The position numbers were made by a program, and so were the translations under genes. A stretch of DNA of 64,000 bases from Pseudomonadales bacterium (GTDB lineage Bacteria > Pseudomonadota > Gammaproteobacteria > Pseudomonadales > Pseudohongiellaceae): NCBI GenBank assembly GCA_023257655.1, contig JALRBQ010000039.1, positions 62,001 through 126,000 of the forward strand. Direction: 5' to 3'. The notes beneath the pieces are model-generated. The model did not search any database. It was not told where the DNA came from and worked only from the letters and a program-made list of their open reading frames with translations. Each line of letters starts with the position of its first letter. Within the stretch, counting starts at the first letter, position 1. Shown here piece by piece: positions 1 through 64,000 of this stretch.

Positions 1-514
1 TATTGTAACCAGCCGGCAGCATGGAGCCCGGGACGCCGCGGGTAATGCAGCGATCCCAGACGGAGTGATAGATGTAGTTGTCCTCGATGTGGGCGAAGCC
101 ATAGTCCCGTACAGCCTCCGCACTGGCACGAATCGGCGCACGTCCGTTTGGTGGGTCGACGATCAGTGAGGTCTGGCCAGTAGAGAGCACCGTATCACCA
201 GAATCGAGCCAGAACTGATTGTAGCCACCAATATTCCCTCCCGCTGCCACATTGATGTTGGCTTCTGCGCGCGCCCGATTGGCTGCCGTGCGTGCCTCCA
301 TCGCGGCAATCTCGTCGTCTGTCAGGAATTCCTTCTCGGCCAGTGCAGCAGGACGTTCGATGGGGGTGATTGTAGGGTTAATCCAGACGCCCTGAAGATC
401 GGGTTGGCCGTCGGCGGTGCGTGCGTTGACCCAGCCGCTATCCGGCTGGGCATTCACGCCACCTGAGAGGCCCACAACGAGGAACGACAGCGTGAACAGG
501 TTCTGTCGCGGCAT
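1..514 (-). CDS. Secreted 'DGQPDLQGVW' family protein, 3' part beyond window
   Basis: The reading frame opens at ATG 514 and runs off the left edge, so about 171 codons are visible. A Sec signal (MPRQNLFTLSFLVVGL, cleavage after VNAQ) precedes the motif DGQPDLQGVWINPTITPIERP. The same motif occurs in the gene at 36903-37916 (DGQPDLQGVWANNTITPVERP), so the two are paralogues. The function of this periplasmic family is unknown to me. The gene lies 36 bp downstream of a cytochrome/PHM-like gene on the same strand and probably shares its transcript. The C-terminal part is not visible, so completeness cannot be judged. Confidence 0.8.
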   Translation of the reverse strand, partial: MPRQNLFTLSFLVVGLSGGVNAQPDSGWVNARTADGQPDLQGVWINPTITPIERPAALAEKEFLTDDEIAAMEARTAANRARAEANINVAAGGNIGGYNQFWLDSGDTVLSTGQTSLIVDPPNGRAPIRASAEAVRDYGFAHIEDNYIYHSVWDRCITRGVPGSMLPAGYN

Positions 515-550
515 CGGTCGTTCCTCCGTTATGGTCTCGTGGGGCGTGGT

Positions 551-1936
551 TTAGTGGCCGTCCTCATGCATCTTGCCGGCTTCACTGAGCCAGTCCAGAT
601 CGTCTTTGCTCAGATCCAGCGTGTCAGAACGTTCCCGCCGCATCTGTTCTTCGCTGCGGGCACGAGCGAGGATGTCGGCCGGGATCTCGCCCCCGACCAC
701 GATGTGCTGGGGCTTCGTCGGCGCGTAATAGATGCGGGCATTCGCCATCTCATCCGTGGTCGCCGGTCCGTACTCTACCGAAGCTGTTGGGTCGGGATTG
801 AAGCGGTTGGCCTCGGAATTATCGAACCACCAGCTCAGGTGCATGGTGGAGCCAGCCGGTATGAATTTGGGCTTCTCATACTCGTACAGGAACTGCCAGT
901 TGAAATCATATTTTGGTACCCACAGCAGCGTTTCCATTTCGCCGTCCGGATATTCCAGGTCGTAGCGCATGGCCTTGCCGCGGTAGTGCATGTGGGGACC
1001 CATCGACAGCAGATAGATGTCTTCCTCGATCTTATGGGTGTTGGTGACTTTGAAATTCGGGTCACCGGGCGGGATGGTCCAGCCACGATGGGGCAGCAGA
1101 TTGGTCTCAACGACGTGGTCGATGATGTCGCCATCCTCGTAGAATTTGAAGCCGGCGCGCGTCATGTCAGTGACGGCAGTGCCCGCTCCGGGTGTCTTGT
1201 GATAGTGCATGTTCACTGTGATGAACGGGTCTTCCGGCATCAGCACACCCCAGCCCTCGGGATACGTGAAGGGTCCACGGCCCGGTACGCCAACCCCCAT
1301 GTGACTGGAGACGATGTGGTGCACCCAGGGTCCACCGGGATCGAGCTCGGCTTTCGAGACCCACTTCGGAGACGTGTGGGCGCCTTCGGGAATCGGCATC
1401 TGGATCGTCGGCTGCCAGTCTTCGACCTCATCTGGAACAGTGACCGGGCGTTCAAATTGCACGACGAGATCGGGGTCGCCAATCCACCAGCCCGACTCGG
1501 GCATGGCGGTGCCGCCACCACTCGCAATCAGGCCGTCGCTGTTGGCCGCATCGGCCGGGTTGCCTTCCAGAGCGCCGCCTTCGACCCAGCGGATGAGCAG
1601 TTGCTTCTCTTTCTCATCGATATAACGCTCACCCTTGAACTCGCCGCGATGACGTTCGTGTGCGCCCCATGGCGGCATATAGCCCGTGGCGAGTGCGTTC
1701 TTGATCAGCGGGGCCCAGATCTTCGCGGTGTCGTAGTCCATCAGAGACATCGGCGCGGTAATGCCACCCACGTCGGGGCCATCGGGCTGATGGCAGATGA
1801 CACAGTTTTTCTGGAATACCGGCAGCGCATCGGCATAAAAAGTGGGGGGTGTGTTCTGGGCGTGGGCAATGCTGAAACTCAGTGCAGTAGAGAGACCCAG
1901 CAATGCAGACGGAACGTTCAGAAATCGAGGTTTCAT
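551..1936 (-). CDS. Cytochrome c / PHM-like copper type II monooxygenase-like protein
   Basis: Exported 461-residue protein. ATG 1936 is chosen because a signal peptide (MKPRFLNVPSALLGL...AHAQ) follows it and AAGGA sits just upstream. A single c-type heme site, CVICH, lies at residues 45-49. The rest resembles the two copper domains of peptidylglycine alpha-hydroxylating monooxygenase (PHM). VHHIVSSH matches the CuH histidines, MHYH is a further candidate ligand, GPHMHYRG matches the HxH of CuM, and TTDEMANARIYY carries the DEM methionine of CuM. I infer a periplasmic copper oxygenase that takes electrons through its own heme; the substrate is unknown. A paralogue lies at 29833-31302. The partial gene downstream (1-514) also has its paralogue in that second locus. 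Confidence 0.82.
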   Translation of the reverse strand: MKPRFLNVPSALLGLSTALSFSIAHAQNTPPTFYADALPVFQKNCVICHQPDGPDVGGITAPMSLMDYDTAKIWAPLIKNALATGYMPPWGAHERHRGEFKGERYIDEKEKQLLIRWVEGGALEGNPADAANSDGLIASGGGTAMPESGWWIGDPDLVVQFERPVTVPDEVEDWQPTIQMPIPEGAHTSPKWVSKAELDPGGPWVHHIVSSHMGVGVPGRGPFTYPEGWGVLMPEDPFITVNMHYHKTPGAGTAVTDMTRAGFKFYEDGDIIDHVVETNLLPHRGWTIPPGDPNFKVTNTHKIEEDIYLLSMGPHMHYRGKAMRYDLEYPDGEMETLLWVPKYDFNWQFLYEYEKPKFIPAGSTMHLSWWFDNSEANRFNPDPTASVEYGPATTDEMANARIYYAPTKPQHIVVGGEIPADILARARSEEQMRRERSDTLDLSKDDLDWLSEAGKMHEDGH

Positions 1937-2458
1937 GAGGTTTCCTTTATTATTGGTAAACTCCCGAAAGCCTAATGTCATTCCTGAAAAAAGTCTATTG
2001 ATTCCCGTGCCTGTCAAAGGGCTCGCGAGCTGCCGATATACATCGAAATTTCCGATTATCGGCATAGATATTAATTGTTTTACCGATGAATGGTGCTGCC
2101 ATAAGCTTTGTCTCGTTGCCGTGGTAGCAAGGTCAGGTCAATTGGACGCACCGGGACACTCGACCTTCGCGGCAGCCCGGATTCCGGTTTAATCCAATCC
2201 CTTGTTCTTGACGTAATAGTCATGAGTCTGCCGAATTCTCGGCCACACGCGGGCTTCTGCAAGTGTATTTCTCCAGGCATGTACCGTCTCAGCCGGTGCC
2301 ATGTCTTTGTTTACGACGGTCCAGCTTCCCCGCTGCGCCGTCGTTCTTTTTTGTGCAGCCCGCATTTTTGTGCAACCCGCATTCTTCACAGTGGCTTCGA
2401 TCCTGTGCCAAATAATCCTTTAACGAGTGGGCCGGGTCGCCGCAGGTCGGCACGTTGA
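1937..2458. other. Intergenic region with no convincing gene; 17-bp tandem repeat
   Basis: About 520 bp separate the cytochrome/PHM-like gene from the TonB-plug-like gene. A minus-strand frame of some 66 codons (2189-2389) contains a protein-like stretch, WTVVNKDMAPAETVHAW, but it has no recognised homologue, clear ribosome site or signal; it may be a gene remnant. A 17-bp unit (TTTTTGTGCARCCCGCA) is repeated head to tail at 2348-2381. The promoter of the cytochrome/PHM-like gene should lie near 1940-2060. Confidence 0.5.
2348..2381. repeat. Two tandem 17-bp direct repeats
   Basis: TTTTTGTGCAGCCCGCA at 2348-2364 is followed directly by TTTTTGTGCAACCCGCA at 2365-2381, with one mismatch. It lies in a non-coding gap and its role is unknown. 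Confidence 0.85.
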
Positions 2459-3067
2459 CTACTCGGATTCGAATTTGGCCTTTCGTGCCGCCTCGTACTC
2501 TGCACGCAGTTCACCGATCCTGCGCAGCGCCGCCATGTAATCGGGATTTTCGGTCGCAATGCGCAGGATTTCCTGGCTCAGTGCTTCGTACTTGGCGCTG
2601 GCCTGGGCTTTCAGTTCCTTGTCAGATTCCAGAAAACTGAGCCCATAGTTCAAGAGGGTGACGTCGATGCCGTCGGTAGTGTAGGCATTACGGATCTGGG
2701 ACAGGGCGTTCTGGGACGTTTCTTTTCGCAGATTCGTAAGGAAGACCGGTTCGCACGCGCGTTGCACGATGTGGGAGGTCGTCTTGGTCTCGGTGATGCA
2801 GTAAATATCGAAGTCGTCTGAACTGTTCAGTGCATTGAACGCGCGGTACATGTCTTCCTCGGCGCGTTCGAGAGCATTCTTCATGGATAACAGCGAACGT
2901 TCACCCGTGACCGTGATTTCTTCGATGCTGCGTGCGCTTTGCGCCGGGGTCGGGGAGGGTGCCGAGTCGTCCTGGGCCAGAATCACACAACTCGCCAGCA
3001 GCATGAGGCTGCTCGCCAGTAGCCGCGGCAAGGTTCTGGAAAGGTTAACTAGTGGTCTACGGGTCAT
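2459..3067 (-). CDS. Secreted protein with TonB-plug-like EEITVTGE motif
   Basis: 202 residues from ATG 3067; a TTG eight codons upstream would overlap the preceding gene. An uncleaved or Sec signal (LLASSLMLLASCVILAQ) precedes a Pro/Ser linker and the sequence SIEEITVTGERSL. That sequence resembles the start of the plug domain in TonB-dependent receptors of marine gammaproteobacteria, but no barrel follows. The remainder is mostly helical and charged, with three cysteines around residues 90-110 (DFDIYCITE, RACEPVF). I recall similar conserved proteins of unknown function in Gammaproteobacteria. The gene starts 5 bp after the D-amino-acid-oxidase-like gene and is probably cotranscribed with it. 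Confidence 0.7.
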   Translation of the reverse strand: MTRRPLVNLSRTLPRLLASSLMLLASCVILAQDDSAPSPTPAQSARSIEEITVTGERSLLSMKNALERAEEDMYRAFNALNSSDDFDIYCITETKTTSHIVQRACEPVFLTNLRKETSQNALSQIRNAYTTDGIDVTLLNYGLSFLESDKELKAQASAKYEALSQEILRIATENPDYMAALRRIGELRAEYEAARKAKFESE

Positions 3068-3072
3068 GTTGA

Positions 3073-4203
3073 CTAGCTGTCGAACGCCCAAGGATCCTGC
3101 ATCGCATTGAAGAATGCCGAGTGTCCGTCCACGATACGGCGCATTTCAACTGGGTCGGGCTGGAGTGACCATTCATTGCGCTGAAAGGTGCCGCCCAGCA
3201 GGATGCCGTCGTGACGGGGGAACATGTACAGTCCGCCGTTGCCGAGAATCATATAGTCCACCTCCTCCTGGGGCAGTACGAAGGTCAGTTGACCCTTGAT
3301 CGGGAACAGCTCCGGGTCCTTGAAGAGGTCGCGGGCGCCGAGGCCAGAGCAGTTCATGATCACGGGTTCTGGCAGACTCAGCGCATGAGCACGGTCGACG
3401 AAGTCCACGACTTCGATCTTGCCACCCGCGGTGTAGAAATCTTCGATCATCGCCGGCAAGTAGATAGCAGGCTCAATGAGCATGGTGTCGTAATGACGCA
3501 CGAAGCGTGCTGGAAATGGGTGCTGGCCCGGCGGGATATCCATCAATTGTGGGTACATCGACGCGTGCCGGTCATTGAAGTTATCCGGTGGTGCCGGTTC
3601 ACTGCCGATCGTATAGTTACTGATCCAGCGAATCCCGTAACGCGGGCCCACCAGATTCTGGTAGTAGCGATAGGCCAGGGCCATCGCCGCTTCGAATTGG
3701 GCGGCGAATTCCGGTGTCACAAATTCATCGTCATAGACCGAGGTCGGTGACCACTGTCCGCCCGCGATATTGGACGTGGTGTGTGGCGGCAGATCCTTTG
3801 CATAGATGGTGACATCCCAGCCTCGATCCTGCATGAGGCGAGCGGTGGCCAGACCGACCGCCCCGCAGCCGATCACCGCGCAGCGCTTGTGTTGTGTTTG
3901 CAGTGCCAGTTCCATTGCCAGGTGCGATGTACCCCAGGACAGTGTGATGCCACCACCCCCATGACCATAGTTATGCACGACAAGCTTGTCATCGAATTGC
4001 TCGGCCTTGACCACGAAACCCTTGCTGCGAAACGGCCGCAAGCCGACGACGGTGCGAATGACACGCTCATCGCTGACCCTGACGCGACGCAAGGGTAATC
4101 CGGAGGGGGTGTAGTTTGCGGCGGTCGCATTGACGAGATTGCTGCAGGCACTGACCAGTGGTAACAGGGCAAGTGACTGCATAAATGCTCTTCTGTCTGT
4201 CAT
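3073..4203 (-). CDS. D-amino-acid-oxidase-like FAD oxidoreductase, exported lipoprotein
   Basis: 376 residues. The N-terminus MTDRRAFMQSLALLPLVSAC combines a twin-arginine-like motif with a lipobox ending at Cys20, suggesting a folded, FAD-loaded protein exported by Tat and lipid-anchored. The FAD dinucleotide fold is at about residues 106-130 (CAVIGCGAVGLATARLM). The DAO-family signatures NIAGGQWSP, VIMNCSGLGARDL and the C-terminal GGLYMFPRHDGILLGGTF are present. Known members oxidise D-amino acids to keto acids with H2O2 and ammonia; substrate choice here is inferred only. The TonB-plug-like gene follows after 5 bp. Export of a DAO-type enzyme is unusual, as most are cytoplasmic or peroxisomal. 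Confidence 0.82.
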   Translation of the reverse strand: MTDRRAFMQSLALLPLVSACSNLVNATAANYTPSGLPLRRVRVSDERVIRTVVGLRPFRSKGFVVKAEQFDDKLVVHNYGHGGGGITLSWGTSHLAMELALQTQHKRCAVIGCGAVGLATARLMQDRGWDVTIYAKDLPPHTTSNIAGGQWSPTSVYDDEFVTPEFAAQFEAAMALAYRYYQNLVGPRYGIRWISNYTIGSEPAPPDNFNDRHASMYPQLMDIPPGQHPFPARFVRHYDTMLIEPAIYLPAMIEDFYTAGGKIEVVDFVDRAHALSLPEPVIMNCSGLGARDLFKDPELFPIKGQLTFVLPQEEVDYMILGNGGLYMFPRHDGILLGGTFQRNEWSLQPDPVEMRRIVDGHSAFFNAMQDPWAFDS

Positions 4204-4382
4204 GAGAGAGTGTCCTTCCCGGTGTCGGGCTTACGATGAAGAGACAGCCTTGCCGGTGTCTCGCAGAGTCTGGAAGCTTCGACGAAATTGGCCACGAACG
4301 CAACCTCGCGCAGCGAACCCGTTAGCGAAACAGACTGCAGGCGCAACAGCCTGCACGATTTCCGTGCACAGAAAACGTGTCC

Positions 4383-4410
4383 AAAAAAAAGAGCAGGCCA
4401 GGCCTGCTCT
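4383..4410 (-). terminator. Rho-independent terminator of the esterase gene
   Basis: Read on the minus strand, the arms GAGCAGGCC and GGCCTGCTC are separated by one base and followed by eight T residues. It lies about 20 bp past the esterase stop, so it separates the esterase transcript from the D-amino-acid-oxidase unit. Confidence 0.88.
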
Positions 4411-4430
4411 TCATTGTCTCGCTGTCCGGT

Positions 4431-5315
4431 CTAGTCAGACCAACTTGCATTGGGTTTCGGATGGGCATAGAGCCATTCGACGACCTGCTGGCTGAAGCTC
4501 TCTGACAGGTTGGGGACGTGGGCGCCACCTGCGATGGTCCACAATTCGGCACTGCCACCCGCCTTGCAGCCCTGTTTAAAGGCAAGCGCAGTACTCTCAT
4601 ACCCGTCTATCGTGGCCTCCAGATCGCGCAGTTCTCGCTCTGCACCCTGAGTGCTGCAGCCGTTATAGGATGCCCAGCGTTGCACTGTCTCCAGCGCGCT
4701 GGGATAGCGGTTGCCACGAATCTCGTCGCCGTTATAAGCGATCGTGCCATCGGCAGTGCCGTGAATCTGCAGGACGTGCACCGGATTCGCCGGCGGATTG
4801 CGATCGTCGATGTGATTGGCGCCCGCGAGGCTGGCAATCGCCGCGATCATGTCGGAGTGCTCATAGGCGACCCGGTAAGACATGAAGCCGCCATTGGAAT
4901 GGCCAATCAGGAAGATGCGGGCGGGATCGACGTTGTAATCGGCGCGCACGGCGGCAACGATGTTTTGAACATAGCTGGAGTCATCAACCGCCGTGTTGAA
5001 GAAATCACAGCAGGCCGGCGTGGCATTCCAGAATCGGTTGTTATCGCCACCGGGCTCCCGATTACCGTCAGGGGCGACAAACAGGAAGCCGTAGTTGTCG
5101 ACTAGCTTGCTGATACCCATGTAGGAATCCTGGCTCTGGCCACTGGAGGTGTAGCCGTGCAACAGGATGATCAGGGGTGTCGGGACATCCGACTTGTAGC
5201 TGGATGGGACCTTTACCGGTAATACTCCGCGGCCGAGATCGATTGACTGGGCAGCGAGCGAGGTGCAGGCGAATACCGCCAGCAGGGCAATGAAAGATGT
5301 GCGTAGCTTTGACAT
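4431..5315 (-). CDS. Secreted alpha/beta hydrolase, PHB-depolymerase/feruloyl-esterase type
   Basis: 294 residues with a Sec signal (MSKLRTSFIALLAVFACTSLAAQ). It belongs to the LpqC/esterase-PHB group. The oxyanion motif is IILLHGYTSSG, the nucleophile serine is in GHSNGGFMSY, a likely acid is in HGTADGTIAY, and the C-terminal histidine is in GGAHVPNL. Members hydrolyse ester bonds in polyhydroxyalkanoates or in feruloyl or acetyl esters of polysaccharides; the substrate cannot be told here. Cysteines near ATPACCDFFN probably form disulfides. It is transcribed alone, with a strong terminator downstream. Confidence 0.87.
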   Translation of the reverse strand: MSKLRTSFIALLAVFACTSLAAQSIDLGRGVLPVKVPSSYKSDVPTPLIILLHGYTSSGQSQDSYMGISKLVDNYGFLFVAPDGNREPGGDNNRFWNATPACCDFFNTAVDDSSYVQNIVAAVRADYNVDPARIFLIGHSNGGFMSYRVAYEHSDMIAAIASLAGANHIDDRNPPANPVHVLQIHGTADGTIAYNGDEIRGNRYPSALETVQRWASYNGCSTQGAERELRDLEATIDGYESTALAFKQGCKAGGSAELWTIAGGAHVPNLSESFSQQVVEWLYAHPKPNASWSD

Positions 5316-5403
5316 AGTGAATTCCTGTTCGCGGATGGTAAGAGTGGTTGGCAGGCGCCCGCGAGCGCCTAGCCTACTCTAATCTGGGAATAAGGAGAAC
5401 CAA

Positions 5404-6372
5404 TCAGGGGATCAGCAGAACCTTGCCGGTTGTCTTGCGACCTTCCAGCGCTCGATGTGCCTCCTGCGCTTCGGCGAGTGGGTAGTTGTGTTCCATGCGC
5501 AATTTGACCTTGCCATCACGAACCCAGCTCATGAAATCGCCAGCACGCCATTCGAGATCCGCTCGGGCAGCGGTGTAATCGAACAGCGTCGGACGAGTCA
5601 GGAACAGTGAGCCGCGCGGCCCCAGCGTGGCCGGATTGAATTGCGTCACCGGACCACTGGCGTTTCCGTACAGTACCATCATGCCGAAGCGACGCAGACA
5701 ATTGAGACTCTTCTCAAACGTGGAGAGGCCGACAGAGTCGTAGACTACGTGCACTCCGGCGCCATCTGTGAGGCGTTTTACCTCGGCCTCAAAATCCTGT
5801 TCGGTGTAGAGAATAACTTCATCTGCCCCGGCGCCCCGTGACAATTCCGCTTTGGCTTCGGTGGATACGGTGGTGATGACATGGGCTCCGATATTCTTGG
5901 CAATCTGCGTCAACAACAAGCCCACGCCGCCGGCGCCGGCATGAATCACACAGGTTTCACCCTTGGCCAGTTTGTAGGTGGAGTGGCTGAGGTAGTGCGC
6001 GGTGCAGCCTTGCAACATGGAGGCGGCTGCCTGCTGCGTGCTCACTCCCTCAGGAATGGCCACGAGCTTGGACTGATCGACCGCGGCATAGTCGGCGTAG
6101 GCGCCGAGTGCGCTCGTGTAGGCAACCCGGTCGCCCACGGCAAACATCGTGACATCCTTGCCGATCGCCTCGACCACGCCGGCGCCTTCGAGGCCCAGTG
6201 TCGCGGGCAGAGGAATGGGATAGAGGCCGGTGCGCTGGTAGGTGTCGATGTAGTTGATGCCAGCTGCTTCGATCTTGACCAGGGCCTCGGTGGCGCCGGG
6301 TGTCGGCTGATCCCGATCGCCATAGGTCATGACCTCGGGGCCGCCGAATTCTTTGATTGTGATTGCCTTCAT
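5404..6372 (-). CDS. qor: NADPH:quinone oxidoreductase (QorA type)
   Basis: 322 residues from ATG 6372, which is preceded by GGGAAG at good spacing. This medium-chain dehydrogenase lacks the structural and catalytic zinc ligands. It shows the quinone-reductase pattern: MKAITIKEFGGPEVM, GxNYIDTYQRTGLY, LGLEGAGVVE and the NADPH-binding AGAGGVGLLLTQIAK. It probably reduces quinones by one electron in the cytoplasm. It is divergent from the PQQ sugar dehydrogenase gene at 6567. A second, more distant family member lies at 48639-49625. Confidence 0.88.
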   Translation of the reverse strand: MKAITIKEFGGPEVMTYGDRDQPTPGATEALVKIEAAGINYIDTYQRTGLYPIPLPATLGLEGAGVVEAIGKDVTMFAVGDRVAYTSALGAYADYAAVDQSKLVAIPEGVSTQQAAASMLQGCTAHYLSHSTYKLAKGETCVIHAGAGGVGLLLTQIAKNIGAHVITTVSTEAKAELSRGAGADEVILYTEQDFEAEVKRLTDGAGVHVVYDSVGLSTFEKSLNCLRRFGMMVLYGNASGPVTQFNPATLGPRGSLFLTRPTLFDYTAARADLEWRAGDFMSWVRDGKVKLRMEHNYPLAEAQEAHRALEGRKTTGKVLLIP

Positions 6373-6566
6373 TGCTTCTTCCCTCTGCAAAAGCGCTCTT
6401 TATCGCAAAAATTGTCCGCGCTGACAACGAGTGCCGTTATCGCGGTCCCACAGAGGGGTGCCGGGCGCCGTAGCGACTGGATTTCATTGGAGGTGGGGTT
6501 TATGCTGCCTGAGCCTCGACAAGGCTCATACAGAAAAATTATTCATAAATCCAAGGAGCACCGGGC

Positions 6567-7769
6567 ATGCAGCACTCATCCCGTCACCCACTCGCCCGGC
6601 TAGTCGCATTGATTCTGCCGATCGTCCTCTTCTCCGCCGCCCTGGGCCAATCAGTACCGGCTTCGGAACAGATTACGAGTTTTGAAATTCCCCAATTGCG
6701 GGTCGTGACCGTGGCCGAGGGCTTGTCGAATCCGTTTGCCATGGCGTTTCGCAGCAATGGCGATATTCTTATTACCGAGCGCTACACCGGCAGACTGCGT
6801 CTCGTGCGCAACGGTCAGTTGCTGGCCTCCGCCATCCCAGGTGTGCCCGCAGTGTATGGCGAAATTTTTCGCGCTGGCCTGATGGCCGTTGCCCTGCATC
6901 CAGACGATGACGAACTGGTTTATCTGACGTTTACCAAGTCAATCGAAGTCGAAGGTGAGACCGAACAGACTGTCGCGCTGGTGCGCGGGCGCTTGCGTGA
7001 AGATCGCCTGACCGACGTTCAGGAGCTGTTTACCGCGAAGGGACTGGATCGGGGTATCGCCGGGGCCGCGCTGCTCTTCGCGCCGGACAAGACTCTGTTC
7101 CTGTCAGTCGGAGGTGCGTATGTCTACGCAGGGCTGGGTGACTATGCGCAGGACCCGACAATTCATTATGGCAAGCTACTGCGGCTCAGCGATGACGGCA
7201 GCGTGCCGGCGGATAATCCATTCGTGACCAGCGGAGCCTATTTACCCGAGGTCTACAGTGTCGGCCACCGCAATCAGTTGGGGCTGGCCTTTCATCCCGT
7301 AACAGGCAAGCTATGGGCATCAGAGAATGGTCCGCAGGGTGGCGACGAGGTCAATATCATTGAACCGGGAGCCAACTATGGTTGGCCGCTGGTTTCTTAT
7401 AGCCGGCAGTATCGCGGCGAATGGATCACCGAGAACCGGCAACAGGAAGGCTTGGTAAATCCGGTTGTGATCTGGTGGCCCTCGATCGCTCCAGCCGGAA
7501 TCACCTTCTACACAGGTGACAAGTTTCCGGAATGGCAGGGCAATCTTTTCGTTGGTTCGATGGTGACCGGTCGTATTCCAGGGACGGGTCATCTCGAGCG
7601 CATCGTCTTCAATTCCAATGGCGACGAGATACGTCGAGAGAGCCTGCTGCGAGAGCGGAGAGAGCGCGTGCGTGATGTGCAGCAGGGCCCCGATGGTTTC
7701 CTGTATGTGCTGACCGATGAGGAGTCCGGGAGTTTGTTGCGACTCGAACCTGCGGCTGTTGCGAATTAG
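6567..7769 (+). CDS. PQQ-dependent aldose sugar dehydrogenase family protein (copy 1)
   Basis: 400 residues with a Sec signal (LVALILPIVLFSAALGQ). It is a six-bladed propeller of the glucose/sorbosone dehydrogenase family. Hallmarks are LSNPFAMAFRSNGDILITER at the start of the propeller, GHRNQLGLAFHP, ENGPQGGDEVN and NYGWPLVSY. Members oxidise aldoses in the periplasm with PQQ as cofactor; PQQ genes are not in this window. The gene ends 3 bp from the convergent carboxyltransferase gene. Compared with the paralogue at 19966-21114 it has LERIVFNSNGDEI near the end and ENG where the other has EHG. Confidence 0.85.
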   Translation: MQHSSRHPLARLVALILPIVLFSAALGQSVPASEQITSFEIPQLRVVTVAEGLSNPFAMAFRSNGDILITERYTGRLRLVRNGQLLASAIPGVPAVYGEIFRAGLMAVALHPDDDELVYLTFTKSIEVEGETEQTVALVRGRLREDRLTDVQELFTAKGLDRGIAGAALLFAPDKTLFLSVGGAYVYAGLGDYAQDPTIHYGKLLRLSDDGSVPADNPFVTSGAYLPEVYSVGHRNQLGLAFHPVTGKLWASENGPQGGDEVNIIEPGANYGWPLVSYSRQYRGEWITENRQQEGLVNPVVIWWPSIAPAGITFYTGDKFPEWQGNLFVGSMVTGRIPGTGHLERIVFNSNGDEIRRESLLRERRERVRDVQQGPDGFLYVLTDEESGSLLRLEPAAVAN

Positions 7770-7772
7770 GGT

Positions 7773-9332
7773 TCAGGGACGTGGCGTGCGGGTCTTCGGG
7801 CCCAGTTGGCTCGGAATGATCTCATAGGCCAGTCGCACCCAATCACACAACAGGGGTCGGGTGTCCCGTGGATCGATGACCTCTTCGATACCGAAGGCTT
7901 CGGCGGTACGGAAGGGCGATCGGTATTGTTCGAGCATGGCCTCCAGTTCCCGTCGGCGTGCGTCCGGATTTTCTGCTGATTCGATGTCCCGTTTATAGGC
8001 GGCCTGTACACCCCCCTCGATGGGCAGTGAGCCCCAGTCTGCCGACGGCCAGGCATAGCGCAGATTGAGTCCGTCCGATTTGCCGTGGCCGGCGCCTGCC
8101 ACACCATAACAACGACGAATAATTACGGATATCCAGGGAATCGTCGCCTGATAGCAGGCCATGAGCGCGCGGCTGCCCAGCCGCACGGTGCCTTCCTTCT
8201 CCGCCTCGACGCCGATGAGGAATCCCGGGTTATCAACGAGGTTGACGACGGGCAGATGGAACGTATCGCACAGGTCGACAAAGCGCATCATCTTCTCTGA
8301 GGCTGTGGCGTTGACGGCGCCGCCATGATGCTCCGTGTCGTTCGCCATAATTCCGATTGCATAACCATTGAGTCGCGCCAGGCCGACAACGAGAGATTCG
8401 CCATAAGCTGGACTGATTTCGAAGAAGGAATCGCGGTCGACAATCGCATCAATAATTTTTCTAACCTTGTACATCTGGCGGCGATCGCGGGGAATCACCG
8501 ACAGTAGCAATTCCTCGCGACGGTCCACCGGATCATCGGTAGCGGTGCGTGGAGGTGCCTGCCAGACGTTCTGGGGCAAATAGGAGAGGAAGCGTTTGAT
8601 CACCGCGAACGCCTCCTGTTCGCTGTCGACTTCGTTGTCGACTGCACCGCTTCCCTGCGCGTGAATCTGCGAGCCGCCGAGTTGGTTTTTGCCGACAGGT
8701 TTGCCAAAGCCGCGTTCAACTACCGGCGGTCCTGCCACAAACAACTGACTGGTTTCCCTGATCATCAGGGAGAAGTGGGAAATTGTGACGCGCACCGCGC
8801 CCAGTCCTGCTACCGATCCCATGCAGGCACATACGACCGGTACCTGTCCCATTAATCGCATCGTTGTCTCGAAGCCGTGCAGGGCCGGCACATAGGAATG
8901 CCCGACGATCTCCAGCGTTTTCACGCTACCACCGCCGCCGCTGCCATCGATCAGTCGCACCAGTGGCAAGCGCATCTCCAGCGCATAGCGTTCTCCGTAA
9001 CCGGATTTGTCGCCGACCTTGGCATCGGCGGCGCCGCCACGCACGGTGAAGTCATCGCCACCGATGACCACGCGTCGACCGTTCAGGTCAGCGGTGCCGA
9101 GAACGAAATTTGAGGGGGTGAAATCCTGGAGCTTGCCGTCTGCGCCATAGCTCGCCTTGCCAGCCAGCGCGCCGATCTCGTGGAAGCTGTTCGGATCGAC
9201 CAGGGCATCGATACGTTCCCGTACCGTCAGTCTGCCGTTGTCGTGCTGGCGCTGGATACGCTCCTCGCCGCCCATTTTGCGCGCGAGTTCCTGACGCCGG
9301 TGCAGTTCGTCGATCTCGTCTTGCCAGCTCAT
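7773..9332 (-). CDS. Acyl-CoA carboxylase carboxyltransferase subunit
   Basis: 519 residues, the usual size for PccB/MccB-type beta subunits. Both crotonase-like halves are present. The N-terminal half has GRLTVRERIDALVD and a GSVAGLGAVR oxyanion region. The C-terminal half has VNLVDNPGFLIGVEAEKEGT and a GVAGAGHGKSDGL region. It transfers carboxyl from carboxybiotin to an acyl-CoA such as propionyl-CoA. No biotin carboxylase or biotin carrier gene adjoins it, so its partner must be encoded elsewhere. The side-chain specificity is not evident. Confidence 0.85.
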   Translation of the reverse strand: MSWQDEIDELHRRQELARKMGGEERIQRQHDNGRLTVRERIDALVDPNSFHEIGALAGKASYGADGKLQDFTPSNFVLGTADLNGRRVVIGGDDFTVRGGAADAKVGDKSGYGERYALEMRLPLVRLIDGSGGGGSVKTLEIVGHSYVPALHGFETTMRLMGQVPVVCACMGSVAGLGAVRVTISHFSLMIRETSQLFVAGPPVVERGFGKPVGKNQLGGSQIHAQGSGAVDNEVDSEQEAFAVIKRFLSYLPQNVWQAPPRTATDDPVDRREELLLSVIPRDRRQMYKVRKIIDAIVDRDSFFEISPAYGESLVVGLARLNGYAIGIMANDTEHHGGAVNATASEKMMRFVDLCDTFHLPVVNLVDNPGFLIGVEAEKEGTVRLGSRALMACYQATIPWISVIIRRCYGVAGAGHGKSDGLNLRYAWPSADWGSLPIEGGVQAAYKRDIESAENPDARRRELEAMLEQYRSPFRTAEAFGIEEVIDPRDTRPLLCDWVRLAYEIIPSQLGPKTRTPRP

Positions 9333-9429
9333 GGGGTCTCCTGATCAGGCTGGCTAAGGTAATGCAATCACTGCAGCCCCGCAAGTCAGCGGCGCGCAGG
9401 TCCCCAGACGCTTCCAGGCTCGACACACC

Positions 9430-9449
9430 ATGTCAATTATATTTGACAT
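9430..9449. promoter_or_regulatory. Operator O1, perfect palindrome over the -35 element
   Basis: ATGTCAA-N6-TTGACAT has perfect 7-bp arms. Its right arm is the -35 hexamer of the promoter for the gene pair at 9537-10180. The likely ligand is the small XRE regulator encoded in that pair, which would give autorepression; this is inference. Confidence 0.7.
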
Positions 9450-9470
9450 GACTATCGGCGGTGTTATGAT
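9443..9470 (+). promoter_or_regulatory. Sigma-70 promoter of the membrane protein/XRE operon
   Basis: A consensus -35 TTGACA (9443-9448) and a near-consensus -10 TATGAT (9465-9470) are spaced 16 bp apart. It is the cleanest sigma-70 promoter I see in the window. Transcription would begin near 9477. Confidence 0.75.
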
Positions 9471-9483
9471 GCCCTTCCAGATA

Positions 9484-9503
9484 ATGTCAAATATTTTTTA
9501 CAT
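9484..9503. promoter_or_regulatory. Operator O2, same geometry as O1 with one mismatch
   Basis: ATGTCAA-N6-TTTACAT repeats the O1 pattern with one changed base. Centre-to-centre distance from O1 is 54 bp, about five helical turns, and it lies just past the predicted transcription start. Confidence 0.65.
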
Positions 9504-9536
9504 ATCGAAACCGGCTACTGCCACTGGAGAACTCCC

Positions 9537-9962
9537 ATGTCTTACCGTGAGAAGAAAGCCTGGATAACCCTGTTCTGCCTGCTCGGCGTGTTCAGCGTGT
9601 ATGCGGTGTTCATGGTGCGTGCCTACCATGTGCCGGAGCCAAACTATAATAATCTGGCACACCTGCTGCTGCTGGCGATCATCGCCTTCATCGTGTTCGA
9701 ACTGGCGCTGCTGTTCATTGCCGCCCGCATTGCTCCGCTGGACCCGAAAGTTCCCGGTGACGAGCGTGAGCTACTGATTGAACTGAAGACAAATCGCATC
9801 GCCTATTTTGTGTTGATTGCGCTGATCCTGATCGTGACATTTCCGATGATTCATGTGCACGGCCGCAACTGGGGATTTGGCAATTTGTATCTGGGGGCGC
9901 TGGTGCTCGCCGAGCTGGTGCGGTTTACTTTGCAGATTATTTATTTCAGAAGAGAAGCCTGA
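9537..9962 (+). CDS. Small four-helix integral membrane protein
   Basis: 141 residues, mostly hydrophobic, with about four predicted membrane helices: near residues 9-28, 42-62, 86-104 and 115-135. I do not recognise a catalytic motif. It resembles in layout the DUF2178-like membrane proteins that sit beside short XRE regulators. The following regulator gene begins inside its stop codon (TGATG, shared base 9962), so the two are translationally coupled. A likely model is a membrane protein controlled by, or controlling, the regulator. Confidence 0.8.
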   Translation: MSYREKKAWITLFCLLGVFSVYAVFMVRAYHVPEPNYNNLAHLLLLAIIAFIVFELALLFIAARIAPLDPKVPGDERELLIELKTNRIAYFVLIALILIVTFPMIHVHGRNWGFGNLYLGALVLAELVRFTLQIIYFRREA

Positions 9963-10180
9963 TGCCAAACCTGCCGATCAGCAATCGAATTCGGGAGTTG
10001 CGGGCCCAGCATGGGGAAATGACCCAGCAAGAACTGGGTCGGCTTGTGGGCGTGACGCGCCAGACGGTGAATGCCATCGAACTGGGTAAATACTCACCCT
10101 CGCTGGAGGTTGCCTTCCGCATTGCGTGTGTTTTCAAGCAGCCACTGGAGGCGGTCTTTCACTACGAGCCCGGGCCTTGA
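9962..10180 (+). CDS. Short XRE-family transcriptional regulator
   Basis: 72 residues consisting almost entirely of one helix-turn-helix domain: IRELRAQHGEMTQQELGRLV, then VTRQTVNAIELGKYSPS as recognition helix and turn. This is the compact COG1476 type. It overlaps the upstream membrane protein gene by one base. The paired ATGTCAA-N6-TTGACAT sites at the operon promoter are the natural candidates for its operators. Confidence 0.9.
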   Translation: MPNLPISNRIRELRAQHGEMTQQELGRLVGVTRQTVNAIELGKYSPSLEVAFRIACVFKQPLEAVFHYEPGP

Positions 10181-10183
10181 GAC

Positions 10184-11050
10184 TCACCCAGACAGTTTCG
10201 GCAACAACGCCGGTACGCGGGCGACATACTCCTGATATGCCGGATCTTCACCCCAACGGGCGGCGGCACTCTTTTCCAGCATTGGAATTCCGCTAACGCG
10301 CACCAGCAGGAAAATCACGAACACCGGTGATATCAGGGTCACATACTGCCATCCACTCAATGCGGGCAGTGCGATAACCGCAATGCCAATCCACAACAGG
10401 ATTTCACCGACATAGTTCGGATGCCGGGATCTTGACCATAAACCGCTAGTTATAAACTTCTGCTTGTTGGAAGCTTCTGAGCGAAATGCCGACTTCTGGC
10501 GGTCGGCAATCACCTCGATGGCGAAGCCGGCTAACCACAGCAAGCCGCCGACAATGGCGAAGGCATCGAGGCCGGTCTGGGTACTGGAGCTGATCGCTGC
10601 GAGGGCGGCCGCCATCGTGATGAATACCCAGGCGCCACCGAGGGTCCAGGTAAACAGGAATCGAAGGCAACGGGTCTTGATCTCGTCGAAACGTCGGTCT
10701 CTGCCATCGCGCTTGACGCGCAGAAACAGGAAGCTGCCGAGGCGCACGGCCCATATCAGCACCAAAATACCCAGCAAAACGCCACGTGTTCCCAGACTGG
10801 GGTGAGTGATAAAGGCGAACGCGACAGTACTTACATAAGAGATGGAACCGGTCAGATCGAAATAATGCTCAGTCTGAAACAGGTAGGAAGGGATGAAGAC
10901 TACCCAGTGCAACAGAAATCCGATGCTGGCGCACAGCAAAAACAGTGGCAGGCCGCCGACCATAACACTGGACTGACTGCCAGCCATGGCGATCGCTGCC
11001 GAGATGATCAGCACAACAAGGATTGCGAACAGGATTTTGAGATTATTCAT
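10184..11050 (-). CDS. DUF1295 family membrane protein (steroid 5-alpha-reductase-like)
   Basis: 288 residues with seven or so membrane helices. The C-terminal half carries the family signature GLWSRSRHPNYVGEILLWIG and a terminal EYVARVPALLPKL, typical of DUF1295/COG3752 proteins related to steroid 5-alpha-reductase and isoprenylcysteine methyltransferases. Members are thought to act on lipid substrates with NADPH or SAM; the reaction is not known. It is convergent with the XRE gene, with a 3-bp gap. Confidence 0.85.
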   Translation of the reverse strand: MNNLKILFAILVVLIISAAIAMAGSQSSVMVGGLPLFLLCASIGFLLHWVVFIPSYLFQTEHYFDLTGSISYVSTVAFAFITHPSLGTRGVLLGILVLIWAVRLGSFLFLRVKRDGRDRRFDEIKTRCLRFLFTWTLGGAWVFITMAAALAAISSSTQTGLDAFAIVGGLLWLAGFAIEVIADRQKSAFRSEASNKQKFITSGLWSRSRHPNYVGEILLWIGIAVIALPALSGWQYVTLISPVFVIFLLVRVSGIPMLEKSAAARWGEDPAYQEYVARVPALLPKLSG

Positions 11051-11183
11051 ACAGTCTCGTTTCGATAAGCGTGGGTGCGATTGAAACCTCTTGTGATGAT
11101 CCGATACGCTGTGACGTGCAGGAATGGTTCAGTCGCCCTGGAAAAAAAGCGCAGCAGGCACGCGTCTCTTAAAGCTGCGAGTC

Positions 11184-11831
11184 CTAATCGATGTCGGCGC
11201 GACAATTGAGACGGATCGAGTCCGCGCCGCTGTCGGCATTCTGCACGACCGCTCCCAGCACTGTGGTGCCGGCGTTGGCCATACGCCGCCGGCGGTCATC
11301 AAGATAGTTGTCGAACTGCGGAATTGCGGTGGCAGGCAGATTGGCACGAATCTGTTCGAGCACAAAGGCATAATAGCGTTCGATGAAATTGAGCGTGAAC
11401 TGCTGGCGGCGTTTGTAGGCAGCCAGTGCCGCCTGCACTCGGGCCTCGCCTTCGAGATCTGATGTTTTCCAGCTATTGCACATGGCGCGAACGTTCGCCA
11501 TTTCATTGTCATTGATGAAGCCGTGGGCGTTGGATAGTGCCACTGCGACATCTTGCAGGGCTATCTGATCCAGGCCCAGGCGCGTGGCGGTAAGTTCGGG
11601 ATTGGTGTTGATTTCCTGCAATAAGCGATTGAGGACGGCGCGATCGATCTGCTCGGCCGCGAGCGTTGGCGCGATGACCGTCAAGTCACGAGGCGCGTCA
11701 CCGCGTGCCTCGGCAATGGCTGTGTCGCGCAGGGATCGCGGAGCGGCGTCCTGCGCGACAAGCATCGGGCAAAGCAGTAATCCGCTCAACGCGATGAGTC
11801 GAAAGTGGCGTGTCACATCGGCCTCGGGCAT
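11184..11831 (-). CDS. Secreted hypothetical protein
   Basis: 215 residues with a Sec signal (LIALSGLLLCPMLVAQ). The mature part is charged and mainly helical, with two cysteines (AMCNSW and the near-terminal RLNCRAD) that could form a disulfide. I do not recognise the family. It lies 67 bp downstream of the YHYH gene on the same strand and may be in its transcript. Confidence 0.65.
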   Translation of the reverse strand: MPEADVTRHFRLIALSGLLLCPMLVAQDAAPRSLRDTAIAEARGDAPRDLTVIAPTLAAEQIDRAVLNRLLQEINTNPELTATRLGLDQIALQDVAVALSNAHGFINDNEMANVRAMCNSWKTSDLEGEARVQAALAAYKRRQQFTLNFIERYYAFVLEQIRANLPATAIPQFDNYLDDRRRRMANAGTTVLGAVVQNADSGADSIRLNCRADID

Positions 11832-11898
11832 GGCTTCTTTGGGCCAAGCTTACGTGGTTTGGGCCAGCCTCGCTAGCGGTGTACCAGGCAGTCTGCTG

Positions 11899-13260
11899 TC
11901 AGGGGCCCGGGGGCGGTGAGCTGCCTCCAGGAGTTGGCGGAGGAGACAGGGGTGTGCTGTCCGTCGTGGAGCTGCCGGCTGCAGGAGTTGAGGTGCCTTC
12001 CATCGGGGGTGGTGGTGATCCTCCCGTTGTGGTGCTTCTGCCGGGTGGTGAGGAACTGGTGTTCAGGTTTGAGGTCGTGCCTCGGGTGGTCGTCGTTGCG
12101 GCGCCGAAGCCGGTCTTGTCAAACGAGGAGTTTGTTGTGCCCTTGTAGCACGCTAGAACCCAGGGGTAGACATTGACGATGTAATAGCCGTAGTCGCCGT
12201 TGCGCATCATGCCATTGCATTCGTCGAGATCTCCGCTGCCGGCAACATATTCGTAATCATCTACATACGTTCCGTCATAGGTTCCGCCGGGATTGCCGGA
12301 GCCAGAAGGACGACTGCCGAACTTGAGCCGATAGCTACTCGTTACTGCGCGAGTCTGCCCTTTGTCATCGATGTAGGAACCGTAAACTGGAAACCCGTCA
12401 GCGGCGAAACCCACGACGGGAGACTCCACGTTACCATCCTGTTCGAACAGTGCCTTAGGGTTGCCGTGGTAATGGTAGGAACCATCAGGCTGAGTATGCG
12501 CATTGTGATTATCAGTGCCGAATCGAGTCAGCGGGCTCATCGGGTCATACCGCCATGGCTGGCTCATATCATTGCAACCAATGGCCCCGTCGCCGACACC
12601 ATAGCATCCCGCGGCAAGCAGATCGATCTTCACTCCGTTCAGCAGGATCGCATTGTCGGTAGTGAGTGAAATCGGGGTTACTGCATCGGCGAATTTCGGC
12701 GTGGTAGTGACCCTGTATTCCGCATTGACAGCGCTGACCGCGGTCGCGAAGGCGGCGCTTGAATCATTGAAGTCGTGATTGGGTATTGAATTGCTCGCAA
12801 ATACACATTCATCGCTGTCAACAGTGATGCTAAGGCTGCCGTTAAACAGGGAATTGCGTTGCAGGTCCAGCACTGCAGAGCTGAAATTGTCGGCGTAGTA
12901 GCTGCATTCGGCACGTCGATTGATCAGAATCTTGTCGCTGATGTCGGTCGCGGCGATCTCGATGAGACTGCCGATCTTGCCGACAGACTGCACCGTGTCT
13001 CCGAGAGGGCCACCCACGGCGTAGACGTTGTCTCCTTGCACTCCAAGGTAGATGCCGGTGCCGGCGTAGTAGCGCACGTAGTAGCCCTGAATCTCCTGCG
13101 TCTCCGGATTGGCCGGTTGCAGCAGTTCCGGATAGTTCGATTCGGCGAACTGGAACAGGGCGATCGCATTGTCTCGCGTATCGGCAACGGCGCTCGTCAG
13201 TGTGCCCCAGAGAATGATAAAGCTCGTCAGGATCGTTCTCAGCATGTTGTTGTCTTCCAT
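11899..13260 (-). CDS. Secreted YHYH-domain protein with low-complexity tail
   Basis: 453 residues. ATG 13260 is used; a second ATG five codons on (MLRTILTSF) fits the signal peptide equally well. After the signal comes a short domain (NAIALFQFAESNYPELL...RYYAGTGIYLGVQGDNVYAV) of a kind I recall in many secreted gammaproteobacterial proteins. The YHYH domain follows at about residues 205-370, with HTQPDGSYHYHGNP and FAADGFPVYGSY. The last 75 residues are Thr/Ser/Gly/Pro-rich and look disordered. YHYH proteins are extracellular and poorly characterised; metal binding by the histidines is plausible. Confidence 0.8.
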   Translation of the reverse strand: MEDNNMLRTILTSFIILWGTLTSAVADTRDNAIALFQFAESNYPELLQPANPETQEIQGYYVRYYAGTGIYLGVQGDNVYAVGGPLGDTVQSVGKIGSLIEIAATDISDKILINRRAECSYYADNFSSAVLDLQRNSLFNGSLSITVDSDECVFASNSIPNHDFNDSSAAFATAVSAVNAEYRVTTTPKFADAVTPISLTTDNAILLNGVKIDLLAAGCYGVGDGAIGCNDMSQPWRYDPMSPLTRFGTDNHNAHTQPDGSYHYHGNPKALFEQDGNVESPVVGFAADGFPVYGSYIDDKGQTRAVTSSYRLKFGSRPSGSGNPGGTYDGTYVDDYEYVAGSGDLDECNGMMRNGDYGYYIVNVYPWVLACYKGTTNSSFDKTGFGAATTTTRGTTSNLNTSSSPPGRSTTTGGSPPPPMEGTSTPAAGSSTTDSTPLSPPPTPGGSSPPPGP

Positions 13261-13394
13261 TCTGGCTTCGAAGCCACCAGGCTGACGCGCTAATTGGCTT
13301 ACCTACCCTGACTATACGGCAGAGGCGGCAAAACCCGTCGCCATCAGGGTGATGGCTTGCCAGAAGGGTAGGAGGTGGCGGTGATTCTGCGGTT

Positions 13395-14726
13395 CTAAGG
13401 GGCGGCGACGTGAGTGCCGTAGAGGTCATATTCATCGGCGTCGTCGACCCGCACCGTAATGATGTCGCCGACGGAAACCGAAGGATCGGCCGTCACAAAC
13501 ACCGAGCCATCGATCTCCGGCGCATCGGCGTGGGAGCGACCGATAATGCCTTCGGCATCGATGGCATCGACGAGCACCGCGATCTCGCGTCCGAGCTTCT
13601 GGCGCAGGCGTTGGGCGCTGATCTTTTGCTGGGTTGCCATGAACGTCTCCCAGCGCGCCTGCTTGACCTCGTCGGGCACGTGGTTGGGTAAGGCATTCGC
13701 CTGGGCACCATCGACTGGTGAATACTGGAAACAGCCGACGCGATCGAGTTGAGCCTCTTCCAGAAATTCGAGTAGTTCGGCGAAGTCGGCCTCGGTCTCA
13801 CCGGGGAAGCCAACGATAAAGGTGCTGCGTATTGTGAGATCAGGGCACACCTGGCGCCATTGCTGAATGCGTTGCAGTGATTTCTCGGTTGCGGCCGGAC
13901 GTCGCATGGCCTTCAGCACGCTCAGACTCGCGTGCTGAAACGGAATGTCCAGATAGGGCAGGATCTTGCCGTCGGCCATCAGCGGGATCAACTTGTCGAC
14001 GTGAGGGTAGGGATAGACATAGTGCAATCGCACCCACACGCCGAGGTCTGCCAGCGCCTCGCACAAACCTTGCATGCTTGCCTTCACCGGTCGCCCCTGC
14101 CAGAAGCCGGTCAGGTATTTCGTGTCGACGCCATAGGCGCTGGTGTCCTGCGAAATAACCAGCAACTCCTTCACGCCAGCCTTCACCAGACGCTCGGCTT
14201 CATCGAGCACAGCGCCGACAGGACGGCTCACCAGATCGCCCCGCATGGAAGGAATGATGCAGAAACTGCACCGGTGATTGCAGCCCTCGGAAATTTTGAG
14301 ATAGGCGTAATGCCGCGGAGTCAGCTTGATGCCCTGGGGTGGAACCAGATCGATGTAGGGATCATGGGTGCGGGTCTGAGGCAGGTATTCATGCACCTGT
14401 GCGACCACCTGCTCATAGGCGTGAGGGCCGGTCACGCCGAGGACTTTGGGATGGGCCTTGGTGATCAGTTCAGCCTGTGCGCCGAGACAGCCGGTCACGA
14501 TGACTTTGCCATTTTCGCTGAGCGCCTCGCCGATGGCGTCCAGCGATTCCTGTTTGGCGCTGTCGATGAAGCCGCAAGTGTTGACCACGACTATGTCGGC
14601 ATCGTCATAGGATGGCACGATCGCGTATCCGTCCATGCGCAATTGCGTGAGTATGCGCTCTGAATCGACGAGGGCCTTCGGACAGCCGAGCGAGACGAAA
14701 CCAACCTTGTTGCCGGAAGCGGACAT
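13395..14726 (-). CDS. rimO: Ribosomal protein S12 methylthiotransferase RimO
   Basis: 443 residues, matching the usual RimO length. The N-terminal iron-sulfur domain has its three cysteines in [15 protein letters not shown] and GCLGAQ. The radical-SAM motif is [17 protein letters not shown], and a C-terminal TRAM domain covers roughly the last 65 residues. It methylthiolates the conserved aspartate of ribosomal protein S12. It is monocistronic here, and ATG 14726 gives the standard [19 protein letters not shown] start. Confidence 0.97.
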
Positions 14727-14823
14727 TGAAAAACCTGTGTGGTGCCTGAGTTAGGGCGGCGATTATAGCGAGTTCACAGGAGAATTGGGATCAGAATGCA
14801 CGGCGTCGCCGTGCCGGGGCGGC

Positions 14824-15771
14824 TCAGAGGTAATCGTAATCCTTTTCAGAGGAATCCTTAGTATTGCTGACTTTGTTGTCCGATTTCTCCTTTGCCAGAT
14901 GCTTTTCGGCCTTGCGGTGGAACGTGGTCTGATTGATGCTGAGAAGGCGTGCAGCGGCGCTCTTGTTGTTATTCGTGGCACGCATCGCTTCGATGATCAG
15001 CAGCTTCTCGACTTCATCCGCCCAGTCGGCCAGCTTCAGATTCTTGATGTTGGTGACAAGCCTGAAGATGATGCTCCACTTGACCTTGAATGTGACGAAT
15101 TCGCCGCGCTCATCCATCATCAGAATCCAGACAAAGAACGTCGAGACGAAGGCCACGCCAATCGACGCCGAGGCGTTGTAACCCTCGGCACGCAATATCA
15201 AGACACCCAGTGCCAATGCGCAGAGGGGCAGAATAGCTATCAAACTGGTCTTGCAACGCGCCTGCTGTTCCGGGCTGGCAGTGATCGCTCCCCAGATAAG
15301 CGTGCCCAGCGAAGTCAGCGCAGCTCCCATGATGTGGAGTTTGAAGACCCAGAACATCGGACCAGGTTCTCTGATAATGGTGTAACTAACCGCGGTATGC
15401 CCGGATGCGAGCAACCCTAACGGTTGCAGACACGCGACGAGTATGCCGGAGGCGGCGAACAGTCCGACTAGCTGCGAGGCATAACGGATCTGGGCGACGG
15501 TCACCGAGAAATACACCAACGCGACGCCGAAAAAAATGGTGCCTAACATCACGCCGTCCATCAATTGATAGGCAATGTCAGGATTGGTCGCATATAGAGT
15601 CGCGCTCAGGAAATTGAGCGCGCTCCGAAAGATAAGGACGATGCACAGCAGATTAAAGGCAGAGGTAAGCCGGGAGCGGGTGATCACAGCCGACAGAATG
15701 CCGATCTGGAAGCAGCAGGAAATAAGGGCAATTAATCCGTGGAGGTAGTAATGATCTGGCGCCTGATCCAT
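14824..15771 (-). CDS. Membrane-embedded regulator with Fis-type HTH
   Basis: 315 residues. The first 220 or so are hydrophobic, with about seven predicted membrane helices. The C-terminal 90 are soluble and contain a Fis-type helix-turn-helix (EKLLIIEAMRATNNNKSAAARLLSINQTTFHRKAEKH), followed by an acidic tail. Such HTH_8 domains usually end sigma-54 activators, but no AAA+ ATPase domain is present. I infer a one-component transmembrane sensor-regulator. An AGGA site precedes ATG 15771. Upstream lie the decayed KAS III-like gene and an acyl-CoA ligase gene, whose expression it may once have governed. Confidence 0.75.
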   Translation of the reverse strand: MDQAPDHYYLHGLIALISCCFQIGILSAVITRSRLTSAFNLLCIVLIFRSALNFLSATLYATNPDIAYQLMDGVMLGTIFFGVALVYFSVTVAQIRYASQLVGLFAASGILVACLQPLGLLASGHTAVSYTIIREPGPMFWVFKLHIMGAALTSLGTLIWGAITASPEQQARCKTSLIAILPLCALALGVLILRAEGYNASASIGVAFVSTFFVWILMMDERGEFVTFKVKWSIIFRLVTNIKNLKLADWADEVEKLLIIEAMRATNNNKSAAARLLSINQTTFHRKAEKHLAKEKSDNKVSNTKDSSEKDYDYL

Positions 15772-15901
15772 AGTTTAATCCTGTTCTTAAACCCTTGGTT
15801 ACACCCTCCGGGTAGAATAAGCAATCCCGTCAACTTACTAGAATTCGATGGTTTTTGCCAGCTAATTCAGGGATATGGAAAGTAGCGCGTCCTGTAAATA
15901 C

Positions 15902-16902
15902 TTAAAATACCAGCCCGAGGTGGGTTGCCACGATGCCACTGCCAGTGGAATTGATGATAGCGCGGTCACCGCTTTTGATGTCGCAGAAATCGAAGCACAC
16001 AGGAATCGAGGCGCTCGCCAGATTGCCGAACCGGGCATAGGTGGCAGGGGACTTGTCCGCGGATGTCTGGAACATGTTCAACACCACCTGATAAGGCTTA
16101 TAGCCCACCTGATGTTGAATCAGAAAGTCGATGTCTGTGTAATCCCTGCCCAGCGCCTTCATGGTACATGGCACCATGCGCTTCAACAGACGAATTATCT
16201 TGGAGCAGATCTCGGTCATCTCCATGCCGAAACTCGGCTGCATGCCGCGCTCGGCACCGAAAGTATCTTAGTAGCACAGGCGTGATTGGCTGGAATTCGT
16301 GCGTCTGTTTACGAGCTGAATTCCGGCGCCCTCGTCATCAGGGCCCAGCACCATGGCACCGCCGGCGTCGCCGAGCGAGAACACACCCAGCGTGTGCTGC
16401 AAATCCTGCTTGCCCAGGGTCTGGTCCCGGAACAGGTCGCTGATATAGCGTGCCTTGCTGCTGGAGCGCTCTCCAGTGCAGACCAGGGCATGGTGGATCT
16501 GGCCAGATGCAATCAGCAGGTTGGCGTAATGATGCCCGTCGTAAAGCCATGGCAATCATCTGACTGGTCCCAACAATGCAAGGCATTAATGCCGAGTTCA
16601 TGGGCAACGCGGAGGGTGGTGGCCGGCTCACTGTATTCCCAGTCGATACCGCAGAAAATAACCGCATCGATCTCGCTCGCCCCAACTCCGGACCGGCGGA
16701 TGGCAATCTCGCCTGCCGCGATAGCCAGGTCGCCGGGTTTCACCGAATCGGCGGAATGTCGCACATGGGTAATGCCCAGTTCTTTCTCGATCAGGTTCAG
16801 TGGTAATCCGATGCGGTCGAAACCCGCCTCTTCGAGCAAACTCTCAGTGGCTATCTCGTGTGAGCCGAGGGTTGCCCCGGTAGCATAAATTTTGGTCTTG
16901 AT
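15902..16902 (-). pseudogene. Decayed 3-oxoacyl-ACP synthase III (FabH-like) gene
   Basis: Conceptual translation gives a near-complete KAS III fold with all three catalytic positions: Cys in DDCHGF, His in IQHQVGYKPYQ and Asn in FGNLASASIP. Three lesions break it. The expected start codon before KTKIYATG is ATC (16900-16902), with an in-frame TAG upstream. A one-base loss in a T-run (A-run 16543-16545 on the plus strand) shifts frame after DDCHGF. An in-frame TAA (16268-16270) follows SRLCY. Two lesions could be sequencing errors, but three point to a real pseudogene. Homologues condense acyl-CoA or acyl-ACP units. Confidence 0.85.
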
Positions 16903-17075
16903 GTTCGCGGCCAGCTCTCCCTAATGTATTTAAATCAATAACTTAAAAATCCCTTTCAAAACTGTATAGGACATTTTAGCGCTATTGCCAACCTGAATGC
17001 CGTAAATTTTAGGGGATGCAGAGGAGTCGATTGCGGTGTTACTCGCGGGACTGCGGGTCCGGCTCCCAACCGATG

Positions 17076-18659
17076 TCAGGCCCGGGCAACCGCGGCCCGC
17101 TCGCGTTCCACGAGTACCCGTCGCAGGATCTTGCCAGATGCCGATTTGGGGATCTCATCGACGAACTCGAGTTTGCGGATTTTCTTGTGTGGGGCCACCC
17201 GTTCTGCCACAAAGCTCAGAATGTCTTCGGCGCTGAGTGGTGTCTTCAGTACGACAAAGGCCATCGGGATTTCACCAGCCTCCTCATCCGGGCTGGGAAT
17301 CACCGCCGCATCAGCGATCGCGGGATGGCTTAACAGCAGGGCTTCCAGTTCGGCCGGCGCTACCTGATAGGCTTTGTATTTGATCAACTCCTTCACCCGG
17401 TCAACGATGAAGAAATAGCCTTCGTCATCCGCATAGCCGATATCCCCGGTATGGAACCAGCCATCGGCATCGATCGAGTGAGCCGTGGCCTCGGGATTGT
17501 TCAGGTAACCAGCCATGACATGCGGCCCGGCAATGAGGATTTCGCCGTTGGCGTTGGTGCCCAGTTCCACACCGGTCTCGGTATCGATGACTTTGCTACG
17601 GGTATTACGTAACACTGGCCCGACTGCACCCGGTTTACGGGCGGCATCGCCCACCGCCAACACGTGACTGGCGCCGGCAACTTCGGTCAGTCCATAGCCC
17701 TGATAGAGCTGACAATGGAGGCGTTCCGCGCAGGCTTTTTCCAGCGCCTGGCCGAGTGGTGCCGCACCTGAGCCGATGATGCGCACACTGCCAAGGTCGT
17801 AGTCATCCACGATAGGCTGCTTGGCGAGGGCCAGTACCAGCGGCGGTACCAGATTCAGGGCGGTTGCACGGTATTTCTGCACGAGAGCCAGAAAGTCTGG
17901 CAGATCGAAACGTGCCATCGTAACCAGTCGCGCGCCTCGGTAGATCGCCAGGTTCAGTATCAGCACCATGCCGTAGATATGGAAGAAGGGCAGCACGCCG
18001 ATTAGCGTGTCGGTTTCATCGATTGGATTGACGTCGGCGGACAGCACCATGTTCGCGATCAGGTTGCTGTGAGTCAGCATGACTCCTTTAGATAGTCCTG
18101 TGGTCCCGCTGGAATAGGGCAGAGCGACCAGGTCGGAGTCTGGGTCGATTGTCACTGCCTCGCGTCGACCGTCGTTGTCGAGCAAACTCGCATAGGGCGT
18201 TGCTCCCTCGGCTTCGCCGAGTACGAAGATCTCCTCAATGCCGCATTCTTCCGCCGCGGGTCTGGCTCGATCCAGAAACGCCGGAATTGTCAGCAGGAAC
18301 CGCGCACCGGAATCCCGGAACTGATGCACCAGGTCGGCCGAGGAGTAGAGTGAGTTGACCGTCGTATTGACGCCGCCGGCGGCAGCGACACCGAGAAATG
18401 CGACGGCATATTCGGGCACGTTGGGACAGAATAAGGCTAACACATCACCCTTGGCGAAACCGCGACGCTGAAGCCCGGAGGCAAAACGATTGATGTGGTC
18501 GCTGAGTTCGGCATAGCTAAGTGAGGCACCTGAGGTACCGTTGACGAGTGCTGTACGCTCGGCCAGTTCTGTGGCCCGGGATAATACAACGGTTGTTAGG
18601 TCGGATTTCGGTAATTGCAGGTCCGGCAGTCGACTCTTGAAGATCACGGGCCACCCCAC
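17076..18659 (-). CDS. 4-coumarate-CoA-ligase-like acyl-CoA synthetase
   Basis: 527 residues in the ANL adenylate-forming superfamily. Motifs in order: the P-loop LPYSSGTTGLSKGV, the HIYG substrate-pocket region, YQGYGLTEVAG, WFHTGDIGYAD, and the C-terminal catalytic lysine in PKSASGKILRR. It activates a carboxylic acid to acyl-AMP and then acyl-CoA; 4CL-like architecture suggests an aryl or medium-chain acid. The start is uncertain: GTG 18659 or GTG 18647, with no ATG in frame nearby. It lies upstream of the decayed KAS III gene. Confidence 0.85.
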   Translation of the reverse strand: MGWPVIFKSRLPDLQLPKSDLTTVVLSRATELAERTALVNGTSGASLSYAELSDHINRFASGLQRRGFAKGDVLALFCPNVPEYAVAFLGVAAAGGVNTTVNSLYSSADLVHQFRDSGARFLLTIPAFLDRARPAAEECGIEEIFVLGEAEGATPYASLLDNDGRREAVTIDPDSDLVALPYSSGTTGLSKGVMLTHSNLIANMVLSADVNPIDETDTLIGVLPFFHIYGMVLILNLAIYRGARLVTMARFDLPDFLALVQKYRATALNLVPPLVLALAKQPIVDDYDLGSVRIIGSGAAPLGQALEKACAERLHCQLYQGYGLTEVAGASHVLAVGDAARKPGAVGPVLRNTRSKVIDTETGVELGTNANGEILIAGPHVMAGYLNNPEATAHSIDADGWFHTGDIGYADDEGYFFIVDRVKELIKYKAYQVAPAELEALLLSHPAIADAAVIPSPDEEAGEIPMAFVVLKTPLSAEDILSFVAERVAPHKKIRKLEFVDEIPKSASGKILRRVLVERERAAVARA

Positions 18660-18813
18660 TTGTTGTTATTTTGAATATCAGTGCAGGACCAACTCTATGT
18701 CATGCCCCGACAAAGCTCAACGACAAACTGGGTATGCCGTTTGGATTTTCACGGGCATGGGCCGACCAGCGGACGTCAACATTGCGCTGTACCTGCCGTG
18801 ACGCGAAGCAGGG

Positions 18814-19170
18814 CTAGAGGCGGTCGAATTCGGCATGATGGTGCAGGCAAACCCTGTGATTTTCGAGATATCCGGCGCGTAATTCCAGCAGCATGAACAC
18901 CTCCTCTGGGGCGGGATAGGTGCACCGCATTCCGAACAGGTGAACCGGCTTGAAACCGAATCTTCCCTAATACGCCGGATCACCAAGGACGCTCACGGCA
19001 CCTGCACCCTGCTCCCGACAAGCTGCAAGCCCGGCTTGGACGAGAGCGGCACTGACACCCTGTCCCTGGCGCGTCGGGGCGACGGCCAGTGGCGCCAGCC
19101 CGAGGAGGGACAGGCTGGGGTCGGAGTCGAGGTGCACAGGGCTAAAGTGGCGAGAGCAACAGTGGCAGTT
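18814..19170 (-). pseudogene. Truncated GNAT N-acetyltransferase (YhbS-like) remnant
   Basis: On the minus strand one frame from about 19149 reads HFSPVHLDSDPSLSLLGLAP, LAVAPTRQGQGV and LGDPAY. It then meets TAG at 18967-18969 and continues as GRFGFKP...CTYPAPEEVFMLLELRAG...EFDRL to a stop at 18814. This matches the C-terminal two thirds of YhbS-type acetyltransferases, including the acetyl-CoA loop (RQGQGV). The stop replaces the second Tyr of the expected YY. The N-terminal third is missing, replaced by the end of the racemase gene, whose TGA lies in the same frame. The segment 18660-18813 holds nothing I can identify. Confidence 0.8.
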
Positions 19171-19893
19171 TCAATCATGCTCTGGGGTAATCCGGGTTAC
19201 AGCAGACAGTGCGAAGTCGATAGCGGCCTGCGCATGCAATGCCGTCGTGTCATAGAGTGGCACCGCAGTATCCCGTTGTTGCACGAGCATGGCAATCTCG
19301 GTGCAGCCGAGAATCACGGCTTCGGCGCCGGCCGACGTGAGTCGATTGATGACGGCAAGATAATCCGCACGAGCGGACTCCGTGACCTGGCCGAGACAGA
19401 GTTCCCCATAAATCACCTCGTGTACACGCGCTCTGTCACTTGCCTCGGGAATCAGTATCTCGATGCCGAAGTTATCGGTAATACGGCGCCGGTAGAACTC
19501 CTGCTCCATCGTGAACCGGGTTCCGAGCAGGCCTACCCGACGTAAACCATCCCGTTGCAGTGCGGCGCCGGTGGCATCGGCAATGTGTAGCAGGGGAATA
19601 TCGATGGCCGCTTCGATTTGCGGAGCGACTTTGTGCATCGTGTTCGTGCAGATCAATAGAAAATCGGCGCCGCCGCGCTCAACTGATCGTGCCGCCTCGG
19701 CGAGCAGGATGCCAGTCTGGTCCCAGTCGCCCGCGTGTTGCAGCTTCTCGATTTCGTCAAAGTCGACACTGATCATACAGATGCGAGCGGAGTGCAGGCT
19801 GCCGAGTCGCGACTTGATGCCTTCGTTGAGGGCGCGGTAATAGGAGAGGGTGGATTCCCAACTCATGCCGCCCAACATGCCGATTGTTTTCAT
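19171..19893 (-). CDS. Aspartate/glutamate racemase family protein
   Basis: 240 residues from ATG 19893 (MKTIGMLGGMSWEST), with AGGAA upstream. The two catalytic cysteines expected of PLP-independent racemases are in FLLICTNTMHK and VILGCTEIAML. It probably interconverts L- and D-aspartate or glutamate in the cytoplasm. Its first codons lie 25 bp past the terminator of the next gene, so it has its own promoter or relies on read-through. The end of the gene abuts a truncated GNAT remnant in the same frame, suggesting a deletion joined them. Confidence 0.9.
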   Translation of the reverse strand: MKTIGMLGGMSWESTLSYYRALNEGIKSRLGSLHSARICMISVDFDEIEKLQHAGDWDQTGILLAEAARSVERGGADFLLICTNTMHKVAPQIEAAIDIPLLHIADATGAALQRDGLRRVGLLGTRFTMEQEFYRRRITDNFGIEILIPEASDRARVHEVIYGELCLGQVTESARADYLAVINRLTSAGAEAVILGCTEIAMLVQQRDTAVPLYDTTALHAQAAIDFALSAVTRITPEHD

Positions 19894-19921
19894 GGGTAAG
19901 TTCCTGTACCAGTTTCCGAAC

Positions 19922-19947
19922 AAAAAAGCCCACCGAAGTGGGCTTTT
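19922..19947 (-). terminator. Rho-independent terminator of the second PQQ sugar dehydrogenase gene
   Basis: On the minus strand AAGCCCAC and GTGGGCTT pair across a TTCG tetraloop and are followed by a T-run. It lies 18 bp beyond the dehydrogenase stop codon and just before the racemase gene. Confidence 0.9.
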
Positions 19948-19965
19948 CGGGTACCGCTGCTGTGA

Positions 19966-21114
19966 CTAGTTGGCCGGTGCCAGTCGCACGATGCCGCGAC
20001 CTTCCACGGCGAGATAGATCGCGCCATCGGGTCCTTCGCGAATATCGCGCACGCGACCGATTCCGCGCAGCAATTTCTCTTCGTTAAGGACCGATTTGCC
20101 ATCGTCACTCAGGTCCACGTGAGACAGCAGTTGCAAGGCAAGACCACCGACGAAGGCATCACCCTTCCATTTCGGGAACAGGTCGCCGTTGTAGATCATC
20201 AGACCAGAAGTGGCAATCGACGGCACCCAGAAATTCATCGGTCGCTCCATGCCGCGCGCGGATTGGGAGGCATGAATAGGTACGCCCGGGCCGTAGTTCA
20301 CGCCCATGCCGATAACCGGCCAGCCATAGTTGTTGCCGGGCTGAATCAGGTTCAGCTCGTCGCCACCTTGCGGGCCATGTTCATCTTCCCAGAGATCACC
20401 AGTGACGGGGTGCACGGCGAGGCCTTGCGGGTTGCGATGTCCATAAGACCAGATTTCGTTCAACACATTGCGATCGCCGACAAAAGGATTGTCTGACGGA
20501 ATGCTGCCGTCGTCATTGAGCCTGACGATGACGCCGTTGTGATTGGAGGTGTCCTGTGCCGGATGCGCAGCGAGGTCGCCATTCGGGGGAGCCTGACGCT
20601 CACCTGAGGAAATGTACATGTAGCCATTGTGATCGAACACCATGCGACCACCGTAGTGGCCATTACGACCCTGAGCCTGAGCCTGGAAGATTGTCGTGAT
20701 GTTGCTGAGACGATCGTTCTCGAAGGTGCCACGTATCACAGTCGTAGTCGAGCCTTCGTTTTCCAATGGTTTGGCAAAGCTTAGATACAACAGATGATTT
20801 GACGCAAATTCCGGGTGCAGGACTACGTCAAACAGACCGCCCTGACCTTCGGCATGCACGGCGGGAACGCCTTCAACCGGCGCAGCCAGCAGACTGCCGT
20901 TACGCACGATACGCAAGCGACCAGGACGCTCGGTGACGAGCATGTCTCCGTTGGGCAACCAGGTCATTGACCAGGGGATATCCAGACCGTCAACTACCGT
21001 TGTGGCAGTGAACTGGTAATCGGCGGAACCATAGACAGTCTCCTGCGCCTGTATGGCGGGAGTGGTCAGTAGTACTGCGGCGGCCGACAGAGTGGCCAAA
21101 ATCCGGTGTTGCAT
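19966..21114 (-). CDS. PQQ-dependent aldose sugar dehydrogenase family protein (copy 2)
   Basis: 382 residues with a Sec signal (LATLSAAAVLLTTPAIQAQ). Motifs of the soluble YliI/Asd aldose dehydrogenases are clear: LDIPWSMTWLPNGDMLVTERPG, GHRNPQGLAVHP, EHGPQGGDELN and NNYGWPVIG, with a final IYLAVEGRGIVRL strand. It would oxidise sugars in the periplasm using PQQ. This copy is closer to the classical E. coli-type protein than the one at 6567-7769. It ends in a strong terminator. Confidence 0.9.
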   Translation of the reverse strand: MQHRILATLSAAAVLLTTPAIQAQETVYGSADYQFTATTVVDGLDIPWSMTWLPNGDMLVTERPGRLRIVRNGSLLAAPVEGVPAVHAEGQGGLFDVVLHPEFASNHLLYLSFAKPLENEGSTTTVIRGTFENDRLSNITTIFQAQAQGRNGHYGGRMVFDHNGYMYISSGERQAPPNGDLAAHPAQDTSNHNGVIVRLNDDGSIPSDNPFVGDRNVLNEIWSYGHRNPQGLAVHPVTGDLWEDEHGPQGGDELNLIQPGNNYGWPVIGMGVNYGPGVPIHASQSARGMERPMNFWVPSIATSGLMIYNGDLFPKWKGDAFVGGLALQLLSHVDLSDDGKSVLNEEKLLRGIGRVRDIREGPDGAIYLAVEGRGIVRLAPAN

Positions 21115-21227
21115 GCTATTTCTCCTGCGAAACTGAAAGACGCGCTATTCTAGTCTGAATTCTGCGGTATCACCATGAATTCCCGCGGAGCATCCCAAAT
21201 CGACACGCGCAAGGCTTGAATTTCGAA

Positions 21228-21962
21228 ATGCGGCCCAAACATAGCCTGAAACTGTCTGGCCTGCCATGTCAGCGAACCCGCGTCGGTCTCATTCTGACGC
21301 TGATGGCGGTGCTGATGGCTTGCGCCAATTCGGTGCCATCACCACAGGGCACGCTGCCGTCCGGCTTTGTCGATATCCAGCGTATGTTGCCTGAGGTTCT
21401 GGTCGACGTGCGCTATGCCAGTGACGACAATTTCATGGGGCGACCCGCCGATGGCTATCTGGCGCCGAAGATTTTCATGAGTATTGAGGCGGCCGCCGCT
21501 CTGGTTGCGGTGCAGTCGGACCTGCGCACTCTCGGATTGGGTCTGAAGATATTCGATGCCTATCGCCCGCAGCGCGCAGTGGATCATTTCGTGCGCTGGG
21601 CCGAAGATCTTGATGACACCCGCATGAAGGCGCGCTACTACCCGCAAGTCGCCAAATCGACCCTGTTTCGTGACGGCTATATTGCCGCCCGCTCGGGTCA
21701 CTCCCGCGGCAGCACGGTAGACCTCACGCTGGTGGAACTCGCGACCGGAACCGAGCTGGACATGGGTAGCCCCTGGGATTTTTTCGATCCGGTGTCCTGG
21801 CCCGACAGTACGGCCGTCAATGCGGAACAGCAGGCCAATCGTCTGCGATTGCGCGAGGTCATGCTGCGTTACGGCTTCGTGCCGATTACCACGGAGTGGT
21901 GGCACTTCACCCTCGGTAATGAGCCCTACTCCGAGCAGTATTTCGATTTTCCCATCCAATGA
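21228..21962 (+). CDS. D-alanyl-D-alanine dipeptidase, VanX/DdpX type (M15D), lipoprotein
   Basis: 244 residues from ATG 21228. A hydrophobic segment ending LMAVLMAC is a lipobox, so the enzyme is probably anchored in the envelope. Zinc and catalytic residues of M15 peptidases are visible in SGHSRGSTVDLTL (His, Asp) and TEWWHF (Glu, His), with FDAYRPQRA contributing the arginine. It hydrolyses D-Ala-D-Ala dipeptide in cell-wall recycling; vancomycin resistance is not implied. It overlaps the next gene by four bases (ATGA). Confidence 0.92.
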   Translation: MRPKHSLKLSGLPCQRTRVGLILTLMAVLMACANSVPSPQGTLPSGFVDIQRMLPEVLVDVRYASDDNFMGRPADGYLAPKIFMSIEAAAALVAVQSDLRTLGLGLKIFDAYRPQRAVDHFVRWAEDLDDTRMKARYYPQVAKSTLFRDGYIAARSGHSRGSTVDLTLVELATGTELDMGSPWDFFDPVSWPDSTAVNAEQQANRLRLREVMLRYGFVPITTEWWHFTLGNEPYSEQYFDFPIQ

Positions 21963-22777
21963 AGAGAGCTCTTATGGCAATTGCCTGGTGCACACTTCCG
22001 CGAATGCGCGCCGTTGGCTGCAGTCTTCTGCGCCCGCTGCTGCTGTCGGCACTACTGTATCCGTCATTCGGCTTGGCCGCAGGCAAATTGTCTGACCCGA
22101 TTCGCATCGAGAGCGAGACACTCGGCTACGCCTTGCAATATCGGGTTTACGTGCCGGAACGCGCGCCGCGACGCGCCCGTCTGCCCGTTCTGTACATTAC
22201 TGATGGACCGGGATACATCACCCAGGGTGAACTGCCAGCGCTGCTCGATGCCGAAATTCAGCGTGGTGCCATCGCGCCGCTGATCGCCGTGTTTGTCGAC
22301 GCCCGCAATCCCGACAATCTCGCGCAGAATCGCCGCAATCAGCAGTTTTTCTGCAACCCCGACTACGTCGCATTTTTTACCGAGGAATTGCTGCCGACGA
22401 TCGACGCCAACTACCGCACCGTGGCGGATCGGGAGGGTCGGGTAATTCTGGGCCTGTCGTTCGGTGGCCACAACGCCGCCTGTTTCGGACTGATGGCGAA
22501 CTCGGCCTTTGCTGGCGTAGCCATGCAATCACCGGCCAACAGCGAGATGGTGGATGAACTGCGCTACCGGTACCTGCTGCAGGACCGGTTGCCACTCAAG
22601 TTGTTCCTGAGTGTGGGCCTGCGTAACGACAATACTCAGGCTGGCCAGCAATTCATGGAGACTCTGCAGTTCAAGGAGTACGACCTCACGTACCGCGAGG
22701 TGGACGCGGGGCATGACTGGAGCAATTGGAAGCCACTGCTGGGTGACGTGCTCGCTACCTTCTTCGCCCGTGACTAG
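21959..22777 (+). CDS. Secreted esterase of the Fes/esterase-D family
   Basis: 272 residues with a Sec signal ending in SFGLAAG. It is an alpha/beta hydrolase of the PF00756 group. The strand LPVLYITDGPGY, the nucleophile in GLSFGGHNAACF and the catalytic His in VDAGHDWSNW are visible. Related enzymes cleave siderophore trilactones or simple esters. Its start overlaps the dipeptidase stop (ATGA), so the two are translationally coupled. It overlaps the convergent gene at 22774 by four bases. Confidence 0.85.
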   Translation: MKRALMAIAWCTLPRMRAVGCSLLRPLLLSALLYPSFGLAAGKLSDPIRIESETLGYALQYRVYVPERAPRRARLPVLYITDGPGYITQGELPALLDAEIQRGAIAPLIAVFVDARNPDNLAQNRRNQQFFCNPDYVAFFTEELLPTIDANYRTVADREGRVILGLSFGGHNAACFGLMANSAFAGVAMQSPANSEMVDELRYRYLLQDRLPLKLFLSVGLRNDNTQAGQQFMETLQFKEYDLTYREVDAGHDWSNWKPLLGDVLATFFARD

Positions 22778-23451
22778 TCTGCCCGGCACACCGGGCCAGG
22801 ACCATCGGCAATCGTGACGCAGGATTGTCCGGTTGGACAACTACTTGTCGGACTGGAGCAGGGCGTCTCACATGTCTTGAATTCGGGGCCGTTCGGACCT
22901 GCTATCCCAAAATAACTGACACAGGTCGTGCCGCTGGCGCACACCGCCGTTGCAACAGAGCAGTCACCGCCTTGTGGAATGGTTTCCTGATCCCGATGTG
23001 CCACAGCGCTGTCGATGACAAAGGGTTCGGAGAGCGTGACGCGGTAGGGCGTGGACTCATCTCCCTCGATTACGACCGACTGGATGCTGAGTTTGCCCGT
23101 GGCGGGGTTGTAGATCGCGGCGGGGCTGAGCGCGGCATCCACGCTCTCGACCGCGAACAGGGTGCACTGACCGATACCGCATTGGCCGGCAGTCTCGTAG
23201 TAACGTCCGCTGAACTGATGTGTCGTCCCGTCGTCGGCGAACTTGGCAAGATCGATGAAGGAATTGCCAACTTGCAGTGACAGCTTGCCGCTGGTGTCGG
23301 TAATGACGTGACTGCCGCAACAGGCACCGCAGGACTGGATGCACGAAAGCACTTCGAGTTTGCCAGAGAGAGTAATCGGTTCGGCCGCGTCGGTGATGCT
23401 GCCAAAACAACCCAGTGCGATGCTCAGCATGGCTTTGCTGACGATGGACAT
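22774..23451 (-). CDS. Secreted cysteine-rich hypothetical protein
   Basis: 225 residues with a Sec signal (MLSIALGCFGSITDAAE). The first half carries CIQSCGACCGSH and AGQCGIGQC. The second half is a Cys-rich module (CSVATAVCASGTTCVSY...CETPCSSPTSSCPTGQSC) resembling short extracellular disulfide repeats. About 16 cysteines suggest a disulfide-stabilised secreted protein. No function can be assigned. Confidence 0.7.
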   Translation of the reverse strand: MSIVSKAMLSIALGCFGSITDAAEPITLSGKLEVLSCIQSCGACCGSHVITDTSGKLSLQVGNSFIDLAKFADDGTTHQFSGRYYETAGQCGIGQCTLFAVESVDAALSPAAIYNPATGKLSIQSVVIEGDESTPYRVTLSEPFVIDSAVAHRDQETIPQGGDCSVATAVCASGTTCVSYFGIAGPNGPEFKTCETPCSSPTSSCPTGQSCVTIADGPGPVCRAD

Positions 23452-23510
23452 GATGATCTCCTCGTGACGATTGCAGTCGGTTCGATCAATTCAGTGTGAG
23501 CGGGTACAGT

Positions 23511-24605
23511 TTAGCAAGCCCCGGGCATTTCTGAAATCCAGCGGCGAATTAGTGCCACACCCTCGTCGTGCACGAGGGCGCGACCGAGTTCCGGCATCAT
23601 CTCATCCGGAGCGGTGGATTCCATGCGATACAGCAGAATCGAGCGATCTGGCTGCCCGGGGACAATCGCAAATAACCGGTCGCCGGCGCCGCCTCCGGCG
23701 GCTACTGGCGGCTTGCACACACCCAGATGTACGCCGGTGCTGGCGGAACCGTCCAGCAATAAGGCCGAGGTGTCAGCAGCCCCCTCCGGATTGTGGCAAT
23801 GGCCACAATTCATCTTCAGGTACGCGGCAGCACGCTCCGCAACACTGGCTTGCGAGTCCAGCCAGGATACGGTGGTAGAAGAGTCAGGTGTCACATCCAG
23901 CCAGCCGTGTTGTTGCAGCGCCAAAGTTTGCAAAGTAGTGGAGTGCTCGTCGAACGGAGTTTGTAGCTGGGAGGCGATCGCGCCCAGTGGATGCATCGCG
24001 CCGGCGGGATGTTCGGTAACGTGGCAGCCTGCACACTGATTGCGGTTCGGCACGAAGTAGGTGAAGTCTTTCGTGCCAGTGGCACCGACCAGAGTCAGTG
24101 CGCGACTGCTGCCGGCATCACGCAGAAACGCCTCGGTCTGTTCCGTGTTCCAGACGTAGGGAAAGGCAGTCCAGCCGGACTCACGTCGCACCAGCAGGCG
24201 CGTCTCGATCAGCGTGTTGGAGTCGAGCGTCACCTGCGTGGACGTGGCCGGAGCCTGGGCCAGCAAGTTACCCGAGCGATCTTGCGGAAAGTAGAACGTC
24301 TTCGTGAGCACGGTGCCCACCGGGTAGTCGATTTCGCCATCCACCAGGTGTGCCTGGGTTCCTGGGGGTAGCCACAGCGTGCGCAGCTTCTGGGCGAAGT
24401 CAGAAAACAGGGGATTGGCGGGTGCGATCACCAGGCTCTCGTCAGCCGGGTGCAGGGCACCCCGCTGCAGACTGAACAGATGCCAGTCTGACAGGCGCGG
24501 AGGACTGCCCTCGGCATGAAACTGTGGCGCTGGATCTGAACAGGCGCTCAGAAACAGGAGCGCCAATGCGCACCAGGTGCGCCGCAGGAACTGCGCACCT
24601 GGCAT
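23511..24605 (-). CDS. SO2930/HNE_0200-type cytochrome c lipoprotein
   Basis: 364 residues beginning with a lipoprotein signal (ALALLFLSACSDP). Two c-type heme sites are present: CAGCH near residue 190 and CGHCH near residue 263. The order matches the SO2930/HNE_0200 family, which I recall as the partner of a beta-helix protein. The start overlaps the stop of that beta-helix gene by one base (TGATG), so the pair is translationally coupled. An electron-transfer or oxidase role on the periplasmic side is likely; the substrate is unknown. Confidence 0.85.
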   Translation of the reverse strand: MPGAQFLRRTWCALALLFLSACSDPAPQFHAEGSPPRLSDWHLFSLQRGALHPADESLVIAPANPLFSDFAQKLRTLWLPPGTQAHLVDGEIDYPVGTVLTKTFYFPQDRSGNLLAQAPATSTQVTLDSNTLIETRLLVRRESGWTAFPYVWNTEQTEAFLRDAGSSRALTLVGATGTKDFTYFVPNRNQCAGCHVTEHPAGAMHPLGAIASQLQTPFDEHSTTLQTLALQQHGWLDVTPDSSTTVSWLDSQASVAERAAAYLKMNCGHCHNPEGAADTSALLLDGSASTGVHLGVCKPPVAAGGGAGDRLFAIVPGQPDRSILLYRMESTAPDEMMPELGRALVHDEGVALIRRWISEMPGAC

Positions 24606-25810
24606 CAGTCGGTTTCACCCAGCGTGATGACCGAGAGACTGGGCAGGGTGCAGCTGTGCGGGCTGGCGTCGAAAGAGGGGGCGGCGAAACCATTGCCGGC
24701 ATCCAGGTTGGCGAAACGGGCGGCACCATTATTCATCAAGCACAGGATCTGTTGTGGCATTCTGCCGGGAACCAGGGTGCCATCCCAGACGATATCCGGC
24801 ACAGGCTGGCCGGTGGCTTGCTGTAACAGGGCCAATGGTTCGGAATCTGGCGCATTACCCCCGCCGACAAAATTGTTGTCGTGCAAATAGATCGCTTCCG
24901 GAAACGGATCGTAGTTCGCATCGTCAATCGACAAGCCGGTGATGTGATAACTCATGAGCAGCACGTTCGCGCTGTTGTTGCCACTGAAGGTGTTGCCGAA
25001 TACCTCGATGTTGTCATTGGCGAGAATCATCATGCCAGTGCCGGCGGGTACTGTGCCGACGATGTTGCCCTCAGGTGCAAAATTACCGGTGTTGTTATCG
25101 ACGATGCGATTGTCAAAGACACGGGTATTGCGACCGCCCTGCACGGGCAGGTTGGGAAGATCGAAAACGAGGATGCCACCGCTATTATTCGTCGCCAGAT
25201 TGTCGTGCACATCGGCGAACGTGGAGTTTTCGATCTCAATTCCTGCGACGTTGTATTCGGCGCGGGAATTGCGCACGATGATTTGCGTCGACTGGCCTAC
25301 ATAGATGCCGGCGTCAGACGCGCCGATCGCAACCGCCCCGTCGATCAGGACCCGGCGCGATTGTACGGGATAGATGCCATACGAGCCGTTGCTGGTAAGC
25401 GCGCCTCCGGTCCACTCTGTGCGAACGCGTCGAATCGTGACGTTCTCACTGTCGTTAATTTTCAGGGCATCGCCAACGGTGTCTTCGATGGCGAGATCTT
25501 CGATGGTGAAATCATCGGCGCTAACCAGCAGGCCCTCGGCACCCTGGGATTGATTTTTGAAAGACAAAATGGAGCGATCCATTCCGGCACCCTTAATAGT
25601 GACACCGGAGACGTTCAATGACAGTCCGCGAGTGATCTCGTGTACGCCAGCGGGGATTTCGATGACATCACCGGCTTGCGCATTGATGAGCTGTTCCTGA
25701 AGTTGCTCTTCGAAACTCAGGCTGGGTGCGCCGGGTTCATCACTGCACGCAGCGAGCAATGACAGAACGAACACACCGAATGCGACGCGTGGTTGATTGA
25801 GTGACACCAT
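24605..25810 (-). CDS. Parallel beta-helix repeat lipoprotein (TIGR03805-like)
   Basis: 401 residues with a lipobox (VLSLLAACSDE). The body is a right-handed parallel beta-helix like those of pectate lyases and NosD-type proteins. It has successive ~22-residue turns rich in Asn and Ile, such as VTIKGAGMDRSILSF, IEDTVGDALKINDSENVTI and FDNRIVDNNTGNF. Beta-helix proteins of this type occur next to SO2930-type cytochromes in proteobacteria. Carbohydrate binding or cleavage is the usual role of the fold, not shown here. Confidence 0.85.
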   Translation of the reverse strand: MVSLNQPRVAFGVFVLSLLAACSDEPGAPSLSFEEQLQEQLINAQAGDVIEIPAGVHEITRGLSLNVSGVTIKGAGMDRSILSFKNQSQGAEGLLVSADDFTIEDLAIEDTVGDALKINDSENVTIRRVRTEWTGGALTSNGSYGIYPVQSRRVLIDGAVAIGASDAGIYVGQSTQIIVRNSRAEYNVAGIEIENSTFADVHDNLATNNSGGILVFDLPNLPVQGGRNTRVFDNRIVDNNTGNFAPEGNIVGTVPAGTGMMILANDNIEVFGNTFSGNNSANVLLMSYHITGLSIDDANYDPFPEAIYLHDNNFVGGGNAPDSEPLALLQQATGQPVPDIVWDGTLVPGRMPQQILCLMNNGAARFANLDAGNGFAAPSFDASPHSCTLPSLSVITLGETD

Positions 25811-25918
25811 GGAACCCCCTTGTTGTTTTTGCAGGTTGCGCCCGCGTCCTGCGTTGCGCTGGGGGGAGTATATGATTGAAGGCTGCAGGGGGCAAACCCG
25901 TGAGCCGGAAGACGCAAT

Positions 25919-26491
25919 TCAGGCGCCAAACAGGCTGAAGACCGTGCGAACGAAACGCGCCAGGACCGTGACATGAGGATTGGTCGCGATCACTGTGCCG
26001 TCCGCAGTTACAGTCGCCGCCTTCGTCTGCAGTTGCCTGTAGGCCTCCAGTGATCGCGTCGAGAGATGGATTTCCACAAGCCTGTTAGGGTGCAGGTTGT
26101 CGATGTGAATCGACAGCGTGTCCGGTTCGACCTGCTGACTGATGACGGGAGGCGGTGCAGAACGAGCGCTGGCGATGATTGCCACCACGCTGCTGCTGAA
26201 GCGCACCGGGTCAGGAGGTGGTGACAGTCTCACTGTGACCCGCGACTGGACCATGGTGCCGGTATTGCCAATGACGACTCGGTAGTCCGTGACGCAGGAG
26301 TCAGCATCACCGGGTTCATTGAGGAAGACACCGAGGCAGGTTGTTATGCCAATGTCGGTCTCGACTGAGACTTCCTGCTGTGAGCTGAAGACGAGGTGAA
26401 ACAGGGTGGGGAAGCAGAGTAACAGCACCAGCACACCGCCCAGCCAGGCGAGGATCCGACGTGTGATCAGTTGTGATGCATCGAATTGCAC
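25919..26491 (-). CDS. Membrane-anchored hypothetical protein
   Basis: 190 residues from GTG 26491. One N-terminal membrane helix (ILAWLGGVLVLLLCFPTLFHLVF) is followed by a probable beta-sandwich periplasmic domain with TDYRVVIGNTGTMVQSRVTVRL and two cysteines. It ends in a short hydrophobic segment (VLARFVRTVFSLFG). The NTG/Q pattern resembles domains that describe self versus non-self ligand states, but I do not recognise the family. Confidence 0.65.
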   Translation of the reverse strand: MQFDASQLITRRILAWLGGVLVLLLCFPTLFHLVFSSQQEVSVETDIGITTCLGVFLNEPGDADSCVTDYRVVIGNTGTMVQSRVTVRLSPPPDPVRFSSSVVAIIASARSAPPPVISQQVEPDTLSIHIDNLHPNRLVEIHLSTRSLEAYRQLQTKAATVTADGTVIATNPHVTVLARFVRTVFSLFGA

Positions 26492-26563
26492 AAAGGCAGT
26501 TTACACCGCCGTCTGAGTGAAAAGTGCGCATTTGTGCGCAAATAGGGGAGTGGCGTATACACA

Positions 26564-26594
26564 TAAAAAAGGCGACTCGTTGCGGAGTCGCCTT
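26564..26594 (-). terminator. Rho-independent terminator of the cupin gene
   Basis: On the minus strand AAGGCGACTC and GAGTCGCCTT form a 10-bp stem with a six-base loop, followed by a T-run. It lies about 40 bp past the cupin stop. Confidence 0.9.
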
Positions 26595-26632
26595 CTTGTT
26601 CAATCAACCCTGGCTGCGGGCCAGAGCAGTGC

Positions 26633-27103
26633 CTAGTTGGCTGAGCGTGACATGGGCCGAATGCGGGGGCCGTTATATTGCTCGTCGGTAACCGGGTCCA
26701 GCCAGACCACATCTCCTTCATAGATCGTGAGCTGGTGTGCGTCAATCTGCGGGTGAGCGCCATGCCAGTGCTCGACATTGGCCGGGGTCCAGAAGGGCTC
26801 GCCGGCATGAAACTCTTCGATGGCGCGGCCGCGAATCTGATGCAAACCGACGCCTTCCTCGATCATCAGCAACTGGCCCCAGGTATGGGAATGCCAGGAC
26901 GAGCGCACGCCGGCCGGGAACAGGATGCGGATGTTGCGCATATCTGGTGTCTGGCTGACAACCGGATTGCCACCCTGGAAATTGCTCTGCTGAGCGGAAA
27001 CGATGTCGGTCTGCGTGACCAGTACAATGGCGCCCAGCACGGCGGCGGCACTGACGGAAACGAGTGCTTCTTTGAGTCGTGAGGTTTTCGGATGAAGGCT
27101 CAT
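26633..27103 (-). CDS. Secreted cupin-domain protein
   Basis: 156 residues. A hydrophobic N-terminal segment (AAVLGAIVLVTQTDIVSAQ) is a signal peptide or anchor. The cupin fold follows, with motif 1 SSWHSHTWGQLLMIEEGVG and motif 2 FWTPANVEHWHGAHP supplying His ligands for a metal ion. Family members include carboxymuconolactone-associated and quercetinase-like cupins; catalytic activity is not shown. It is transcribed alone and divergent from the cytochrome gene at 27232. Confidence 0.85.
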   Translation of the reverse strand: MSLHPKTSRLKEALVSVSAAAVLGAIVLVTQTDIVSAQQSNFQGGNPVVSQTPDMRNIRILFPAGVRSSWHSHTWGQLLMIEEGVGLHQIRGRAIEEFHAGEPFWTPANVEHWHGAHPQIDAHQLTIYEGDVVWLDPVTDEQYNGPRIRPMSRSAN

Positions 27104-27231
27104 AATGCGCTCCGATTATTATTGTTTGAGGCGCTAGCTTCAACGAATGTGCGTTGCTTGTCAACGCGCAAGCCGAGGGTAGCGCCAATGCCGTATGGGC
27201 AACCGGATTGCATTCGTGCGCCAGATAGTTA

Positions 27232-28068
27232 ATGCTTCATGCCAACAAGAGCCAGACCAATACCAATAAGTCGCCTATGTTGCAGTTCCCGGCAGTATCC
27301 ACCAGATTCCGCGTCCTCCTGTTCCTGCTCTGCGTGTCGTGCACCCCCGTTGGTGTCGCCCAGTCACAGAACCCGCTGGCCGATGATCCCCGCGCCGCGG
27401 CAGCAGGCGGCACCCTGTTTCGTGCCCAATGCGCTACCTGCCATGGCGCCGATGCCAAGGGTATTGAGACTATCGACGCACCCGATCTGACGCTGTTGTG
27501 GCAGCGCGAGGGTATCAGCGATGCAGCGGTGTTCGCCATCATCCGCAATGGCAGACCCGGCACGATCATGCCTCCCCACAGTTTTACCGACCCCCAGCTA
27601 TGGATGCTGGTGTCGTACCTGCATTCAGTCGATGCCAGTCGCACCACGCGTCTGCCGCCCGGGGATCGCGAAGCAGGCGGCCGTCTGTTTGCTGCGCAAT
27701 GCGCCGAGTGCCATCGGGCCGGTGGCGTACAGGGCGGCAGCCTCGGACCTGATCTCGGCCGACTGGCCAGTCGCCGCTCGCTGGACAGCCTGCGCACCTC
27801 ATTGCGAGACCCCGATGCCTTGATCAATCGCGGCTATGAAGCGGTGACTCTTGTCACGGCCGATAACGAGCGTGTGCGCGGCCTCATCAAGAGCGAGGAT
27901 GCCTTCACCCTGCAGATTCTGGACAGCGAGCAGCAATTGCGTGCCTTCGCCAAGCGCGACCTGCGCGAACTCAGTCGCGATCAGCAATCGCTGATGCCGG
28001 CGTTTTCGGAAGCCGAACTGAGTGAGCAGCAATTCATCGATATCGTGCACTATCTGCAGTCACCCTGA
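27232..28068 (+). CDS. Diheme cytochrome c, probable partner of the PQQ dehydrogenase
   Basis: 278 residues; ATG 27232 is used, though ATG 27277 would also leave a good signal peptide (FRVLLFLLCVSCTPVGVAQ). Two heme sites are CATCH at residues 67-71 and CAECH near residue 150, each followed by a methionine-containing region (GTIMPPHSF; SLMPAFSEAEL). The C-terminal part after the second heme resembles the PVC-type heme-binding domain. The PQQ alcohol dehydrogenase gene starts 20 bp downstream, so I infer this cytochrome is its electron acceptor. Confidence 0.88.
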   Translation: MLHANKSQTNTNKSPMLQFPAVSTRFRVLLFLLCVSCTPVGVAQSQNPLADDPRAAAAGGTLFRAQCATCHGADAKGIETIDAPDLTLLWQREGISDAAVFAIIRNGRPGTIMPPHSFTDPQLWMLVSYLHSVDASRTTRLPPGDREAGGRLFAAQCAECHRAGGVQGGSLGPDLGRLASRRSLDSLRTSLRDPDALINRGYEAVTLVTADNERVRGLIKSEDAFTLQILDSEQQLRAFAKRDLRELSRDQQSLMPAFSEAELSEQQFIDIVHYLQSP

Positions 28069-28088
28069 AGCGGGTCAACAACAGGACA

Positions 28089-29702
28089 ATGAGCGTGTTC
28101 AAAACCATCAAGCAGTTCCCACTTCTGATCTGTCTTTGCGGCAGCTCCCTATTTGCGCAGGAGTCAGGTCCAAGCTATGACGACATCCTGGCCGGTTTCG
28201 CCGACGGCGAACGCTGGCTGACCTATTCCGGTGACTATTCCGGCCAGCGCCATTCGCCACTCACCCAGATTAACCCGACAAACGTCGCAAACCTGCGACC
28301 GGTGTGGACCTTCCAGACTGGCACGACAACACGCGGTCGCGGCTTCGAGACCACGCCATTGGCGGACAACGGTGTGCTCTATGTTACTGGTTCTAACAAT
28401 TATGCTTGGGCTATCGACGCCCGATCCGGCCGCGCCTTCTGGCAATATCGACGCAATCTTCCCGGCGATCTGACCTATGGGGCCAGTGCTCCGGTGAATC
28501 GCGGTTTCGGTATGCTTGGAAATACGCTCTTCATGGTAACCCTCGATGCCCATCTGCTGGCGATGGACCGCCGCACCGGAGATATCCTGTGGGATGTGGT
28601 GCTGGCTGACTACAAGACCGGCTACGCGGCCACGTTGGCGCCGCTGGTGCTCGATGACAAGGTGATCGTGGGTATTTCCGGCGGTGAGTATGCAACACGC
28701 GGCTTTATCGACGCCTATGCCCCAGACACCGGTGCCCGACTGTGGCGGTTCTATACGATTCCCGGTCCCGGTGAGCCTGGCAGCGAAACCTGGCCGGATG
28801 ACCCCGATATCCTGGCGCGCGGTGGTGGTGGCACCTGGATGAACGGCAGCTATGACCCGGAACTGGACCTGATCTACTGGGGCGTCGGTAATCCGAATCC
28901 GGATTATTACGGCGACATTCGTCCCGGCGATAACCTCTATTCGAACTCCCTCGTTGCGCTGGAAGCGAGCACCGGCAAGCTGCGCTGGCACTATCAGTTT
29001 ACGCCCCACGATCTGAACGATTGGGACTCGAACCAGCTACCGGTATTGGCGGACATCGACTGGCGCGGTGAACCGCGATCAGTGGTCATGTTGGCGAACC
29101 GCAACGGCTTCTTTTATGTGCTCGATCGCATCACCGGAGAATTACTCCAGGGCACACCGTTTACGGCAACAAGTTGGGCGCGGGAACTGGACGCCGACGG
29201 GCGGCCTATCGTGCTCAATGATGGCAGCAAGGGGTGTGTGCCCGACCCCTGGGGCTCGACCAACTTCATGCCGCCGTCGTTCTATGCGGAACTCAACCTG
29301 TTCATCGTGACCGCCCGGGAAACCTGTGCGACGTTCGTGCCAGAGGCGCCGGATTTTGCACCTGGACAGGCTTCGTTCGGTGGGGTGGTCTTTATCGACA
29401 ATACCGTGGGTACCGGTGCGTTGCGGGCGCTGGATGTCGCAACCGGCGCCGTGCGTTGGGAGTTTCCCTATGCCTCACCGAGTTTTGGCGGGGTCATGAC
29501 TACCGCGAGTGGCCTCGTGTTTGCCGGTGATCATGAAGGCAATTTCATGGCGTTTGATGCCGCCACTGGTGAGAACCTGTGGCATTACCAGGGGGGCGCC
29601 CAGATCTGGGGTGCGGCACCGATGACTTTCATGCTCGATGGCCGCCAGCTCGTGTTGATCGCAGCCGGCACGACCCTGACGGCGTTTGCCTTGCCGGATT
29701 AG
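28089..29702 (+). CDS. PQQ-dependent alcohol dehydrogenase, eight-bladed propeller
   Basis: 537 residues with a Sec signal. Propeller W-motifs are visible, for example GRAFWQYRRNLPG, GKLRWHYQFTPHD and GAVRWEFPYASPS. The catalytic Asp is predicted in TPHDLNDWDSNQ. Its spacing gives Asp-Trp-Asp, so a second Asp sits at the +2 position used by lanthanide-dependent XoxF/ExaF enzymes. The vicinal Cys-Cys pair of methanol and ethanol dehydrogenases is absent (TYGASAPVNRGF instead). No heme motif is fused, so electrons should pass to the diheme cytochrome encoded 20 bp upstream. The alcohol substrate is unknown. Confidence 0.87.
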   Translation: MSVFKTIKQFPLLICLCGSSLFAQESGPSYDDILAGFADGERWLTYSGDYSGQRHSPLTQINPTNVANLRPVWTFQTGTTTRGRGFETTPLADNGVLYVTGSNNYAWAIDARSGRAFWQYRRNLPGDLTYGASAPVNRGFGMLGNTLFMVTLDAHLLAMDRRTGDILWDVVLADYKTGYAATLAPLVLDDKVIVGISGGEYATRGFIDAYAPDTGARLWRFYTIPGPGEPGSETWPDDPDILARGGGGTWMNGSYDPELDLIYWGVGNPNPDYYGDIRPGDNLYSNSLVALEASTGKLRWHYQFTPHDLNDWDSNQLPVLADIDWRGEPRSVVMLANRNGFFYVLDRITGELLQGTPFTATSWARELDADGRPIVLNDGSKGCVPDPWGSTNFMPPSFYAELNLFIVTARETCATFVPEAPDFAPGQASFGGVVFIDNTVGTGALRALDVATGAVRWEFPYASPSFGGVMTTASGLVFAGDHEGNFMAFDAATGENLWHYQGGAQIWGAAPMTFMLDGRQLVLIAAGTTLTAFALPD

Positions 29703-29832
29703 GCCGCCACCCTTATTACAATCTGTCACAGACACCAGCCGGTGTCGGTAGACTTTTCCAGAACTGGCTCTTATGCTTTAAGCCGTTGTGCAATCCTGTT
29801 TCCAGATTTAAAAAATAACAGAGGAAATACCC

Positions 29833-31302
29833 ATGCTCACGAAAAGACTGATCACCGCGTTCACCGCCGGTTTAATCGGTTTCCCTCTGGTCGCTGCCGC
29901 GCAGCCCCACGACGCCAGCGTCGCCAATCACCAGCCCCATCTGTATGACATTGCCGATTTCGGCATGCAGGGCAGTGACATCACGTTTGCTGAGCACATC
30001 GCCCCTATTCTGCAGCGCAGCTGCCAGAACTGTCACCGTCCCGGTGGCGGCGGACCGATGTCACTCATGACTTACGACCAGGTGCGACCGTGGGCGCCCG
30101 TGATCAAATACCGTACTGCGATTCGCGACCGCATGGGCACCATGCCGCCTTACTTCCTCGAGAAGAACATCGGCATTACCGAATTCAAGAGCGATTACTC
30201 CTTGTCAGACCTCGACCTTGCCATGATTCAGGCCTGGGTCGACAACGGTGCGCAACGTGGCGATCCGGACAAGGAGCCACCCCTGCTGGTGTTTGATAAC
30301 AGCGATGAGTGGTCGATCGGTGAGCCCGATCTCGTCATCCGCTCCAAAGAGTTTTCCCGTCCTGCCGTTGGTCCCGATTGGTGGGGCGATATTGGTCTCG
30401 TGCCGACAGGTCTGAAAGAAGACCGTTATGTGGCTGCCATCGAAGTGCGCGAGGTAAACGATATTCCCAAGGATGCTGGCTCCGACACCGTCGGCGGGCG
30501 CTACATCGTTCATCACCTGACTTACACCAGCGGCAAGCTGAGCGAGGATGGAGGTGAGATCGTCGGTGACATTACGAGCTGGCCCATCCACGAGGTCGGC
30601 CGCAATGCGGACGTATTCCCGGTCAAGGCCGGACGGCTGTTGCCGGCCAATTCGGCGCTGCATCTGGAAGCGACTCACATGCACTCCAACGGCCGTGAGA
30701 CGAAGGCCTACGTCGAGTTTGGCATCAAGTTCTTCCCCGCCGACTATGAACCGGAATACGCCGATCGCGGTCCTCGCACAGGTAATGGCATCGACATTGA
30801 CGTCCTGCCGAACATGGCCAACCAGGAGTTTCATAACTACGTAGTGCTGCAGGAACACACGAAAATTATCGCGTTTGAACCGCACCTGCACGCACCCGGT
30901 GTGCGCATGTGCATGGAGGCGATCTGGGGTCACAACCAGTTCACACTGAACTGTGTCGGCTACGACCACAACTGGGTCAAACAGTATGTGTACGAAGACG
31001 ATGCCGCGCCGTTGCTGCCCAAAGGCACGATCCTGCACACGATCGGCTACCTCGACACCACACCTGCCAACCCGAACCTGGCGGATCCACGCAACTGGGC
31101 TGGCGGTGGCCGTCGTTCCGTGTCCAATATGTTTATCGATCTCGGTTATTCGGTCACATTGACAGAAGAGCAATTCCGGGAAGAAATGGCAGTGCGTCGG
31201 GCGAAGATGAAAGATCGTAACGACTACGACGTCGGTTGCCCCATGTGCTGGGCACCGGAATATATGGATGACAAACCTTCATTGGCACAAGGAAACGACT
31301 AG
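29833..31302 (+). CDS. Cytochrome c / PHM-like copper protein (second copy)
   Basis: 489 residues with a Sec signal. One heme site, CQNCH, lies at residues 64-68. The copper-domain motifs of the PHM family follow: VHHLTYTSG, LEATHMHSNG, FEPHLHAPG and a final SVSNMFIDLG. The last aligns with TTDEMANARIYY of the copy at 551-1936, where the DEM methionine matches the CuM ligand; here that methionine is replaced, although a Met follows three residues later. A histidine-based site may replace it. A secreted Ig-like protein gene starts 2 bp downstream, so the two are cotranscribed. Confidence 0.83.
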   Translation: MLTKRLITAFTAGLIGFPLVAAAQPHDASVANHQPHLYDIADFGMQGSDITFAEHIAPILQRSCQNCHRPGGGGPMSLMTYDQVRPWAPVIKYRTAIRDRMGTMPPYFLEKNIGITEFKSDYSLSDLDLAMIQAWVDNGAQRGDPDKEPPLLVFDNSDEWSIGEPDLVIRSKEFSRPAVGPDWWGDIGLVPTGLKEDRYVAAIEVREVNDIPKDAGSDTVGGRYIVHHLTYTSGKLSEDGGEIVGDITSWPIHEVGRNADVFPVKAGRLLPANSALHLEATHMHSNGRETKAYVEFGIKFFPADYEPEYADRGPRTGNGIDIDVLPNMANQEFHNYVVLQEHTKIIAFEPHLHAPGVRMCMEAIWGHNQFTLNCVGYDHNWVKQYVYEDDAAPLLPKGTILHTIGYLDTTPANPNLADPRNWAGGGRRSVSNMFIDLGYSVTLTEEQFREEMAVRRAKMKDRNDYDVGCPMCWAPEYMDDKPSLAQGND

Positions 31303-31304
31303 TT

Positions 31305-32282
31305 ATGCAAGGATTGAACACGACTGCAAGGCTTGTCGGCGCCATCAGTCTGGCGGCGGTTTTCCTGCTGGGCACCACTGCCCAGGGTGCCCAGCGCTTC
31401 ATGGAACTGACCGGTGAGGTAACCTCACCGGCCTATGAAGGTTGGTGGCCCAATGACGACGGAACATTTAAATTGTTCTTTGGTTACATGAATTCGAACT
31501 GGGAAGAGACCTTCGATATCCCGATCGGGCCCGATAATTATTTCTCGGAAGTCGGCGCGGGTGCGCTGGATGATCTGGCAAAGGATGGGTTTGACTTCGC
31601 GGTAGCCGACAAGGGGCAGCCAACGCATTTCTATCCGCGTCGGAATCCGTTCCTGTTCATGATCGACGTCCCAGCGGATTTCGGTACGCGAGAATTGGTC
31701 TGGACGCTGAAGACCCAGGGCCAGACGCTGCGCGCCTATGGCACACTGAAGGCGGACTACCGCATCGACCCTCAGGTCATCTCCACCGAGGTCGGTGGTA
31801 ATTTCGGCAGCCTTAGCGACACGCTGCGTTCCAATATCGCACCGGAGCTGCGGCTCGAGGGTGAAGCCAGCCGTACTGTGCGGGTAGGTCAGCCGTTGAG
31901 CCTGGCCGTGCGCGCCAGCGATCCGGATAATTACCCGCCTCCGCGACCGGCTCCACGCATGAATGATATCGATCGATTGTATCGACCGCCGTCGTCCATC
32001 GTCGCCATGAGTGGTCCCGGCTTGCGTTTCTCCTGGACCGTCTATCGTGGGCCGGCAAAATCCGCCGAGTTCAATCCGGTGCAGTTCAAGACCTACACGG
32101 ATACCCGCATGTACGGCAACTCACCCTGGTCGCCACCCTATACCATTCCCGAACCTCCGGAAGACGGTCGCTGGGAGGCGCAGGTTGTCTTCAATGAGCC
32201 CGGTGAATACGTGTTGCGAGGTATCGCCAGCGATGGCTCGCTGTTCACGTACCAGAACGTGACGGTAACCGTTACCCGATAA
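31305..32282 (+). CDS. Secreted Ig-like-fold hypothetical protein
   Basis: 325 residues with a Sec signal (LVGAISLAAVFLLGTTAQGAQ). The sequence is beta-rich: FKLFFGYMNSNWEETFDIPIG near the start, and a C-terminal Ig-like segment with VRVGQPLSLAVRASDPDN, EPGEYVLRGIASDGSLFT and QNVTVTVTR. A Pro-rich loop lies between. I do not know a function; its 2-bp spacing from the cytochrome/PHM-like gene suggests they form a complex or act together. Confidence 0.75.
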   Translation: MQGLNTTARLVGAISLAAVFLLGTTAQGAQRFMELTGEVTSPAYEGWWPNDDGTFKLFFGYMNSNWEETFDIPIGPDNYFSEVGAGALDDLAKDGFDFAVADKGQPTHFYPRRNPFLFMIDVPADFGTRELVWTLKTQGQTLRAYGTLKADYRIDPQVISTEVGGNFGSLSDTLRSNIAPELRLEGEASRTVRVGQPLSLAVRASDPDNYPPPRPAPRMNDIDRLYRPPSSIVAMSGPGLRFSWTVYRGPAKSAEFNPVQFKTYTDTRMYGNSPWSPPYTIPEPPEDGRWEAQVVFNEPGEYVLRGIASDGSLFTYQNVTVTVTR

Positions 32283-32288
32283 TCGCCG

Positions 32289-32315
32289 ACAGACCCCGCC
32301 AGTGGCGGGGTCTGT
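32289..32315 (+). terminator. Strong GC-rich stem-loop after the Ig-like gene
   Basis: ACAGACCCCGCC pairs perfectly with GGCGGGGTCTGT across a three-base loop (AGT). No T-run follows, so it may act as an RNA-stabilising or partial terminator hairpin before the TRAP genes. Confidence 0.55.
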
Positions 32316-32372
32316 GGCATTGTGCTGCCTGCTGGGTTATGCTGCCGCGACACCCAGAACAGAGCATTCGAA

Positions 32373-33593
32373 ATGCCACGAAGTACCAACCTTTTCCTGC
32401 TGCGGCTGGCACACTCCTGCAGGCTTTGCATTCAGATCTGGCTACGTTGCCTGTTGCTGGCTGCGCTTGGCGTCGCACCGTCGGCGGTGCTGGCGGCAGA
32501 GGCTGGGATCGTCATGCCGAAGACCATTGCCTGGTCTGCCTATCCCACTGGAACCGGCGGCTATAGCCAGGCCGTCGCTCTCGGCAATATCCTGCAGCGT
32601 CAATACAAGACCAATTTACGAGTCATACCGGGTCGCAATGACGTTTCTCGTCTGGCTACCTTGCGAGCGGGTCGAGTACATTTTTCAGCAGGTGGCTCCG
32701 AGTCTGTCTACGCCCAGGAGGGGATTCTCAATTTCGCATCGCGTATCTGGGGGCCACAGCCAATCCGAGCACTGCTCTCCAATTTTTCCGACAGTTGTTC
32801 GTTCTCTTTTGCTACCGCAACTGATGCTAACATTCGTAGTGTGGCGGATATCAAGGGCAAGCGCGTCACTTTCGTGCAGGGAGCGCCATCTCTTAACAAT
32901 GCAACCGCGGCTTTGCTGTCCTATGCCAACCTGACTTGGGACGACGTCACTCCGGTTGAAGTAGGTGGCTACAATGCCTCAATCGATGCCGTATTGAACG
33001 ACCGTGCCGATGTCGTCGGTGGCGCTTGCAACTCACCACCATTCCTGCGAATCGAAGCCTCGCCGCGGGGACTGACTTTCCCGGCCATGCCGCATGACAA
33101 TCTCGAGGCAGTGGCTCGCGTCCGTGCGCGGCTGCCCTGGTATGTGCCACATATCGCCTATGAAGGGCCGACGCTTCCGGAGGAGGGTCTCGAGGTCTTC
33201 ACTTCCGCCTATCCTTTGCTGGTCGGGCTGGATACCTCCGATGAACAGCTGGTCTACAGCATCGTCAAGATCATGCATGTGCACTTCGATGAGTACAAAA
33301 ACAATGCACCCGGAGCCGGCGGCTGGACCATGGACCGACAGAAGCTCGAACAGGCCTTCCTGCCGTATCACCCCGGTGCCATTCGCTATTTCCGCGAGAT
33401 CGGCGTCTGGACCGAGGCGGCCGAGGCGACGAACGCCGCCAATCTCGAACGGCAACGCGTCCTGCAACAGGCCTGGCAGCAGTTTTTGCCGACAGCGCCC
33501 GAGGGCTATCAGGAATTCGAGGCAGCATGGCTGGCGGCACGCCAGCAGGCGCTTGAGGCGGCTGGAATGATCACACTCGCGGACAGTTTGTAA
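32373..33593 (+). CDS. TAXI-family TRAP transporter substrate-binding protein
   Basis: 406 residues from ATG 32373, with a Sec signal (IWLRCLLLAALGVAPSAVLAA). TAXI binding-protein features are SAYPTGTGGYSQAVALGNIL, LATLRAGRVHFSAGGSES and ADIKGKRVTFVQGAPSLNN. It captures a periplasmic organic anion for the fused permease encoded 3 bp downstream. The substrate is not predictable from sequence. Its place in the oxidative cluster suggests the ligand is a product of the periplasmic dehydrogenase or oxygenase. Confidence 0.9.
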   Translation: MPRSTNLFLLRLAHSCRLCIQIWLRCLLLAALGVAPSAVLAAEAGIVMPKTIAWSAYPTGTGGYSQAVALGNILQRQYKTNLRVIPGRNDVSRLATLRAGRVHFSAGGSESVYAQEGILNFASRIWGPQPIRALLSNFSDSCSFSFATATDANIRSVADIKGKRVTFVQGAPSLNNATAALLSYANLTWDDVTPVEVGGYNASIDAVLNDRADVVGGACNSPPFLRIEASPRGLTFPAMPHDNLEAVARVRARLPWYVPHIAYEGPTLPEEGLEVFTSAYPLLVGLDTSDEQLVYSIVKIMHVHFDEYKNNAPGAGGWTMDRQKLEQAFLPYHPGAIRYFREIGVWTEAAEATNAANLERQRVLQQAWQQFLPTAPEGYQEFEAAWLAARQQALEAAGMITLADSL

Positions 33594-33596
33594 GCC

Positions 33597-35606
33597 ATGA
33601 CCGACAGCACACTCCCCAAAATTGATGAGCTGGAAATAGACTCCAAGATCCAGGCATTACGCTATCGGGTATTATCCCCACGCTGGCGGGCAGTGATGGC
33701 GCTGCTGACAGCAGTCAGTATTCTGTTGGCGATTAACCAGATTTTTAATCTTGGTTTTTTTGTCGGCTATGTCGTGCTGGATAGTCGCTACATGCACCTG
33801 ATAACAGGTGTTATGTTATCGATGGTATTCATCACATTCCCAGCGAGCAAGCACAGTCCGGATCATGTGCCTTGGTATGACATCGCTGTGATCTTCGTCA
33901 TCGCCATCGTCTTTGCCTATTTTGCCTTCTACGCCGAACGTATCGTGCTCGAGGCCTGGGAGTATGCGGCGCCACCGATTGGTGTGTGGCTCTCGCTCGT
34001 GACCTGGGTGATCGTGCTGGAGGCGGGGCGGCGCGCTGGTGGTTGGCCGGTCTTCGTTATCGTCTTGATTTTCTCGTTGTATCCGACGTATGCCGATCGG
34101 CTGCCCAATGTCGTGGCGGCGCTCAGTATTCCCATCACCGATGTCGCGATCTTTCATGTGATGGGTGAGGAGAGTCTGTTCGGTATTCCGATGCAGGTGT
34201 TTGCCCAGCTTGTGTTTGGCTTCCTGTTGTTTGGCATTTCACTGCAGTTTACCGGCGGTGGGCCGTTCTTCATTAATCTTGCGTTCGCCCTGCTGGGGCA
34301 TTTGCGTGGCGGACCCGCCAAGGTATCAATCTTCTCCAGCGGATTGATGGGGTCCATGAGTGGTGGGCCGATCAGCAATGTGCTCACCACCGGTCCGTTA
34401 TCCATTCCCGCGATGCGGCGCACCGGGTTCAGCCGCGAGTACGCCGCGGGCGTCGAAGCCTGTGCCTCCACCGGCGGCGTGTTCATGCCACCGATCATGG
34501 GCGCGACCGCATTCGTTATGGCCAGTTTCCTGAACATCTCCTATGTCACTGTCGCGATCGCGGCAATCGTGCCTTCGCTGCTGTATTTCTTCGGCCTGTT
34601 CATGCAGATCGATGCCTATTCTGCCCGCCGCGACCTGAAGGGTCTGCCGCGGGAGGAGTTGCCCCGCATCGGCCAGGTGTTCAGGGAAGGCTGGTATTTT
34701 ATCGCCGTCTTCATCGCGCTGATCTGGATGCTCGTCGTGTTGCAGAGAGAGGCGGTAGCCCCGTTTTATGCCACGGCGCTGCTACTGGTAATCAACCAGT
34801 TCACGTCGCACCGGCTGACGCTTGAGAAGCTGATGCTGCTGGTGGCCGGCCTCGGGCGTATGTTGGCTGAGCTGGCCGGGATTCTCGTCGCAATCGGGCT
34901 CATCATCGGCGCTCTCGCCGTCACCGGTATCGCCGGCACGATCGCGAATGACCTCGTCTATCTCGCCGGCGACAATGCGCTGGTGCTGCTGGTGATGGGC
35001 GCGCTAACGAGTTTTATTCTCGGCATTGGCATGACTGTCACTGCTGCCTATATCTTCCTCGCAATCGTGCTGGTGCCGGCGCTGACCAACGCCGGGCTGG
35101 ATCCGCTGGCAAGTCACATGTTCGTGATGTACTGGGGCATGCTCAGCTTCATTACTCCTCCGGTTGCCCTCGCTGCCTTCGCCGCCGCCTCGGTCGCCGA
35201 AGTCTCGCCGATGCGGGCGGGCTTTGCGGCGATGCGGCTCGGCGCAATCATCTATTTTGTGCCATTCTTCTTCGTCTTCAATCCGGCCCTGTTGCTACAG
35301 TCCTCGCTGCTGGAAAACCTGCAGGCACTCTCAACGGCTCTCGTGGGAGTCGCGCTGGTGGCAGCCGCACTGCAAGGCTATCTGCTGGGCATTGGCGTGC
35401 TCGGCAAGGGCACAGTCGGGCTGTTGATACGCTTGAGCATCGGCATGGCGGGCATGACGCTGGCATTGCCAGCTGGCGGGCTGTTCGGATTCAGTCAGTG
35501 GTTTCTGCTGGGGATTGCCGCCTTGCTATTCCTGGTTGGCCTCGTGCTGCGGCATGTCCTGGTCGCACCCATCAGATTGAAGTCAGCGGCACCTGCACTC
35601 GATTAA
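33597..35606 (+). CDS. TRAP transporter fused permease (DctQM type)
   Basis: 669 residues with some 17-18 membrane helices, the size expected when the small and large TRAP permeases are fused, as in TAXI systems. Conserved DctM stretches are SGGPISNVLTTGPLSIPAM, ACASTGGVFMPPIMGATAFV and FITPPVALAAFAAASVA. It uses an ion gradient to import the ligand of the adjacent binding protein (3-bp spacing). No separate DctQ gene is present. Confidence 0.93.
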   Translation: MTDSTLPKIDELEIDSKIQALRYRVLSPRWRAVMALLTAVSILLAINQIFNLGFFVGYVVLDSRYMHLITGVMLSMVFITFPASKHSPDHVPWYDIAVIFVIAIVFAYFAFYAERIVLEAWEYAAPPIGVWLSLVTWVIVLEAGRRAGGWPVFVIVLIFSLYPTYADRLPNVVAALSIPITDVAIFHVMGEESLFGIPMQVFAQLVFGFLLFGISLQFTGGGPFFINLAFALLGHLRGGPAKVSIFSSGLMGSMSGGPISNVLTTGPLSIPAMRRTGFSREYAAGVEACASTGGVFMPPIMGATAFVMASFLNISYVTVAIAAIVPSLLYFFGLFMQIDAYSARRDLKGLPREELPRIGQVFREGWYFIAVFIALIWMLVVLQREAVAPFYATALLLVINQFTSHRLTLEKLMLLVAGLGRMLAELAGILVAIGLIIGALAVTGIAGTIANDLVYLAGDNALVLLVMGALTSFILGIGMTVTAAYIFLAIVLVPALTNAGLDPLASHMFVMYWGMLSFITPPVALAAFAAASVAEVSPMRAGFAAMRLGAIIYFVPFFFVFNPALLLQSSLLENLQALSTALVGVALVAAALQGYLLGIGVLGKGTVGLLIRLSIGMAGMTLALPAGGLFGFSQWFLLGIAALLFLVGLVLRHVLVAPIRLKSAAPALD

Positions 35607-35730
35607 TGCCCGCCGCCGACGACATTGCATTGGGCAGTGCGCTGATTTAACCTCGTGTATCCGCCTGCTGAATTCCTGTCCTCGCAGAGAGCGCTCGAGC
35701 TTTAACGCCGAACTGCCAAGGAGCTAACCG

Positions 35731-36798
35731 ATGACCCGATTTGCTTGCTGCCATCGCACACTGTGGCTGTTGACTGCCTGCGTGCTCTCCGCGAGTGCGT
35801 TCGCCCAATTGGAACCGATTAACGACCGTCCCAATCCCTACTCGTCGGTGGATGGCTGGGCCAAGTTGCCCAATGGCCGTGAATGGGGCTCGACCGCCGG
35901 TGTTGATATCGATCCCGATGGGCGTCACCTGTGGGCAATCGATCGCTGTGGTGGTAACAGCTGCGCTGAATCGACGCTCGATCCGATCGTCAAGATCGAC
36001 CCGGAGGGCAAGGTGGTGGAATCGATTGGGGGCGGATTGATGTTGTTTCCCCATGGCTTGCATGTCGACCGCGATGGCAATGTCTGGGTGACGGACGGGC
36101 AGGGACCGAATCCCGATAATCCTGCCACTGCCGGTAAGGGACACGTCGTCTACAAATTCAGCCCTGAGGGCGAAGTATTGCTGACACTCGGGCGCCCCGG
36201 TGTCGCCGGTGACGGGACCGACGAATTGCTGGAGACTCCCTGCGACGTCGTCACCGATGCCGACGGCAATATCTATGTCGGTGACGGCCACAGTGGCCAG
36301 AATGCGAGCGCGACGGAAGCCACTGTCGCGCGTATCGTGAAGTTCGATCGCAACGGCAGGCTTATCAAATACTGGGGGGGCTGGGGCTCGACAGCGGGCA
36401 AGTTGAAAACGCCACACGCACTGGATATCGATTCGCGCAATCGGCTCATCGTAGGCGACCGTGGCAATAACCGGCTGCAGATTTTCGATCTCGATGGTAA
36501 CTACATGGGCGAGTTCAAGACGTTTAGCCGTCCAAGCGGCATCTTCGTTGCCGACGATGACACCATCTATGTCGCGGATTCCGAGTCGGCGTTCGACGAA
36601 GTGCGCAATCCGGGCTGGCGACCGGGCATTCGGGTCGGTAGCCTGCTGGATGGAATCGTGGATTATTTTATCGAGGGTGCCGTGCCGGCCTACCCGAATG
36701 GGTCGAATCCCGAAGGGGTGGCTGTCGACGCGGCGGGCAATGTCTATGGCGCGGTTGTGTCCGATGGCGGGGCGCTGATCAAGTCATCGCGACCTTAG
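35731..36798 (+). CDS. PAL-like NHL-repeat propeller protein, secreted
   Basis: 355 residues with a Sec signal. Six NHL blades are visible, e.g. FPHGLHVDRDGNVWVTDGQG and TPHALDIDSRNRLIVGDRGN. These two match the zinc-His blades of peptidyl-alpha-hydroxyglycine amidating lyase (PAL). The third PAL ligand region reads NPEGVAVDAAG, with Glu where PAL has His, and the tyrosine region reads GDGHSGQN. Bacterial proteins of this type are commonly named PAL-family; true lyase activity is unproven. It lies in the same gene block as a PHM-like protein, the other half of the eukaryotic PAM enzyme. Confidence 0.8.
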   Translation: MTRFACCHRTLWLLTACVLSASAFAQLEPINDRPNPYSSVDGWAKLPNGREWGSTAGVDIDPDGRHLWAIDRCGGNSCAESTLDPIVKIDPEGKVVESIGGGLMLFPHGLHVDRDGNVWVTDGQGPNPDNPATAGKGHVVYKFSPEGEVLLTLGRPGVAGDGTDELLETPCDVVTDADGNIYVGDGHSGQNASATEATVARIVKFDRNGRLIKYWGGWGSTAGKLKTPHALDIDSRNRLIVGDRGNNRLQIFDLDGNYMGEFKTFSRPSGIFVADDDTIYVADSESAFDEVRNPGWRPGIRVGSLLDGIVDYFIEGAVPAYPNGSNPEGVAVDAAGNVYGAVVSDGGALIKSSRP

Positions 36799-36810
36799 GC
36801 ATTGCAGACT

Positions 36811-36870
36811 GGAACACTGAACGGAACACTGACAGGAACACTGACAGGAACACAGAAAGAAACACCGAAT
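36811..36870 (+). repeat. Five tandem 12-bp repeats between the PAL-like and DGQPDLQGVW genes
   Basis: The unit GGAACACTGACA is repeated about five times. Copies 2 and 3 are near identical, and copies 4 and 5 degenerate progressively (GGAACACAGAAA, GAAACACCGAAT). It lies 32 bp upstream of the next start codon, in the likely leader. Its role is unknown. Confidence 0.85.
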
Positions 36871-36902
36871 AAAACCAATTAACAAGAGTGTGGAGTTGTG
36901 AC

Positions 36903-37916
36903 ATGAGTGATTCATTTGCACGCAAAGCGGCAATGACCGGCTTGCTATTCTTCGTTACCGGTATGGGCCAGGCCTGGGCGCAATCCGGTGCCGACTGGCA
37001 ATTGCCGCGTACGATCGATGGTCAACCCGACCTGCAAGGCGTCTGGGCAAACAATACGATCACGCCGGTCGAGCGTCCGGATGTCTTCGGCGACAAGGAA
37101 ATTCTCACCGAGGAAGACCAGATCTTTCTGCAACAGCGCATTCGGGAAATTACCCAGGAAGATGGCGACGCGCTGTTTGGCGAAGGAGTGCTTGCCGCCG
37201 CGTTCTCCGGCGAGGTCAAGTCCTACGACCCGAGCACAGGTAACTACGATCAGGCCTGGATGGCACAACGCTCCGTACACAACCGAACCTCCCAGATTAT
37301 CGAGCCGCGCAACGGCAAATACCCGCCCCGCACCGAGGAGTCAATTGCCCAGTCACGGTTGATGGCCGACCGGCGGCGTGACCATCCGGCGGATTCCTGG
37401 CTCGATCGTCCTCTCAGTGAGCGCTGCATCAGCTACGGCTCGCCGTATCTCGGCTCCGGCTATAACAGCTACTGGCAAATCATCCAGGCCAAAGATCATG
37501 TCGTGATTCTGCAGGAGATGATTCATGACGCCCGCATCATTCCCCTGACACCCAAACCCCATGCCGACGAGAAGATCAAGTTGTGGCACGGCGACTCTCG
37601 CGGATATTGGGACGGCGATACGCTGGTTATTGAAACGACCAACTACTCTGACGAGAGTGGTTATGGTCCGAACACTTCGGCTAAGGTCAATGTCGAGCGG
37701 CTGACCCGCGTCGGTCCGGATTCGCTGCAGTATGAAATTACCAGTAACGATCCAGGCACCTATACAGCGCCCTATACGCGGCAGATCATCTTCGATCACA
37801 GTGAGGATCCGATCTTCGAATACGCCTGTCACGAGGGTAATTACGGCATGATGAATATTCTGTCCGGTCATCGCGCGGAGGAACGCTTCGCCCTGGAAGC
37901 CGCGGCGGGCAAATAG
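36903..37916 (+). CDS. Secreted 'DGQPDLQGVW' family protein (complete copy)
   Basis: 337 residues from ATG 36903, preceded by GGAG. A Sec signal (TGLLFFVTGMGQAWAQ) leads to DGQPDLQGVWANNTITPVERP, which is shared with the partial gene at 1-514. Further features are SERCISYGSPYLGSGYNSYW, LWHGDSRGYWDGDTLVIE and a C-terminal FEYACHEGNYGM with a Cys-His pair. I do not know the function; the aromatic- and His-rich body suggests a periplasmic ligand-binding or enzymatic domain. The rhodanese gene begins at the base after its stop. Confidence 0.83.
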   Translation: MSDSFARKAAMTGLLFFVTGMGQAWAQSGADWQLPRTIDGQPDLQGVWANNTITPVERPDVFGDKEILTEEDQIFLQQRIREITQEDGDALFGEGVLAAAFSGEVKSYDPSTGNYDQAWMAQRSVHNRTSQIIEPRNGKYPPRTEESIAQSRLMADRRRDHPADSWLDRPLSERCISYGSPYLGSGYNSYWQIIQAKDHVVILQEMIHDARIIPLTPKPHADEKIKLWHGDSRGYWDGDTLVIETTNYSDESGYGPNTSAKVNVERLTRVGPDSLQYEITSNDPGTYTAPYTRQIIFDHSEDPIFEYACHEGNYGMMNILSGHRAEERFALEAAAGK

Positions 37917-38306
37917 ATGAAACTCAGCAAAGGCTATAAACAGCTGGTGGCCGAGGCCGAAGCTCTCGTCACCAGCTTGACACCCGCCGAGGTGGACGCC
38001 CGTCTCGGCCAATCCGGCGTGTTACTGGTGGACTTGCGTGACGTACGCGAAGTGAAGCGGGAAGGCAAGATTCCCGGATCTCTGCACGTGCCCCGCGGTA
38101 TGCTGGAATTCTGGATCGACCCCGACAGTCCCTACTACCGATCCGAATTCGATAATGTTCAAGCCATTATTCTCTATTGCAACAAGGGCTGGCGCTCCGC
38201 GCTCGCGGCCCAGTCCCTGATGGCAATGGGACTGGATTCTGTCGCCCATATGCAGGGTGGCATGGAACGTTGGCAGCTCGACATCGGTCGCCTGGAACAC
38301 CTCTAA
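37917..38306 (+). CDS. Rhodanese-like domain protein
   Basis: 129 residues, one rhodanese domain. The substrate-loop motif VDLRDVREVKREGKIPGSLHVPRG is typical, and the active-site loop LYCNKGWRSALAA supplies the catalytic cysteine. It has no signal peptide and should be cytoplasmic, transferring sulfane sulfur. It directly follows the DGQPDLQGVW gene with zero spacing. Confidence 0.9.
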   Translation: MKLSKGYKQLVAEAEALVTSLTPAEVDARLGQSGVLLVDLRDVREVKREGKIPGSLHVPRGMLEFWIDPDSPYYRSEFDNVQAIILYCNKGWRSALAAQSLMAMGLDSVAHMQGGMERWQLDIGRLEHL

Positions 38307-38323
38307 GTCCCTCTGCACGTGCC

Positions 38324-38350
38324 CAGCGTCCCGGTTCGAGGTGGACGCTG
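38324..38350 (+). terminator. Weak stem-loop downstream of the rhodanese gene
   Basis: CAGCGTCC and GGACGCTG form an 8-bp stem with an 11-base loop. No T-run follows, so termination is uncertain. Confidence 0.35.
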
Positions 38351-38403
38351 AGCCCGCTCAATCGCTATGATGTACCTCCCCCAATGCAGCGAGGACAGCG
38401 GCA

Positions 38404-39477
38404 ATGACAATAACAAGAAGCGTCTCGAAAAGACCTGCCCACTCCGGCTTCAGCCGGTCACGACGTACCCTGCTACAGGCATTCCCCCTGGCCGCCTTTA
38501 CACCAGCCTTGCTGGCGCAGGCCGGCCCGACGCCAGTCGCCGTGCGCAAGCTGCACAGTTTCAACATTCGCGTTAGTGATGTTGCGCGTTCGGTCGCGTT
38601 TTATCAGGATATCTTCGGCGCACCAATCCAGGCCCGTCAGGGTGATACGGTCGTGTTACGCATCGGTCCGGGGCCACGTTTCTTCAGTATTAGTCCGACA
38701 GCGGCCGGTGAACAACCCGGCTTTACGCATATCGGGCTCAGCGTCGCCGACTTCGAGCTGGAGCGGGTACGTTCCGAACTGGAAGGATTTGGCATTGCAC
38801 GTGGCGCAGCTACTCTTGCCGACACCGAGGGGCTGTCACGGGCCCAGCGTTCCTGGGTCAGATCCCGTGGCGCCACGCAGGAATTGTTCTTTGCCGATAT
38901 TGAAGGAATAACCTATCAATTGTCACCGGAAGATCATTGTGGTGGTGGCGGTCCGCTCGGCACTGTCTGCAGTGCAGTCGAGCCGGCTGGCAATGCGGGT
39001 CTGTTCCGACTCGTTGACCTTAGCCATTTCACGAATTTCCTCGCCAATAACGGCCGTGCCAACAGTTTTTACACGCGCGCCTTTGGCAAGCAGTTCCAGG
39101 CCTATCAGGGTCCGGCGTCGCCAGTCATCGGTGTGGGTGATGGCATTCAGTTTCTCATGTATGTCGGCGGTAATCAGGAAGGAGCTCCGACTCAACCCGG
39201 TCGCATCGATCATGTCTGTTTCTCCATCGAGGAATTCGAAGTGGATGCAATCCTGGCGCAACTCACCGACTATGGCCTGACTGGACGCGACAGCGGTAAC
39301 AATGCGCCACCTCTGTCACACTGGGTCAGTCTGCGCATGCCGAATCGGGGTGGTGTCGAGGGCGGCACACCGGAGGTGTATTTCTCCGATCCGGATGGCA
39401 TTCATATCCAGGTGCAGGATGCACGCTATTGCGGCGGCGGCGGCTATTTAGGCGACGACTGCCCGGCGCTGCCCTGA
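38404..39477 (+). CDS. Tat-exported double VOC-domain protein
   Basis: 357 residues. The N-terminus carries SRSRRTLLQAFPLAAF, a twin-arginine signal, so the protein is probably exported folded. Two VOC (glyoxalase/extradiol dioxygenase-fold) units follow: KLHSFNIRVSDVARSVAFYQDIFG and, later, DLSHFTNFLANNGRANSFYTRAFG. Each ends in a similar Cys-Gly motif, HCGGGGPLGTVC and YCGGGGYLGDDC. A metal-binding role is likely from the fold; the reaction is unknown. Exported VOC proteins of this type are uncommon. Confidence 0.83.
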   Translation: MTITRSVSKRPAHSGFSRSRRTLLQAFPLAAFTPALLAQAGPTPVAVRKLHSFNIRVSDVARSVAFYQDIFGAPIQARQGDTVVLRIGPGPRFFSISPTAAGEQPGFTHIGLSVADFELERVRSELEGFGIARGAATLADTEGLSRAQRSWVRSRGATQELFFADIEGITYQLSPEDHCGGGGPLGTVCSAVEPAGNAGLFRLVDLSHFTNFLANNGRANSFYTRAFGKQFQAYQGPASPVIGVGDGIQFLMYVGGNQEGAPTQPGRIDHVCFSIEEFEVDAILAQLTDYGLTGRDSGNNAPPLSHWVSLRMPNRGGVEGGTPEVYFSDPDGIHIQVQDARYCGGGGYLGDDCPALP

Positions 39478-39523
39478 GACCACAACAACAAAGCATCAGA
39501 GTTCGCAACAAGGAAAGCGCAGT

Positions 39524-40543
39524 ATGGAATTTCGCTACATTGGCAACAGCGGCTTACGGGTAACTCCCATCTGTATGGGCACGATGAGTTTCGGTTCCTG
39601 GAGTGACAGAAAAGAGTCGTTCCGCATCCTGGACAAGGCCTATGACCGTGGCATCAATTTCTACGACACGGCCGAGGTGTATCCGGTACCGCCGACGGCG
39701 GAACTGGCAGGATTGACCGAGGAAATCTTCGGGCAGTGGATCAAGACCCACAACCGCGATTCCATTATCATTGCGACCAAGGTGGCAGGGGCTGCCTCCG
39801 GCTGGTTCGTCCCGCCCATCCGTCACGGCCTGACTGCGATCGATCGACATCATATCGAAACAGCGGTTGAAGGTAGCCTGCGGCGTCTGGGGGTGGACTA
39901 TATCGATCTCTATCAGGTGCACTGGCCGGACACGGTGGTGCCGATCGAAGAATCGATGCAGGCACTCGACCGACTCGTCGAGGCCGGTAAGGTACGCTAC
40001 CTCGGTACATCCAATGACACCGCCTACGGTCTGACGAAGGCCAATACCGTCGCTGACTACGAAGGGCTCGCGCGGTTTCAGTCGATCCAGAATAATTTCT
40101 CCCTGCTTAATCGCCGTTTCATGGATGAACTGGCCCAGGTCTGCAGGAAGGAGCAGGTCTCCCTGTTACCGTATTCTCCGATTGGTGGCGGCGTACTCAG
40201 TGGCAAGTACAACACGCCACAGATGCCACGCGGCTGCCGCTTCGGTGATTATCATCACGACTCCAATCCCCGACAGCAGGCGATGGCAGCGCGCTTTGTC
40301 AATGAAAAGACGCTGGCGTCTACGGCCCGCTATCTCGCTATTGCGCAGGAGGCGGGTATGTCTCCGGTGACTCTGGCAACCGCGTGGAGCATGAATTTCG
40401 ATTACGTCGCCTCCACCATCATCGGGGCGCGCACAGCGTCCCAACTCGATGAGTCCCTGGCGGCCCTGGATGTCACCCTGAGTGCAGATGTCATGAGGCA
40501 ATGCGATGAAGTACACGCTGAATATCTGTATCCCATGGGCTAG
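39524..40543 (+). CDS. Aldo/keto reductase, Tas-like
   Basis: 339 residues. The AKR tetrad is visible: Asp and Tyr in FYDTAEVYPVPP, Lys in IIATKVAG and His in YQVHWPD. The Tas/AKR pattern (EVYPVPP...LAGLTEEIFGQWI) and the NADPH-binding STIIGARTASQLDE are present. It should reduce or oxidise a carbonyl compound with NADP(H) in the cytoplasm. The next gene starts 38 bp before its stop codon, which suggests tight coupling. Confidence 0.92.
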   Translation: MEFRYIGNSGLRVTPICMGTMSFGSWSDRKESFRILDKAYDRGINFYDTAEVYPVPPTAELAGLTEEIFGQWIKTHNRDSIIIATKVAGAASGWFVPPIRHGLTAIDRHHIETAVEGSLRRLGVDYIDLYQVHWPDTVVPIEESMQALDRLVEAGKVRYLGTSNDTAYGLTKANTVADYEGLARFQSIQNNFSLLNRRFMDELAQVCRKEQVSLLPYSPIGGGVLSGKYNTPQMPRGCRFGDYHHDSNPRQQAMAARFVNEKTLASTARYLAIAQEAGMSPVTLATAWSMNFDYVASTIIGARTASQLDESLAALDVTLSADVMRQCDEVHAEYLYPMG

Positions 40544-41336
40544 TCTTCTGCTCAGTCTGGCGGTAACCCAGTCGGCTCTGGCGCAGAAAGTGCATATCGC
40601 ACACTGTCTCGCGGGCTGTCCGGCCGGGGCGCCAGCCGCCAATGAAATCGTCGTGCGGCACCTGTTTGCGGCGTCGATAAATTATCAGAGTGGGCTGGCG
40701 GATTGGGTAGCCTATCGGGTGTTACCCGGATCAATTGGTGTCGCCTCACTGCTGCCCAGAAGCTGGGAAGTGGATGAGTTGCTCAATGGAGCTGCACGCA
40801 CCGAGGTCGAGTCAGGGCCGCGCTTCATTCAGCCAGATCTCAGCAACCAACAAGACGGTGCCTACCGCATCAATGAGATCATCATCAATGCCGAGGACCG
40901 GGGCCGACTCGTGCCGATGAGCAGCTTCGCCGGCACACCCTTTTGGGAAGATCTGAATTATCTGAGCAACATGGCACCCTTGCCGAGTGATCTGCGTGTT
41001 GGACCATGGTCGCGTCTCGATCAAGCCGTAAATGAGATGTCGGCACAAGTGGGTGAAGTGTATGTTGTCAGCGGGCCGCTCTACCTGGTCGGGGAAAATC
41101 TGATCGCCGACGGGGAGGGAGGTCGTCGTCCTTCAGCCTACTTCAAGTTCATCACCACCGAGGCGCGGTACGCCGCCTTTATCTTTCCGCAGAACGCGCC
41201 GCAGCACAGCAACTACTGCGAATTCGCGAGCAGTATGGAATCCATTCAGCGTGACAGCGGATTGCGCCTTTTACCTCAACAATCGGAACCTGCAACGGCG
41301 AGCCTGCAAACGCTGCTCGGTTGCGGATCCAACTAA
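40506..41336 (+). CDS. Secreted NUC-type nuclease-fold protein with altered active site
   Basis: 276 residues with a Sec signal. The overall layout matches DNA/RNA non-specific endonucleases of the Serratia type: HCLAGCPAGAP near the start, then ADWVAYRVLPG. Where the family has DRGH, this protein has EDRGRLVPMSSFAG, so the general-base His is replaced by Arg. The metal-binding Asn region (normally QxxLNxGxW) reads PSDLRVGPW. I infer a catalytically dead or repurposed nuclease fold. It begins inside the aldo/keto reductase gene; GAGG precedes the ATG. Confidence 0.72.
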   Translation: MKYTLNICIPWASLLLSLAVTQSALAQKVHIAHCLAGCPAGAPAANEIVVRHLFAASINYQSGLADWVAYRVLPGSIGVASLLPRSWEVDELLNGAARTEVESGPRFIQPDLSNQQDGAYRINEIIINAEDRGRLVPMSSFAGTPFWEDLNYLSNMAPLPSDLRVGPWSRLDQAVNEMSAQVGEVYVVSGPLYLVGENLIADGEGGRRPSAYFKFITTEARYAAFIFPQNAPQHSNYCEFASSMESIQRDSGLRLLPQQSEPATASLQTLLGCGSN

Positions 41337-41356
41337 CGCCGAGAGAGATTTGCCCT

Positions 41357-42046
41357 ATGGAAAATGTTTTCGCACCCGCCAAGATACCGGTTGTTCCCCT
41401 GTTCGGTTCGGCAATGGTGTTCCCGGTACATCGCATTTATTGTGTGGGTCGTAACTACAGCGATCACGTAAAGGAGATGGGCGGCGACCCCAAACTGGAA
41501 CCGCCGATATTTTTCAGCAAGCCCGCGGATGCGATTGTCACTGAGAACAAGCCGGTCAGATACCCACTTGCGACTGCCGATCTGCACCATGAAGTGGAGC
41601 TGGTTGTGGCGTTGTCCGCAGGTGGTGAGAATATTGAGGCCGCCGCCGCTCTTGAGTGTGTGTTCGGTTATGCCGTTGGTGTGGACCTGACCAGGCGCGA
41701 TCTGCAGGGACTTGCCAAAAAGGGAGGCAAGCCCTGGGATGTGGCGAAGGGCTTCGATCAGTCGGCACCGATTTCTGCCATAAATCCTCTCAGCAATCTG
41801 ATCACGCATCCAACTGATGCTGCGATCTCGCTGAGTGTGAATGGCTCGGTGCGGCAACAAGCCAACATCAATGAAATGATATGGAGCATCGCCGAGATCA
41901 TCAGTGAGCTGTCGCGCTATTACGAACTGCGCGCTGGCGATCTCATCTATACCGGAACACCCGCCGGCGTGGCGGCGATAACCCGAGGCGACAAGGTGCG
42001 CGCGGAAATCGATACGGTCGGGGTTCTGGAATTCGTTCTGGAATGA
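41357..42046 (+). CDS. Fumarylacetoacetate-hydrolase family enzyme (fumarylpyruvate-type)
   Basis: 229 residues from ATG 41357. The sequence is closest to fumarylpyruvate hydrolases: CVGRNYSDHVKEMGGDP, PPIFFSKPADAIV, LHHEVELVVALS (metal-binding Glu residues), VGVDLTRRDLQ and IYTGTPAGVAAI. These enzymes cleave C-C bonds at the end of gentisate-type ring-cleavage routes. It is the last gene of the plus-strand block at 27-42 kb, which suggests the block serves catabolism of an aromatic or keto-acid compound. Confidence 0.9.
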   Translation: MENVFAPAKIPVVPLFGSAMVFPVHRIYCVGRNYSDHVKEMGGDPKLEPPIFFSKPADAIVTENKPVRYPLATADLHHEVELVVALSAGGENIEAAAALECVFGYAVGVDLTRRDLQGLAKKGGKPWDVAKGFDQSAPISAINPLSNLITHPTDAAISLSVNGSVRQQANINEMIWSIAEIISELSRYYELRAGDLIYTGTPAGVAAITRGDKVRAEIDTVGVLEFVLE

Positions 42047-42185
42047 CGGCAGTGGTCACTGAAGTCAAATTGGTGTCTGGAGATGCCGACTGTACACCTG
42101 TCACAGACTGTCACGCATGCGCGAGTTGCCACTGACCCGGGAATGCTTTAAGTTAGTACACTGAATCGCTTACCGGGTTTGTTGC

Positions 42186-43628
42186 ATGCGCGTTAACTGG
42201 AAAACCTACGACTCTGGCAAATTCTATGACGAGATTATCGTCTCGCCAGGAAAAGCCCGACCCGCGGCACGACCTCTCGCCAACTACCTGAAATCACTCA
42301 AACACGACGAATTACTCGAAAAGAAAATTGCCGCTGAGCTGGCCATCAAGACGATGGGCATCTCGTTCACGATCTACAGTGATGCCGGCAACATCGATCG
42401 CGAGTGGCCGTTTGACATCATTCCCCGCATTATCGCGGAAAAAGAATGGAACCAGACCAGCAAGGGCCTGCAACAGCGTCTGCGTGCACTAAATTGTTTC
42501 ATTCATGATATTTACAATGACCAAAAAGTGTTCAAGGACAAGGTCGTTCCAAAAGAATTGATCCTGAACTCGGGTAATTTCAGAAAACAGTGTCTCGGCA
42601 TCAAGCCTCGCTACGATGTCTGGGCCCACATCTGTGGCACTGACCTGATACGTGACAGCGATGGCCTGTTCTATGTGCTCGAGGACAACCTGCGTGTCCC
42701 TTCGGGTGTCTCTTACATGCTTGAGAACCGGCGGGTGACAAAACGGGTGTTCCCGGAGCTGTTTGAGAACTACAACATTCTGCCGGTAAGCGAATATCCA
42801 AATCAGTTGTTCGACACACTGGCGGCGATATCACCGCGTACGAGTGAATATCCCGAAGTCGTCGTGTTGACCCCCGGCATCTATAACTCCGCTTATTTTG
42901 AGCATTCTTTCCTGGCCCAGCGGATGGGGGCCGAGTTGGTGGAGGGCGGCGATCTCGTCGTGGAGAAGGACAAGGTCTTTATGCGCACGATCGACGGGCT
43001 TGCCCAGGTCGATGTCATCTACCGGCGCATCGACGACCTGTTTCTCGATCCCCAGGTCTTCAACAAGGATTCCGTGCTCGGCGTTCCCGGCTTGTTCAAG
43101 TCCTGGGTAAAGGGCAACGTGGCACTGGCCAATGCGCCGGGGGCGGGCGTTGCGGATGACAAGGTCATCTACACTTATGTCCCGCAACTCATCAAGTATT
43201 ACCTGGGCGAGGACGCCATTCTCCCGAATGTGCCCAGCTACCTGTGCATCGACAAGGTGCAGTGCCAGCATGTGCTTGAGAACCTCGACAAGCTGGTCGT
43301 CAAGCCAGCCAATGAATCGGGTGGCTACGGCATGTTGATGGGACCACAGGCAAGCAAGAAGGAACTCGAAGAGTTTGCGCGCAAGATCAAGGCCAACCCA
43401 CGCAACTACATGGCACAGCCCCTGATCTCGCTTTCTACCGTGCCGATTCTGGGTGACCGGGTGGTCGAACCTCGCCACGTCGATCTGCGCCCCTTCGTCC
43501 TGCAGGCTGACAAATCCTCAGTCACCGCGGGTGGACTCACTCGCGTCGCCATGGTGAAAGGCTCCTATATCGTCAACTCATCCCAGGGTGGTGGCAGTAA
43601 GGACACCTGGATCGTCGGAGAAGAGTAG
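42186..43628 (+). CDS. Circularly permuted ATP-grasp type 2 protein
   Basis: 480 residues of the COG2308 family. Visible motifs are GIKPRYDVWAHICGTDLIRD, LEDNLRVPSGVSYMLENR, KPANESGGYGMLMGPQAS and EPRHVDLRPFVLQ. Members are predicted to form amide or peptide bonds using ATP. The alpha-E gene starts 8 bp downstream; the two are nearly always adjacent in bacteria. Anbu and a zinc peptidase complete the neighbourhood. Confidence 0.93.
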   Translation: MRVNWKTYDSGKFYDEIIVSPGKARPAARPLANYLKSLKHDELLEKKIAAELAIKTMGISFTIYSDAGNIDREWPFDIIPRIIAEKEWNQTSKGLQQRLRALNCFIHDIYNDQKVFKDKVVPKELILNSGNFRKQCLGIKPRYDVWAHICGTDLIRDSDGLFYVLEDNLRVPSGVSYMLENRRVTKRVFPELFENYNILPVSEYPNQLFDTLAAISPRTSEYPEVVVLTPGIYNSAYFEHSFLAQRMGAELVEGGDLVVEKDKVFMRTIDGLAQVDVIYRRIDDLFLDPQVFNKDSVLGVPGLFKSWVKGNVALANAPGAGVADDKVIYTYVPQLIKYYLGEDAILPNVPSYLCIDKVQCQHVLENLDKLVVKPANESGGYGMLMGPQASKKELEEFARKIKANPRNYMAQPLISLSTVPILGDRVVEPRHVDLRPFVLQADKSSVTAGGLTRVAMVKGSYIVNSSQGGGSKDTWIVGEE

Positions 43629-43635
43629 CGTCGCC

Positions 43636-44571
43636 ATGTTATCTAGAGTCGCAGAACGCATTTATTGGCAGGCCCGCTATCTGGAACGCACGGAGAATAC
43701 CGCTCGGTTACTGGATGTGTTCTCGAACCTGTTGATGGACCTGCCTCGCGGCACCAAGTTGGGTTGGCACACTCTCGTCGAGATTACCGGCACTCACAAA
43801 CAGTTTGACGCTACCGGACGCCAGCCGGTCGAGCGCAATGTGATGAAGTTCCTGCTCAATGAAGACAATGGCATGTCCATCATCAATATGCTGGCGGCGG
43901 CGCGGGAGAATGCGCGCACGACTCGCGAGATCATGCCGACCGAGGCTTTCGAGCAGATTAACGAACTCTACTATTACGCCCGAGACAATTTGGGGAAGGG
44001 CATCAGTCGCGGACCACGCCACGAATTGTTCGAGGAAATCATTACCAGTTGTCAGCAGCTCACTGGCCTGATGGCGGGTACCATGAGTCACAACGACGCC
44101 TATAGTTTTGTGCGACTCGGGCGCAATCTCGAGCGTGCCGACATGACCACCCGCATCGTCGATGTGGGTTCCGGCAATTTGCTGGCGATGAATCCCTCCA
44201 CTGGTCAGACCGACGATCCGTTCTCCAATATTCTGTGGATGAATATCCTGCGATCAATCAGTGCCTACCAGATGTACCGGCAGCATGTGAAGGATCGCAT
44301 CAACGCCGAGGATGTGGTGATCTTCCTGATTCAGGATGACGAGTTTCCCCGTGCCGTCGGCCATTGCATCCTGCAACTGAGCAACGTCATCGACGATTTG
44401 CCGAACCATGGGAAGGCGTTGGATCAAATCGGCAAAGCCTACCGAATGATCAAACGCGCCAATATTGAGAAGTTGCTCAACGACGGGCTGTTCCAGTTCA
44501 TCGATGATCTGCAGGTCGAGATTGCCGAGATTCACCAGGTTATCTCCAAGACCTGGTTCCTGCCAAGATAA
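43636..44571 (+). CDS. Alpha-E domain protein
   Basis: 311 residues from ATG 43636; the frame is open upstream, but this start gives the family's typical MLSRVAERIYWQARYLERTEN. The protein is all-helical, with the repeated E-rich motifs SHNDAYSFVRLGRNLERADM and a final EIAEIHQVISKTWFLPR. COG2307 proteins accompany the permuted ATP-grasp enzyme and are thought to act with it; their activity is not known. Confidence 0.93.
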   Translation: MLSRVAERIYWQARYLERTENTARLLDVFSNLLMDLPRGTKLGWHTLVEITGTHKQFDATGRQPVERNVMKFLLNEDNGMSIINMLAAARENARTTREIMPTEAFEQINELYYYARDNLGKGISRGPRHELFEEIITSCQQLTGLMAGTMSHNDAYSFVRLGRNLERADMTTRIVDVGSGNLLAMNPSTGQTDDPFSNILWMNILRSISAYQMYRQHVKDRINAEDVVIFLIQDDEFPRAVGHCILQLSNVIDDLPNHGKALDQIGKAYRMIKRANIEKLLNDGLFQFIDDLQVEIAEIHQVISKTWFLPR

Positions 44572-44589
44572 CCCGGGATTCCCGCATTC

Positions 44590-45630
44590 ATGAAGAATTT
44601 CATCTGCGACTGCGGACAGACGCTATTCTTTGAGAATACGCGTTGTCTCAATTGTGGCCAGCTCGTTGGGTTCGACCCCCTCAGCCTGCGCATGCGAGCT
44701 GTTGATAAGACTGTAAAGCGTGGCCAGACCAGTAACCGGCCGGTGTTGTGCAAGAACGCCGCCGATTATGATGTCTGTAACTGGGTGGCGAATATGCCAC
44801 ACAGCAAGTATTGCATTTCCTGTGCACTCAACGACACCATACCCAACTTGTTAGGCCCGACGCGGCGACGCTGGTGGAAGAGTCTCGAGAATGCCAAGCG
44901 TCGTCTGCTTTATTCCCTGTTGCGTCTGAAATTGCCTATCGTCGGCAAGAACAAGGACCCGCACGGTCTTGCCTTCAAGTTTATTGAAGACAAGCGCACG
45001 AATCCCGGTGTCTCGGAAGAGCTCGTGACCACCGGGCATCTGGACGGGCTCATTACCATCAATATTGCGGAAGCCGATCAGGTGAATCGGGCGATCACCC
45101 GGCAATACACTGGTGAGTTGTACCGCACTCTGCTCGGTCACTTTCGCCACGAGAGTGGTCACTACTACTATAACCGGCTCATTTCGACTCCCGCCCGGCT
45201 GGAACGCTTCCGCAAGCTGTTTGGTGACGAGACCCAGGACTATGGGCAGGCACTGGAACGGTATTATTCTCCGGACAACCCGCTGCCACGCGATCCGAAC
45301 ATGATCAGTCTTTATGCTCAGTCCCATCCGCTGGAAGATTGGGCCGAGGTCTGGGCCCATTATCTGCACATGATCGATACGCTGGAGACAGCGAAGGACT
45401 ATGGAATGCACCAGGGCTCGATCCAGTTCGATGATTTTGATGAAACTTTGCTGAAGTGGTCAGAGCTGACAGTATTGCTGAATTCGCTGAATCGCAGTAT
45501 GGGTCTGGAAGATGCCTATCCCTTCGTCTTGTCGGAATTGACGCTTACAAAGCTCCGCTTCGTTCATGAGCTGATCTATCCCAATTCGCAGCCCAGGACA
45601 ACGAAGGCATCTGCTGGAATGCATTCTTGA
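44590..45630 (+). CDS. Zinc-ribbon zinc metallopeptidase (Peptidase_Mx type)
   Basis: 346 residues. An N-terminal zinc ribbon (CDCGQTLFFENTRCLNCG) and a second Cys cluster (KYCISCALN) precede the peptidase domain. The HExxH site is in HFRHESGHYYY near residue 190, and a downstream EDWAEVWAHYLHMIDT supplies further candidate ligands. Family members often occur beside permuted ATP-grasp/alpha-E genes. It starts 18 bp after the alpha-E gene. Its last 86 bp overlap the convergent Anbu gene, so both C-termini are encoded on opposite strands of one segment. Confidence 0.88.
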   Translation: MKNFICDCGQTLFFENTRCLNCGQLVGFDPLSLRMRAVDKTVKRGQTSNRPVLCKNAADYDVCNWVANMPHSKYCISCALNDTIPNLLGPTRRRWWKSLENAKRRLLYSLLRLKLPIVGKNKDPHGLAFKFIEDKRTNPGVSEELVTTGHLDGLITINIAEADQVNRAITRQYTGELYRTLLGHFRHESGHYYYNRLISTPARLERFRKLFGDETQDYGQALERYYSPDNPLPRDPNMISLYAQSHPLEDWAEVWAHYLHMIDTLETAKDYGMHQGSIQFDDFDETLLKWSELTVLLNSLNRSMGLEDAYPFVLSELTLTKLRFVHELIYPNSQPRTTKASAGMHS

Positions 45631-46303
45631 GCAGGCTGTCCCAGGTGCGCTTGAGATCGCGCAGAAAATCGCTGTTCTGATCGAACCGACGGAAGTTGTT
45701 CAATACCAGCGAATCGGTCGTGTACATCAGTATCTCAACGGGTGGCCCCACGCTCAGGTTGCTGCGCAGGGTGGAATCCATCGAGACCAGGGCACACATG
45801 CTACTGGTGTCGAGATCCACTTCCGGGGTCAGAATGCGGTCCAGGATCGGTTTGCCGTACTTGCTCTCACCGATTTGCAGGTAGGGCGTGTCGCTGGAGC
45901 TGGTGATGTGGTTACCTTCCGGGTAGACATGGATAATTTCGTGCCGGCTGCCCCTGATCTGTCCCCCCAGAATAAAGCTCGCTTCAAATGAGGTACAGCT
46001 CGAGGCGTGTTTGGACTGCTGTTCACAACTGATTTCGCCGAGGTAATCGGCCGCGTCTCCAATCGAGGCGACATTGTGCAGGTTTACGCTGGCACGCTGG
46101 CGGATGTCCCGCTTGAGCCTTGAGATCGTGGCTTGGGTCGTGGCGAGATTGCCGGCAGTGAGGATGACAAACTGCCGCTCTCCGTCGATGCCGAAACGAA
46201 ACATCTTGCTGTAAGTAGAGACCTGATCGATGCCTGCGTTCGTGAGCGAGTCGGAACAGAATACGATTCCGGCATTGACAGAAATAGCGACACAGTAGGT
46301 CAT
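45545..46303 (-). CDS. Anbu (bacterial proteasome beta-subunit homologue)
   Basis: 252 residues. The start MTYCVAISVNAGIVFCSDSL is typical of Anbu; removal of Met would expose Thr as the N-terminal nucleophile. Other proteasome-type features are VILTAGNLATTQA and SFILGGQIRG. Anbu forms oligomeric rings related to HslV and is encoded with permuted ATP-grasp and alpha-E genes, as here, although on the opposite strand. Its stop lies 86 bp inside the zinc peptidase gene. Confidence 0.93.
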   Translation of the reverse strand: MTYCVAISVNAGIVFCSDSLTNAGIDQVSTYSKMFRFGIDGERQFVILTAGNLATTQATISRLKRDIRQRASVNLHNVASIGDAADYLGEISCEQQSKHASSCTSFEASFILGGQIRGSRHEIIHVYPEGNHITSSSDTPYLQIGESKYGKPILDRILTPEVDLDTSSMCALVSMDSTLRSNLSVGPPVEILMYTTDSLVLNNFRRFDQNSDFLRDLKRTWDSLLKNAFQQMPSLSWAANWDRSAHERSGAL

Positions 46304-46487
46304 GATTGTGAATTAACGCGACTACGAAGCGTTCAATACTACAAGGGTTCTGGCTGGCTTGATAGCGTAATTTGCGTTGGATTTTCTGGCGGTGCCAGAC
46401 CCAAAAAAATGGCAGGAGACAGGCGGATTTTATCGACACAAATCCCGTCCTGAGCCGGGGAGTTCCCGGCCGGGAAGGCTCGTGAAA

Positions 46488-46712
46488 TTACTGCAGATTC
46501 TCGATGGGCTCGTCGCTGAGTTCGTATTCAAACTGGCGTTCAATACGCTTGCTGTCCATGCGCTCTTCGATGCGACGGCGCAATTCGGTTACGCGCGCCT
46601 TGCACGGAGAGACGGCGAGTCGTTCTTCGGCATCGTCGTCGGACATGATAGCCGATGCTTCGATATATTCTTTGGCGCTTTCGGAGGAGTCATCCCATTT
46701 CTGTTCTTTCAT
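46488..46712 (-). CDS. Small acidic protein, PA3496-like
   Basis: 74 residues, hydrophilic, no signal. The Arg/Glu-rich stretch VTELRRRIEERMDSKRIERQ resembles the short PA3496-type proteins of pseudomonads. It is too short for firm assignment. Confidence 0.5.
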   Translation of the reverse strand: MKEQKWDDSSESAKEYIEASAIMSDDDAEERLAVSPCKARVTELRRRIEERMDSKRIERQFEYELSDEPIENLQ

Positions 46713-46900
46713 GGCATTTCTCTAGGTAGTGGTACCGATAAATAGTCAAAAAGGTCTTACTGGTCTTATCGTAAGTAACCGGCTAACTCTTAATATTATT
46801 TTTCGGCCGTTTTCGCAGGCACTATATAAGAGTTATTGCTGCGAATATCAAGCACCATTTCACATTTTTCTGCAAAAATTATGGCGTGTCGAAAAGGGGA

Positions 46901-46925
46901 TTTCAGCCCTGCTCGAGGGCTGAAA
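46901..46925 (-). terminator. Stem-loop at the end of the acyl-CoA ligase gene
   Basis: TTTCAGCCCT and AGGGCTGAAA pair across a five-base loop and embed the ligase stop codon. On the minus strand a short T-run follows after several Cs, so it is a weak candidate terminator. Confidence 0.45.
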
Positions 46926-48633
46926 TGGTGCGCTGGCGCAGCTCTTTCTTGGCGATTTTGCCGGAGGCGATACGGGGCAATTGCTCATATTGGAAGTACA
47001 TACGAATGGGAATCTTGAAGGAGGCGATGCGGGATTGCAGGAATTGGGACAGCTCCGCGGCTGCCAGAGAGTGACCGGGCTTGAGCATGATCGCGGCGCA
47101 GGGGACCTCGCCAAGCCGGTCGTCCGGAATGCCGTAAACCGACACTTCATTAACAGCGGGGTGTTCGGTGATGGCGTATTCCACCTCGGCACAGCCAATG
47201 TTCTCACCGCCCCGAATCACGATGTCCTTGGCGCGGTCGAGGATGATCAGGAAGCCGCATTCATCGAGCTTGCCGATATCGCCGGTATGAAACCAGCCGT
47301 CCCGAATCACTTCGGCGGTCGCCTCAGGCTGATTCCAGTAGCCACGCATCACCGTGGGACCCTTGATGCAGATCTCGCCGATCTCGCCTTCAGGCAAGGC
47401 GCTGCCGTCTTCGGCGCTGATCTTGATAGTGGTGACGGGAGGACTGGGACGGCCCGTACTGTTGGGACGCACCTCATAAAACTTGCCGGAGATGATGGCG
47501 CCGATCGCATTGGTTTCGGTGAGGCCATAGCCAAGTCCGGGTAATGCCTTGTCCGGAAATCGCTCCAGCATCAGATGCAGGTGTTCTGGTGGACGTGGTG
47601 CGCCACCGCTCTGCACAGCGCGGAGACTCCGCAGGTCAGTCGTTGCAAATCCCTCGGCTTGCATCAGTTCCCAGGTCATCGTCGGAACGCCATGAAAGAC
47701 CGATATGCGTTCCCGCTCAATCAGGTCCAGTGCCACGTTAGCGTCCCATTTGTACATCATGACGAATTTGCGCTGGTAGACGAAACTGGCAAGAAACTGG
47801 GCATGGCTGCCGGTGACATGGAACAGGGGCACGTTGGCGAGAATAGCTGGGTCGAATTCCGGGTTCGCTTCCACCAGCTCAGGCCGCAAGATCTCGGTGA
47901 TCTCCTTCACGAACTTCCAGGTGTAGAGGGCGTTGGTAATGTTGCGATGGGTCGACAGGACTCCCTTCGGGTTACCAGTGGAGCCTGAGGTGTACATGAT
48001 CGAGGCATTGGCATCCGGCTGCACATCAATGGTGGCTATCTCGGCATCGGTGAGTGGCGGCAACGATCGCGCCAAGGCATAAAACTCAGGCCAGACAGAG
48101 GCAGCCTCCGGCTTGATCAGAACCGCCTCGATACCCAGTGTTGCGATCCGGTCCTCAATCAGTTGCAGACGCGCCGGGTCGACGAAGATCAGTCGGGCGC
48201 CGCTGTCACGCAGGCCATATTCCAGCTCCGCGCCTTTCCACCAGGAATTCATGGGCACGACGACGGCACCTATCAGTGTGATTGCCATGTAGGCGATACA
48301 CCATTCCGGGGAGTTGCGGGCACAGATTGCCACGCGGTCACCAAACTCGATGCCATAGCGCTGGCGCAGCACGTGCGCCAGCGACTTCGCGAGCTGCAGC
48401 GACTCGGCGAAGGTGAAGCGCTCGTCGAGATAGACAAGGAAGGGCTTGTCGGCTGCGATCAGTCCGAGTGCATAAACTTCGCCTAGATTGCGAGGGATCT
48501 GGGTGAATGCGTCATACTGTCTGCCATCGATCGAGACAGGCTCTGTGGCCATGCCGGTGGCCGGCACCTTGTGGGCGAGGGCAATTTCCTTGAGTTGTGC
48601 CAGGTCGCGTCGGAGTTCTTGTTCAGTGAGCAT
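46903..48633 (-). CDS. Acyl-CoA synthetase / fatty-acid-CoA ligase
   Basis: 576 residues in the ANL superfamily. Motifs: P-loop MYTSGSTGNPKGV, FHVTGSHAQF, GLGYGLTETNAIG, WFHTGDIGKLDE and the C-terminal IASGKIAKKELR lysine. It activates an acid to acyl-CoA. A quinone oxidoreductase gene ends 5 bp upstream, so the two are cotranscribed. It is not a close copy of the ligase at 17076-18659. Confidence 0.9.
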   Translation of the reverse strand: MLTEQELRRDLAQLKEIALAHKVPATGMATEPVSIDGRQYDAFTQIPRNLGEVYALGLIAADKPFLVYLDERFTFAESLQLAKSLAHVLRQRYGIEFGDRVAICARNSPEWCIAYMAITLIGAVVVPMNSWWKGAELEYGLRDSGARLIFVDPARLQLIEDRIATLGIEAVLIKPEAASVWPEFYALARSLPPLTDAEIATIDVQPDANASIMYTSGSTGNPKGVLSTHRNITNALYTWKFVKEITEILRPELVEANPEFDPAILANVPLFHVTGSHAQFLASFVYQRKFVMMYKWDANVALDLIERERISVFHGVPTMTWELMQAEGFATTDLRSLRAVQSGGAPRPPEHLHLMLERFPDKALPGLGYGLTETNAIGAIISGKFYEVRPNSTGRPSPPVTTIKISAEDGSALPEGEIGEICIKGPTVMRGYWNQPEATAEVIRDGWFHTGDIGKLDECGFLIILDRAKDIVIRGGENIGCAEVEYAITEHPAVNEVSVYGIPDDRLGEVPCAAIMLKPGHSLAAAELSQFLQSRIASFKIPIRMYFQYEQLPRIASGKIAKKELRQRTISALEQG

Positions 48634-48638
48634 AGCGA

Positions 48639-49625
48639 TCAGGACTCGGTGTGAAATTCCAGGGTAACCTTGCCCATTACTCGACGCTCAGTAAAGACAT
48701 TGAAGGCGGCGACATAGTCGGTGGCGGCGAAAGATTCAGTCACGATCGGACGGAGTTTGCCGGCTTTGATCATGTCGAGTAATTCAGCGAAGTTCTTCTC
48801 GTATTCAGCCGGCTCTTCCTTGCGGAAACGGCCGAGGAATACGCCGACCATGGAAGAACCCTTCAGCAGAGCAAGGTTCGCCTTGTATTCGGGAATGCGA
48901 CCGCTGGTGAAGCCCACGACGAGCAGCCGACCATTCCAGTTGATACAACGACAACTCTGATCGAACAGATCGCCACCTACTGGATCATAAATGACGTCTG
49001 CACCGCGATCATCGGTTAACGCCTTTACCTTCTCCTTCAAGTCACCGTCACCATAGTTCAGCAGGGCGTCCGGCTGCAGCCGGTTGACGAAGGCCAGTTT
49101 CTCATCGGAGCTGGCGGCGGCGATAACCCGGGCGCCCATTAACTTGCCCAATTCCACCGCGGCCAGACCAACACCCCCGCTGGCACCGAGTACCAGCAGT
49201 GTCTCTCCCGGCTGCAGTCGAGCTCGTTGCTTGAGCGCATAGTAAGAGGTGGTATAGACCATCGCGAAACCGGCCGCCGTCTTGAAGTCCATGTTGTCGG
49301 GGATCGCCCGCAGGGCATCCGCCTTCACTACGATCTGCTCGGCAAGCCCTCCGATACCGGGAGTGGCCATGACGCGATCGCCTACTGCAAACTTTTTCAG
49401 ACCCGGCCCGACAGATTTGATGATGCCACCAACCTCTGAACCGGGAGTGAATGGCATGGGTGGCTGAAACTGGTACTTGCCCTGAATCTGCAAGCCATCA
49501 GGAAAGTTCAGTGAGGCGGCATAGACTTCCACGACGGCTTCATTGTCACCGGCGACGGGATCCGGCACCTCTTCCAGAGACAGATTTTCCGGGGGGCCAT
49601 AAGATTTGCAGACTATTGCTTTCAT
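48639..49625 (-). CDS. NADPH:quinone oxidoreductase family protein
   Basis: 328 residues, zinc-free medium-chain dehydrogenase. The N-terminus MKAIVCKSYGPPENL, the VYAASLNFPDGLQIQGKYQ segment, FTPGSEVGGIIKSVG and the nucleotide-binding VLGASGGVGLAAVELGK are typical. It lies 5 bp before the acyl-CoA ligase on the same strand; such pairs are frequent in acyl-CoA catabolism. It is a distant relative of qor at 5404-6372. Confidence 0.88.
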   Translation of the reverse strand: MKAIVCKSYGPPENLSLEEVPDPVAGDNEAVVEVYAASLNFPDGLQIQGKYQFQPPMPFTPGSEVGGIIKSVGPGLKKFAVGDRVMATPGIGGLAEQIVVKADALRAIPDNMDFKTAAGFAMVYTTSYYALKQRARLQPGETLLVLGASGGVGLAAVELGKLMGARVIAAASSDEKLAFVNRLQPDALLNYGDGDLKEKVKALTDDRGADVIYDPVGGDLFDQSCRCINWNGRLLVVGFTSGRIPEYKANLALLKGSSMVGVFLGRFRKEEPAEYEKNFAELLDMIKAGKLRPIVTESFAATDYVAAFNVFTERRVMGKVTLEFHTES

Positions 49626-49771
49626 GAGACTTCCTCTTGCGCGCCGAAGGCGGATTCAATCATGAATCGCCGCGCACGGCAAACGCAGGGAGAGTTGCGG
49701 GAGGCTCGGTTGTTGTGCCGCGTGCAAACGGGTATATTTGCTGTCGATAAGTTTCCTGTCGCCGTGAATCC

Positions 49772-50575
49772 ATGAACGAATCCCAACGCCAGGCCTATCT
49801 CAGTGCGATGGGCATCCAGCCATATTACCCGCGGCGACCCCTCGCGGCTGCGAAGCCGTCGCCGCGCTATGAATTCGATCCGGATCGGTTGTCCACCACC
49901 GGCACAGTCGTAACTACTCCCGCGCGACCCATCAGGGACTCGCAACCAGAACCGAAGCCTGCAACGCGCACGACGAGTGCGCCTCGCGCTCCGGTCGTTC
50001 CGGTGTCCGCGCAACCGCTCGCCAGGAAAGAGCCAACAGCCGCCGTGCCGGCAGACACGGCAGCAGCTGCCGACGCGTTGCGATTCCGCTTGCACTACTA
50101 TCGAATCTCGGAGTCGCTCGCAGTCATCGACGAAGTCCCCCATCAGCAAGCGCGTAACGAGGCCGGGTCGAGCCTGTCTCTCTTGCATGGCATTCTAAAG
50201 GCACTGGGTGTGGAATGCGGCGAGGTAACCTTCGAACCCGAGTTATTTCATTGGCCACTCGCTGAGGGCATGGCGATGAAGAACGATCCTGCGGTTGAGG
50301 CGCGCAAGGCCTTGCAGGGTTTTATCACCATGCGGCAACAAACTGATCGCTTCAAACATCTCATCATCTTCGCAGGTCAGGTTGAGGAAGTGTTGGGGTC
50401 CGCGTCACAACCGCTTAACCGGGATGCGATGGCAGAGAGTGGCAGCTACTACGTTACGATTACTCACAGCCTGCAGTCGATGCTTGCCTATCCGGTGTTG
50501 AAGCGCGATGTCTGGGCCCATCTGCAGCCCCTGCGCAAACGCCTCGCTGATGCTGCCGTGGTCAGAGGTGCCTGA
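49772..50575 (+). CDS. HolD-like protein (DNA polymerase III psi subunit candidate)
   Basis: 267 residues. The start NESQRQAYLSAMGIQPYYPRR aligns in style with the N-terminus of E. coli HolD, the psi subunit that joins the clamp loader. A Pro/Ala-rich linker (to about residue 100) separates it from a globular domain (RFRLHYYRISESLAVIDEVP; HLIIFAGQVEEVLG). The rimI gene follows 16 bp downstream, as holD precedes rimI in E. coli. The protein is about twice the E. coli length, so the assignment rests on order and the N-terminal motif. Confidence 0.6.
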   Translation: MNESQRQAYLSAMGIQPYYPRRPLAAAKPSPRYEFDPDRLSTTGTVVTTPARPIRDSQPEPKPATRTTSAPRAPVVPVSAQPLARKEPTAAVPADTAAAADALRFRLHYYRISESLAVIDEVPHQQARNEAGSSLSLLHGILKALGVECGEVTFEPELFHWPLAEGMAMKNDPAVEARKALQGFITMRQQTDRFKHLIIFAGQVEEVLGSASQPLNRDAMAESGSYYVTITHSLQSMLAYPVLKRDVWAHLQPLRKRLADAAVVRGA

Positions 50576-50591
50576 ACGGGCCGGATTTACA

Positions 50592-51080
50592 ATGTTGTCA
50601 CCGACCAATAATACGCCTCCGGCTTTCTTCGTACGCAGCATGCGCGCAAGCGATCTCGATCACGTCGTGCGCAATGAGTCAGCCGCTTACGAGAATGGCT
50701 GGAACAAGCGCATCTTCGTCGATTGCCTGCGTGCGGGTTACTTGTGCTGGGTGCTCGCCAATAAACAGCAGATCGTGGCACACGGCGTGATGTCGGTCGC
50801 GATTGGTGAGTGCCACCTGCTGACACTGTGTGTTAACCCGGACTATCAGCGCCAAGGTTTCGGCCGACGTCTGTTCCGGCTGCTGTTGGAGCGAGCCTAC
50901 AAACTGGATGCGAGGGAATGTTTTCTGGAAGTGCGGGCCTCGAATGCGAAGGCCATCGCGCTCTATCGCTCACTCGGGTTTGTGCAGATCGGTGAACGGC
51001 GCAACTACTACCCCGGTGCTACGGTGGCAGCAGACAGGGAAGACGCCCTGATTCTGTCGCGGGCGCTACCCTTGCCCTAG
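50592..51080 (+). CDS. rimI: Ribosomal protein S18 alanine N-acetyltransferase RimI
   Basis: 162 residues from ATG 50592; the upstream open frame lies within the HolD-like gene. GNAT features are LLTLCVNPDYQRQGFGRRLF (acetyl-CoA loop QRQGFG) and CFLEVRASNAKAIALYRSLGF. The N-terminal stretch to about residue 30 is slightly longer than in E. coli. It acetylates the N-terminal Ala of ribosomal protein S18. Confidence 0.92.
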   Translation: MLSPTNNTPPAFFVRSMRASDLDHVVRNESAAYENGWNKRIFVDCLRAGYLCWVLANKQQIVAHGVMSVAIGECHLLTLCVNPDYQRQGFGRRLFRLLLERAYKLDARECFLEVRASNAKAIALYRSLGFVQIGERRNYYPGATVAADREDALILSRALPLP

Positions 51081-51349
51081 GGCGCATGGGAATCCGGGTG
51101 ATCGGAATTGGAATTCCGGTCAATGAGTCGTCGCAGCAGATAAGTGAACAGTTTGATAACGGCGATCAGCAAGATCGCGCAAACCGCAATACCCCCCACC
51201 AGCAGCAACGTCGCCAGCGCCATTCGCAATAATTCCTGCACCGAAATGTCCTGCCACAGAGCCAGCCCCCACAGGGTCGCTGCCGCAATGGCGATGCCGG
51301 AGAGCGCCGCCGCAGTCTTCTTACGTATGTTCAGCAGGGAAAAAATCAA
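51077..51349 (-). CDS. Small two-helix membrane protein
   Basis: 90 residues from TTG 51349, overlapping the end of the zinc-finger gene by 29 bp. Two hydrophobic segments (AAALSGIAIAAATLWGLALW and LATLLLVGGIAVCAILLIAVIK) are clear, followed by a basic loop and polar tail. I do not recognise a family. Its stop overlaps the convergent rimI gene by four bases. Confidence 0.6.
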   Translation of the reverse strand: MIFSLLNIRKKTAAALSGIAIAAATLWGLALWQDISVQELLRMALATLLLVGGIAVCAILLIAVIKLFTYLLRRLIDRNSNSDHPDSHAP

Positions 51350-51785
51350 AATCGGGTCTGTTGTTCTTGTCGGGATAGGTGGTTTTGCACTGGGGATATT
51401 CGCGGCAGCCCCAGAATTCGCCGTTCTTGCCTTTCCGCTTCACCAGCAGATGACCACAACGATGACTCAGATAAGCCGTTTCCGGCCTGCCGTTGTGGTC
51501 GGCCAAGGTTACTTTACATCCCTTCTGGAAACCACTGCAAAACCAATAATCCCCTTTCTCCGGAGCCGCTCGCACCAATTGGCGGGTACAGAGCGGACAG
51601 CGGTAGTGCTCATCGATATCCCGAGACGGCTTACCGTCGACATCATTGAGCGAGGTCTTGCAGAAGGGGAAGCCCGTGCAGCCCCAGAACGGACCCTTCT
51701 TGCCGTCGATCCGGCGCAGGGGTTTCTTGCACGCGGGACAAAAGTGGACCCGGGACGGCGGGCCAATGTGGCTGGTATCGGTCAT
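51321..51785 (-). CDS. Topoisomerase-type C4 zinc-finger protein
   Basis: 154 residues from ATG 51785. Three C4 zinc-ribbon units like those at the C-terminus of topoisomerase I follow each other: CPACKKPL...WGCTGFPFC, CPLCTRQL...WFCSGFQKGC and CGHLLVKR...WGCREYPQC. It has no topoisomerase catalytic domain. Such stand-alone proteins probably bind single-stranded DNA; the role is unknown. Confidence 0.85.
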   Translation of the reverse strand: MTDTSHIGPPSRVHFCPACKKPLRRIDGKKGPFWGCTGFPFCKTSLNDVDGKPSRDIDEHYRCPLCTRQLVRAAPEKGDYWFCSGFQKGCKVTLADHNGRPETAYLSHRCGHLLVKRKGKNGEFWGCREYPQCKTTYPDKNNRPDFDFFPAEHT

Positions 51786-51861
51786 GACGCATCCGTGAAG
51801 GGACAGTGTCTGATTTCTAACGCTGCCGACGGGTGAAGTCAAATCCGGTCCGAAAACACCC

Positions 51862-52938
51862 TCACTGGCCTAGCAGGGCGCGCAGCGTTTGCAGCAGTGT
51901 CTGGTTCTCTTCCGCAGAACCCACCGTGATGCGTAATTTGTCGCGCAACCGGGGCTGGTCGAAGTACCGAACGAGGATGTGATGGGCTTTGAGCTGCTTA
52001 TAGAGAGTCTCTGCGCCGATTGCGTCGGGGATGGTGGCGAGCAGGAAATTGCTCTGGCTGTCGCCTGTGCCAAGTCCGAGCGCATTCAGACCCTCGCGTA
52101 ATCGCGAGCGCTGTTCGCGCACCTGGCGCCAGGTGTTGCGGGCGTAATCCACCGACTCGATGGCGGCTGTCGCGAGGCGCTGGGCGATGAAATCCGTGTT
52201 GTAGCTGTCACGGGTCTTGTACAGCATCGGGTTGATCAGCGACGCGGCGCCTATGCCGTAGCCAAAACGCAGGCCAGCGAGGGAATAGCCCTTGCTCATC
52301 GTGCGCAGAATCAGAATATTTTCATGCTCACGAATCAACGCAACGGAATCATAGCCAAGCTCCGGGTCGACAAAGTCCACATAAGCCTCGTCGACAAGCA
52401 GCACACCGGAGAATGCGCTCGCAAGCTGGGCCAGATAAGTGGCAGGCAGCAGACAACCGGTTGGGGCGTGGGGATTGACGAGGATGATCATCTTCGCCTG
52501 CGCCGCAATCGCGCCCGCCAAAAAATCCTGCGGCATGCGCCAGTCATCATCCAGAGGCAACTCCACCAGCTGACAGGACTGAACATCAGCCAGCACCGGA
52601 TAGAGAGAGTAGCTCGGTTGTGTCGTGACGATGGTTTCACCGCTGTCGACGAAGGTGGTAATTGCCAGTCGCAATAACTCATCCCCGCCGTTCGTTGCCA
52701 CGATATTGTCCGGTGAAATTCCATGATAGGCACTTGCGGCCTGCCGGAACGGAGTTGCCAGTGGCGGTGGATAACGGCGCAGCGATGCGATGTCGATGGC
52801 GGCAAGCGCGGCGGCTACCTGCGGACTCGGTGGATACGGATTCTCGTTCGTATTCAGCTTGATCGTGGTGGCGGCATCCGGTTGTTCACCGGGTGTATAG
52901 CCGTGCATCCGGGCGATGTTGGGGCGCTCTAGTGTCAT
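51862..52938 (-). CDS. hisC: Histidinol-phosphate aminotransferase
   Basis: 358 residues from ATG 52938, the usual HisC length; the frame is open upstream, but MTLERPNIARMHGYTPGEQ is the natural start. Fold-type I aminotransferase motifs: LNTNENPYPPSP, TNGGDELLRL, NPHAPTGCLLP, DEAYVDF and the PLP lysine in TMSKGYSLAGLRFGYG. It converts imidazole acetol phosphate to histidinol phosphate. It stands apart from any his operon here. Confidence 0.93.
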   Translation of the reverse strand: MTLERPNIARMHGYTPGEQPDAATTIKLNTNENPYPPSPQVAAALAAIDIASLRRYPPPLATPFRQAASAYHGISPDNIVATNGGDELLRLAITTFVDSGETIVTTQPSYSLYPVLADVQSCQLVELPLDDDWRMPQDFLAGAIAAQAKMIILVNPHAPTGCLLPATYLAQLASAFSGVLLVDEAYVDFVDPELGYDSVALIREHENILILRTMSKGYSLAGLRFGYGIGAASLINPMLYKTRDSYNTDFIAQRLATAAIESVDYARNTWRQVREQRSRLREGLNALGLGTGDSQSNFLLATIPDAIGAETLYKQLKAHHILVRYFDQPRLRDKLRITVGSAEENQTLLQTLRALLGQ

Positions 52939-53089
52939 AAACAGGCTTCGTTCGGAATGGCAATATCGGGTTTTGCGTGCGGACTGACCAGCAAAGATGC
53001 GAAGGGTAAAGGGAATTGCGCGCAGCGGCAAGGTTGGCGAAGGGGGTGAGTCCGAATTGGTAGCATGGCCAACATAGCCCTAACGCTCA

Positions 53090-53908
53090 TTATTCGTTGG
53101 TGGCGGCAGGCAGATAGCCGCGTACGCGATTCTGCCAACCGGCAAGCCAGCGCTGCTCGTTGCGGGCAGTGGGTGCGTTCTGTACGCGCTGTTGCAGGAG
53201 CTTGGCTGCGGTGGCGCTGAAAGCCGGCAGGCTCGGCTCCGGCATTGCCATCAGTACCTGCAACAGGCCCCAACCCTGGCCGGCGTAGCGTTCCGCGGTA
53301 TTGAGTCCACTGCCCTTGAAGTGCAGGTAGTCGATCAGGGCGTACAGGCCATGGGGTGGGGAGGCATTCGCGATCGCGTAGAAGCGCTGCGATAGCTCGC
53401 CGCGTATGGCTGCGGGGGTGGCCGCCAGTAGCGCCGGTAGTTGCTCGGTGAGGCGGCGGGCGATGAAGTCCACCTGCACGGCACGCGTGTCAGCCAGGAA
53501 CTGGCGCAATGCGATGAGTTCAGGGGAATCCTGAGCCGCGAGAAAGGCGTCTCGTGAGAGCCAGGGTGAGTCATCCGAGGGCAGTGATTCGAGCCAGTCA
53601 GGCAGGGCTATCTTCTGTTCCCGGTAGTACGCCAACAGAGGCGGGAAAGTCTCCTCGAAGATCTCCGTCTGGTCGGCCCGGTACCAGATGAAGTGGCCGA
53701 GGCCCAGCGAAGGAAACGACTCGCCTTCATTCCAGCTTGTGAGGCACTCGAATCGGGCATTGCACTCGTTGCGGAAGATTTGCTCACCAAGCCATTCGCG
53801 CTGGCTGGCACTGAGTGCCGGCAATTCCGAAGCAGAAGCCGAAAAAGTTGCCGCAGTTAACATAATTAGGCGTAAATACCTATTGAAACTGTTTGAAATT
53901 GCTGGCAT
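53090..53908 (-). CDS. Conserved secreted protein of unknown function
   Basis: 272 residues from ATG 53908; an ATG 13 codons upstream is possible, but its AGGAG lies too close. A signal peptide (YLRLIMLTAATFSASAS) is followed by the conserved block IFRNECNARFECLTSWNEGE and FPSLGLGHFIWYRADQTEIF. I recall this pattern in conserved gammaproteobacterial secreted proteins. The invariant Glu and His in the block suggest an enzyme, possibly lysozyme-like, but that is a guess. Confidence 0.72.
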   Translation of the reverse strand: MPAISNSFNRYLRLIMLTAATFSASASELPALSASQREWLGEQIFRNECNARFECLTSWNEGESFPSLGLGHFIWYRADQTEIFEETFPPLLAYYREQKIALPDWLESLPSDDSPWLSRDAFLAAQDSPELIALRQFLADTRAVQVDFIARRLTEQLPALLAATPAAIRGELSQRFYAIANASPPHGLYALIDYLHFKGSGLNTAERYAGQGWGLLQVLMAMPEPSLPAFSATAAKLLQQRVQNAPTARNEQRWLAGWQNRVRGYLPAATNE

Positions 53909-53990
53909 TTTGGGTGGATTCCACTGGACGCTGGGAAAGTTTACCATGGCTCCTGCAGCCCTGGCTCACGGTGATACCGCCACAATTTAG

Positions 53991-54805
53991 TTGCTCCAAC
54001 AGTTATATCGGCCACAGGCGGTTTTAAGAGTAATAAGAAAGACAGATCTTGCCACTTCAGATGTTGAAATCGAGACCCCGGCGACTCCTCCCGCCGAGAA
54101 GCCGGATCCGTTTGTCACCAGCCTGTCAAAAATTTATCAGCGACTGAAATATTCAAAGAAGCTGAAGGCGGCGATGAAGGATGTCGAGAAAGATCTGCTC
54201 GACTTGCTTGGCGTCCGGCTTTTCACCATTTATCAGTGTGTCGACAACGGCAAGGACATCATGGCGAGCATCAAGGGGGGGATCCCAATGATGATGACTC
54301 CGTGCAGATCCGCGTCCCGTTTTCCCCCACTTCGCTTGCGGGCTATGTGGCCCTCAGTCAGCGTGCGCTTGTCATTCGCAATGTACTCGACAGCAACGAG
54401 TTGCTGGACATTCACCCGCGTCTGCAGTTCGACAGGCGCTTCAGTGAAGCGAAGGGCTGGAAGGTCAAGTCGATGATCGTCGTTCCGATCAAGGACGAGA
54501 TTTTGCTGGGTGTGCTGCAGCTTATCAACTTCGAGGGTGACCGGGAGTTTACCAAGTCAGACCTCAAGCATGCACTCATGGTGTGCCAGATGCTGGCGAA
54601 GCAGTTCCGCTCTTCGCTCCAGAGCACGCAGGGTCCCTATGACTACCTCGTGCAGAAGGGCAAGATCACCAGTGTCGAACTGGAAGAACTGGAAACGAAG
54701 ACATCGCTCTACGGGGGATCGGTTACCCGTACCCTGATGGAGGAATTCGACATCGAAGCCGACATGATCGGCAAATCCCTCGAATATTATTACCGCGTGC
54801 CGTAG
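53991..54805 (+). pseudogene. Broken GAF-domain front half of a GspE-type ATPase gene
   Basis: Two frames join to one GAF protein. The first (53991 to about 54281) reads FVTSLSKIYQRLKYSKKLKA and KDIMASIKGG. After a run of seven G (54275-54281) the sense continues one frame over as DPNDDDSVQIRVPFSPTSLA, ending LEYYYRVP at TAG 54803. An eighth G would restore the frame. The TAG lies in frame with the downstream ATPase (YRVP, stop, MKYDPEHQL), where homologous proteins run on without a break. No ATG start is evident for the first part. A single gene broken by a frameshift and a nonsense codon is likely; a sequencing error is possible for the G-run. Confidence 0.75.
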
Positions 54806-56344
54806 ATGAAGTACGACCCCGAACATCAGCTACCGACTGAACTGCTGGAGAATATCGGTATCAGCTATCTGCGCAGTAACCTGTGGCTGCCCGTCGCCGG
54901 TACGAAAGAAGAGGCCGTCATCCTGATTGACGATCCTTCCGACTACCAGCGCATCATGGAAATCCAGGGTGTCGTGAATGCCCGCAACTACGTGTTTCGG
55001 GTTGGCCTGCGCGAACATATCCTGCAATTCCCTCGTGGCGACGAGGAGGTCGATATCGAAGAAGGCTTCGATGATGTGTTCTCGACCCTCGACGACCAGG
55101 GTGGCATCGAAGTCGACGACTCTGATGACGAGGAAGACGAAGCGCTGGCGGAAACCTCGGGCATCATTCAGCTCGTGAATCGCATCATCACCGAGTCTGA
55201 CCGACTCGGAGCCTCAGATATCCATATCGAACCGGGCAAGGACAATGCCCCCGGTGGCGTGCGCATCCGGGTGGATGGCATCTGTCGTGAACTGTTGAAA
55301 ATTCCCAAGGAACACTGTGCAGCACTGATCGCCCGTATCAAGGTCATCTCCCGACTCAATATCGCCGAGAAGCGCTTGCCGCAGGACGGCAAGTGCAAAC
55401 TGAAGGTACGTGGCAAGAAACTCGAGTTGCGGGTAGCGACTGTGCCCACTGTGCAGGGAGAGAGTGCCGTGCTGCGTATCCTGGCTGCCGGTAGTGCATT
55501 GCCACTGGACAAGCTCAATCTGAGTCCGGCCAACCATGAAAGAGTTGTCGAAATGTCGGCGCATCCCCATGGACTGTTCCTGGTTGTGGGGCCAACGGGT
55601 TCCGGTAAGACCACAACCCTACATGCAGTGTTAGGATACATTAATAAGCCGGAGCGCAAGATCTGGACCGCAGAAGACCCGGTGGAGATCACTCAACCTG
55701 GGTTGCAGCAGGTACAGATGTTGCCCAAGATCGATTTTACATTTGCCACGGCGATGTGGGCGTTCCTGCGTGCCGACCCGGACGTCATCCTCATCGGTGA
55801 GATGCGTGACCACGAGACCGCCAGCATCGGTGTTGAGGCGTCACTCACGGGTCACCTTGTGTTATCCACGCTGCACACGAACTCGGCACCGGAGACGATC
55901 ACCCGTCTGCTCGACCTGGGTCTGGATCCGGTCAATTTCTCAGATGCCTTGCTGGGCGTTCTCGCGCAGCGTCTGATGCGCACCCTCTGCTCGAAATGCA
56001 AACAGCCGTACAAGCCGGACCAGAAGGAACTGGATCATCTGATTGATGCCTACGGTCGTGAGCAATTCGAGGAGCTGAAGATCGATACCAAGACGGTAGA
56101 GCTGATGGGTCCTGTCGGTTGCACTGACTGTGGCAACACCGGCTATAAGGGCCGCACTGGCATTCATGAATTGCTTCGAGGCACGATCGAACTGCAGGCG
56201 ATGATCTACAAGAAGGCCGAATTGTCCGAGATTCGCAAACAGGCGCTGAAGGATGGCATGCGCACGATGAAGCAGGACGGCATCCACAAGATCTTCCTGG
56301 GCCTCAGCGATTACAAGCAATTGCTGCGCGTAGTCTCGGAATAA
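54806..56344 (+). CDS. GspE/PilB-type secretion ATPase
   Basis: 512 residues from ATG 54806. The start of the MshEN-like domain (LPTELLENIGISYLRSNLWLPV) is followed by the ATPase core: Walker A GPTGSGKTTTLHAV, Asp box EDPVEITQPGLQQVQ, Walker B DPDVILIGEMRDHETA and the tetracysteine zinc site CSKCKQPY...CTDCGNTGYKG. It would power a type II secretion or type IV pilus machine, but no other parts are nearby. ATG 54806 follows directly on an amber codon and has no ribosome site, so this open frame is probably the back half of the gene at 53991. Confidence 0.85.
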   Translation: MKYDPEHQLPTELLENIGISYLRSNLWLPVAGTKEEAVILIDDPSDYQRIMEIQGVVNARNYVFRVGLREHILQFPRGDEEVDIEEGFDDVFSTLDDQGGIEVDDSDDEEDEALAETSGIIQLVNRIITESDRLGASDIHIEPGKDNAPGGVRIRVDGICRELLKIPKEHCAALIARIKVISRLNIAEKRLPQDGKCKLKVRGKKLELRVATVPTVQGESAVLRILAAGSALPLDKLNLSPANHERVVEMSAHPHGLFLVVGPTGSGKTTTLHAVLGYINKPERKIWTAEDPVEITQPGLQQVQMLPKIDFTFATAMWAFLRADPDVILIGEMRDHETASIGVEASLTGHLVLSTLHTNSAPETITRLLDLGLDPVNFSDALLGVLAQRLMRTLCSKCKQPYKPDQKELDHLIDAYGREQFEELKIDTKTVELMGPVGCTDCGNTGYKGRTGIHELLRGTIELQAMIYKKAELSEIRKQALKDGMRTMKQDGIHKIFLGLSDYKQLLRVVSE

Positions 56345-56583
56345 TCTCACCAAGACCTGACAGCTCACGTCGGGCGGCTTAGCGAAAACAGCAGTCGAAA
56401 ACCCCGGCAATTTGGCGATTTGCGCGGTCAATTTGCCAAAAATGCGACCTGCCTTCAGTTTTTCTTTTGATGCAGTTCATAGTCCTGGCGATTACAGCCT
56501 TGTGCGGACAGAACGATAAATTATAGTGAGGCACAAGCACCAGTCATTCTGTGTAGCCAGTTTTCGGAATAGAAGGTACTGCT

Positions 56584-56916
56584 ATGGCACGGGAATCCCG
56601 CACCAACACCATTCGACCTTACGTCTATGCGCTGGTCATTTTTCTCACGCTGGCAATTTCAATAGCGAATGAGGCCTTGAGCCGTCTGGGCATGGAGGGC
56701 AACTACTACGCCATGTTCTCGGTGGCGTTCCTGCTCGCCGCAATCCTGTTGAGTCGCAACCTGAAGATGGTGGCGCTGGTCGTCATCGGGGTGTTGGCTA
56801 TCAATCTGCCTGACGGCACCCAGTTCTTCAATATCCAACTCGATCACGACCTGATCCTCGCGGTGGTCTGCGCCGCGATCTTTGCGCCGTCCGTCTACGG
56901 GTTACTGTTCAAGTAG
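56584..56916 (+). CDS. Small integral membrane protein
   Basis: 110 residues with three or four predicted helices: VYALVIFLTLAISIANEAL, YYAMFSVAFLLAAILL, LKMVALVVIGVLAINL and the terminal LILAVVCAAIFAPSVYGLLF. I do not recognise a family. It stands alone, with a plausible ribosome site (AGAAGG) upstream. Confidence 0.75.
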   Translation: MARESRTNTIRPYVYALVIFLTLAISIANEALSRLGMEGNYYAMFSVAFLLAAILLSRNLKMVALVVIGVLAINLPDGTQFFNIQLDHDLILAVVCAAIFAPSVYGLLFK

Positions 56917-56950
56917 TCGGGCTCCCGGACCCGGGCTGGGTCTTTGTGCC

Positions 56951-57406
56951 TCACTGGAACATCACTTCCGCCTGGATCATGAATTGCGTGATGCGCCACT
57001 GCGATTGCTCTTGCTGCATGCCGATCTCCAGGTCTGCGGCGCTCTCCAGAAACTGCAGATGCAAGACATAGGCGGCGGTGGCCGGGGGGCCTCCCATCGG
57101 TAACAGCGAGACGCGGGTATCGCCCGCAATGCTCTCGATGCGCTGGAGGGCGCCGAGCTGGCGATTGGCGAAGTCGATATAGCCGCTAAGCTGGCGTGGT
57201 GACTGGTCAGCCAACATCAGTGAATGGGCGTTCGCGATAAGCTGGTCGGCACCTGCGGTGAAGACTGCCTGGGTGATTTCGACAGCGAGATCCCGCGCCT
57301 CGGCGTCCAGTCGCGACTTGCGCACGACCCCACTTACCAGGATCACAACGATTGCGGTCAGTAGCAGCAGTATCGCTGCGACACTGAGTGTCCTGGTGGA
57401 TGGCAT
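56951..57406 (-). CDS. Single-helix-anchored hypothetical protein
   Basis: 151 residues. One N-terminal helix (VAAILLLLTAIVVILVSGVV) is followed by a helical periplasmic region (LDAEARDLAVEITQAVFTAGADQL) and a beta-rich end (YVLHLQFLESAADLEIG). It has the look of a small pilus-accessory or sensor anchor. No family is recognised. Confidence 0.65.
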   Translation of the reverse strand: MPSTRTLSVAAILLLLTAIVVILVSGVVRKSRLDAEARDLAVEITQAVFTAGADQLIANAHSLMLADQSPRQLSGYIDFANRQLGALQRIESIAGDTRVSLLPMGGPPATAAYVLHLQFLESAADLEIGMQQEQSQWRITQFMIQAEVMFQ

Positions 57407-57826
57407 GGAGGAGATTTTCTAGTGCTGGCGACTAAAGGAACGAGCGGTATTATAGATTGAAAAACTTCAATAAAAACAGTGATAAAGAATCGCTAAAATT
57501 GCAAAAACCCGTTTTAACCGGTTTTTTATGCACAAAAATGAAGAGGTCGTCACAAAAACCCAGAAAAACACAGGTTTTATTTTGAGTCGTTGGTTCAAAA
57601 ACGCATAACTCTATGAATTTAAGCAAGTTATTCGATTGTTTAAAATTTGATCAAATTGTGCAATTGTTACGCGATTTCGAGCTTTCCGGGCCCTGACGAG
57701 GATTTATACACTGACTTATCCACAGATTCTGTGGAAAAAATCCCAAACCATCGAGAATTCCAAATTGTCAGCACTCTCAAGGGCTTAAGAGGGGCATTTG
57801 AACACAGCTTGAGTAGTCGTGTCTAA
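57407..57826. other. AT-rich intergenic region with inverted DnaA-box pair
   Basis: The 420 bp between divergent genes are much richer in A and T than the rest of the window, with many A- and T-runs. They hold a perfect palindrome AATTTGATCAAATT (57644-57657), a possible stem AAAAACC/GGTTTTT (57503-57526), and the DnaA-box pair listed separately. No gene is evident. It must contain the promoters of the genes at 57406 and 57827. Confidence 0.65.
57716..57738. promoter_or_regulatory. Inverted pair of DnaA boxes
   Basis: TTATCCACA (57716-57724) is a perfect consensus DnaA box. TGTGGAAAA (57730-57738) is an inverted box with one mismatch, five bases away; the core forms TCCACAG-ATT-CTGTGGA. It lies in AT-rich DNA about 90 bp before the gene at 57827. 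DnaA may regulate that gene, or the region may be a titration site. Two boxes alone do not make an origin. Confidence 0.6.
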
Positions 57827-58582
57827 GTGAGCGATTTGGATTCGTTCACACTGACACAGGCAGGTCGATTTTTTAGTTGGCAGGGAAGATTCTGCCAGGG
57901 CAGTAATTATGCTATCTTGCGACCACAGTTCTTTTACAGCAGTGAGATGATAGAGCTAACCGGCGACATACCTTTCTTGTGGCGACTCAGTGCCGAGAGT
58001 AGCGAAGGCTACTGTTCAGTATCGATGGTCGTCCCGTGTCCGCCCGACACGGAGATCAAGGATCTCACGATTGAAACGAGCGTGTTGAGTTTGTCGTCCG
58101 ACAGCACCCGCTCGGAACACGAAGAAACACTGGAATGGAATCAGGAAGACATCAGCCTGTTCCTTAAGCTCGTCAACCAAAAGCAACTCAGCCTCAACCA
58201 CACCATCTCCGACACAGTGCGTGTCGATCTCACCGATCCGGAGATTATCGATATTATTCATGTGGTGGCCGCCGCGGGCTTTGGCGTCGCCTTCAACTCC
58301 TACGGCCTGCTGAAGCAGTCTGAAGGCAATTTCCCGGTCTACACTTGTGAGGTTGGTGCTGCCGCCTCGCTCAACACCGTGAGTGGATTCAAGCCGTGCA
58401 TTGTCGTCGATATCGAAGATGATGATGTGGTCTGTGTGTTACTCGATGATATCGATGTGCAGGACGTGGATGAATATGACCGCCTTTGTCGCCATGACCT
58501 GCTGTTGGTCAAACGCGTGGATATCCTGCATCCTGAATTTGCCGAAAACAGGACCAAGCCTGCCGGCACGCTGCTGCACTGA
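57827..58582 (+). CDS. Hypothetical acidic protein
   Basis: 251 residues from GTG 57827. It has no signal or membrane segment. The sequence is acidic, with aromatic-rich N-terminal strands (GRFFSWQGRFCQGSNYAILR) and a very acidic region (VVDIEDDDVVCVLLDDIDVQDVDEYD). No known motif is visible. DnaA-box-like sites lie upstream. Confidence 0.6.
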   Translation: MSDLDSFTLTQAGRFFSWQGRFCQGSNYAILRPQFFYSSEMIELTGDIPFLWRLSAESSEGYCSVSMVVPCPPDTEIKDLTIETSVLSLSSDSTRSEHEETLEWNQEDISLFLKLVNQKQLSLNHTISDTVRVDLTDPEIIDIIHVVAAAGFGVAFNSYGLLKQSEGNFPVYTCEVGAAASLNTVSGFKPCIVVDIEDDDVVCVLLDDIDVQDVDEYDRLCRHDLLLVKRVDILHPEFAENRTKPAGTLLH

Positions 58583-58591
58583 GGCCGGGCT

Positions 58592-59797
58592 TCAGGCCGG
58601 GTCGCGCGCCAGATCATCCAGATAGGCGAGGATCCTGTCGGCGGCCTGATCGGCGGAGAGCTGACTCGTGTCGAGATGTATGTCAGGAGCCTCCGGGGCC
58701 TCATAGGGGCTGTCGAAGCCGGTAAAATTGCTGATTTCTCCCGCCCGTGCCTTCTTGTACAAGCCCTTGGGATCGCGCTGCTCGCACACGTCCAGATGGG
58801 TATCGACATACACTTCGATGAATTCACCTGGCTCAAACAAGGCCCGCGCCATCTCGCGCTCGGCCTTGAACGGTGAAATGAAGCTGGTGATTACAATGAG
58901 TCCCGCGTCCAGCATCAGCTTCGCCGTTTCTGCCACCCGACGAATGTTCTCCACCCGATCCGCATCGGTAAATCCCAGGTCCCGATTCAGGCCATGGCGC
59001 ACGTTGTCGCCGTCCAGCAGATAGGGATGCAGTGAGCGACTGACGAGTTTCTGTTCCAGCCGATTCGCAATCGTGGACTTGCCCGAGGCAGAGAGTCCCG
59101 TCAGCCAGATCACCCGCGGTGTCTGTTGCTTTATCGCGGCACGTCGGGCCTTGTCGACCGCAGTCGCCTGCCAGTGCACATTGCTGGCACGGCGCAGGGC
59201 GTGCAGGATCTTGCCGGTCGCGACACGCTCACCGGAAGTGCTGTCGTGAAGCGTAAATACGCCAGTTGCGGGATTGACAGTGTAGGGGTCGAAAGCAATC
59301 TCTTGTCTCAGCGCCAGGTTACACAAGCCGGACTCGGTCTGAAGCAGATGCGTGGCCGCGATCTGTTCCGACTCGATGCCGAGTCGACATTTGAGTTTGC
59401 TGATATGGGCAATAACGCGTCGATGCGCCGCCTGCAGGACGTAGTTGCGGCCCGGCAGCAAGGGCAGAATTCCAAGCCAGTGCAGTTCCGCCTGAAACTG
59501 GTCGGCTGCGATGGGTCGCTGTTGGGCGGGAGCGAGCAGGGCGCCAACGCTTGCAGGCAATTCGGTACTGAAGGTGACTCTCAGGAGCGATCCGGGCTCA
59601 GCACGGGAGAGTGTCGCCCCGGCGGCCTGCAGCGCCGTGATTCGGGCCTGTCTTCCGCCGGGGACGAGGCTTACCTCGGCACCGACGACCAGGCTGCCGC
59701 ACAGCAGATCCCCTTCTACACAGTTGTTGGTGACGACTCGGGCGATGCTGAAGCGGGTGCATGCGGCTTGGTTGGGGTGTGCAGCATCAGCGGTCAT
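58592..59797 (-). CDS. cysC: CysC adenylylsulfate kinase fused to CysN beta-barrel domains, no GTPase
   Basis: 401 residues. Residues 200-400 are a full APS kinase: P-loop [33 protein letters not shown] and [12 protein letters not shown]. Residues 20-190 match the two beta-barrel domains that follow the GTPase in CysN ([35 protein letters not shown]). The CysN GTPase domain is absent, and no such domain or cysD gene adjoins; the upstream gene is an acyl-CoA dehydrogenase. CysNC fusions normally contain GTPase, barrels and kinase. The kinase should make PAPS; the barrels may dock to CysD or a complete CysN. Confidence 0.85.
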
Positions 59798-59806
59798 GGG
59801 CCGACC

Positions 59807-60967
59807 TCACTTGCGTTGATTGAAGCGCCTGCCGACGAGCGCGGAAGTGATGTTTATCTTTTGTATGTCGATGGCTCCACCGGCGATGCCCCAACCCCAC
59901 GCATCGCGCAATTTCTGTTCCAGCGGAAACTCTTTGGAGTAACCATAGCCGCCCATCAGTTGCATGGCCTTGCCGGTGACTGTGCGCACGGTTTCGTTGG
60001 CAAAACACTTCGCCACCGAACTCTCGGCGATGGAGGGCAAGCCGGACTCGGCATTGACGACAGCCCGATACAACAACAGTCGCGCTGCCTCCAGTTGCAT
60101 TTTCATCTCTGCAATCTGTAATTGAACAGCCTGGAAGTCGATCAGGGGTTTGCCGAACTGCTGTCGCTGTTGACAGTAGTCCAGCACATACTCAAAGGCC
60201 GACTGCGCGACGGCCAGTGACATGGTTGTGTTACCGCATCGTTCGAGATCAAACGCATCCATCAGCTTGCCGAATCCACCCGCGGGCACGATGATATTCT
60301 CCTGCGGGACAGCGACGTCTTCGAAATACATGTCGGCGCTGGTCACCCCGCGGAATCCCATGTGGTGCTCACGCTTGCCGAAGCTGAGTCCAGGCATTCC
60401 CTTCTCGACGAGCACGGCACCAATACCGGCGGCACCCGGTTTGTCATCAAGACGACAATAAACAACGTAGGCCTCGGAGTGGCCGGCACCCGAACACCAG
60501 CGCTTGGTGCCATTGAGGATGATGGCATCGCCCTCAATGCGGCCACGGGTGGTGAGATCAGTAAGCGCCGAACCGGCATTGGGCTCGGACATGGAGACAG
60601 CCACGATGGCTTCGCCGCTGCAGACTCGCGGCAAGATACGTTGCTTGAGCGCCTCATTGCCGAAATGGGCAATCGCGAGACAGGGGCCGAAACAGGATTC
60701 AAAGACGGGAAAGGCCACGGCGATAGAGATCTTGGCGATTTCCTCCAGCACGAGCACCGCGTCGAAGTGGCTCATGCCGCCACCTCCGTAACAGGCATCC
60801 AGATTTATGCCCAGATAGCCCAATTGGCCGTAGCGTTGTCGCAGTGCCAGGGACACCGGTTCGTCTTTGGCTTCGATTTCACGGGCGATTTCAGGTAGCT
60901 CTTTGCGAGCGAATTGCCGAACGGACTCCTGCAGGGCACGTTGCTCATCGGACAGGGTGAAGTCCAT
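59807..60967 (-). CDS. Acyl-CoA dehydrogenase
   Basis: 386 residues with the three standard domains. Motifs: AVSMSEPNAGSALTDL (FAD region), KRWCSGAGHSEAYVV, MGFRGVTSADMYFEDV and the C-terminal MQLMGGYGYSKEFPLEQKLRD. The usual catalytic Glu region (YEGTSEIQ) reads IAGGAIDIQK, lacking the Glu. A Glu in FDLERCGNTT sits where the isovaleryl-CoA and long-chain dehydrogenases keep theirs. It oxidises an acyl-CoA and passes electrons to ETF. The CysC-type gene starts 10 bp after its stop. Confidence 0.87.
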   Translation of the reverse strand: MDFTLSDEQRALQESVRQFARKELPEIAREIEAKDEPVSLALRQRYGQLGYLGINLDACYGGGGMSHFDAVLVLEEIAKISIAVAFPVFESCFGPCLAIAHFGNEALKQRILPRVCSGEAIVAVSMSEPNAGSALTDLTTRGRIEGDAIILNGTKRWCSGAGHSEAYVVYCRLDDKPGAAGIGAVLVEKGMPGLSFGKREHHMGFRGVTSADMYFEDVAVPQENIIVPAGGFGKLMDAFDLERCGNTTMSLAVAQSAFEYVLDYCQQRQQFGKPLIDFQAVQLQIAEMKMQLEAARLLLYRAVVNAESGLPSIAESSVAKCFANETVRTVTGKAMQLMGGYGYSKEFPLEQKLRDAWGWGIAGGAIDIQKINITSALVGRRFNQRK

Positions 60968-61209
60968 CCGTCTCTCCTCGGTGTGTTATGACGTGGCGAA
61001 ATACCGGGCTCATTGTAGAACAAGACTTGTCCTCGCCATAGTAGCGCGGTCGGGACCGGTGTCACCGCTTTACCAACCGGTGCCCGAGGCTGCTATAATC
61101 GCGCCGGTTGCACGGGAGCAGGGAATCAATCGGGGCTTCGGCACGACGCTCATCCATCTCAACTCGAGATTTTCCACTCCTTTCACGGCACGAGCCGGCG
61201 CTAACGACA

Positions 61210-62796
61210 ATGACGACGAAAGCACTAATTGATGAAATTCAGCGGCGGCGGGTATTGGCGATCATTTCCCACCCCGATGCGGGCAAGACCACGATAACCG
61301 AAAAGCTGCTGCTGATCGGTAACCTGATCCAGGTGGCCGGCATGGTCAAGGGCAAGAAGACTGATCGTGCAGCGACATCGGACTGGATGGCCATGGAGCA
61401 GCAGCGCGGTATTTCTGTCACCTCGTCCGTCATGCAGTTTCCTTACAAAAATCGTATGGTTAACCTGCTCGATACCCCGGGTCACGAAGACTTCTCTGAA
61501 GACACCTATCGCGTGCTCACTGCCGTCGACTCGGCGCTGATGATCGTTGATGGTGCCAAGGGCGTGGAAGAGCGCACCATCAAGCTGATGGATGTATGTC
61601 GGTTGCGCGATACTCCCATTTTTACGTTCGTCAACAAGCTCGACCGCGATATCCGTGATCCGATCGAATTGCTGGATGAAATTGAGACCGTTTTAAAAAT
61701 TCGTTGCGCACCGATTAACTGGCCTCTGGGCCATGGTCGCGATTTCCGCGGCGTCTACAATCTCTATACCGACACCTTGCATCTCTACCAGCCCGGCCAG
61801 GGGAGTGTGCTAGCCGATGTGGTGCAGGTGAAAGGTCTGGACAGTCCCGAGGCCTTGCGTGTACTGGGCGATGAGGCGCTGGCGTTCAAGGACGAGATCG
61901 AGCTGGTGCGCGGCGCAAGCAATGCCTTCGACAAAGACGCTTATCTGCGGGGCGAGATGACACCGGTATTCTTTGGTACTGCTCTCGGTAATTTCGGAGT
62001 GCGCGAGATGCTGGATGATTTCGTCGAATGGGCTCCCCCTCCGAAGCCTCGCGCAACAGAGACCCGCGAAGTCGCGGCCATCGAGCCCAGCTTCAGCGGC
62101 TTCATATTCAAGATCCAGGCGAACATGGATCCGAACCACCGCGATCGCATCGCGTTCATGCGCATCTGCTCGGGTCAGTACAGCAAGGGCATGAAGATGC
62201 GGCATAATCGCATCGGAAAAGAGATCAAGATCGCCGACGCCGTGACTTTTCTGGCAGGCGACCGCTCCCAGGCAGAGGCGGCCGTGTCAGGCGATATCAT
62301 TGGCTTGCACAACCACGGTACCATCCAGATTGGCGACACCTTCACCGTAGGCGAGGAACTCAAGTTTCAGGGTATTCCCCATTTTGCGCCGGAATTATTC
62401 AAGCGCATCCGTCTGACCGACCCATTAAAAGTCAAGCAACTGCAGAAGGGGCTCACCCAGCTGTCCGAGGAAGGCTCGACCCAGGTGTTCATGCCGCTGC
62501 GCAATAATGACCTGATCGTAGGCGCCGTCGGTGCGCTGCAATTCGAAGTTGTCGCCTTCCGACTGAAGGACGAGTACAAAGTCGATTGCCTCTATGAGCC
62601 TGTGACCGTGTATGTGGCCCGTTGGGTGGATTCGAAAAACAAGGCGAAACTGGATGAGTTTCGCAAGAAAGCCTACGAGAATCTGGCGGTCGATGGTGGC
62701 GGCTATCTCACGTATCTGGCCCCGACTCGGGTCAATCTGAGTCTGATGGAAGAGCGCTGGCCCGACATCGAGTTCCGTGCGACCCGCGAGCACTAA
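61210..62796 (+). CDS. prfC: Peptide chain release factor 3
   Basis: 528 residues from ATG 61210, matching E. coli length; open sequence upstream is not conserved. GTPase motifs: [15 protein letters not shown] (G1), [14 protein letters not shown] (G3) and [10 protein letters not shown] (G4). RF3 recycles RF1 and RF2 after translation termination. It stands 18 bp upstream of tgt and is divergent from the acyl-CoA dehydrogenase gene. Confidence 0.97.
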
Positions 62797-62808
62797 AGCG
62801 ACAAATGA

Positions 62809-63960
<1,152 letters not shown>

Positions 63961-64000
63961 CCCGCGAGCTGCCAGTGACTTGAATACCCGGCATTTGTCC

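What the first reader, a model, noticed from the sequence alone, without database searches (positions are those of the whole stretch)
27232..42046. Periplasmic oxidation-and-import locus combining quinoprotein, heme-copper protein, PAL-like propeller and TAXI-TRAP
Twelve plus-strand genes in about 15 kb run with short gaps: diheme cytochrome, PQQ dehydrogenase, cytochrome/PHM-like protein, Ig-like protein, TAXI binding protein and permease, PAL-like propeller, DGQPDLQGVW protein, rhodanese, exported VOC protein, aldo/keto reductase, nuclease-fold protein and FAH-type hydrolase. Seen: order and motifs. Known: individual families. Inferred: substrate oxidation outside the membrane, import of a product, and cytoplasmic cleavage. 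I know no described pathway with this set.
Basis: partly seen in the sequence, partly recalled or inferred. Interest (0 to 1): 0.72.

Follow-up and report, generated by a model that had tools for sequence, protein, structure and literature searches.

The report
Hidden copper oxygenase paired with quinoprotein
A stretch of a water-dwelling bacterium's genome carries four linked genes that look like a new kind of copper enzyme for putting oxygen onto molecules outside the cell, next to an alcohol-oxidising enzyme that could recycle its electrons; the import and breakdown genes beside them look like mostly separate neighbours.

Summary
The genes are there, but the 15 kb is a mosaic, not one pathway. 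Across 81 genomes of the same genus the TAXI-TRAP permease is present independently of the quinoprotein core (34 genomes have TRAP and P4; 32 expected); it goes with the downstream VOC-AKR-FAH block, which survives in genomes without the core. The NHL propeller occurs only in core-bearing genomes, but in half of them. The real unit is four exported proteins: diheme cytochrome c, quinoprotein with the lanthanide D-x-D motif, a heme-c protein, and an Ig-like partner. The heme-c protein, which profile libraries see only as a weak cytochrome, is predicted to have the fold of peptidylglycine/dopamine hydroxylases (PHM/DBH) and keeps a matching set of copper-ligand residues. It lies directly upstream of the Ig-like gene in 56 of 56 testable loci in Gammaproteobacteria, Acidobacteria and Gemmatimonadota. 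The quartet is contiguous in all three; a second, divergent version with cytochrome and quinoprotein fused occurs in four of four (near-)closed genomes examined. Best mechanism (inferred): copper-dependent C-H hydroxylation outside the membrane, then quinoprotein oxidation of the alcohol, with electrons returned through cytochromes. Substrate unknown. Most genomes of the genus lack PQQ synthesis genes, so PQQ is scavenged or the quinoproteins are empty.

The parts
26633..27103 (-). U1: exported cupin (mandelonitrile-lyase-like), divergent from the core; probable part of the module
   Evidence: NF049940 88 bits, below cut-off 140; beside P1 in 18 of 20 genus loci; 54% homologue after the quartet in Longimicrobiales L132, 47% beside P3-P4 in Acidobacteria L094
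27232..28068 (+). P1: exported cytochrome c with two heme stretches (core)
   Evidence: PF13442 8.6e-23, two stretches; TIGR02603 92.5 > 68
28089..29702 (+). P2: exported quinoprotein alcohol dehydrogenase (core)
   Evidence: TIGR03075 496.7 > 480; best solved relative PedH 6zcv 3.3e-99
29019..29027 (+). P2 D311-W312-D313: catalytic Asp plus lanthanide-type Asp (D-x-D)
   Evidence: aligned to PedH; TPHDxxDWD in 21 of 21 orthologues; meaning of D-x-D from PMC11996626
29833..31302 (+). P3: heme-c / PHM-DBH-fold protein, predicted copper monooxygenase (core)
   Evidence: AF2 model and PDB comparison; conserved ligand set 53/53
29980..30162 (+). P3 residues 50-110: cytochrome c domain (C64xxC67H68)
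   Evidence: weak PF13442 hit in 46 of 46 members
30319..31176 (+). P3 residues 163-448: PHM/DBH fold; candidate Cu ligands H227 H228 H282 / H351 H353 M433
   Evidence: VIA Z 15.9 to 6ala_A, rmsd 3.4, 249 aligned
31305..32282 (+). P4: exported partner with C-terminal Ig-like domain, no known family (core)
   Evidence: P3-P4 adjacency 56 of 56
32322..33593 (+). P5: TAXI solute-binding protein (neighbour, not core)
   Evidence: TIGR02122 161.3 > 84; with P6 in 8 of 20 genus loci
33597..35606 (+). P6: fused TRAP permease (neighbour, not core)
   Evidence: TIGR02123 567.9 > 321; 44 of 81 genomes, independent of the core
35731..36798 (+). P7: exported NHL propeller, PAL-like but lacking two PAL residues; facultative companion of the core
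   Evidence: 34 of 34 P7 genomes carry P2 or P4, 30 core genomes lack P7; in G072 it lies with P13, 100 kb from the core
36888..37916 (+). P8: exported DGQPDLQGVW protein, unknown family (neighbour)
   Evidence: no Pfam/NCBIfam; 4 of 20 loci; up to 77 first-look candidates per genome; co-occurrence not tallied
37917..38306 (+). P9: rhodanese (downstream block)
   Evidence: PF00581 4.9e-19
38404..39477 (+). P10: exported VOC protein (downstream block)
39524..40543 (+). P11: aldo/keto reductase (downstream block)
   Evidence: PF00248 5.7e-70
40506..41336 (+). P12: exported Endonuclease_NS-fold protein with DRGR for DRGH (downstream block)
   Evidence: PF01223 1.4e-16; Arg in 16 of 16
41321..42046 (+). 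P13: FAH-type hydrolase (downstream block)
   Evidence: PF01557 1e-53; 62 of 81 genomes, 10 of them with neither P2 nor P4

Best explanation
The functional unit is the quartet P1-P4 (probably with the divergent cupin), a periplasmic two-step oxidation module. P3 carries a heme-c domain joined to a PHM/DBH-fold domain with two copper sites. It would take electrons through its heme (in place of the ascorbate used by the animal enzymes) and use O2 to hydroxylate a C-H bond of a small substrate. P4 is its constant Ig-like partner or scaffold. P2, a lanthanide-type quinoprotein using scavenged PQQ, would oxidise the resulting alcohol. Its electrons would go through the diheme cytochrome P1 to the respiratory chain or back to P3, so the pair could run as RH2 + O2 -> R=O + H2O. 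TAXI-TRAP, P8 and the P9-P13 block are separate genes that share the same chromosomal site in this genus; the NHL propeller P7 may be a facultative accessory. Shown here: gene content, P3 fold (model), ligand conservation, pair and quartet conservation, modularity. Inferred: export (by eye), copper binding, oxygenase activity, direction of electron flow, alcohol intermediate. Substrate: not determined.
For: P3 residues 163-448: the best 26 structural matches are all PHM or DBH, Z 12.3-15.9, then a drop to Z 8.3 (Foldseek also ranks DBH 4zel and PHM first). C64xxCH, H227, H228, H282, H351, H353, M433 are kept in 53 of 53 P3 proteins from three phyla, in PHM order (HH, H, HxH, M); the fit runs to 448 against PHM 328, which puts M433 opposite about M314. 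A divergent relative (33-35%) scores PF03712 Cu2_monoox_C, E 0.006, in the matching part, sub-threshold. P3 directly precedes P4 in 56 of 56 loci with room. P2 and P4 orthologues (59 genomes each of 81) are together in 54, p 3.6e-9, 49 within 30 kb, 5 on different contigs. Contiguous quartet in two Gemmatimonadota and two Acidobacteria genomes (L132, L082; L093, L126), and the two pairs stay neighbours in swapped order in L065 and, as far as P2 shows, G054. Second version P4'-P3'-[cytochrome+quinoprotein fusion] in 4 of 4 genomes. P3-family loci lie within 3 kb of a PQQ-DH in 13 of 59 against 4.06 by random shifts, 0 of 2000. Own-genome paralogue pair flanked by SURF1, CopC and CopD.
Against: No sequence-level match of P3 to PHM: HHalign against rat PHM gave nothing significant, Pfam no Cu-monooxygenase hit in 46 of 46 members. 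Ligand geometry was not superposed; M433 lies in a stretch of pLDDT under 50. Of nine non-gammaproteobacterial genomes with a P2 orthologue, P3-P4 was found beside it in four; not in G127, G128, G132, G135; in G133 the contig ends; 17 of the 26 genomes searched have no P2 hit above 54%. Within 500 bp the PQQ-DH link is not above chance (3 vs 1.91, 603 of 2000), and the shift test does not allow for both families gathering in the same islands. P2 lacks the adjacent Cys pair of PedH, a pair reported as needed for electron transfer in a related enzyme (title in the reference list of PMC5487730). No PqqE in 46 of 59 P2-bearing genomes, own included. The fused quinohemoprotein of the second version lacks the HDxxDxD string. 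P7's restriction to core genomes means that the quartet may not be the whole unit.
Confidence: 0.5

Rival explanations
1. One 13-gene catabolic pathway: oxidation outside, import by TAXI-TRAP, cleavage by FAH inside.
For: Same strand, short gaps; on a shared contig core and TRAP within 30 kb in 28 of 28, core and P13 in 38 of 39; P7 only in core genomes.
Against: Presence of core and TRAP independent (p 0.45, or 0.59 with core = P2 or P4), core and P13 likewise (p 0.10); TRAP with VOC, AKR, nuclease-fold and FAH genes but no core in G026 and G023; core 100 kb from P7-P13 in G072; neither seen beside the core in other phyla.
Confidence: 0.12
2. P3 is not an oxygenase but a heme-copper electron carrier or copper-storage/sensing protein, and the quartet is a redox relay or copper-handling system.
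For: A paralogue pair lies by SURF1, CopC, CopD; extra invariant H253, H284, H379, C360, C374, C469xxC472; no activity shown.
Against: Only PHM/DBH match well; HH, HxH and M kept even in relatives of 33-35% identity that lost the extra Cys and several extra His; recurrent pairing with quinoproteins.
Confidence: 0.2
3. The quinoprotein is 'empty' (no PQQ) and plays a structural or other role; only P3-P4 act chemically.
For: Higher score to TIGR04528 acido-empty-quinoprotein (517.8 bits, but below its cut-off 650) than to TIGR03075; no PqqE over cut-off in 65 of 81 genomes, no PqqC in 12 of 12 PqqE-negative genomes tested.
Against: PQQ- and metal-site residues E200, N268, D311, D313, R338 (roles recalled) kept in at least 95% of 28 orthologues; PMC12124388 (passages read) reports PQQ uptake without synthesis as common, including Gammaproteobacteria, Gemmatimonadetes and Vicinamibacteria.
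Confidence: 0.12
4. A split bacterial peptide-amidating system or a variant of it: P3 as PHM and P7 as PAL.
For: P3 has the PHM fold; P7 resembles the PAL domain 3fvz, 1.2e-17; P7 orthologues occur only in genomes with P2 or P4, 34 of 34.
Against: P7 has His for the PAL tyrosine and, matched by eye, Glu for the third histidine in 15 of 15 (roles recalled); 28 of 59 P4 genomes lack a P7 orthologue; among other phyla only one distant NHL homologue (45%, other strand, L082) lies near the core.
Confidence: 0.06

Closest known systems
Peptidylglycine alpha-hydroxylating monooxygenase / dopamine beta-hydroxylase (PHM/DBH)
   Same: Predicted fold of residues 163-448 and the HH / H / HxH / M ligand order
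   Different: Bacterial, about 10% identity, N-terminal heme-c domain, constant Ig-like partner gene, beside a quinoprotein; not seen by Pfam
PedH / XoxF lanthanide-dependent quinoprotein alcohol dehydrogenases
   Same: P2 propeller, PQQ-site residues and D-x-D motif
   Different: No adjacent Cys pair; host lacks PqqE; gene pairs with a copper-oxygenase-like gene
Ln-PQQ-DH-rich Pseudomonadales UBA9145 and Acidobacteria of Voutsinos et al. 2025 (PMC11996626)
   Same: Many PQQ-DH per genome (25-50 matches at E<=1e-20 in four genomes), Pseudomonadales; very likely the same genus (inferred)
   Different: Word searches of its main text found 'cytochrome' 0 times, 'PQQ biosynthesis' 0 times and 'monooxygenase' 4 times (those shown: methane and hydrocarbon enzymes); I read the abstract, the first results section and passages, not the whole
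Particulate methane monooxygenase coupled to methanol dehydrogenase (recalled)
   Same: Works-like analogy: copper oxygenase fed by electrons from a quinoprotein acting on its own product
   Different: Unrelated fold, membrane enzyme; coupling here only inferred

Membership tests
PHM/DBH copper monooxygenases | PHM/DBH fold | tested here: met
   VIA Z 12.3-15.9 for 26 PHM/DBH entries, next Z 8.3; model pLDDT 76.5
PHM/DBH copper monooxygenases | Two copper sites, 3 His and 2 His + Met | tested here: inconclusive
   Residues conserved 53/53 in the right order; geometry not superposed, M433 in a low-confidence stretch
PHM/DBH copper monooxygenases | Recognised by Pfam PF01082/PF03712 | tested here: not met
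   None of 46 members; a divergent relative hits PF03712 at E 0.006, below cut-off
PHM/DBH copper monooxygenases | O2-dependent hydroxylation with one-electron reductant | not testable with these tools
   no assay
Lanthanide-dependent quinoprotein alcohol dehydrogenase | PQQ propeller with D-x-D | tested here: met
   21 of 21
Lanthanide-dependent quinoprotein alcohol dehydrogenase | Adjacent Cys pair | tested here: not met
   absent at the aligned place
Lanthanide-dependent quinoprotein alcohol dehydrogenase | PQQ available to the cell | tested here: inconclusive
   No PqqE over cut-off and no PqqC in G000, 93.4% complete; uptake not tested
TAXI-TRAP transporter | TAXI SBP plus fused permease over family cut-offs | tested here: met
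PAL (amidating lyase) | Catalytic Tyr and three Zn-binding His | tested here: not met
   Tyr to His (aligned) and third His to Glu (by eye), 15 of 15; roles recalled

The most novel reading that the evidence does not exclude
A previously unrecognised, much-expanded family of heme-fused copper monooxygenases in aquatic bacteria (10 to 29 members per genome in four (near-)closed genomes) works hand in hand with lanthanide-type quinoproteins as a self-sustaining periplasmic 'hydroxylate then oxidise' machine. The alcohol dehydrogenase returns through cytochromes the two electrons that the oxygenase spends, so that C-H bonds of dissolved organic matter are turned into carbonyls outside the cell without ascorbate or NADH.
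Probability: 0.3. Interest if true: 0.82.

Novelty: new variant of a known kind. Interest (0 to 1): 0.6.

Why it matters
If the fold and metal sites hold, bacteria own a large family of PHM/DBH-type oxygenases that the profile libraries tried here see only as weak cytochromes. It would give a concrete reaction, and a testable electron circuit, for the large number of lanthanide-type quinoproteins reported in ocean Pseudomonadales and Acidobacteria, and a route to oxygenate dissolved organic matter outside the cell. It also warns that gene neighbourhoods in this genus are mosaics: shared position does not mean shared pathway.

Tried and rejected
Whole-locus pathway: rejected on co-occurrence, except that P7 follows the core. 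Bacterial PAM (P3+P7): held unlikely on P7 residues and patchy presence; on the last recount P7 proved confined to core genomes, so I raised this rival from 0.04 to 0.06. Sequence proof of PHM kinship: HHalign of the 46-row P3 profile against rat PHM gave nothing significant; the PDB profile search gave two heme-region hits at E 0.46 and 0.93; NCBIfam no oxygenase. P4: only its C-terminal part (175-325) has matches, common Ig-like ones at Z 8-10; the N-terminal part was not tested alone. Promoter/terminator scan uninformative. Horizontal transfer of the quartet: in the P3 tree proteins group largely by phylum (L085, Gemmatimonadota, falls with Acidobacteria), with the quartet in three phyla; ancestral linkage with loss and repeated assembly were not separated. 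Substrate: no evidence found. Literature: searches on PHM bacterial homologues, PF03712, Cu2_monoox_C, ascorbate-dependent monooxygenase with cytochrome, Pseudohongiella with PQQ, and UBA9145 listed nothing that by title or start of abstract describes this module; open-licence papers only; the tool read one search's term as 'cu2monooxc'.
Full report
WHAT IS THERE. Thirteen plus-strand genes fill 27232-42046 as described; families are confirmed by Pfam and NCBIfam. I label them P1 to P13. The window is G000:C17:62001-126000, from a genome of 3.11 Mb in 101 contigs, 93.4% complete. Named records with the closest P4 relatives are gammaproteobacterial metagenome assemblies; one title names Lake Baikal and three are labelled Pseudohongiella (L052, L067, L073). 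The genus is very likely the UBA9145 group (Pseudomonadales) that PMC11996626 singles out for up to 70 lanthanide-type PQQ dehydrogenases per genome (abstract, first results section and passages read). That identity is my inference.

THE LOCUS IS A MOSAIC. P3 orthologues (68% or more) occur in 52 of 73 genus genomes searched, own included. I read 19 kb stretches (one of 12.7 kb) around the gene in 20 of them. P1-P2-P3-P4 is present in 20 of 20 (in G063 and G056 about 2 kb lies between P2 and P3), the divergent cupin in 18 of 20 (in those same two the stretch ends at P1; for G063 the record L073 shows none beside P1), TAXI-TRAP in 8, the NHL gene in 14, P8 in 4, P13 in 15 of 20. Some stretches end before these genes would appear. 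Over 81 genus genomes (tally; tests): P2 59, P4 59, P6 44, P7 34 (80% identity or more; more distant homologues not counted), P13 62; a few hits are partial. P2 and P4 are together in 54 (43.0 expected). P4 and P6 are together in 34 (32.0 expected, p 0.45). Because a contig break can hide P4, I recounted with core = P2 or P4 (64 genomes): with P6 36 (34.8 expected, p 0.59; eight TRAP genomes without core), with P13 52 (49.0 expected, p 0.10), with P7 34 of 34 (26.9 expected, p 4e-5). P6 and P13 are together in 41 (33.7 expected, p 1.5e-4), P7 and P13 in 32 (26.0 expected, p 0.001). So TRAP and the FAH block are independent of the core, while the NHL gene is a facultative companion of it. Fisher tests ignore shared ancestry and incomplete genomes. 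Further stretches show the separation directly: G026 and G023 (100 and 99% complete) keep TAXI-TRAP, VOC, AKR, nuclease-fold and FAH genes with no P2 or P4 orthologue; in G054 and G072 the core lies elsewhere (in G072 on the same contig, 100 kb from P7-P13). G015 and G065 also show NHL and downstream genes without the core, but have a P2 orthologue at the edge of another contig, so there an assembly gap is possible. On a shared contig core and TRAP are within 30 kb in 28 of 28 genomes and core and P13 in 38 of 39 (6 and 10 more on different contigs): the site is conserved and segments are lost from it.

THE CORE IS A CROSS-PHYLUM UNIT. A scan of the named genome collection with P4 gave 60 loci, partly the same genomes as above, in Gammaproteobacteria, Acidobacteria and Gemmatimonadota. 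P3 lies directly upstream of P4 in 56 of 56 where the contig leaves room; the other four (L062, L081, L092, L096) start at a contig edge. Of 26 non-gammaproteobacterial genomes searched for P2, nine have an orthologue of 70% or more and the rest nothing above 54%. By P3 clade (tree) it is 8 of 13 against 0 of 11 (p 0.002; the genomes of L092 and L096 are not placed because their P3 is off the contig; that of L092 has P2). P1 is adjacent to P2 in eight of eight with room. P1-P2-P3-P4 is contiguous in G125 (L132, followed by a cupin), G126 (L082), G136 (L093) and G145 (L126, where the pair is a more distant P3/P4, 52% and 49%). P3-P4 was not found beside P2 in G127, G128, G132 and G135; in G133 the contig ends. 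In the 28 non-gammaproteobacterial loci no TAXI-TRAP or P9-P13 homologue was found; one NHL homologue (45%, other strand) lies in L082 and some P8-like genes elsewhere (simple ORF picking, flanks up to 10 kb, several loci short).

P3 IS A PHM/DBH-FOLD PROTEIN WITH A HEME DOMAIN. Profile libraries see only weak cytochrome-type hits in P3 (beyond these, chance-level matches to unrelated families). An AlphaFold2 model from 46 sequences (pLDDT 76.5, pTM 0.76) compared with the PDB gives PHM and DBH for the first 26 rows (Z 12.3 to 15.9; best 6ala_A, rmsd 3.4 over 249 residues, 10% identity), then PNGase-type folds at Z 8.3 and lower. The alignment runs from P3 164 to 448 against PHM 61 to 328 in the best row. 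Invariant in 53 of 53 P3 proteins: C64xxC67H68, H227, H228, H253, H282, H284, H351, H353, M359, C360, C374, H379, M433, C469, C472. PDB titles tie H107 and H172 to the CuH site and list H108 and M314 mutants; H242 and H244 I recall. Order and rough spacing fit H227/H228, H282 and H351/H353/M433. M433 is in a stretch of pLDDT under 50 and I could not superpose side chains, so the copper sites are a strong suggestion, not a result. HHalign to rat PHM gave nothing significant.

MANY COPIES, AND A SECOND VERSION WITH QUINOPROTEIN. In four genomes assembled in one to four contigs there are 10 to 29 P3-family members (74 in all) and 25 to 50 PQQ-DH matches each at E 1e-20 (150 of 152 PQQ-DH rows were listed and used). 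Of 59 P3 loci, 13 have a PQQ-DH within 3 kb; 2000 random shifts gave a mean of 4.06 and a maximum of 10. Within 1.5 kb it is 10 against 2.82 (0 of 2000), within 5 kb 14 against 5.65 (4 of 2000), within 500 bp 3 against 1.91 (603 of 2000, no excess). Four of the 13 are the core itself and four are a second recurrent locus, so independent cases are fewer; three contig lengths were guessed. That second locus, in all four genomes, reads P4' - P3' - quinohemoprotein, where one protein of 718 to 752 aa holds cytochrome and PQQ propeller (Pfam on two of the four; in G056 my ORF picker took an opposite-strand frame in place of P3', which one search lists there). P3' (33-35% to P3, three sequences aligned) keeps HH, HxH and M; its third histidine (LHY) sits one residue off the alignment column, and the extra Cys and several extra His are gone. 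P3' scores PF03712 at E 0.006, below the cut-off. The fused quinoprotein lacks the HDxxDxD string. A further P3-P4 pair in the own genome is flanked by SURF1, CopC and CopD, genes of oxidase assembly and copper handling.

THE QUINOPROTEIN AND ITS COFACTOR. P2's best solved relative is PedH (3.3e-99). Residues aligned to the PQQ and metal site (roles recalled) are kept in at least 95% of 28 orthologues and the D-x-D motif in 21 of 21; PMC11996626 takes D-x-D as the sign of lanthanide use. The adjacent Cys pair is missing. PqqE passes its cut-off in 16 of 81 genus genomes and not in the own one; sub-cut-off hits also ring in 14 of 14 controls. PqqC is absent in 12 of 12 PqqE-negative genomes tested, including three single-contig ones (G024, G056, G063), and present in 2 of 2 PqqE-positive ones. 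So 46 of 59 P2-bearing genomes, some incomplete, have the quinoprotein without PqqE. PMC12124388 (passages read) reports PQQ import without synthesis as common and names Gammaproteobacteria, Gemmatimonadetes and Vicinamibacteria, groups in which this module occurs. Uptake in this genus was not tested.

MECHANISM. Fold plus ligand pattern suggest O2-dependent C-H hydroxylation; the heme domain suggests cytochrome-delivered electrons; repeated pairing with a cytochrome-linked quinoprotein suggests that the alcohol formed is the quinoprotein's substrate and that the electrons can be returned. Hydroxylation costs two electrons and alcohol oxidation yields two, so the circuit can balance. All of this paragraph is inference. 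The substrate is unknown.

VERDICT. Observation confirmed; the import-and-cleavage pathway is not supported; the oxidation core is real as a conserved gene unit across phyla, and contains a protein family whose likely oxygenase nature the profile libraries tried here do not see.

Noticed in passing
Genus of the window, 81 genomes: Dozens of quinoprotein genes per genome but PqqE over cut-off in only 16 of 81: PQQ scavengers or 'empty' quinoproteins.
   Followed up: partly
window 35731-36798: NHL propeller orthologue (80% or more) occurs only in genomes that carry P2 or P4 (34 of 34), though in G072 it lies 100 kb from them; its role beside the core is open.
   Followed up: partly
window 40506-41336: Exported Endonuclease_NS homologue has Arg in place of the DRGH histidine in 16 of 16 orthologues, so probably not an ordinary nuclease (role of His recalled).
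   Followed up: partly
window 36888-37916: DGQPDLQGVW protein: no known family, up to 77 first-look candidates in one genome of the genus.
   Followed up: no
window 23511-25810: SO2930-type diheme cytochrome (TIGR03806) and beta-helix (TIGR03805) genes just upstream, also beside the core in many genus loci.
   Followed up: no
window 42186-46303: CP-ATP-grasp, alpha-E-like, putative metallopeptidase and a proteasome-like minus-strand ORF; looks like the known Anbu cluster (recalled); lies after the FAH gene in several genus loci.
   Followed up: no
L114:8448-10223: SLC13/CitMHS-type permease next to the FAH gene in other genomes of the genus, missing in the window.
   Followed up: partly
L040:368-10759 (-): 3463-aa protein with 25 bacterial Ig-like (Big_12) stretches close to the core in G063.
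   Followed up: no
G024:C1:1833448-1847058: Tandem array of six divergent P3-family matches.
   Followed up: no
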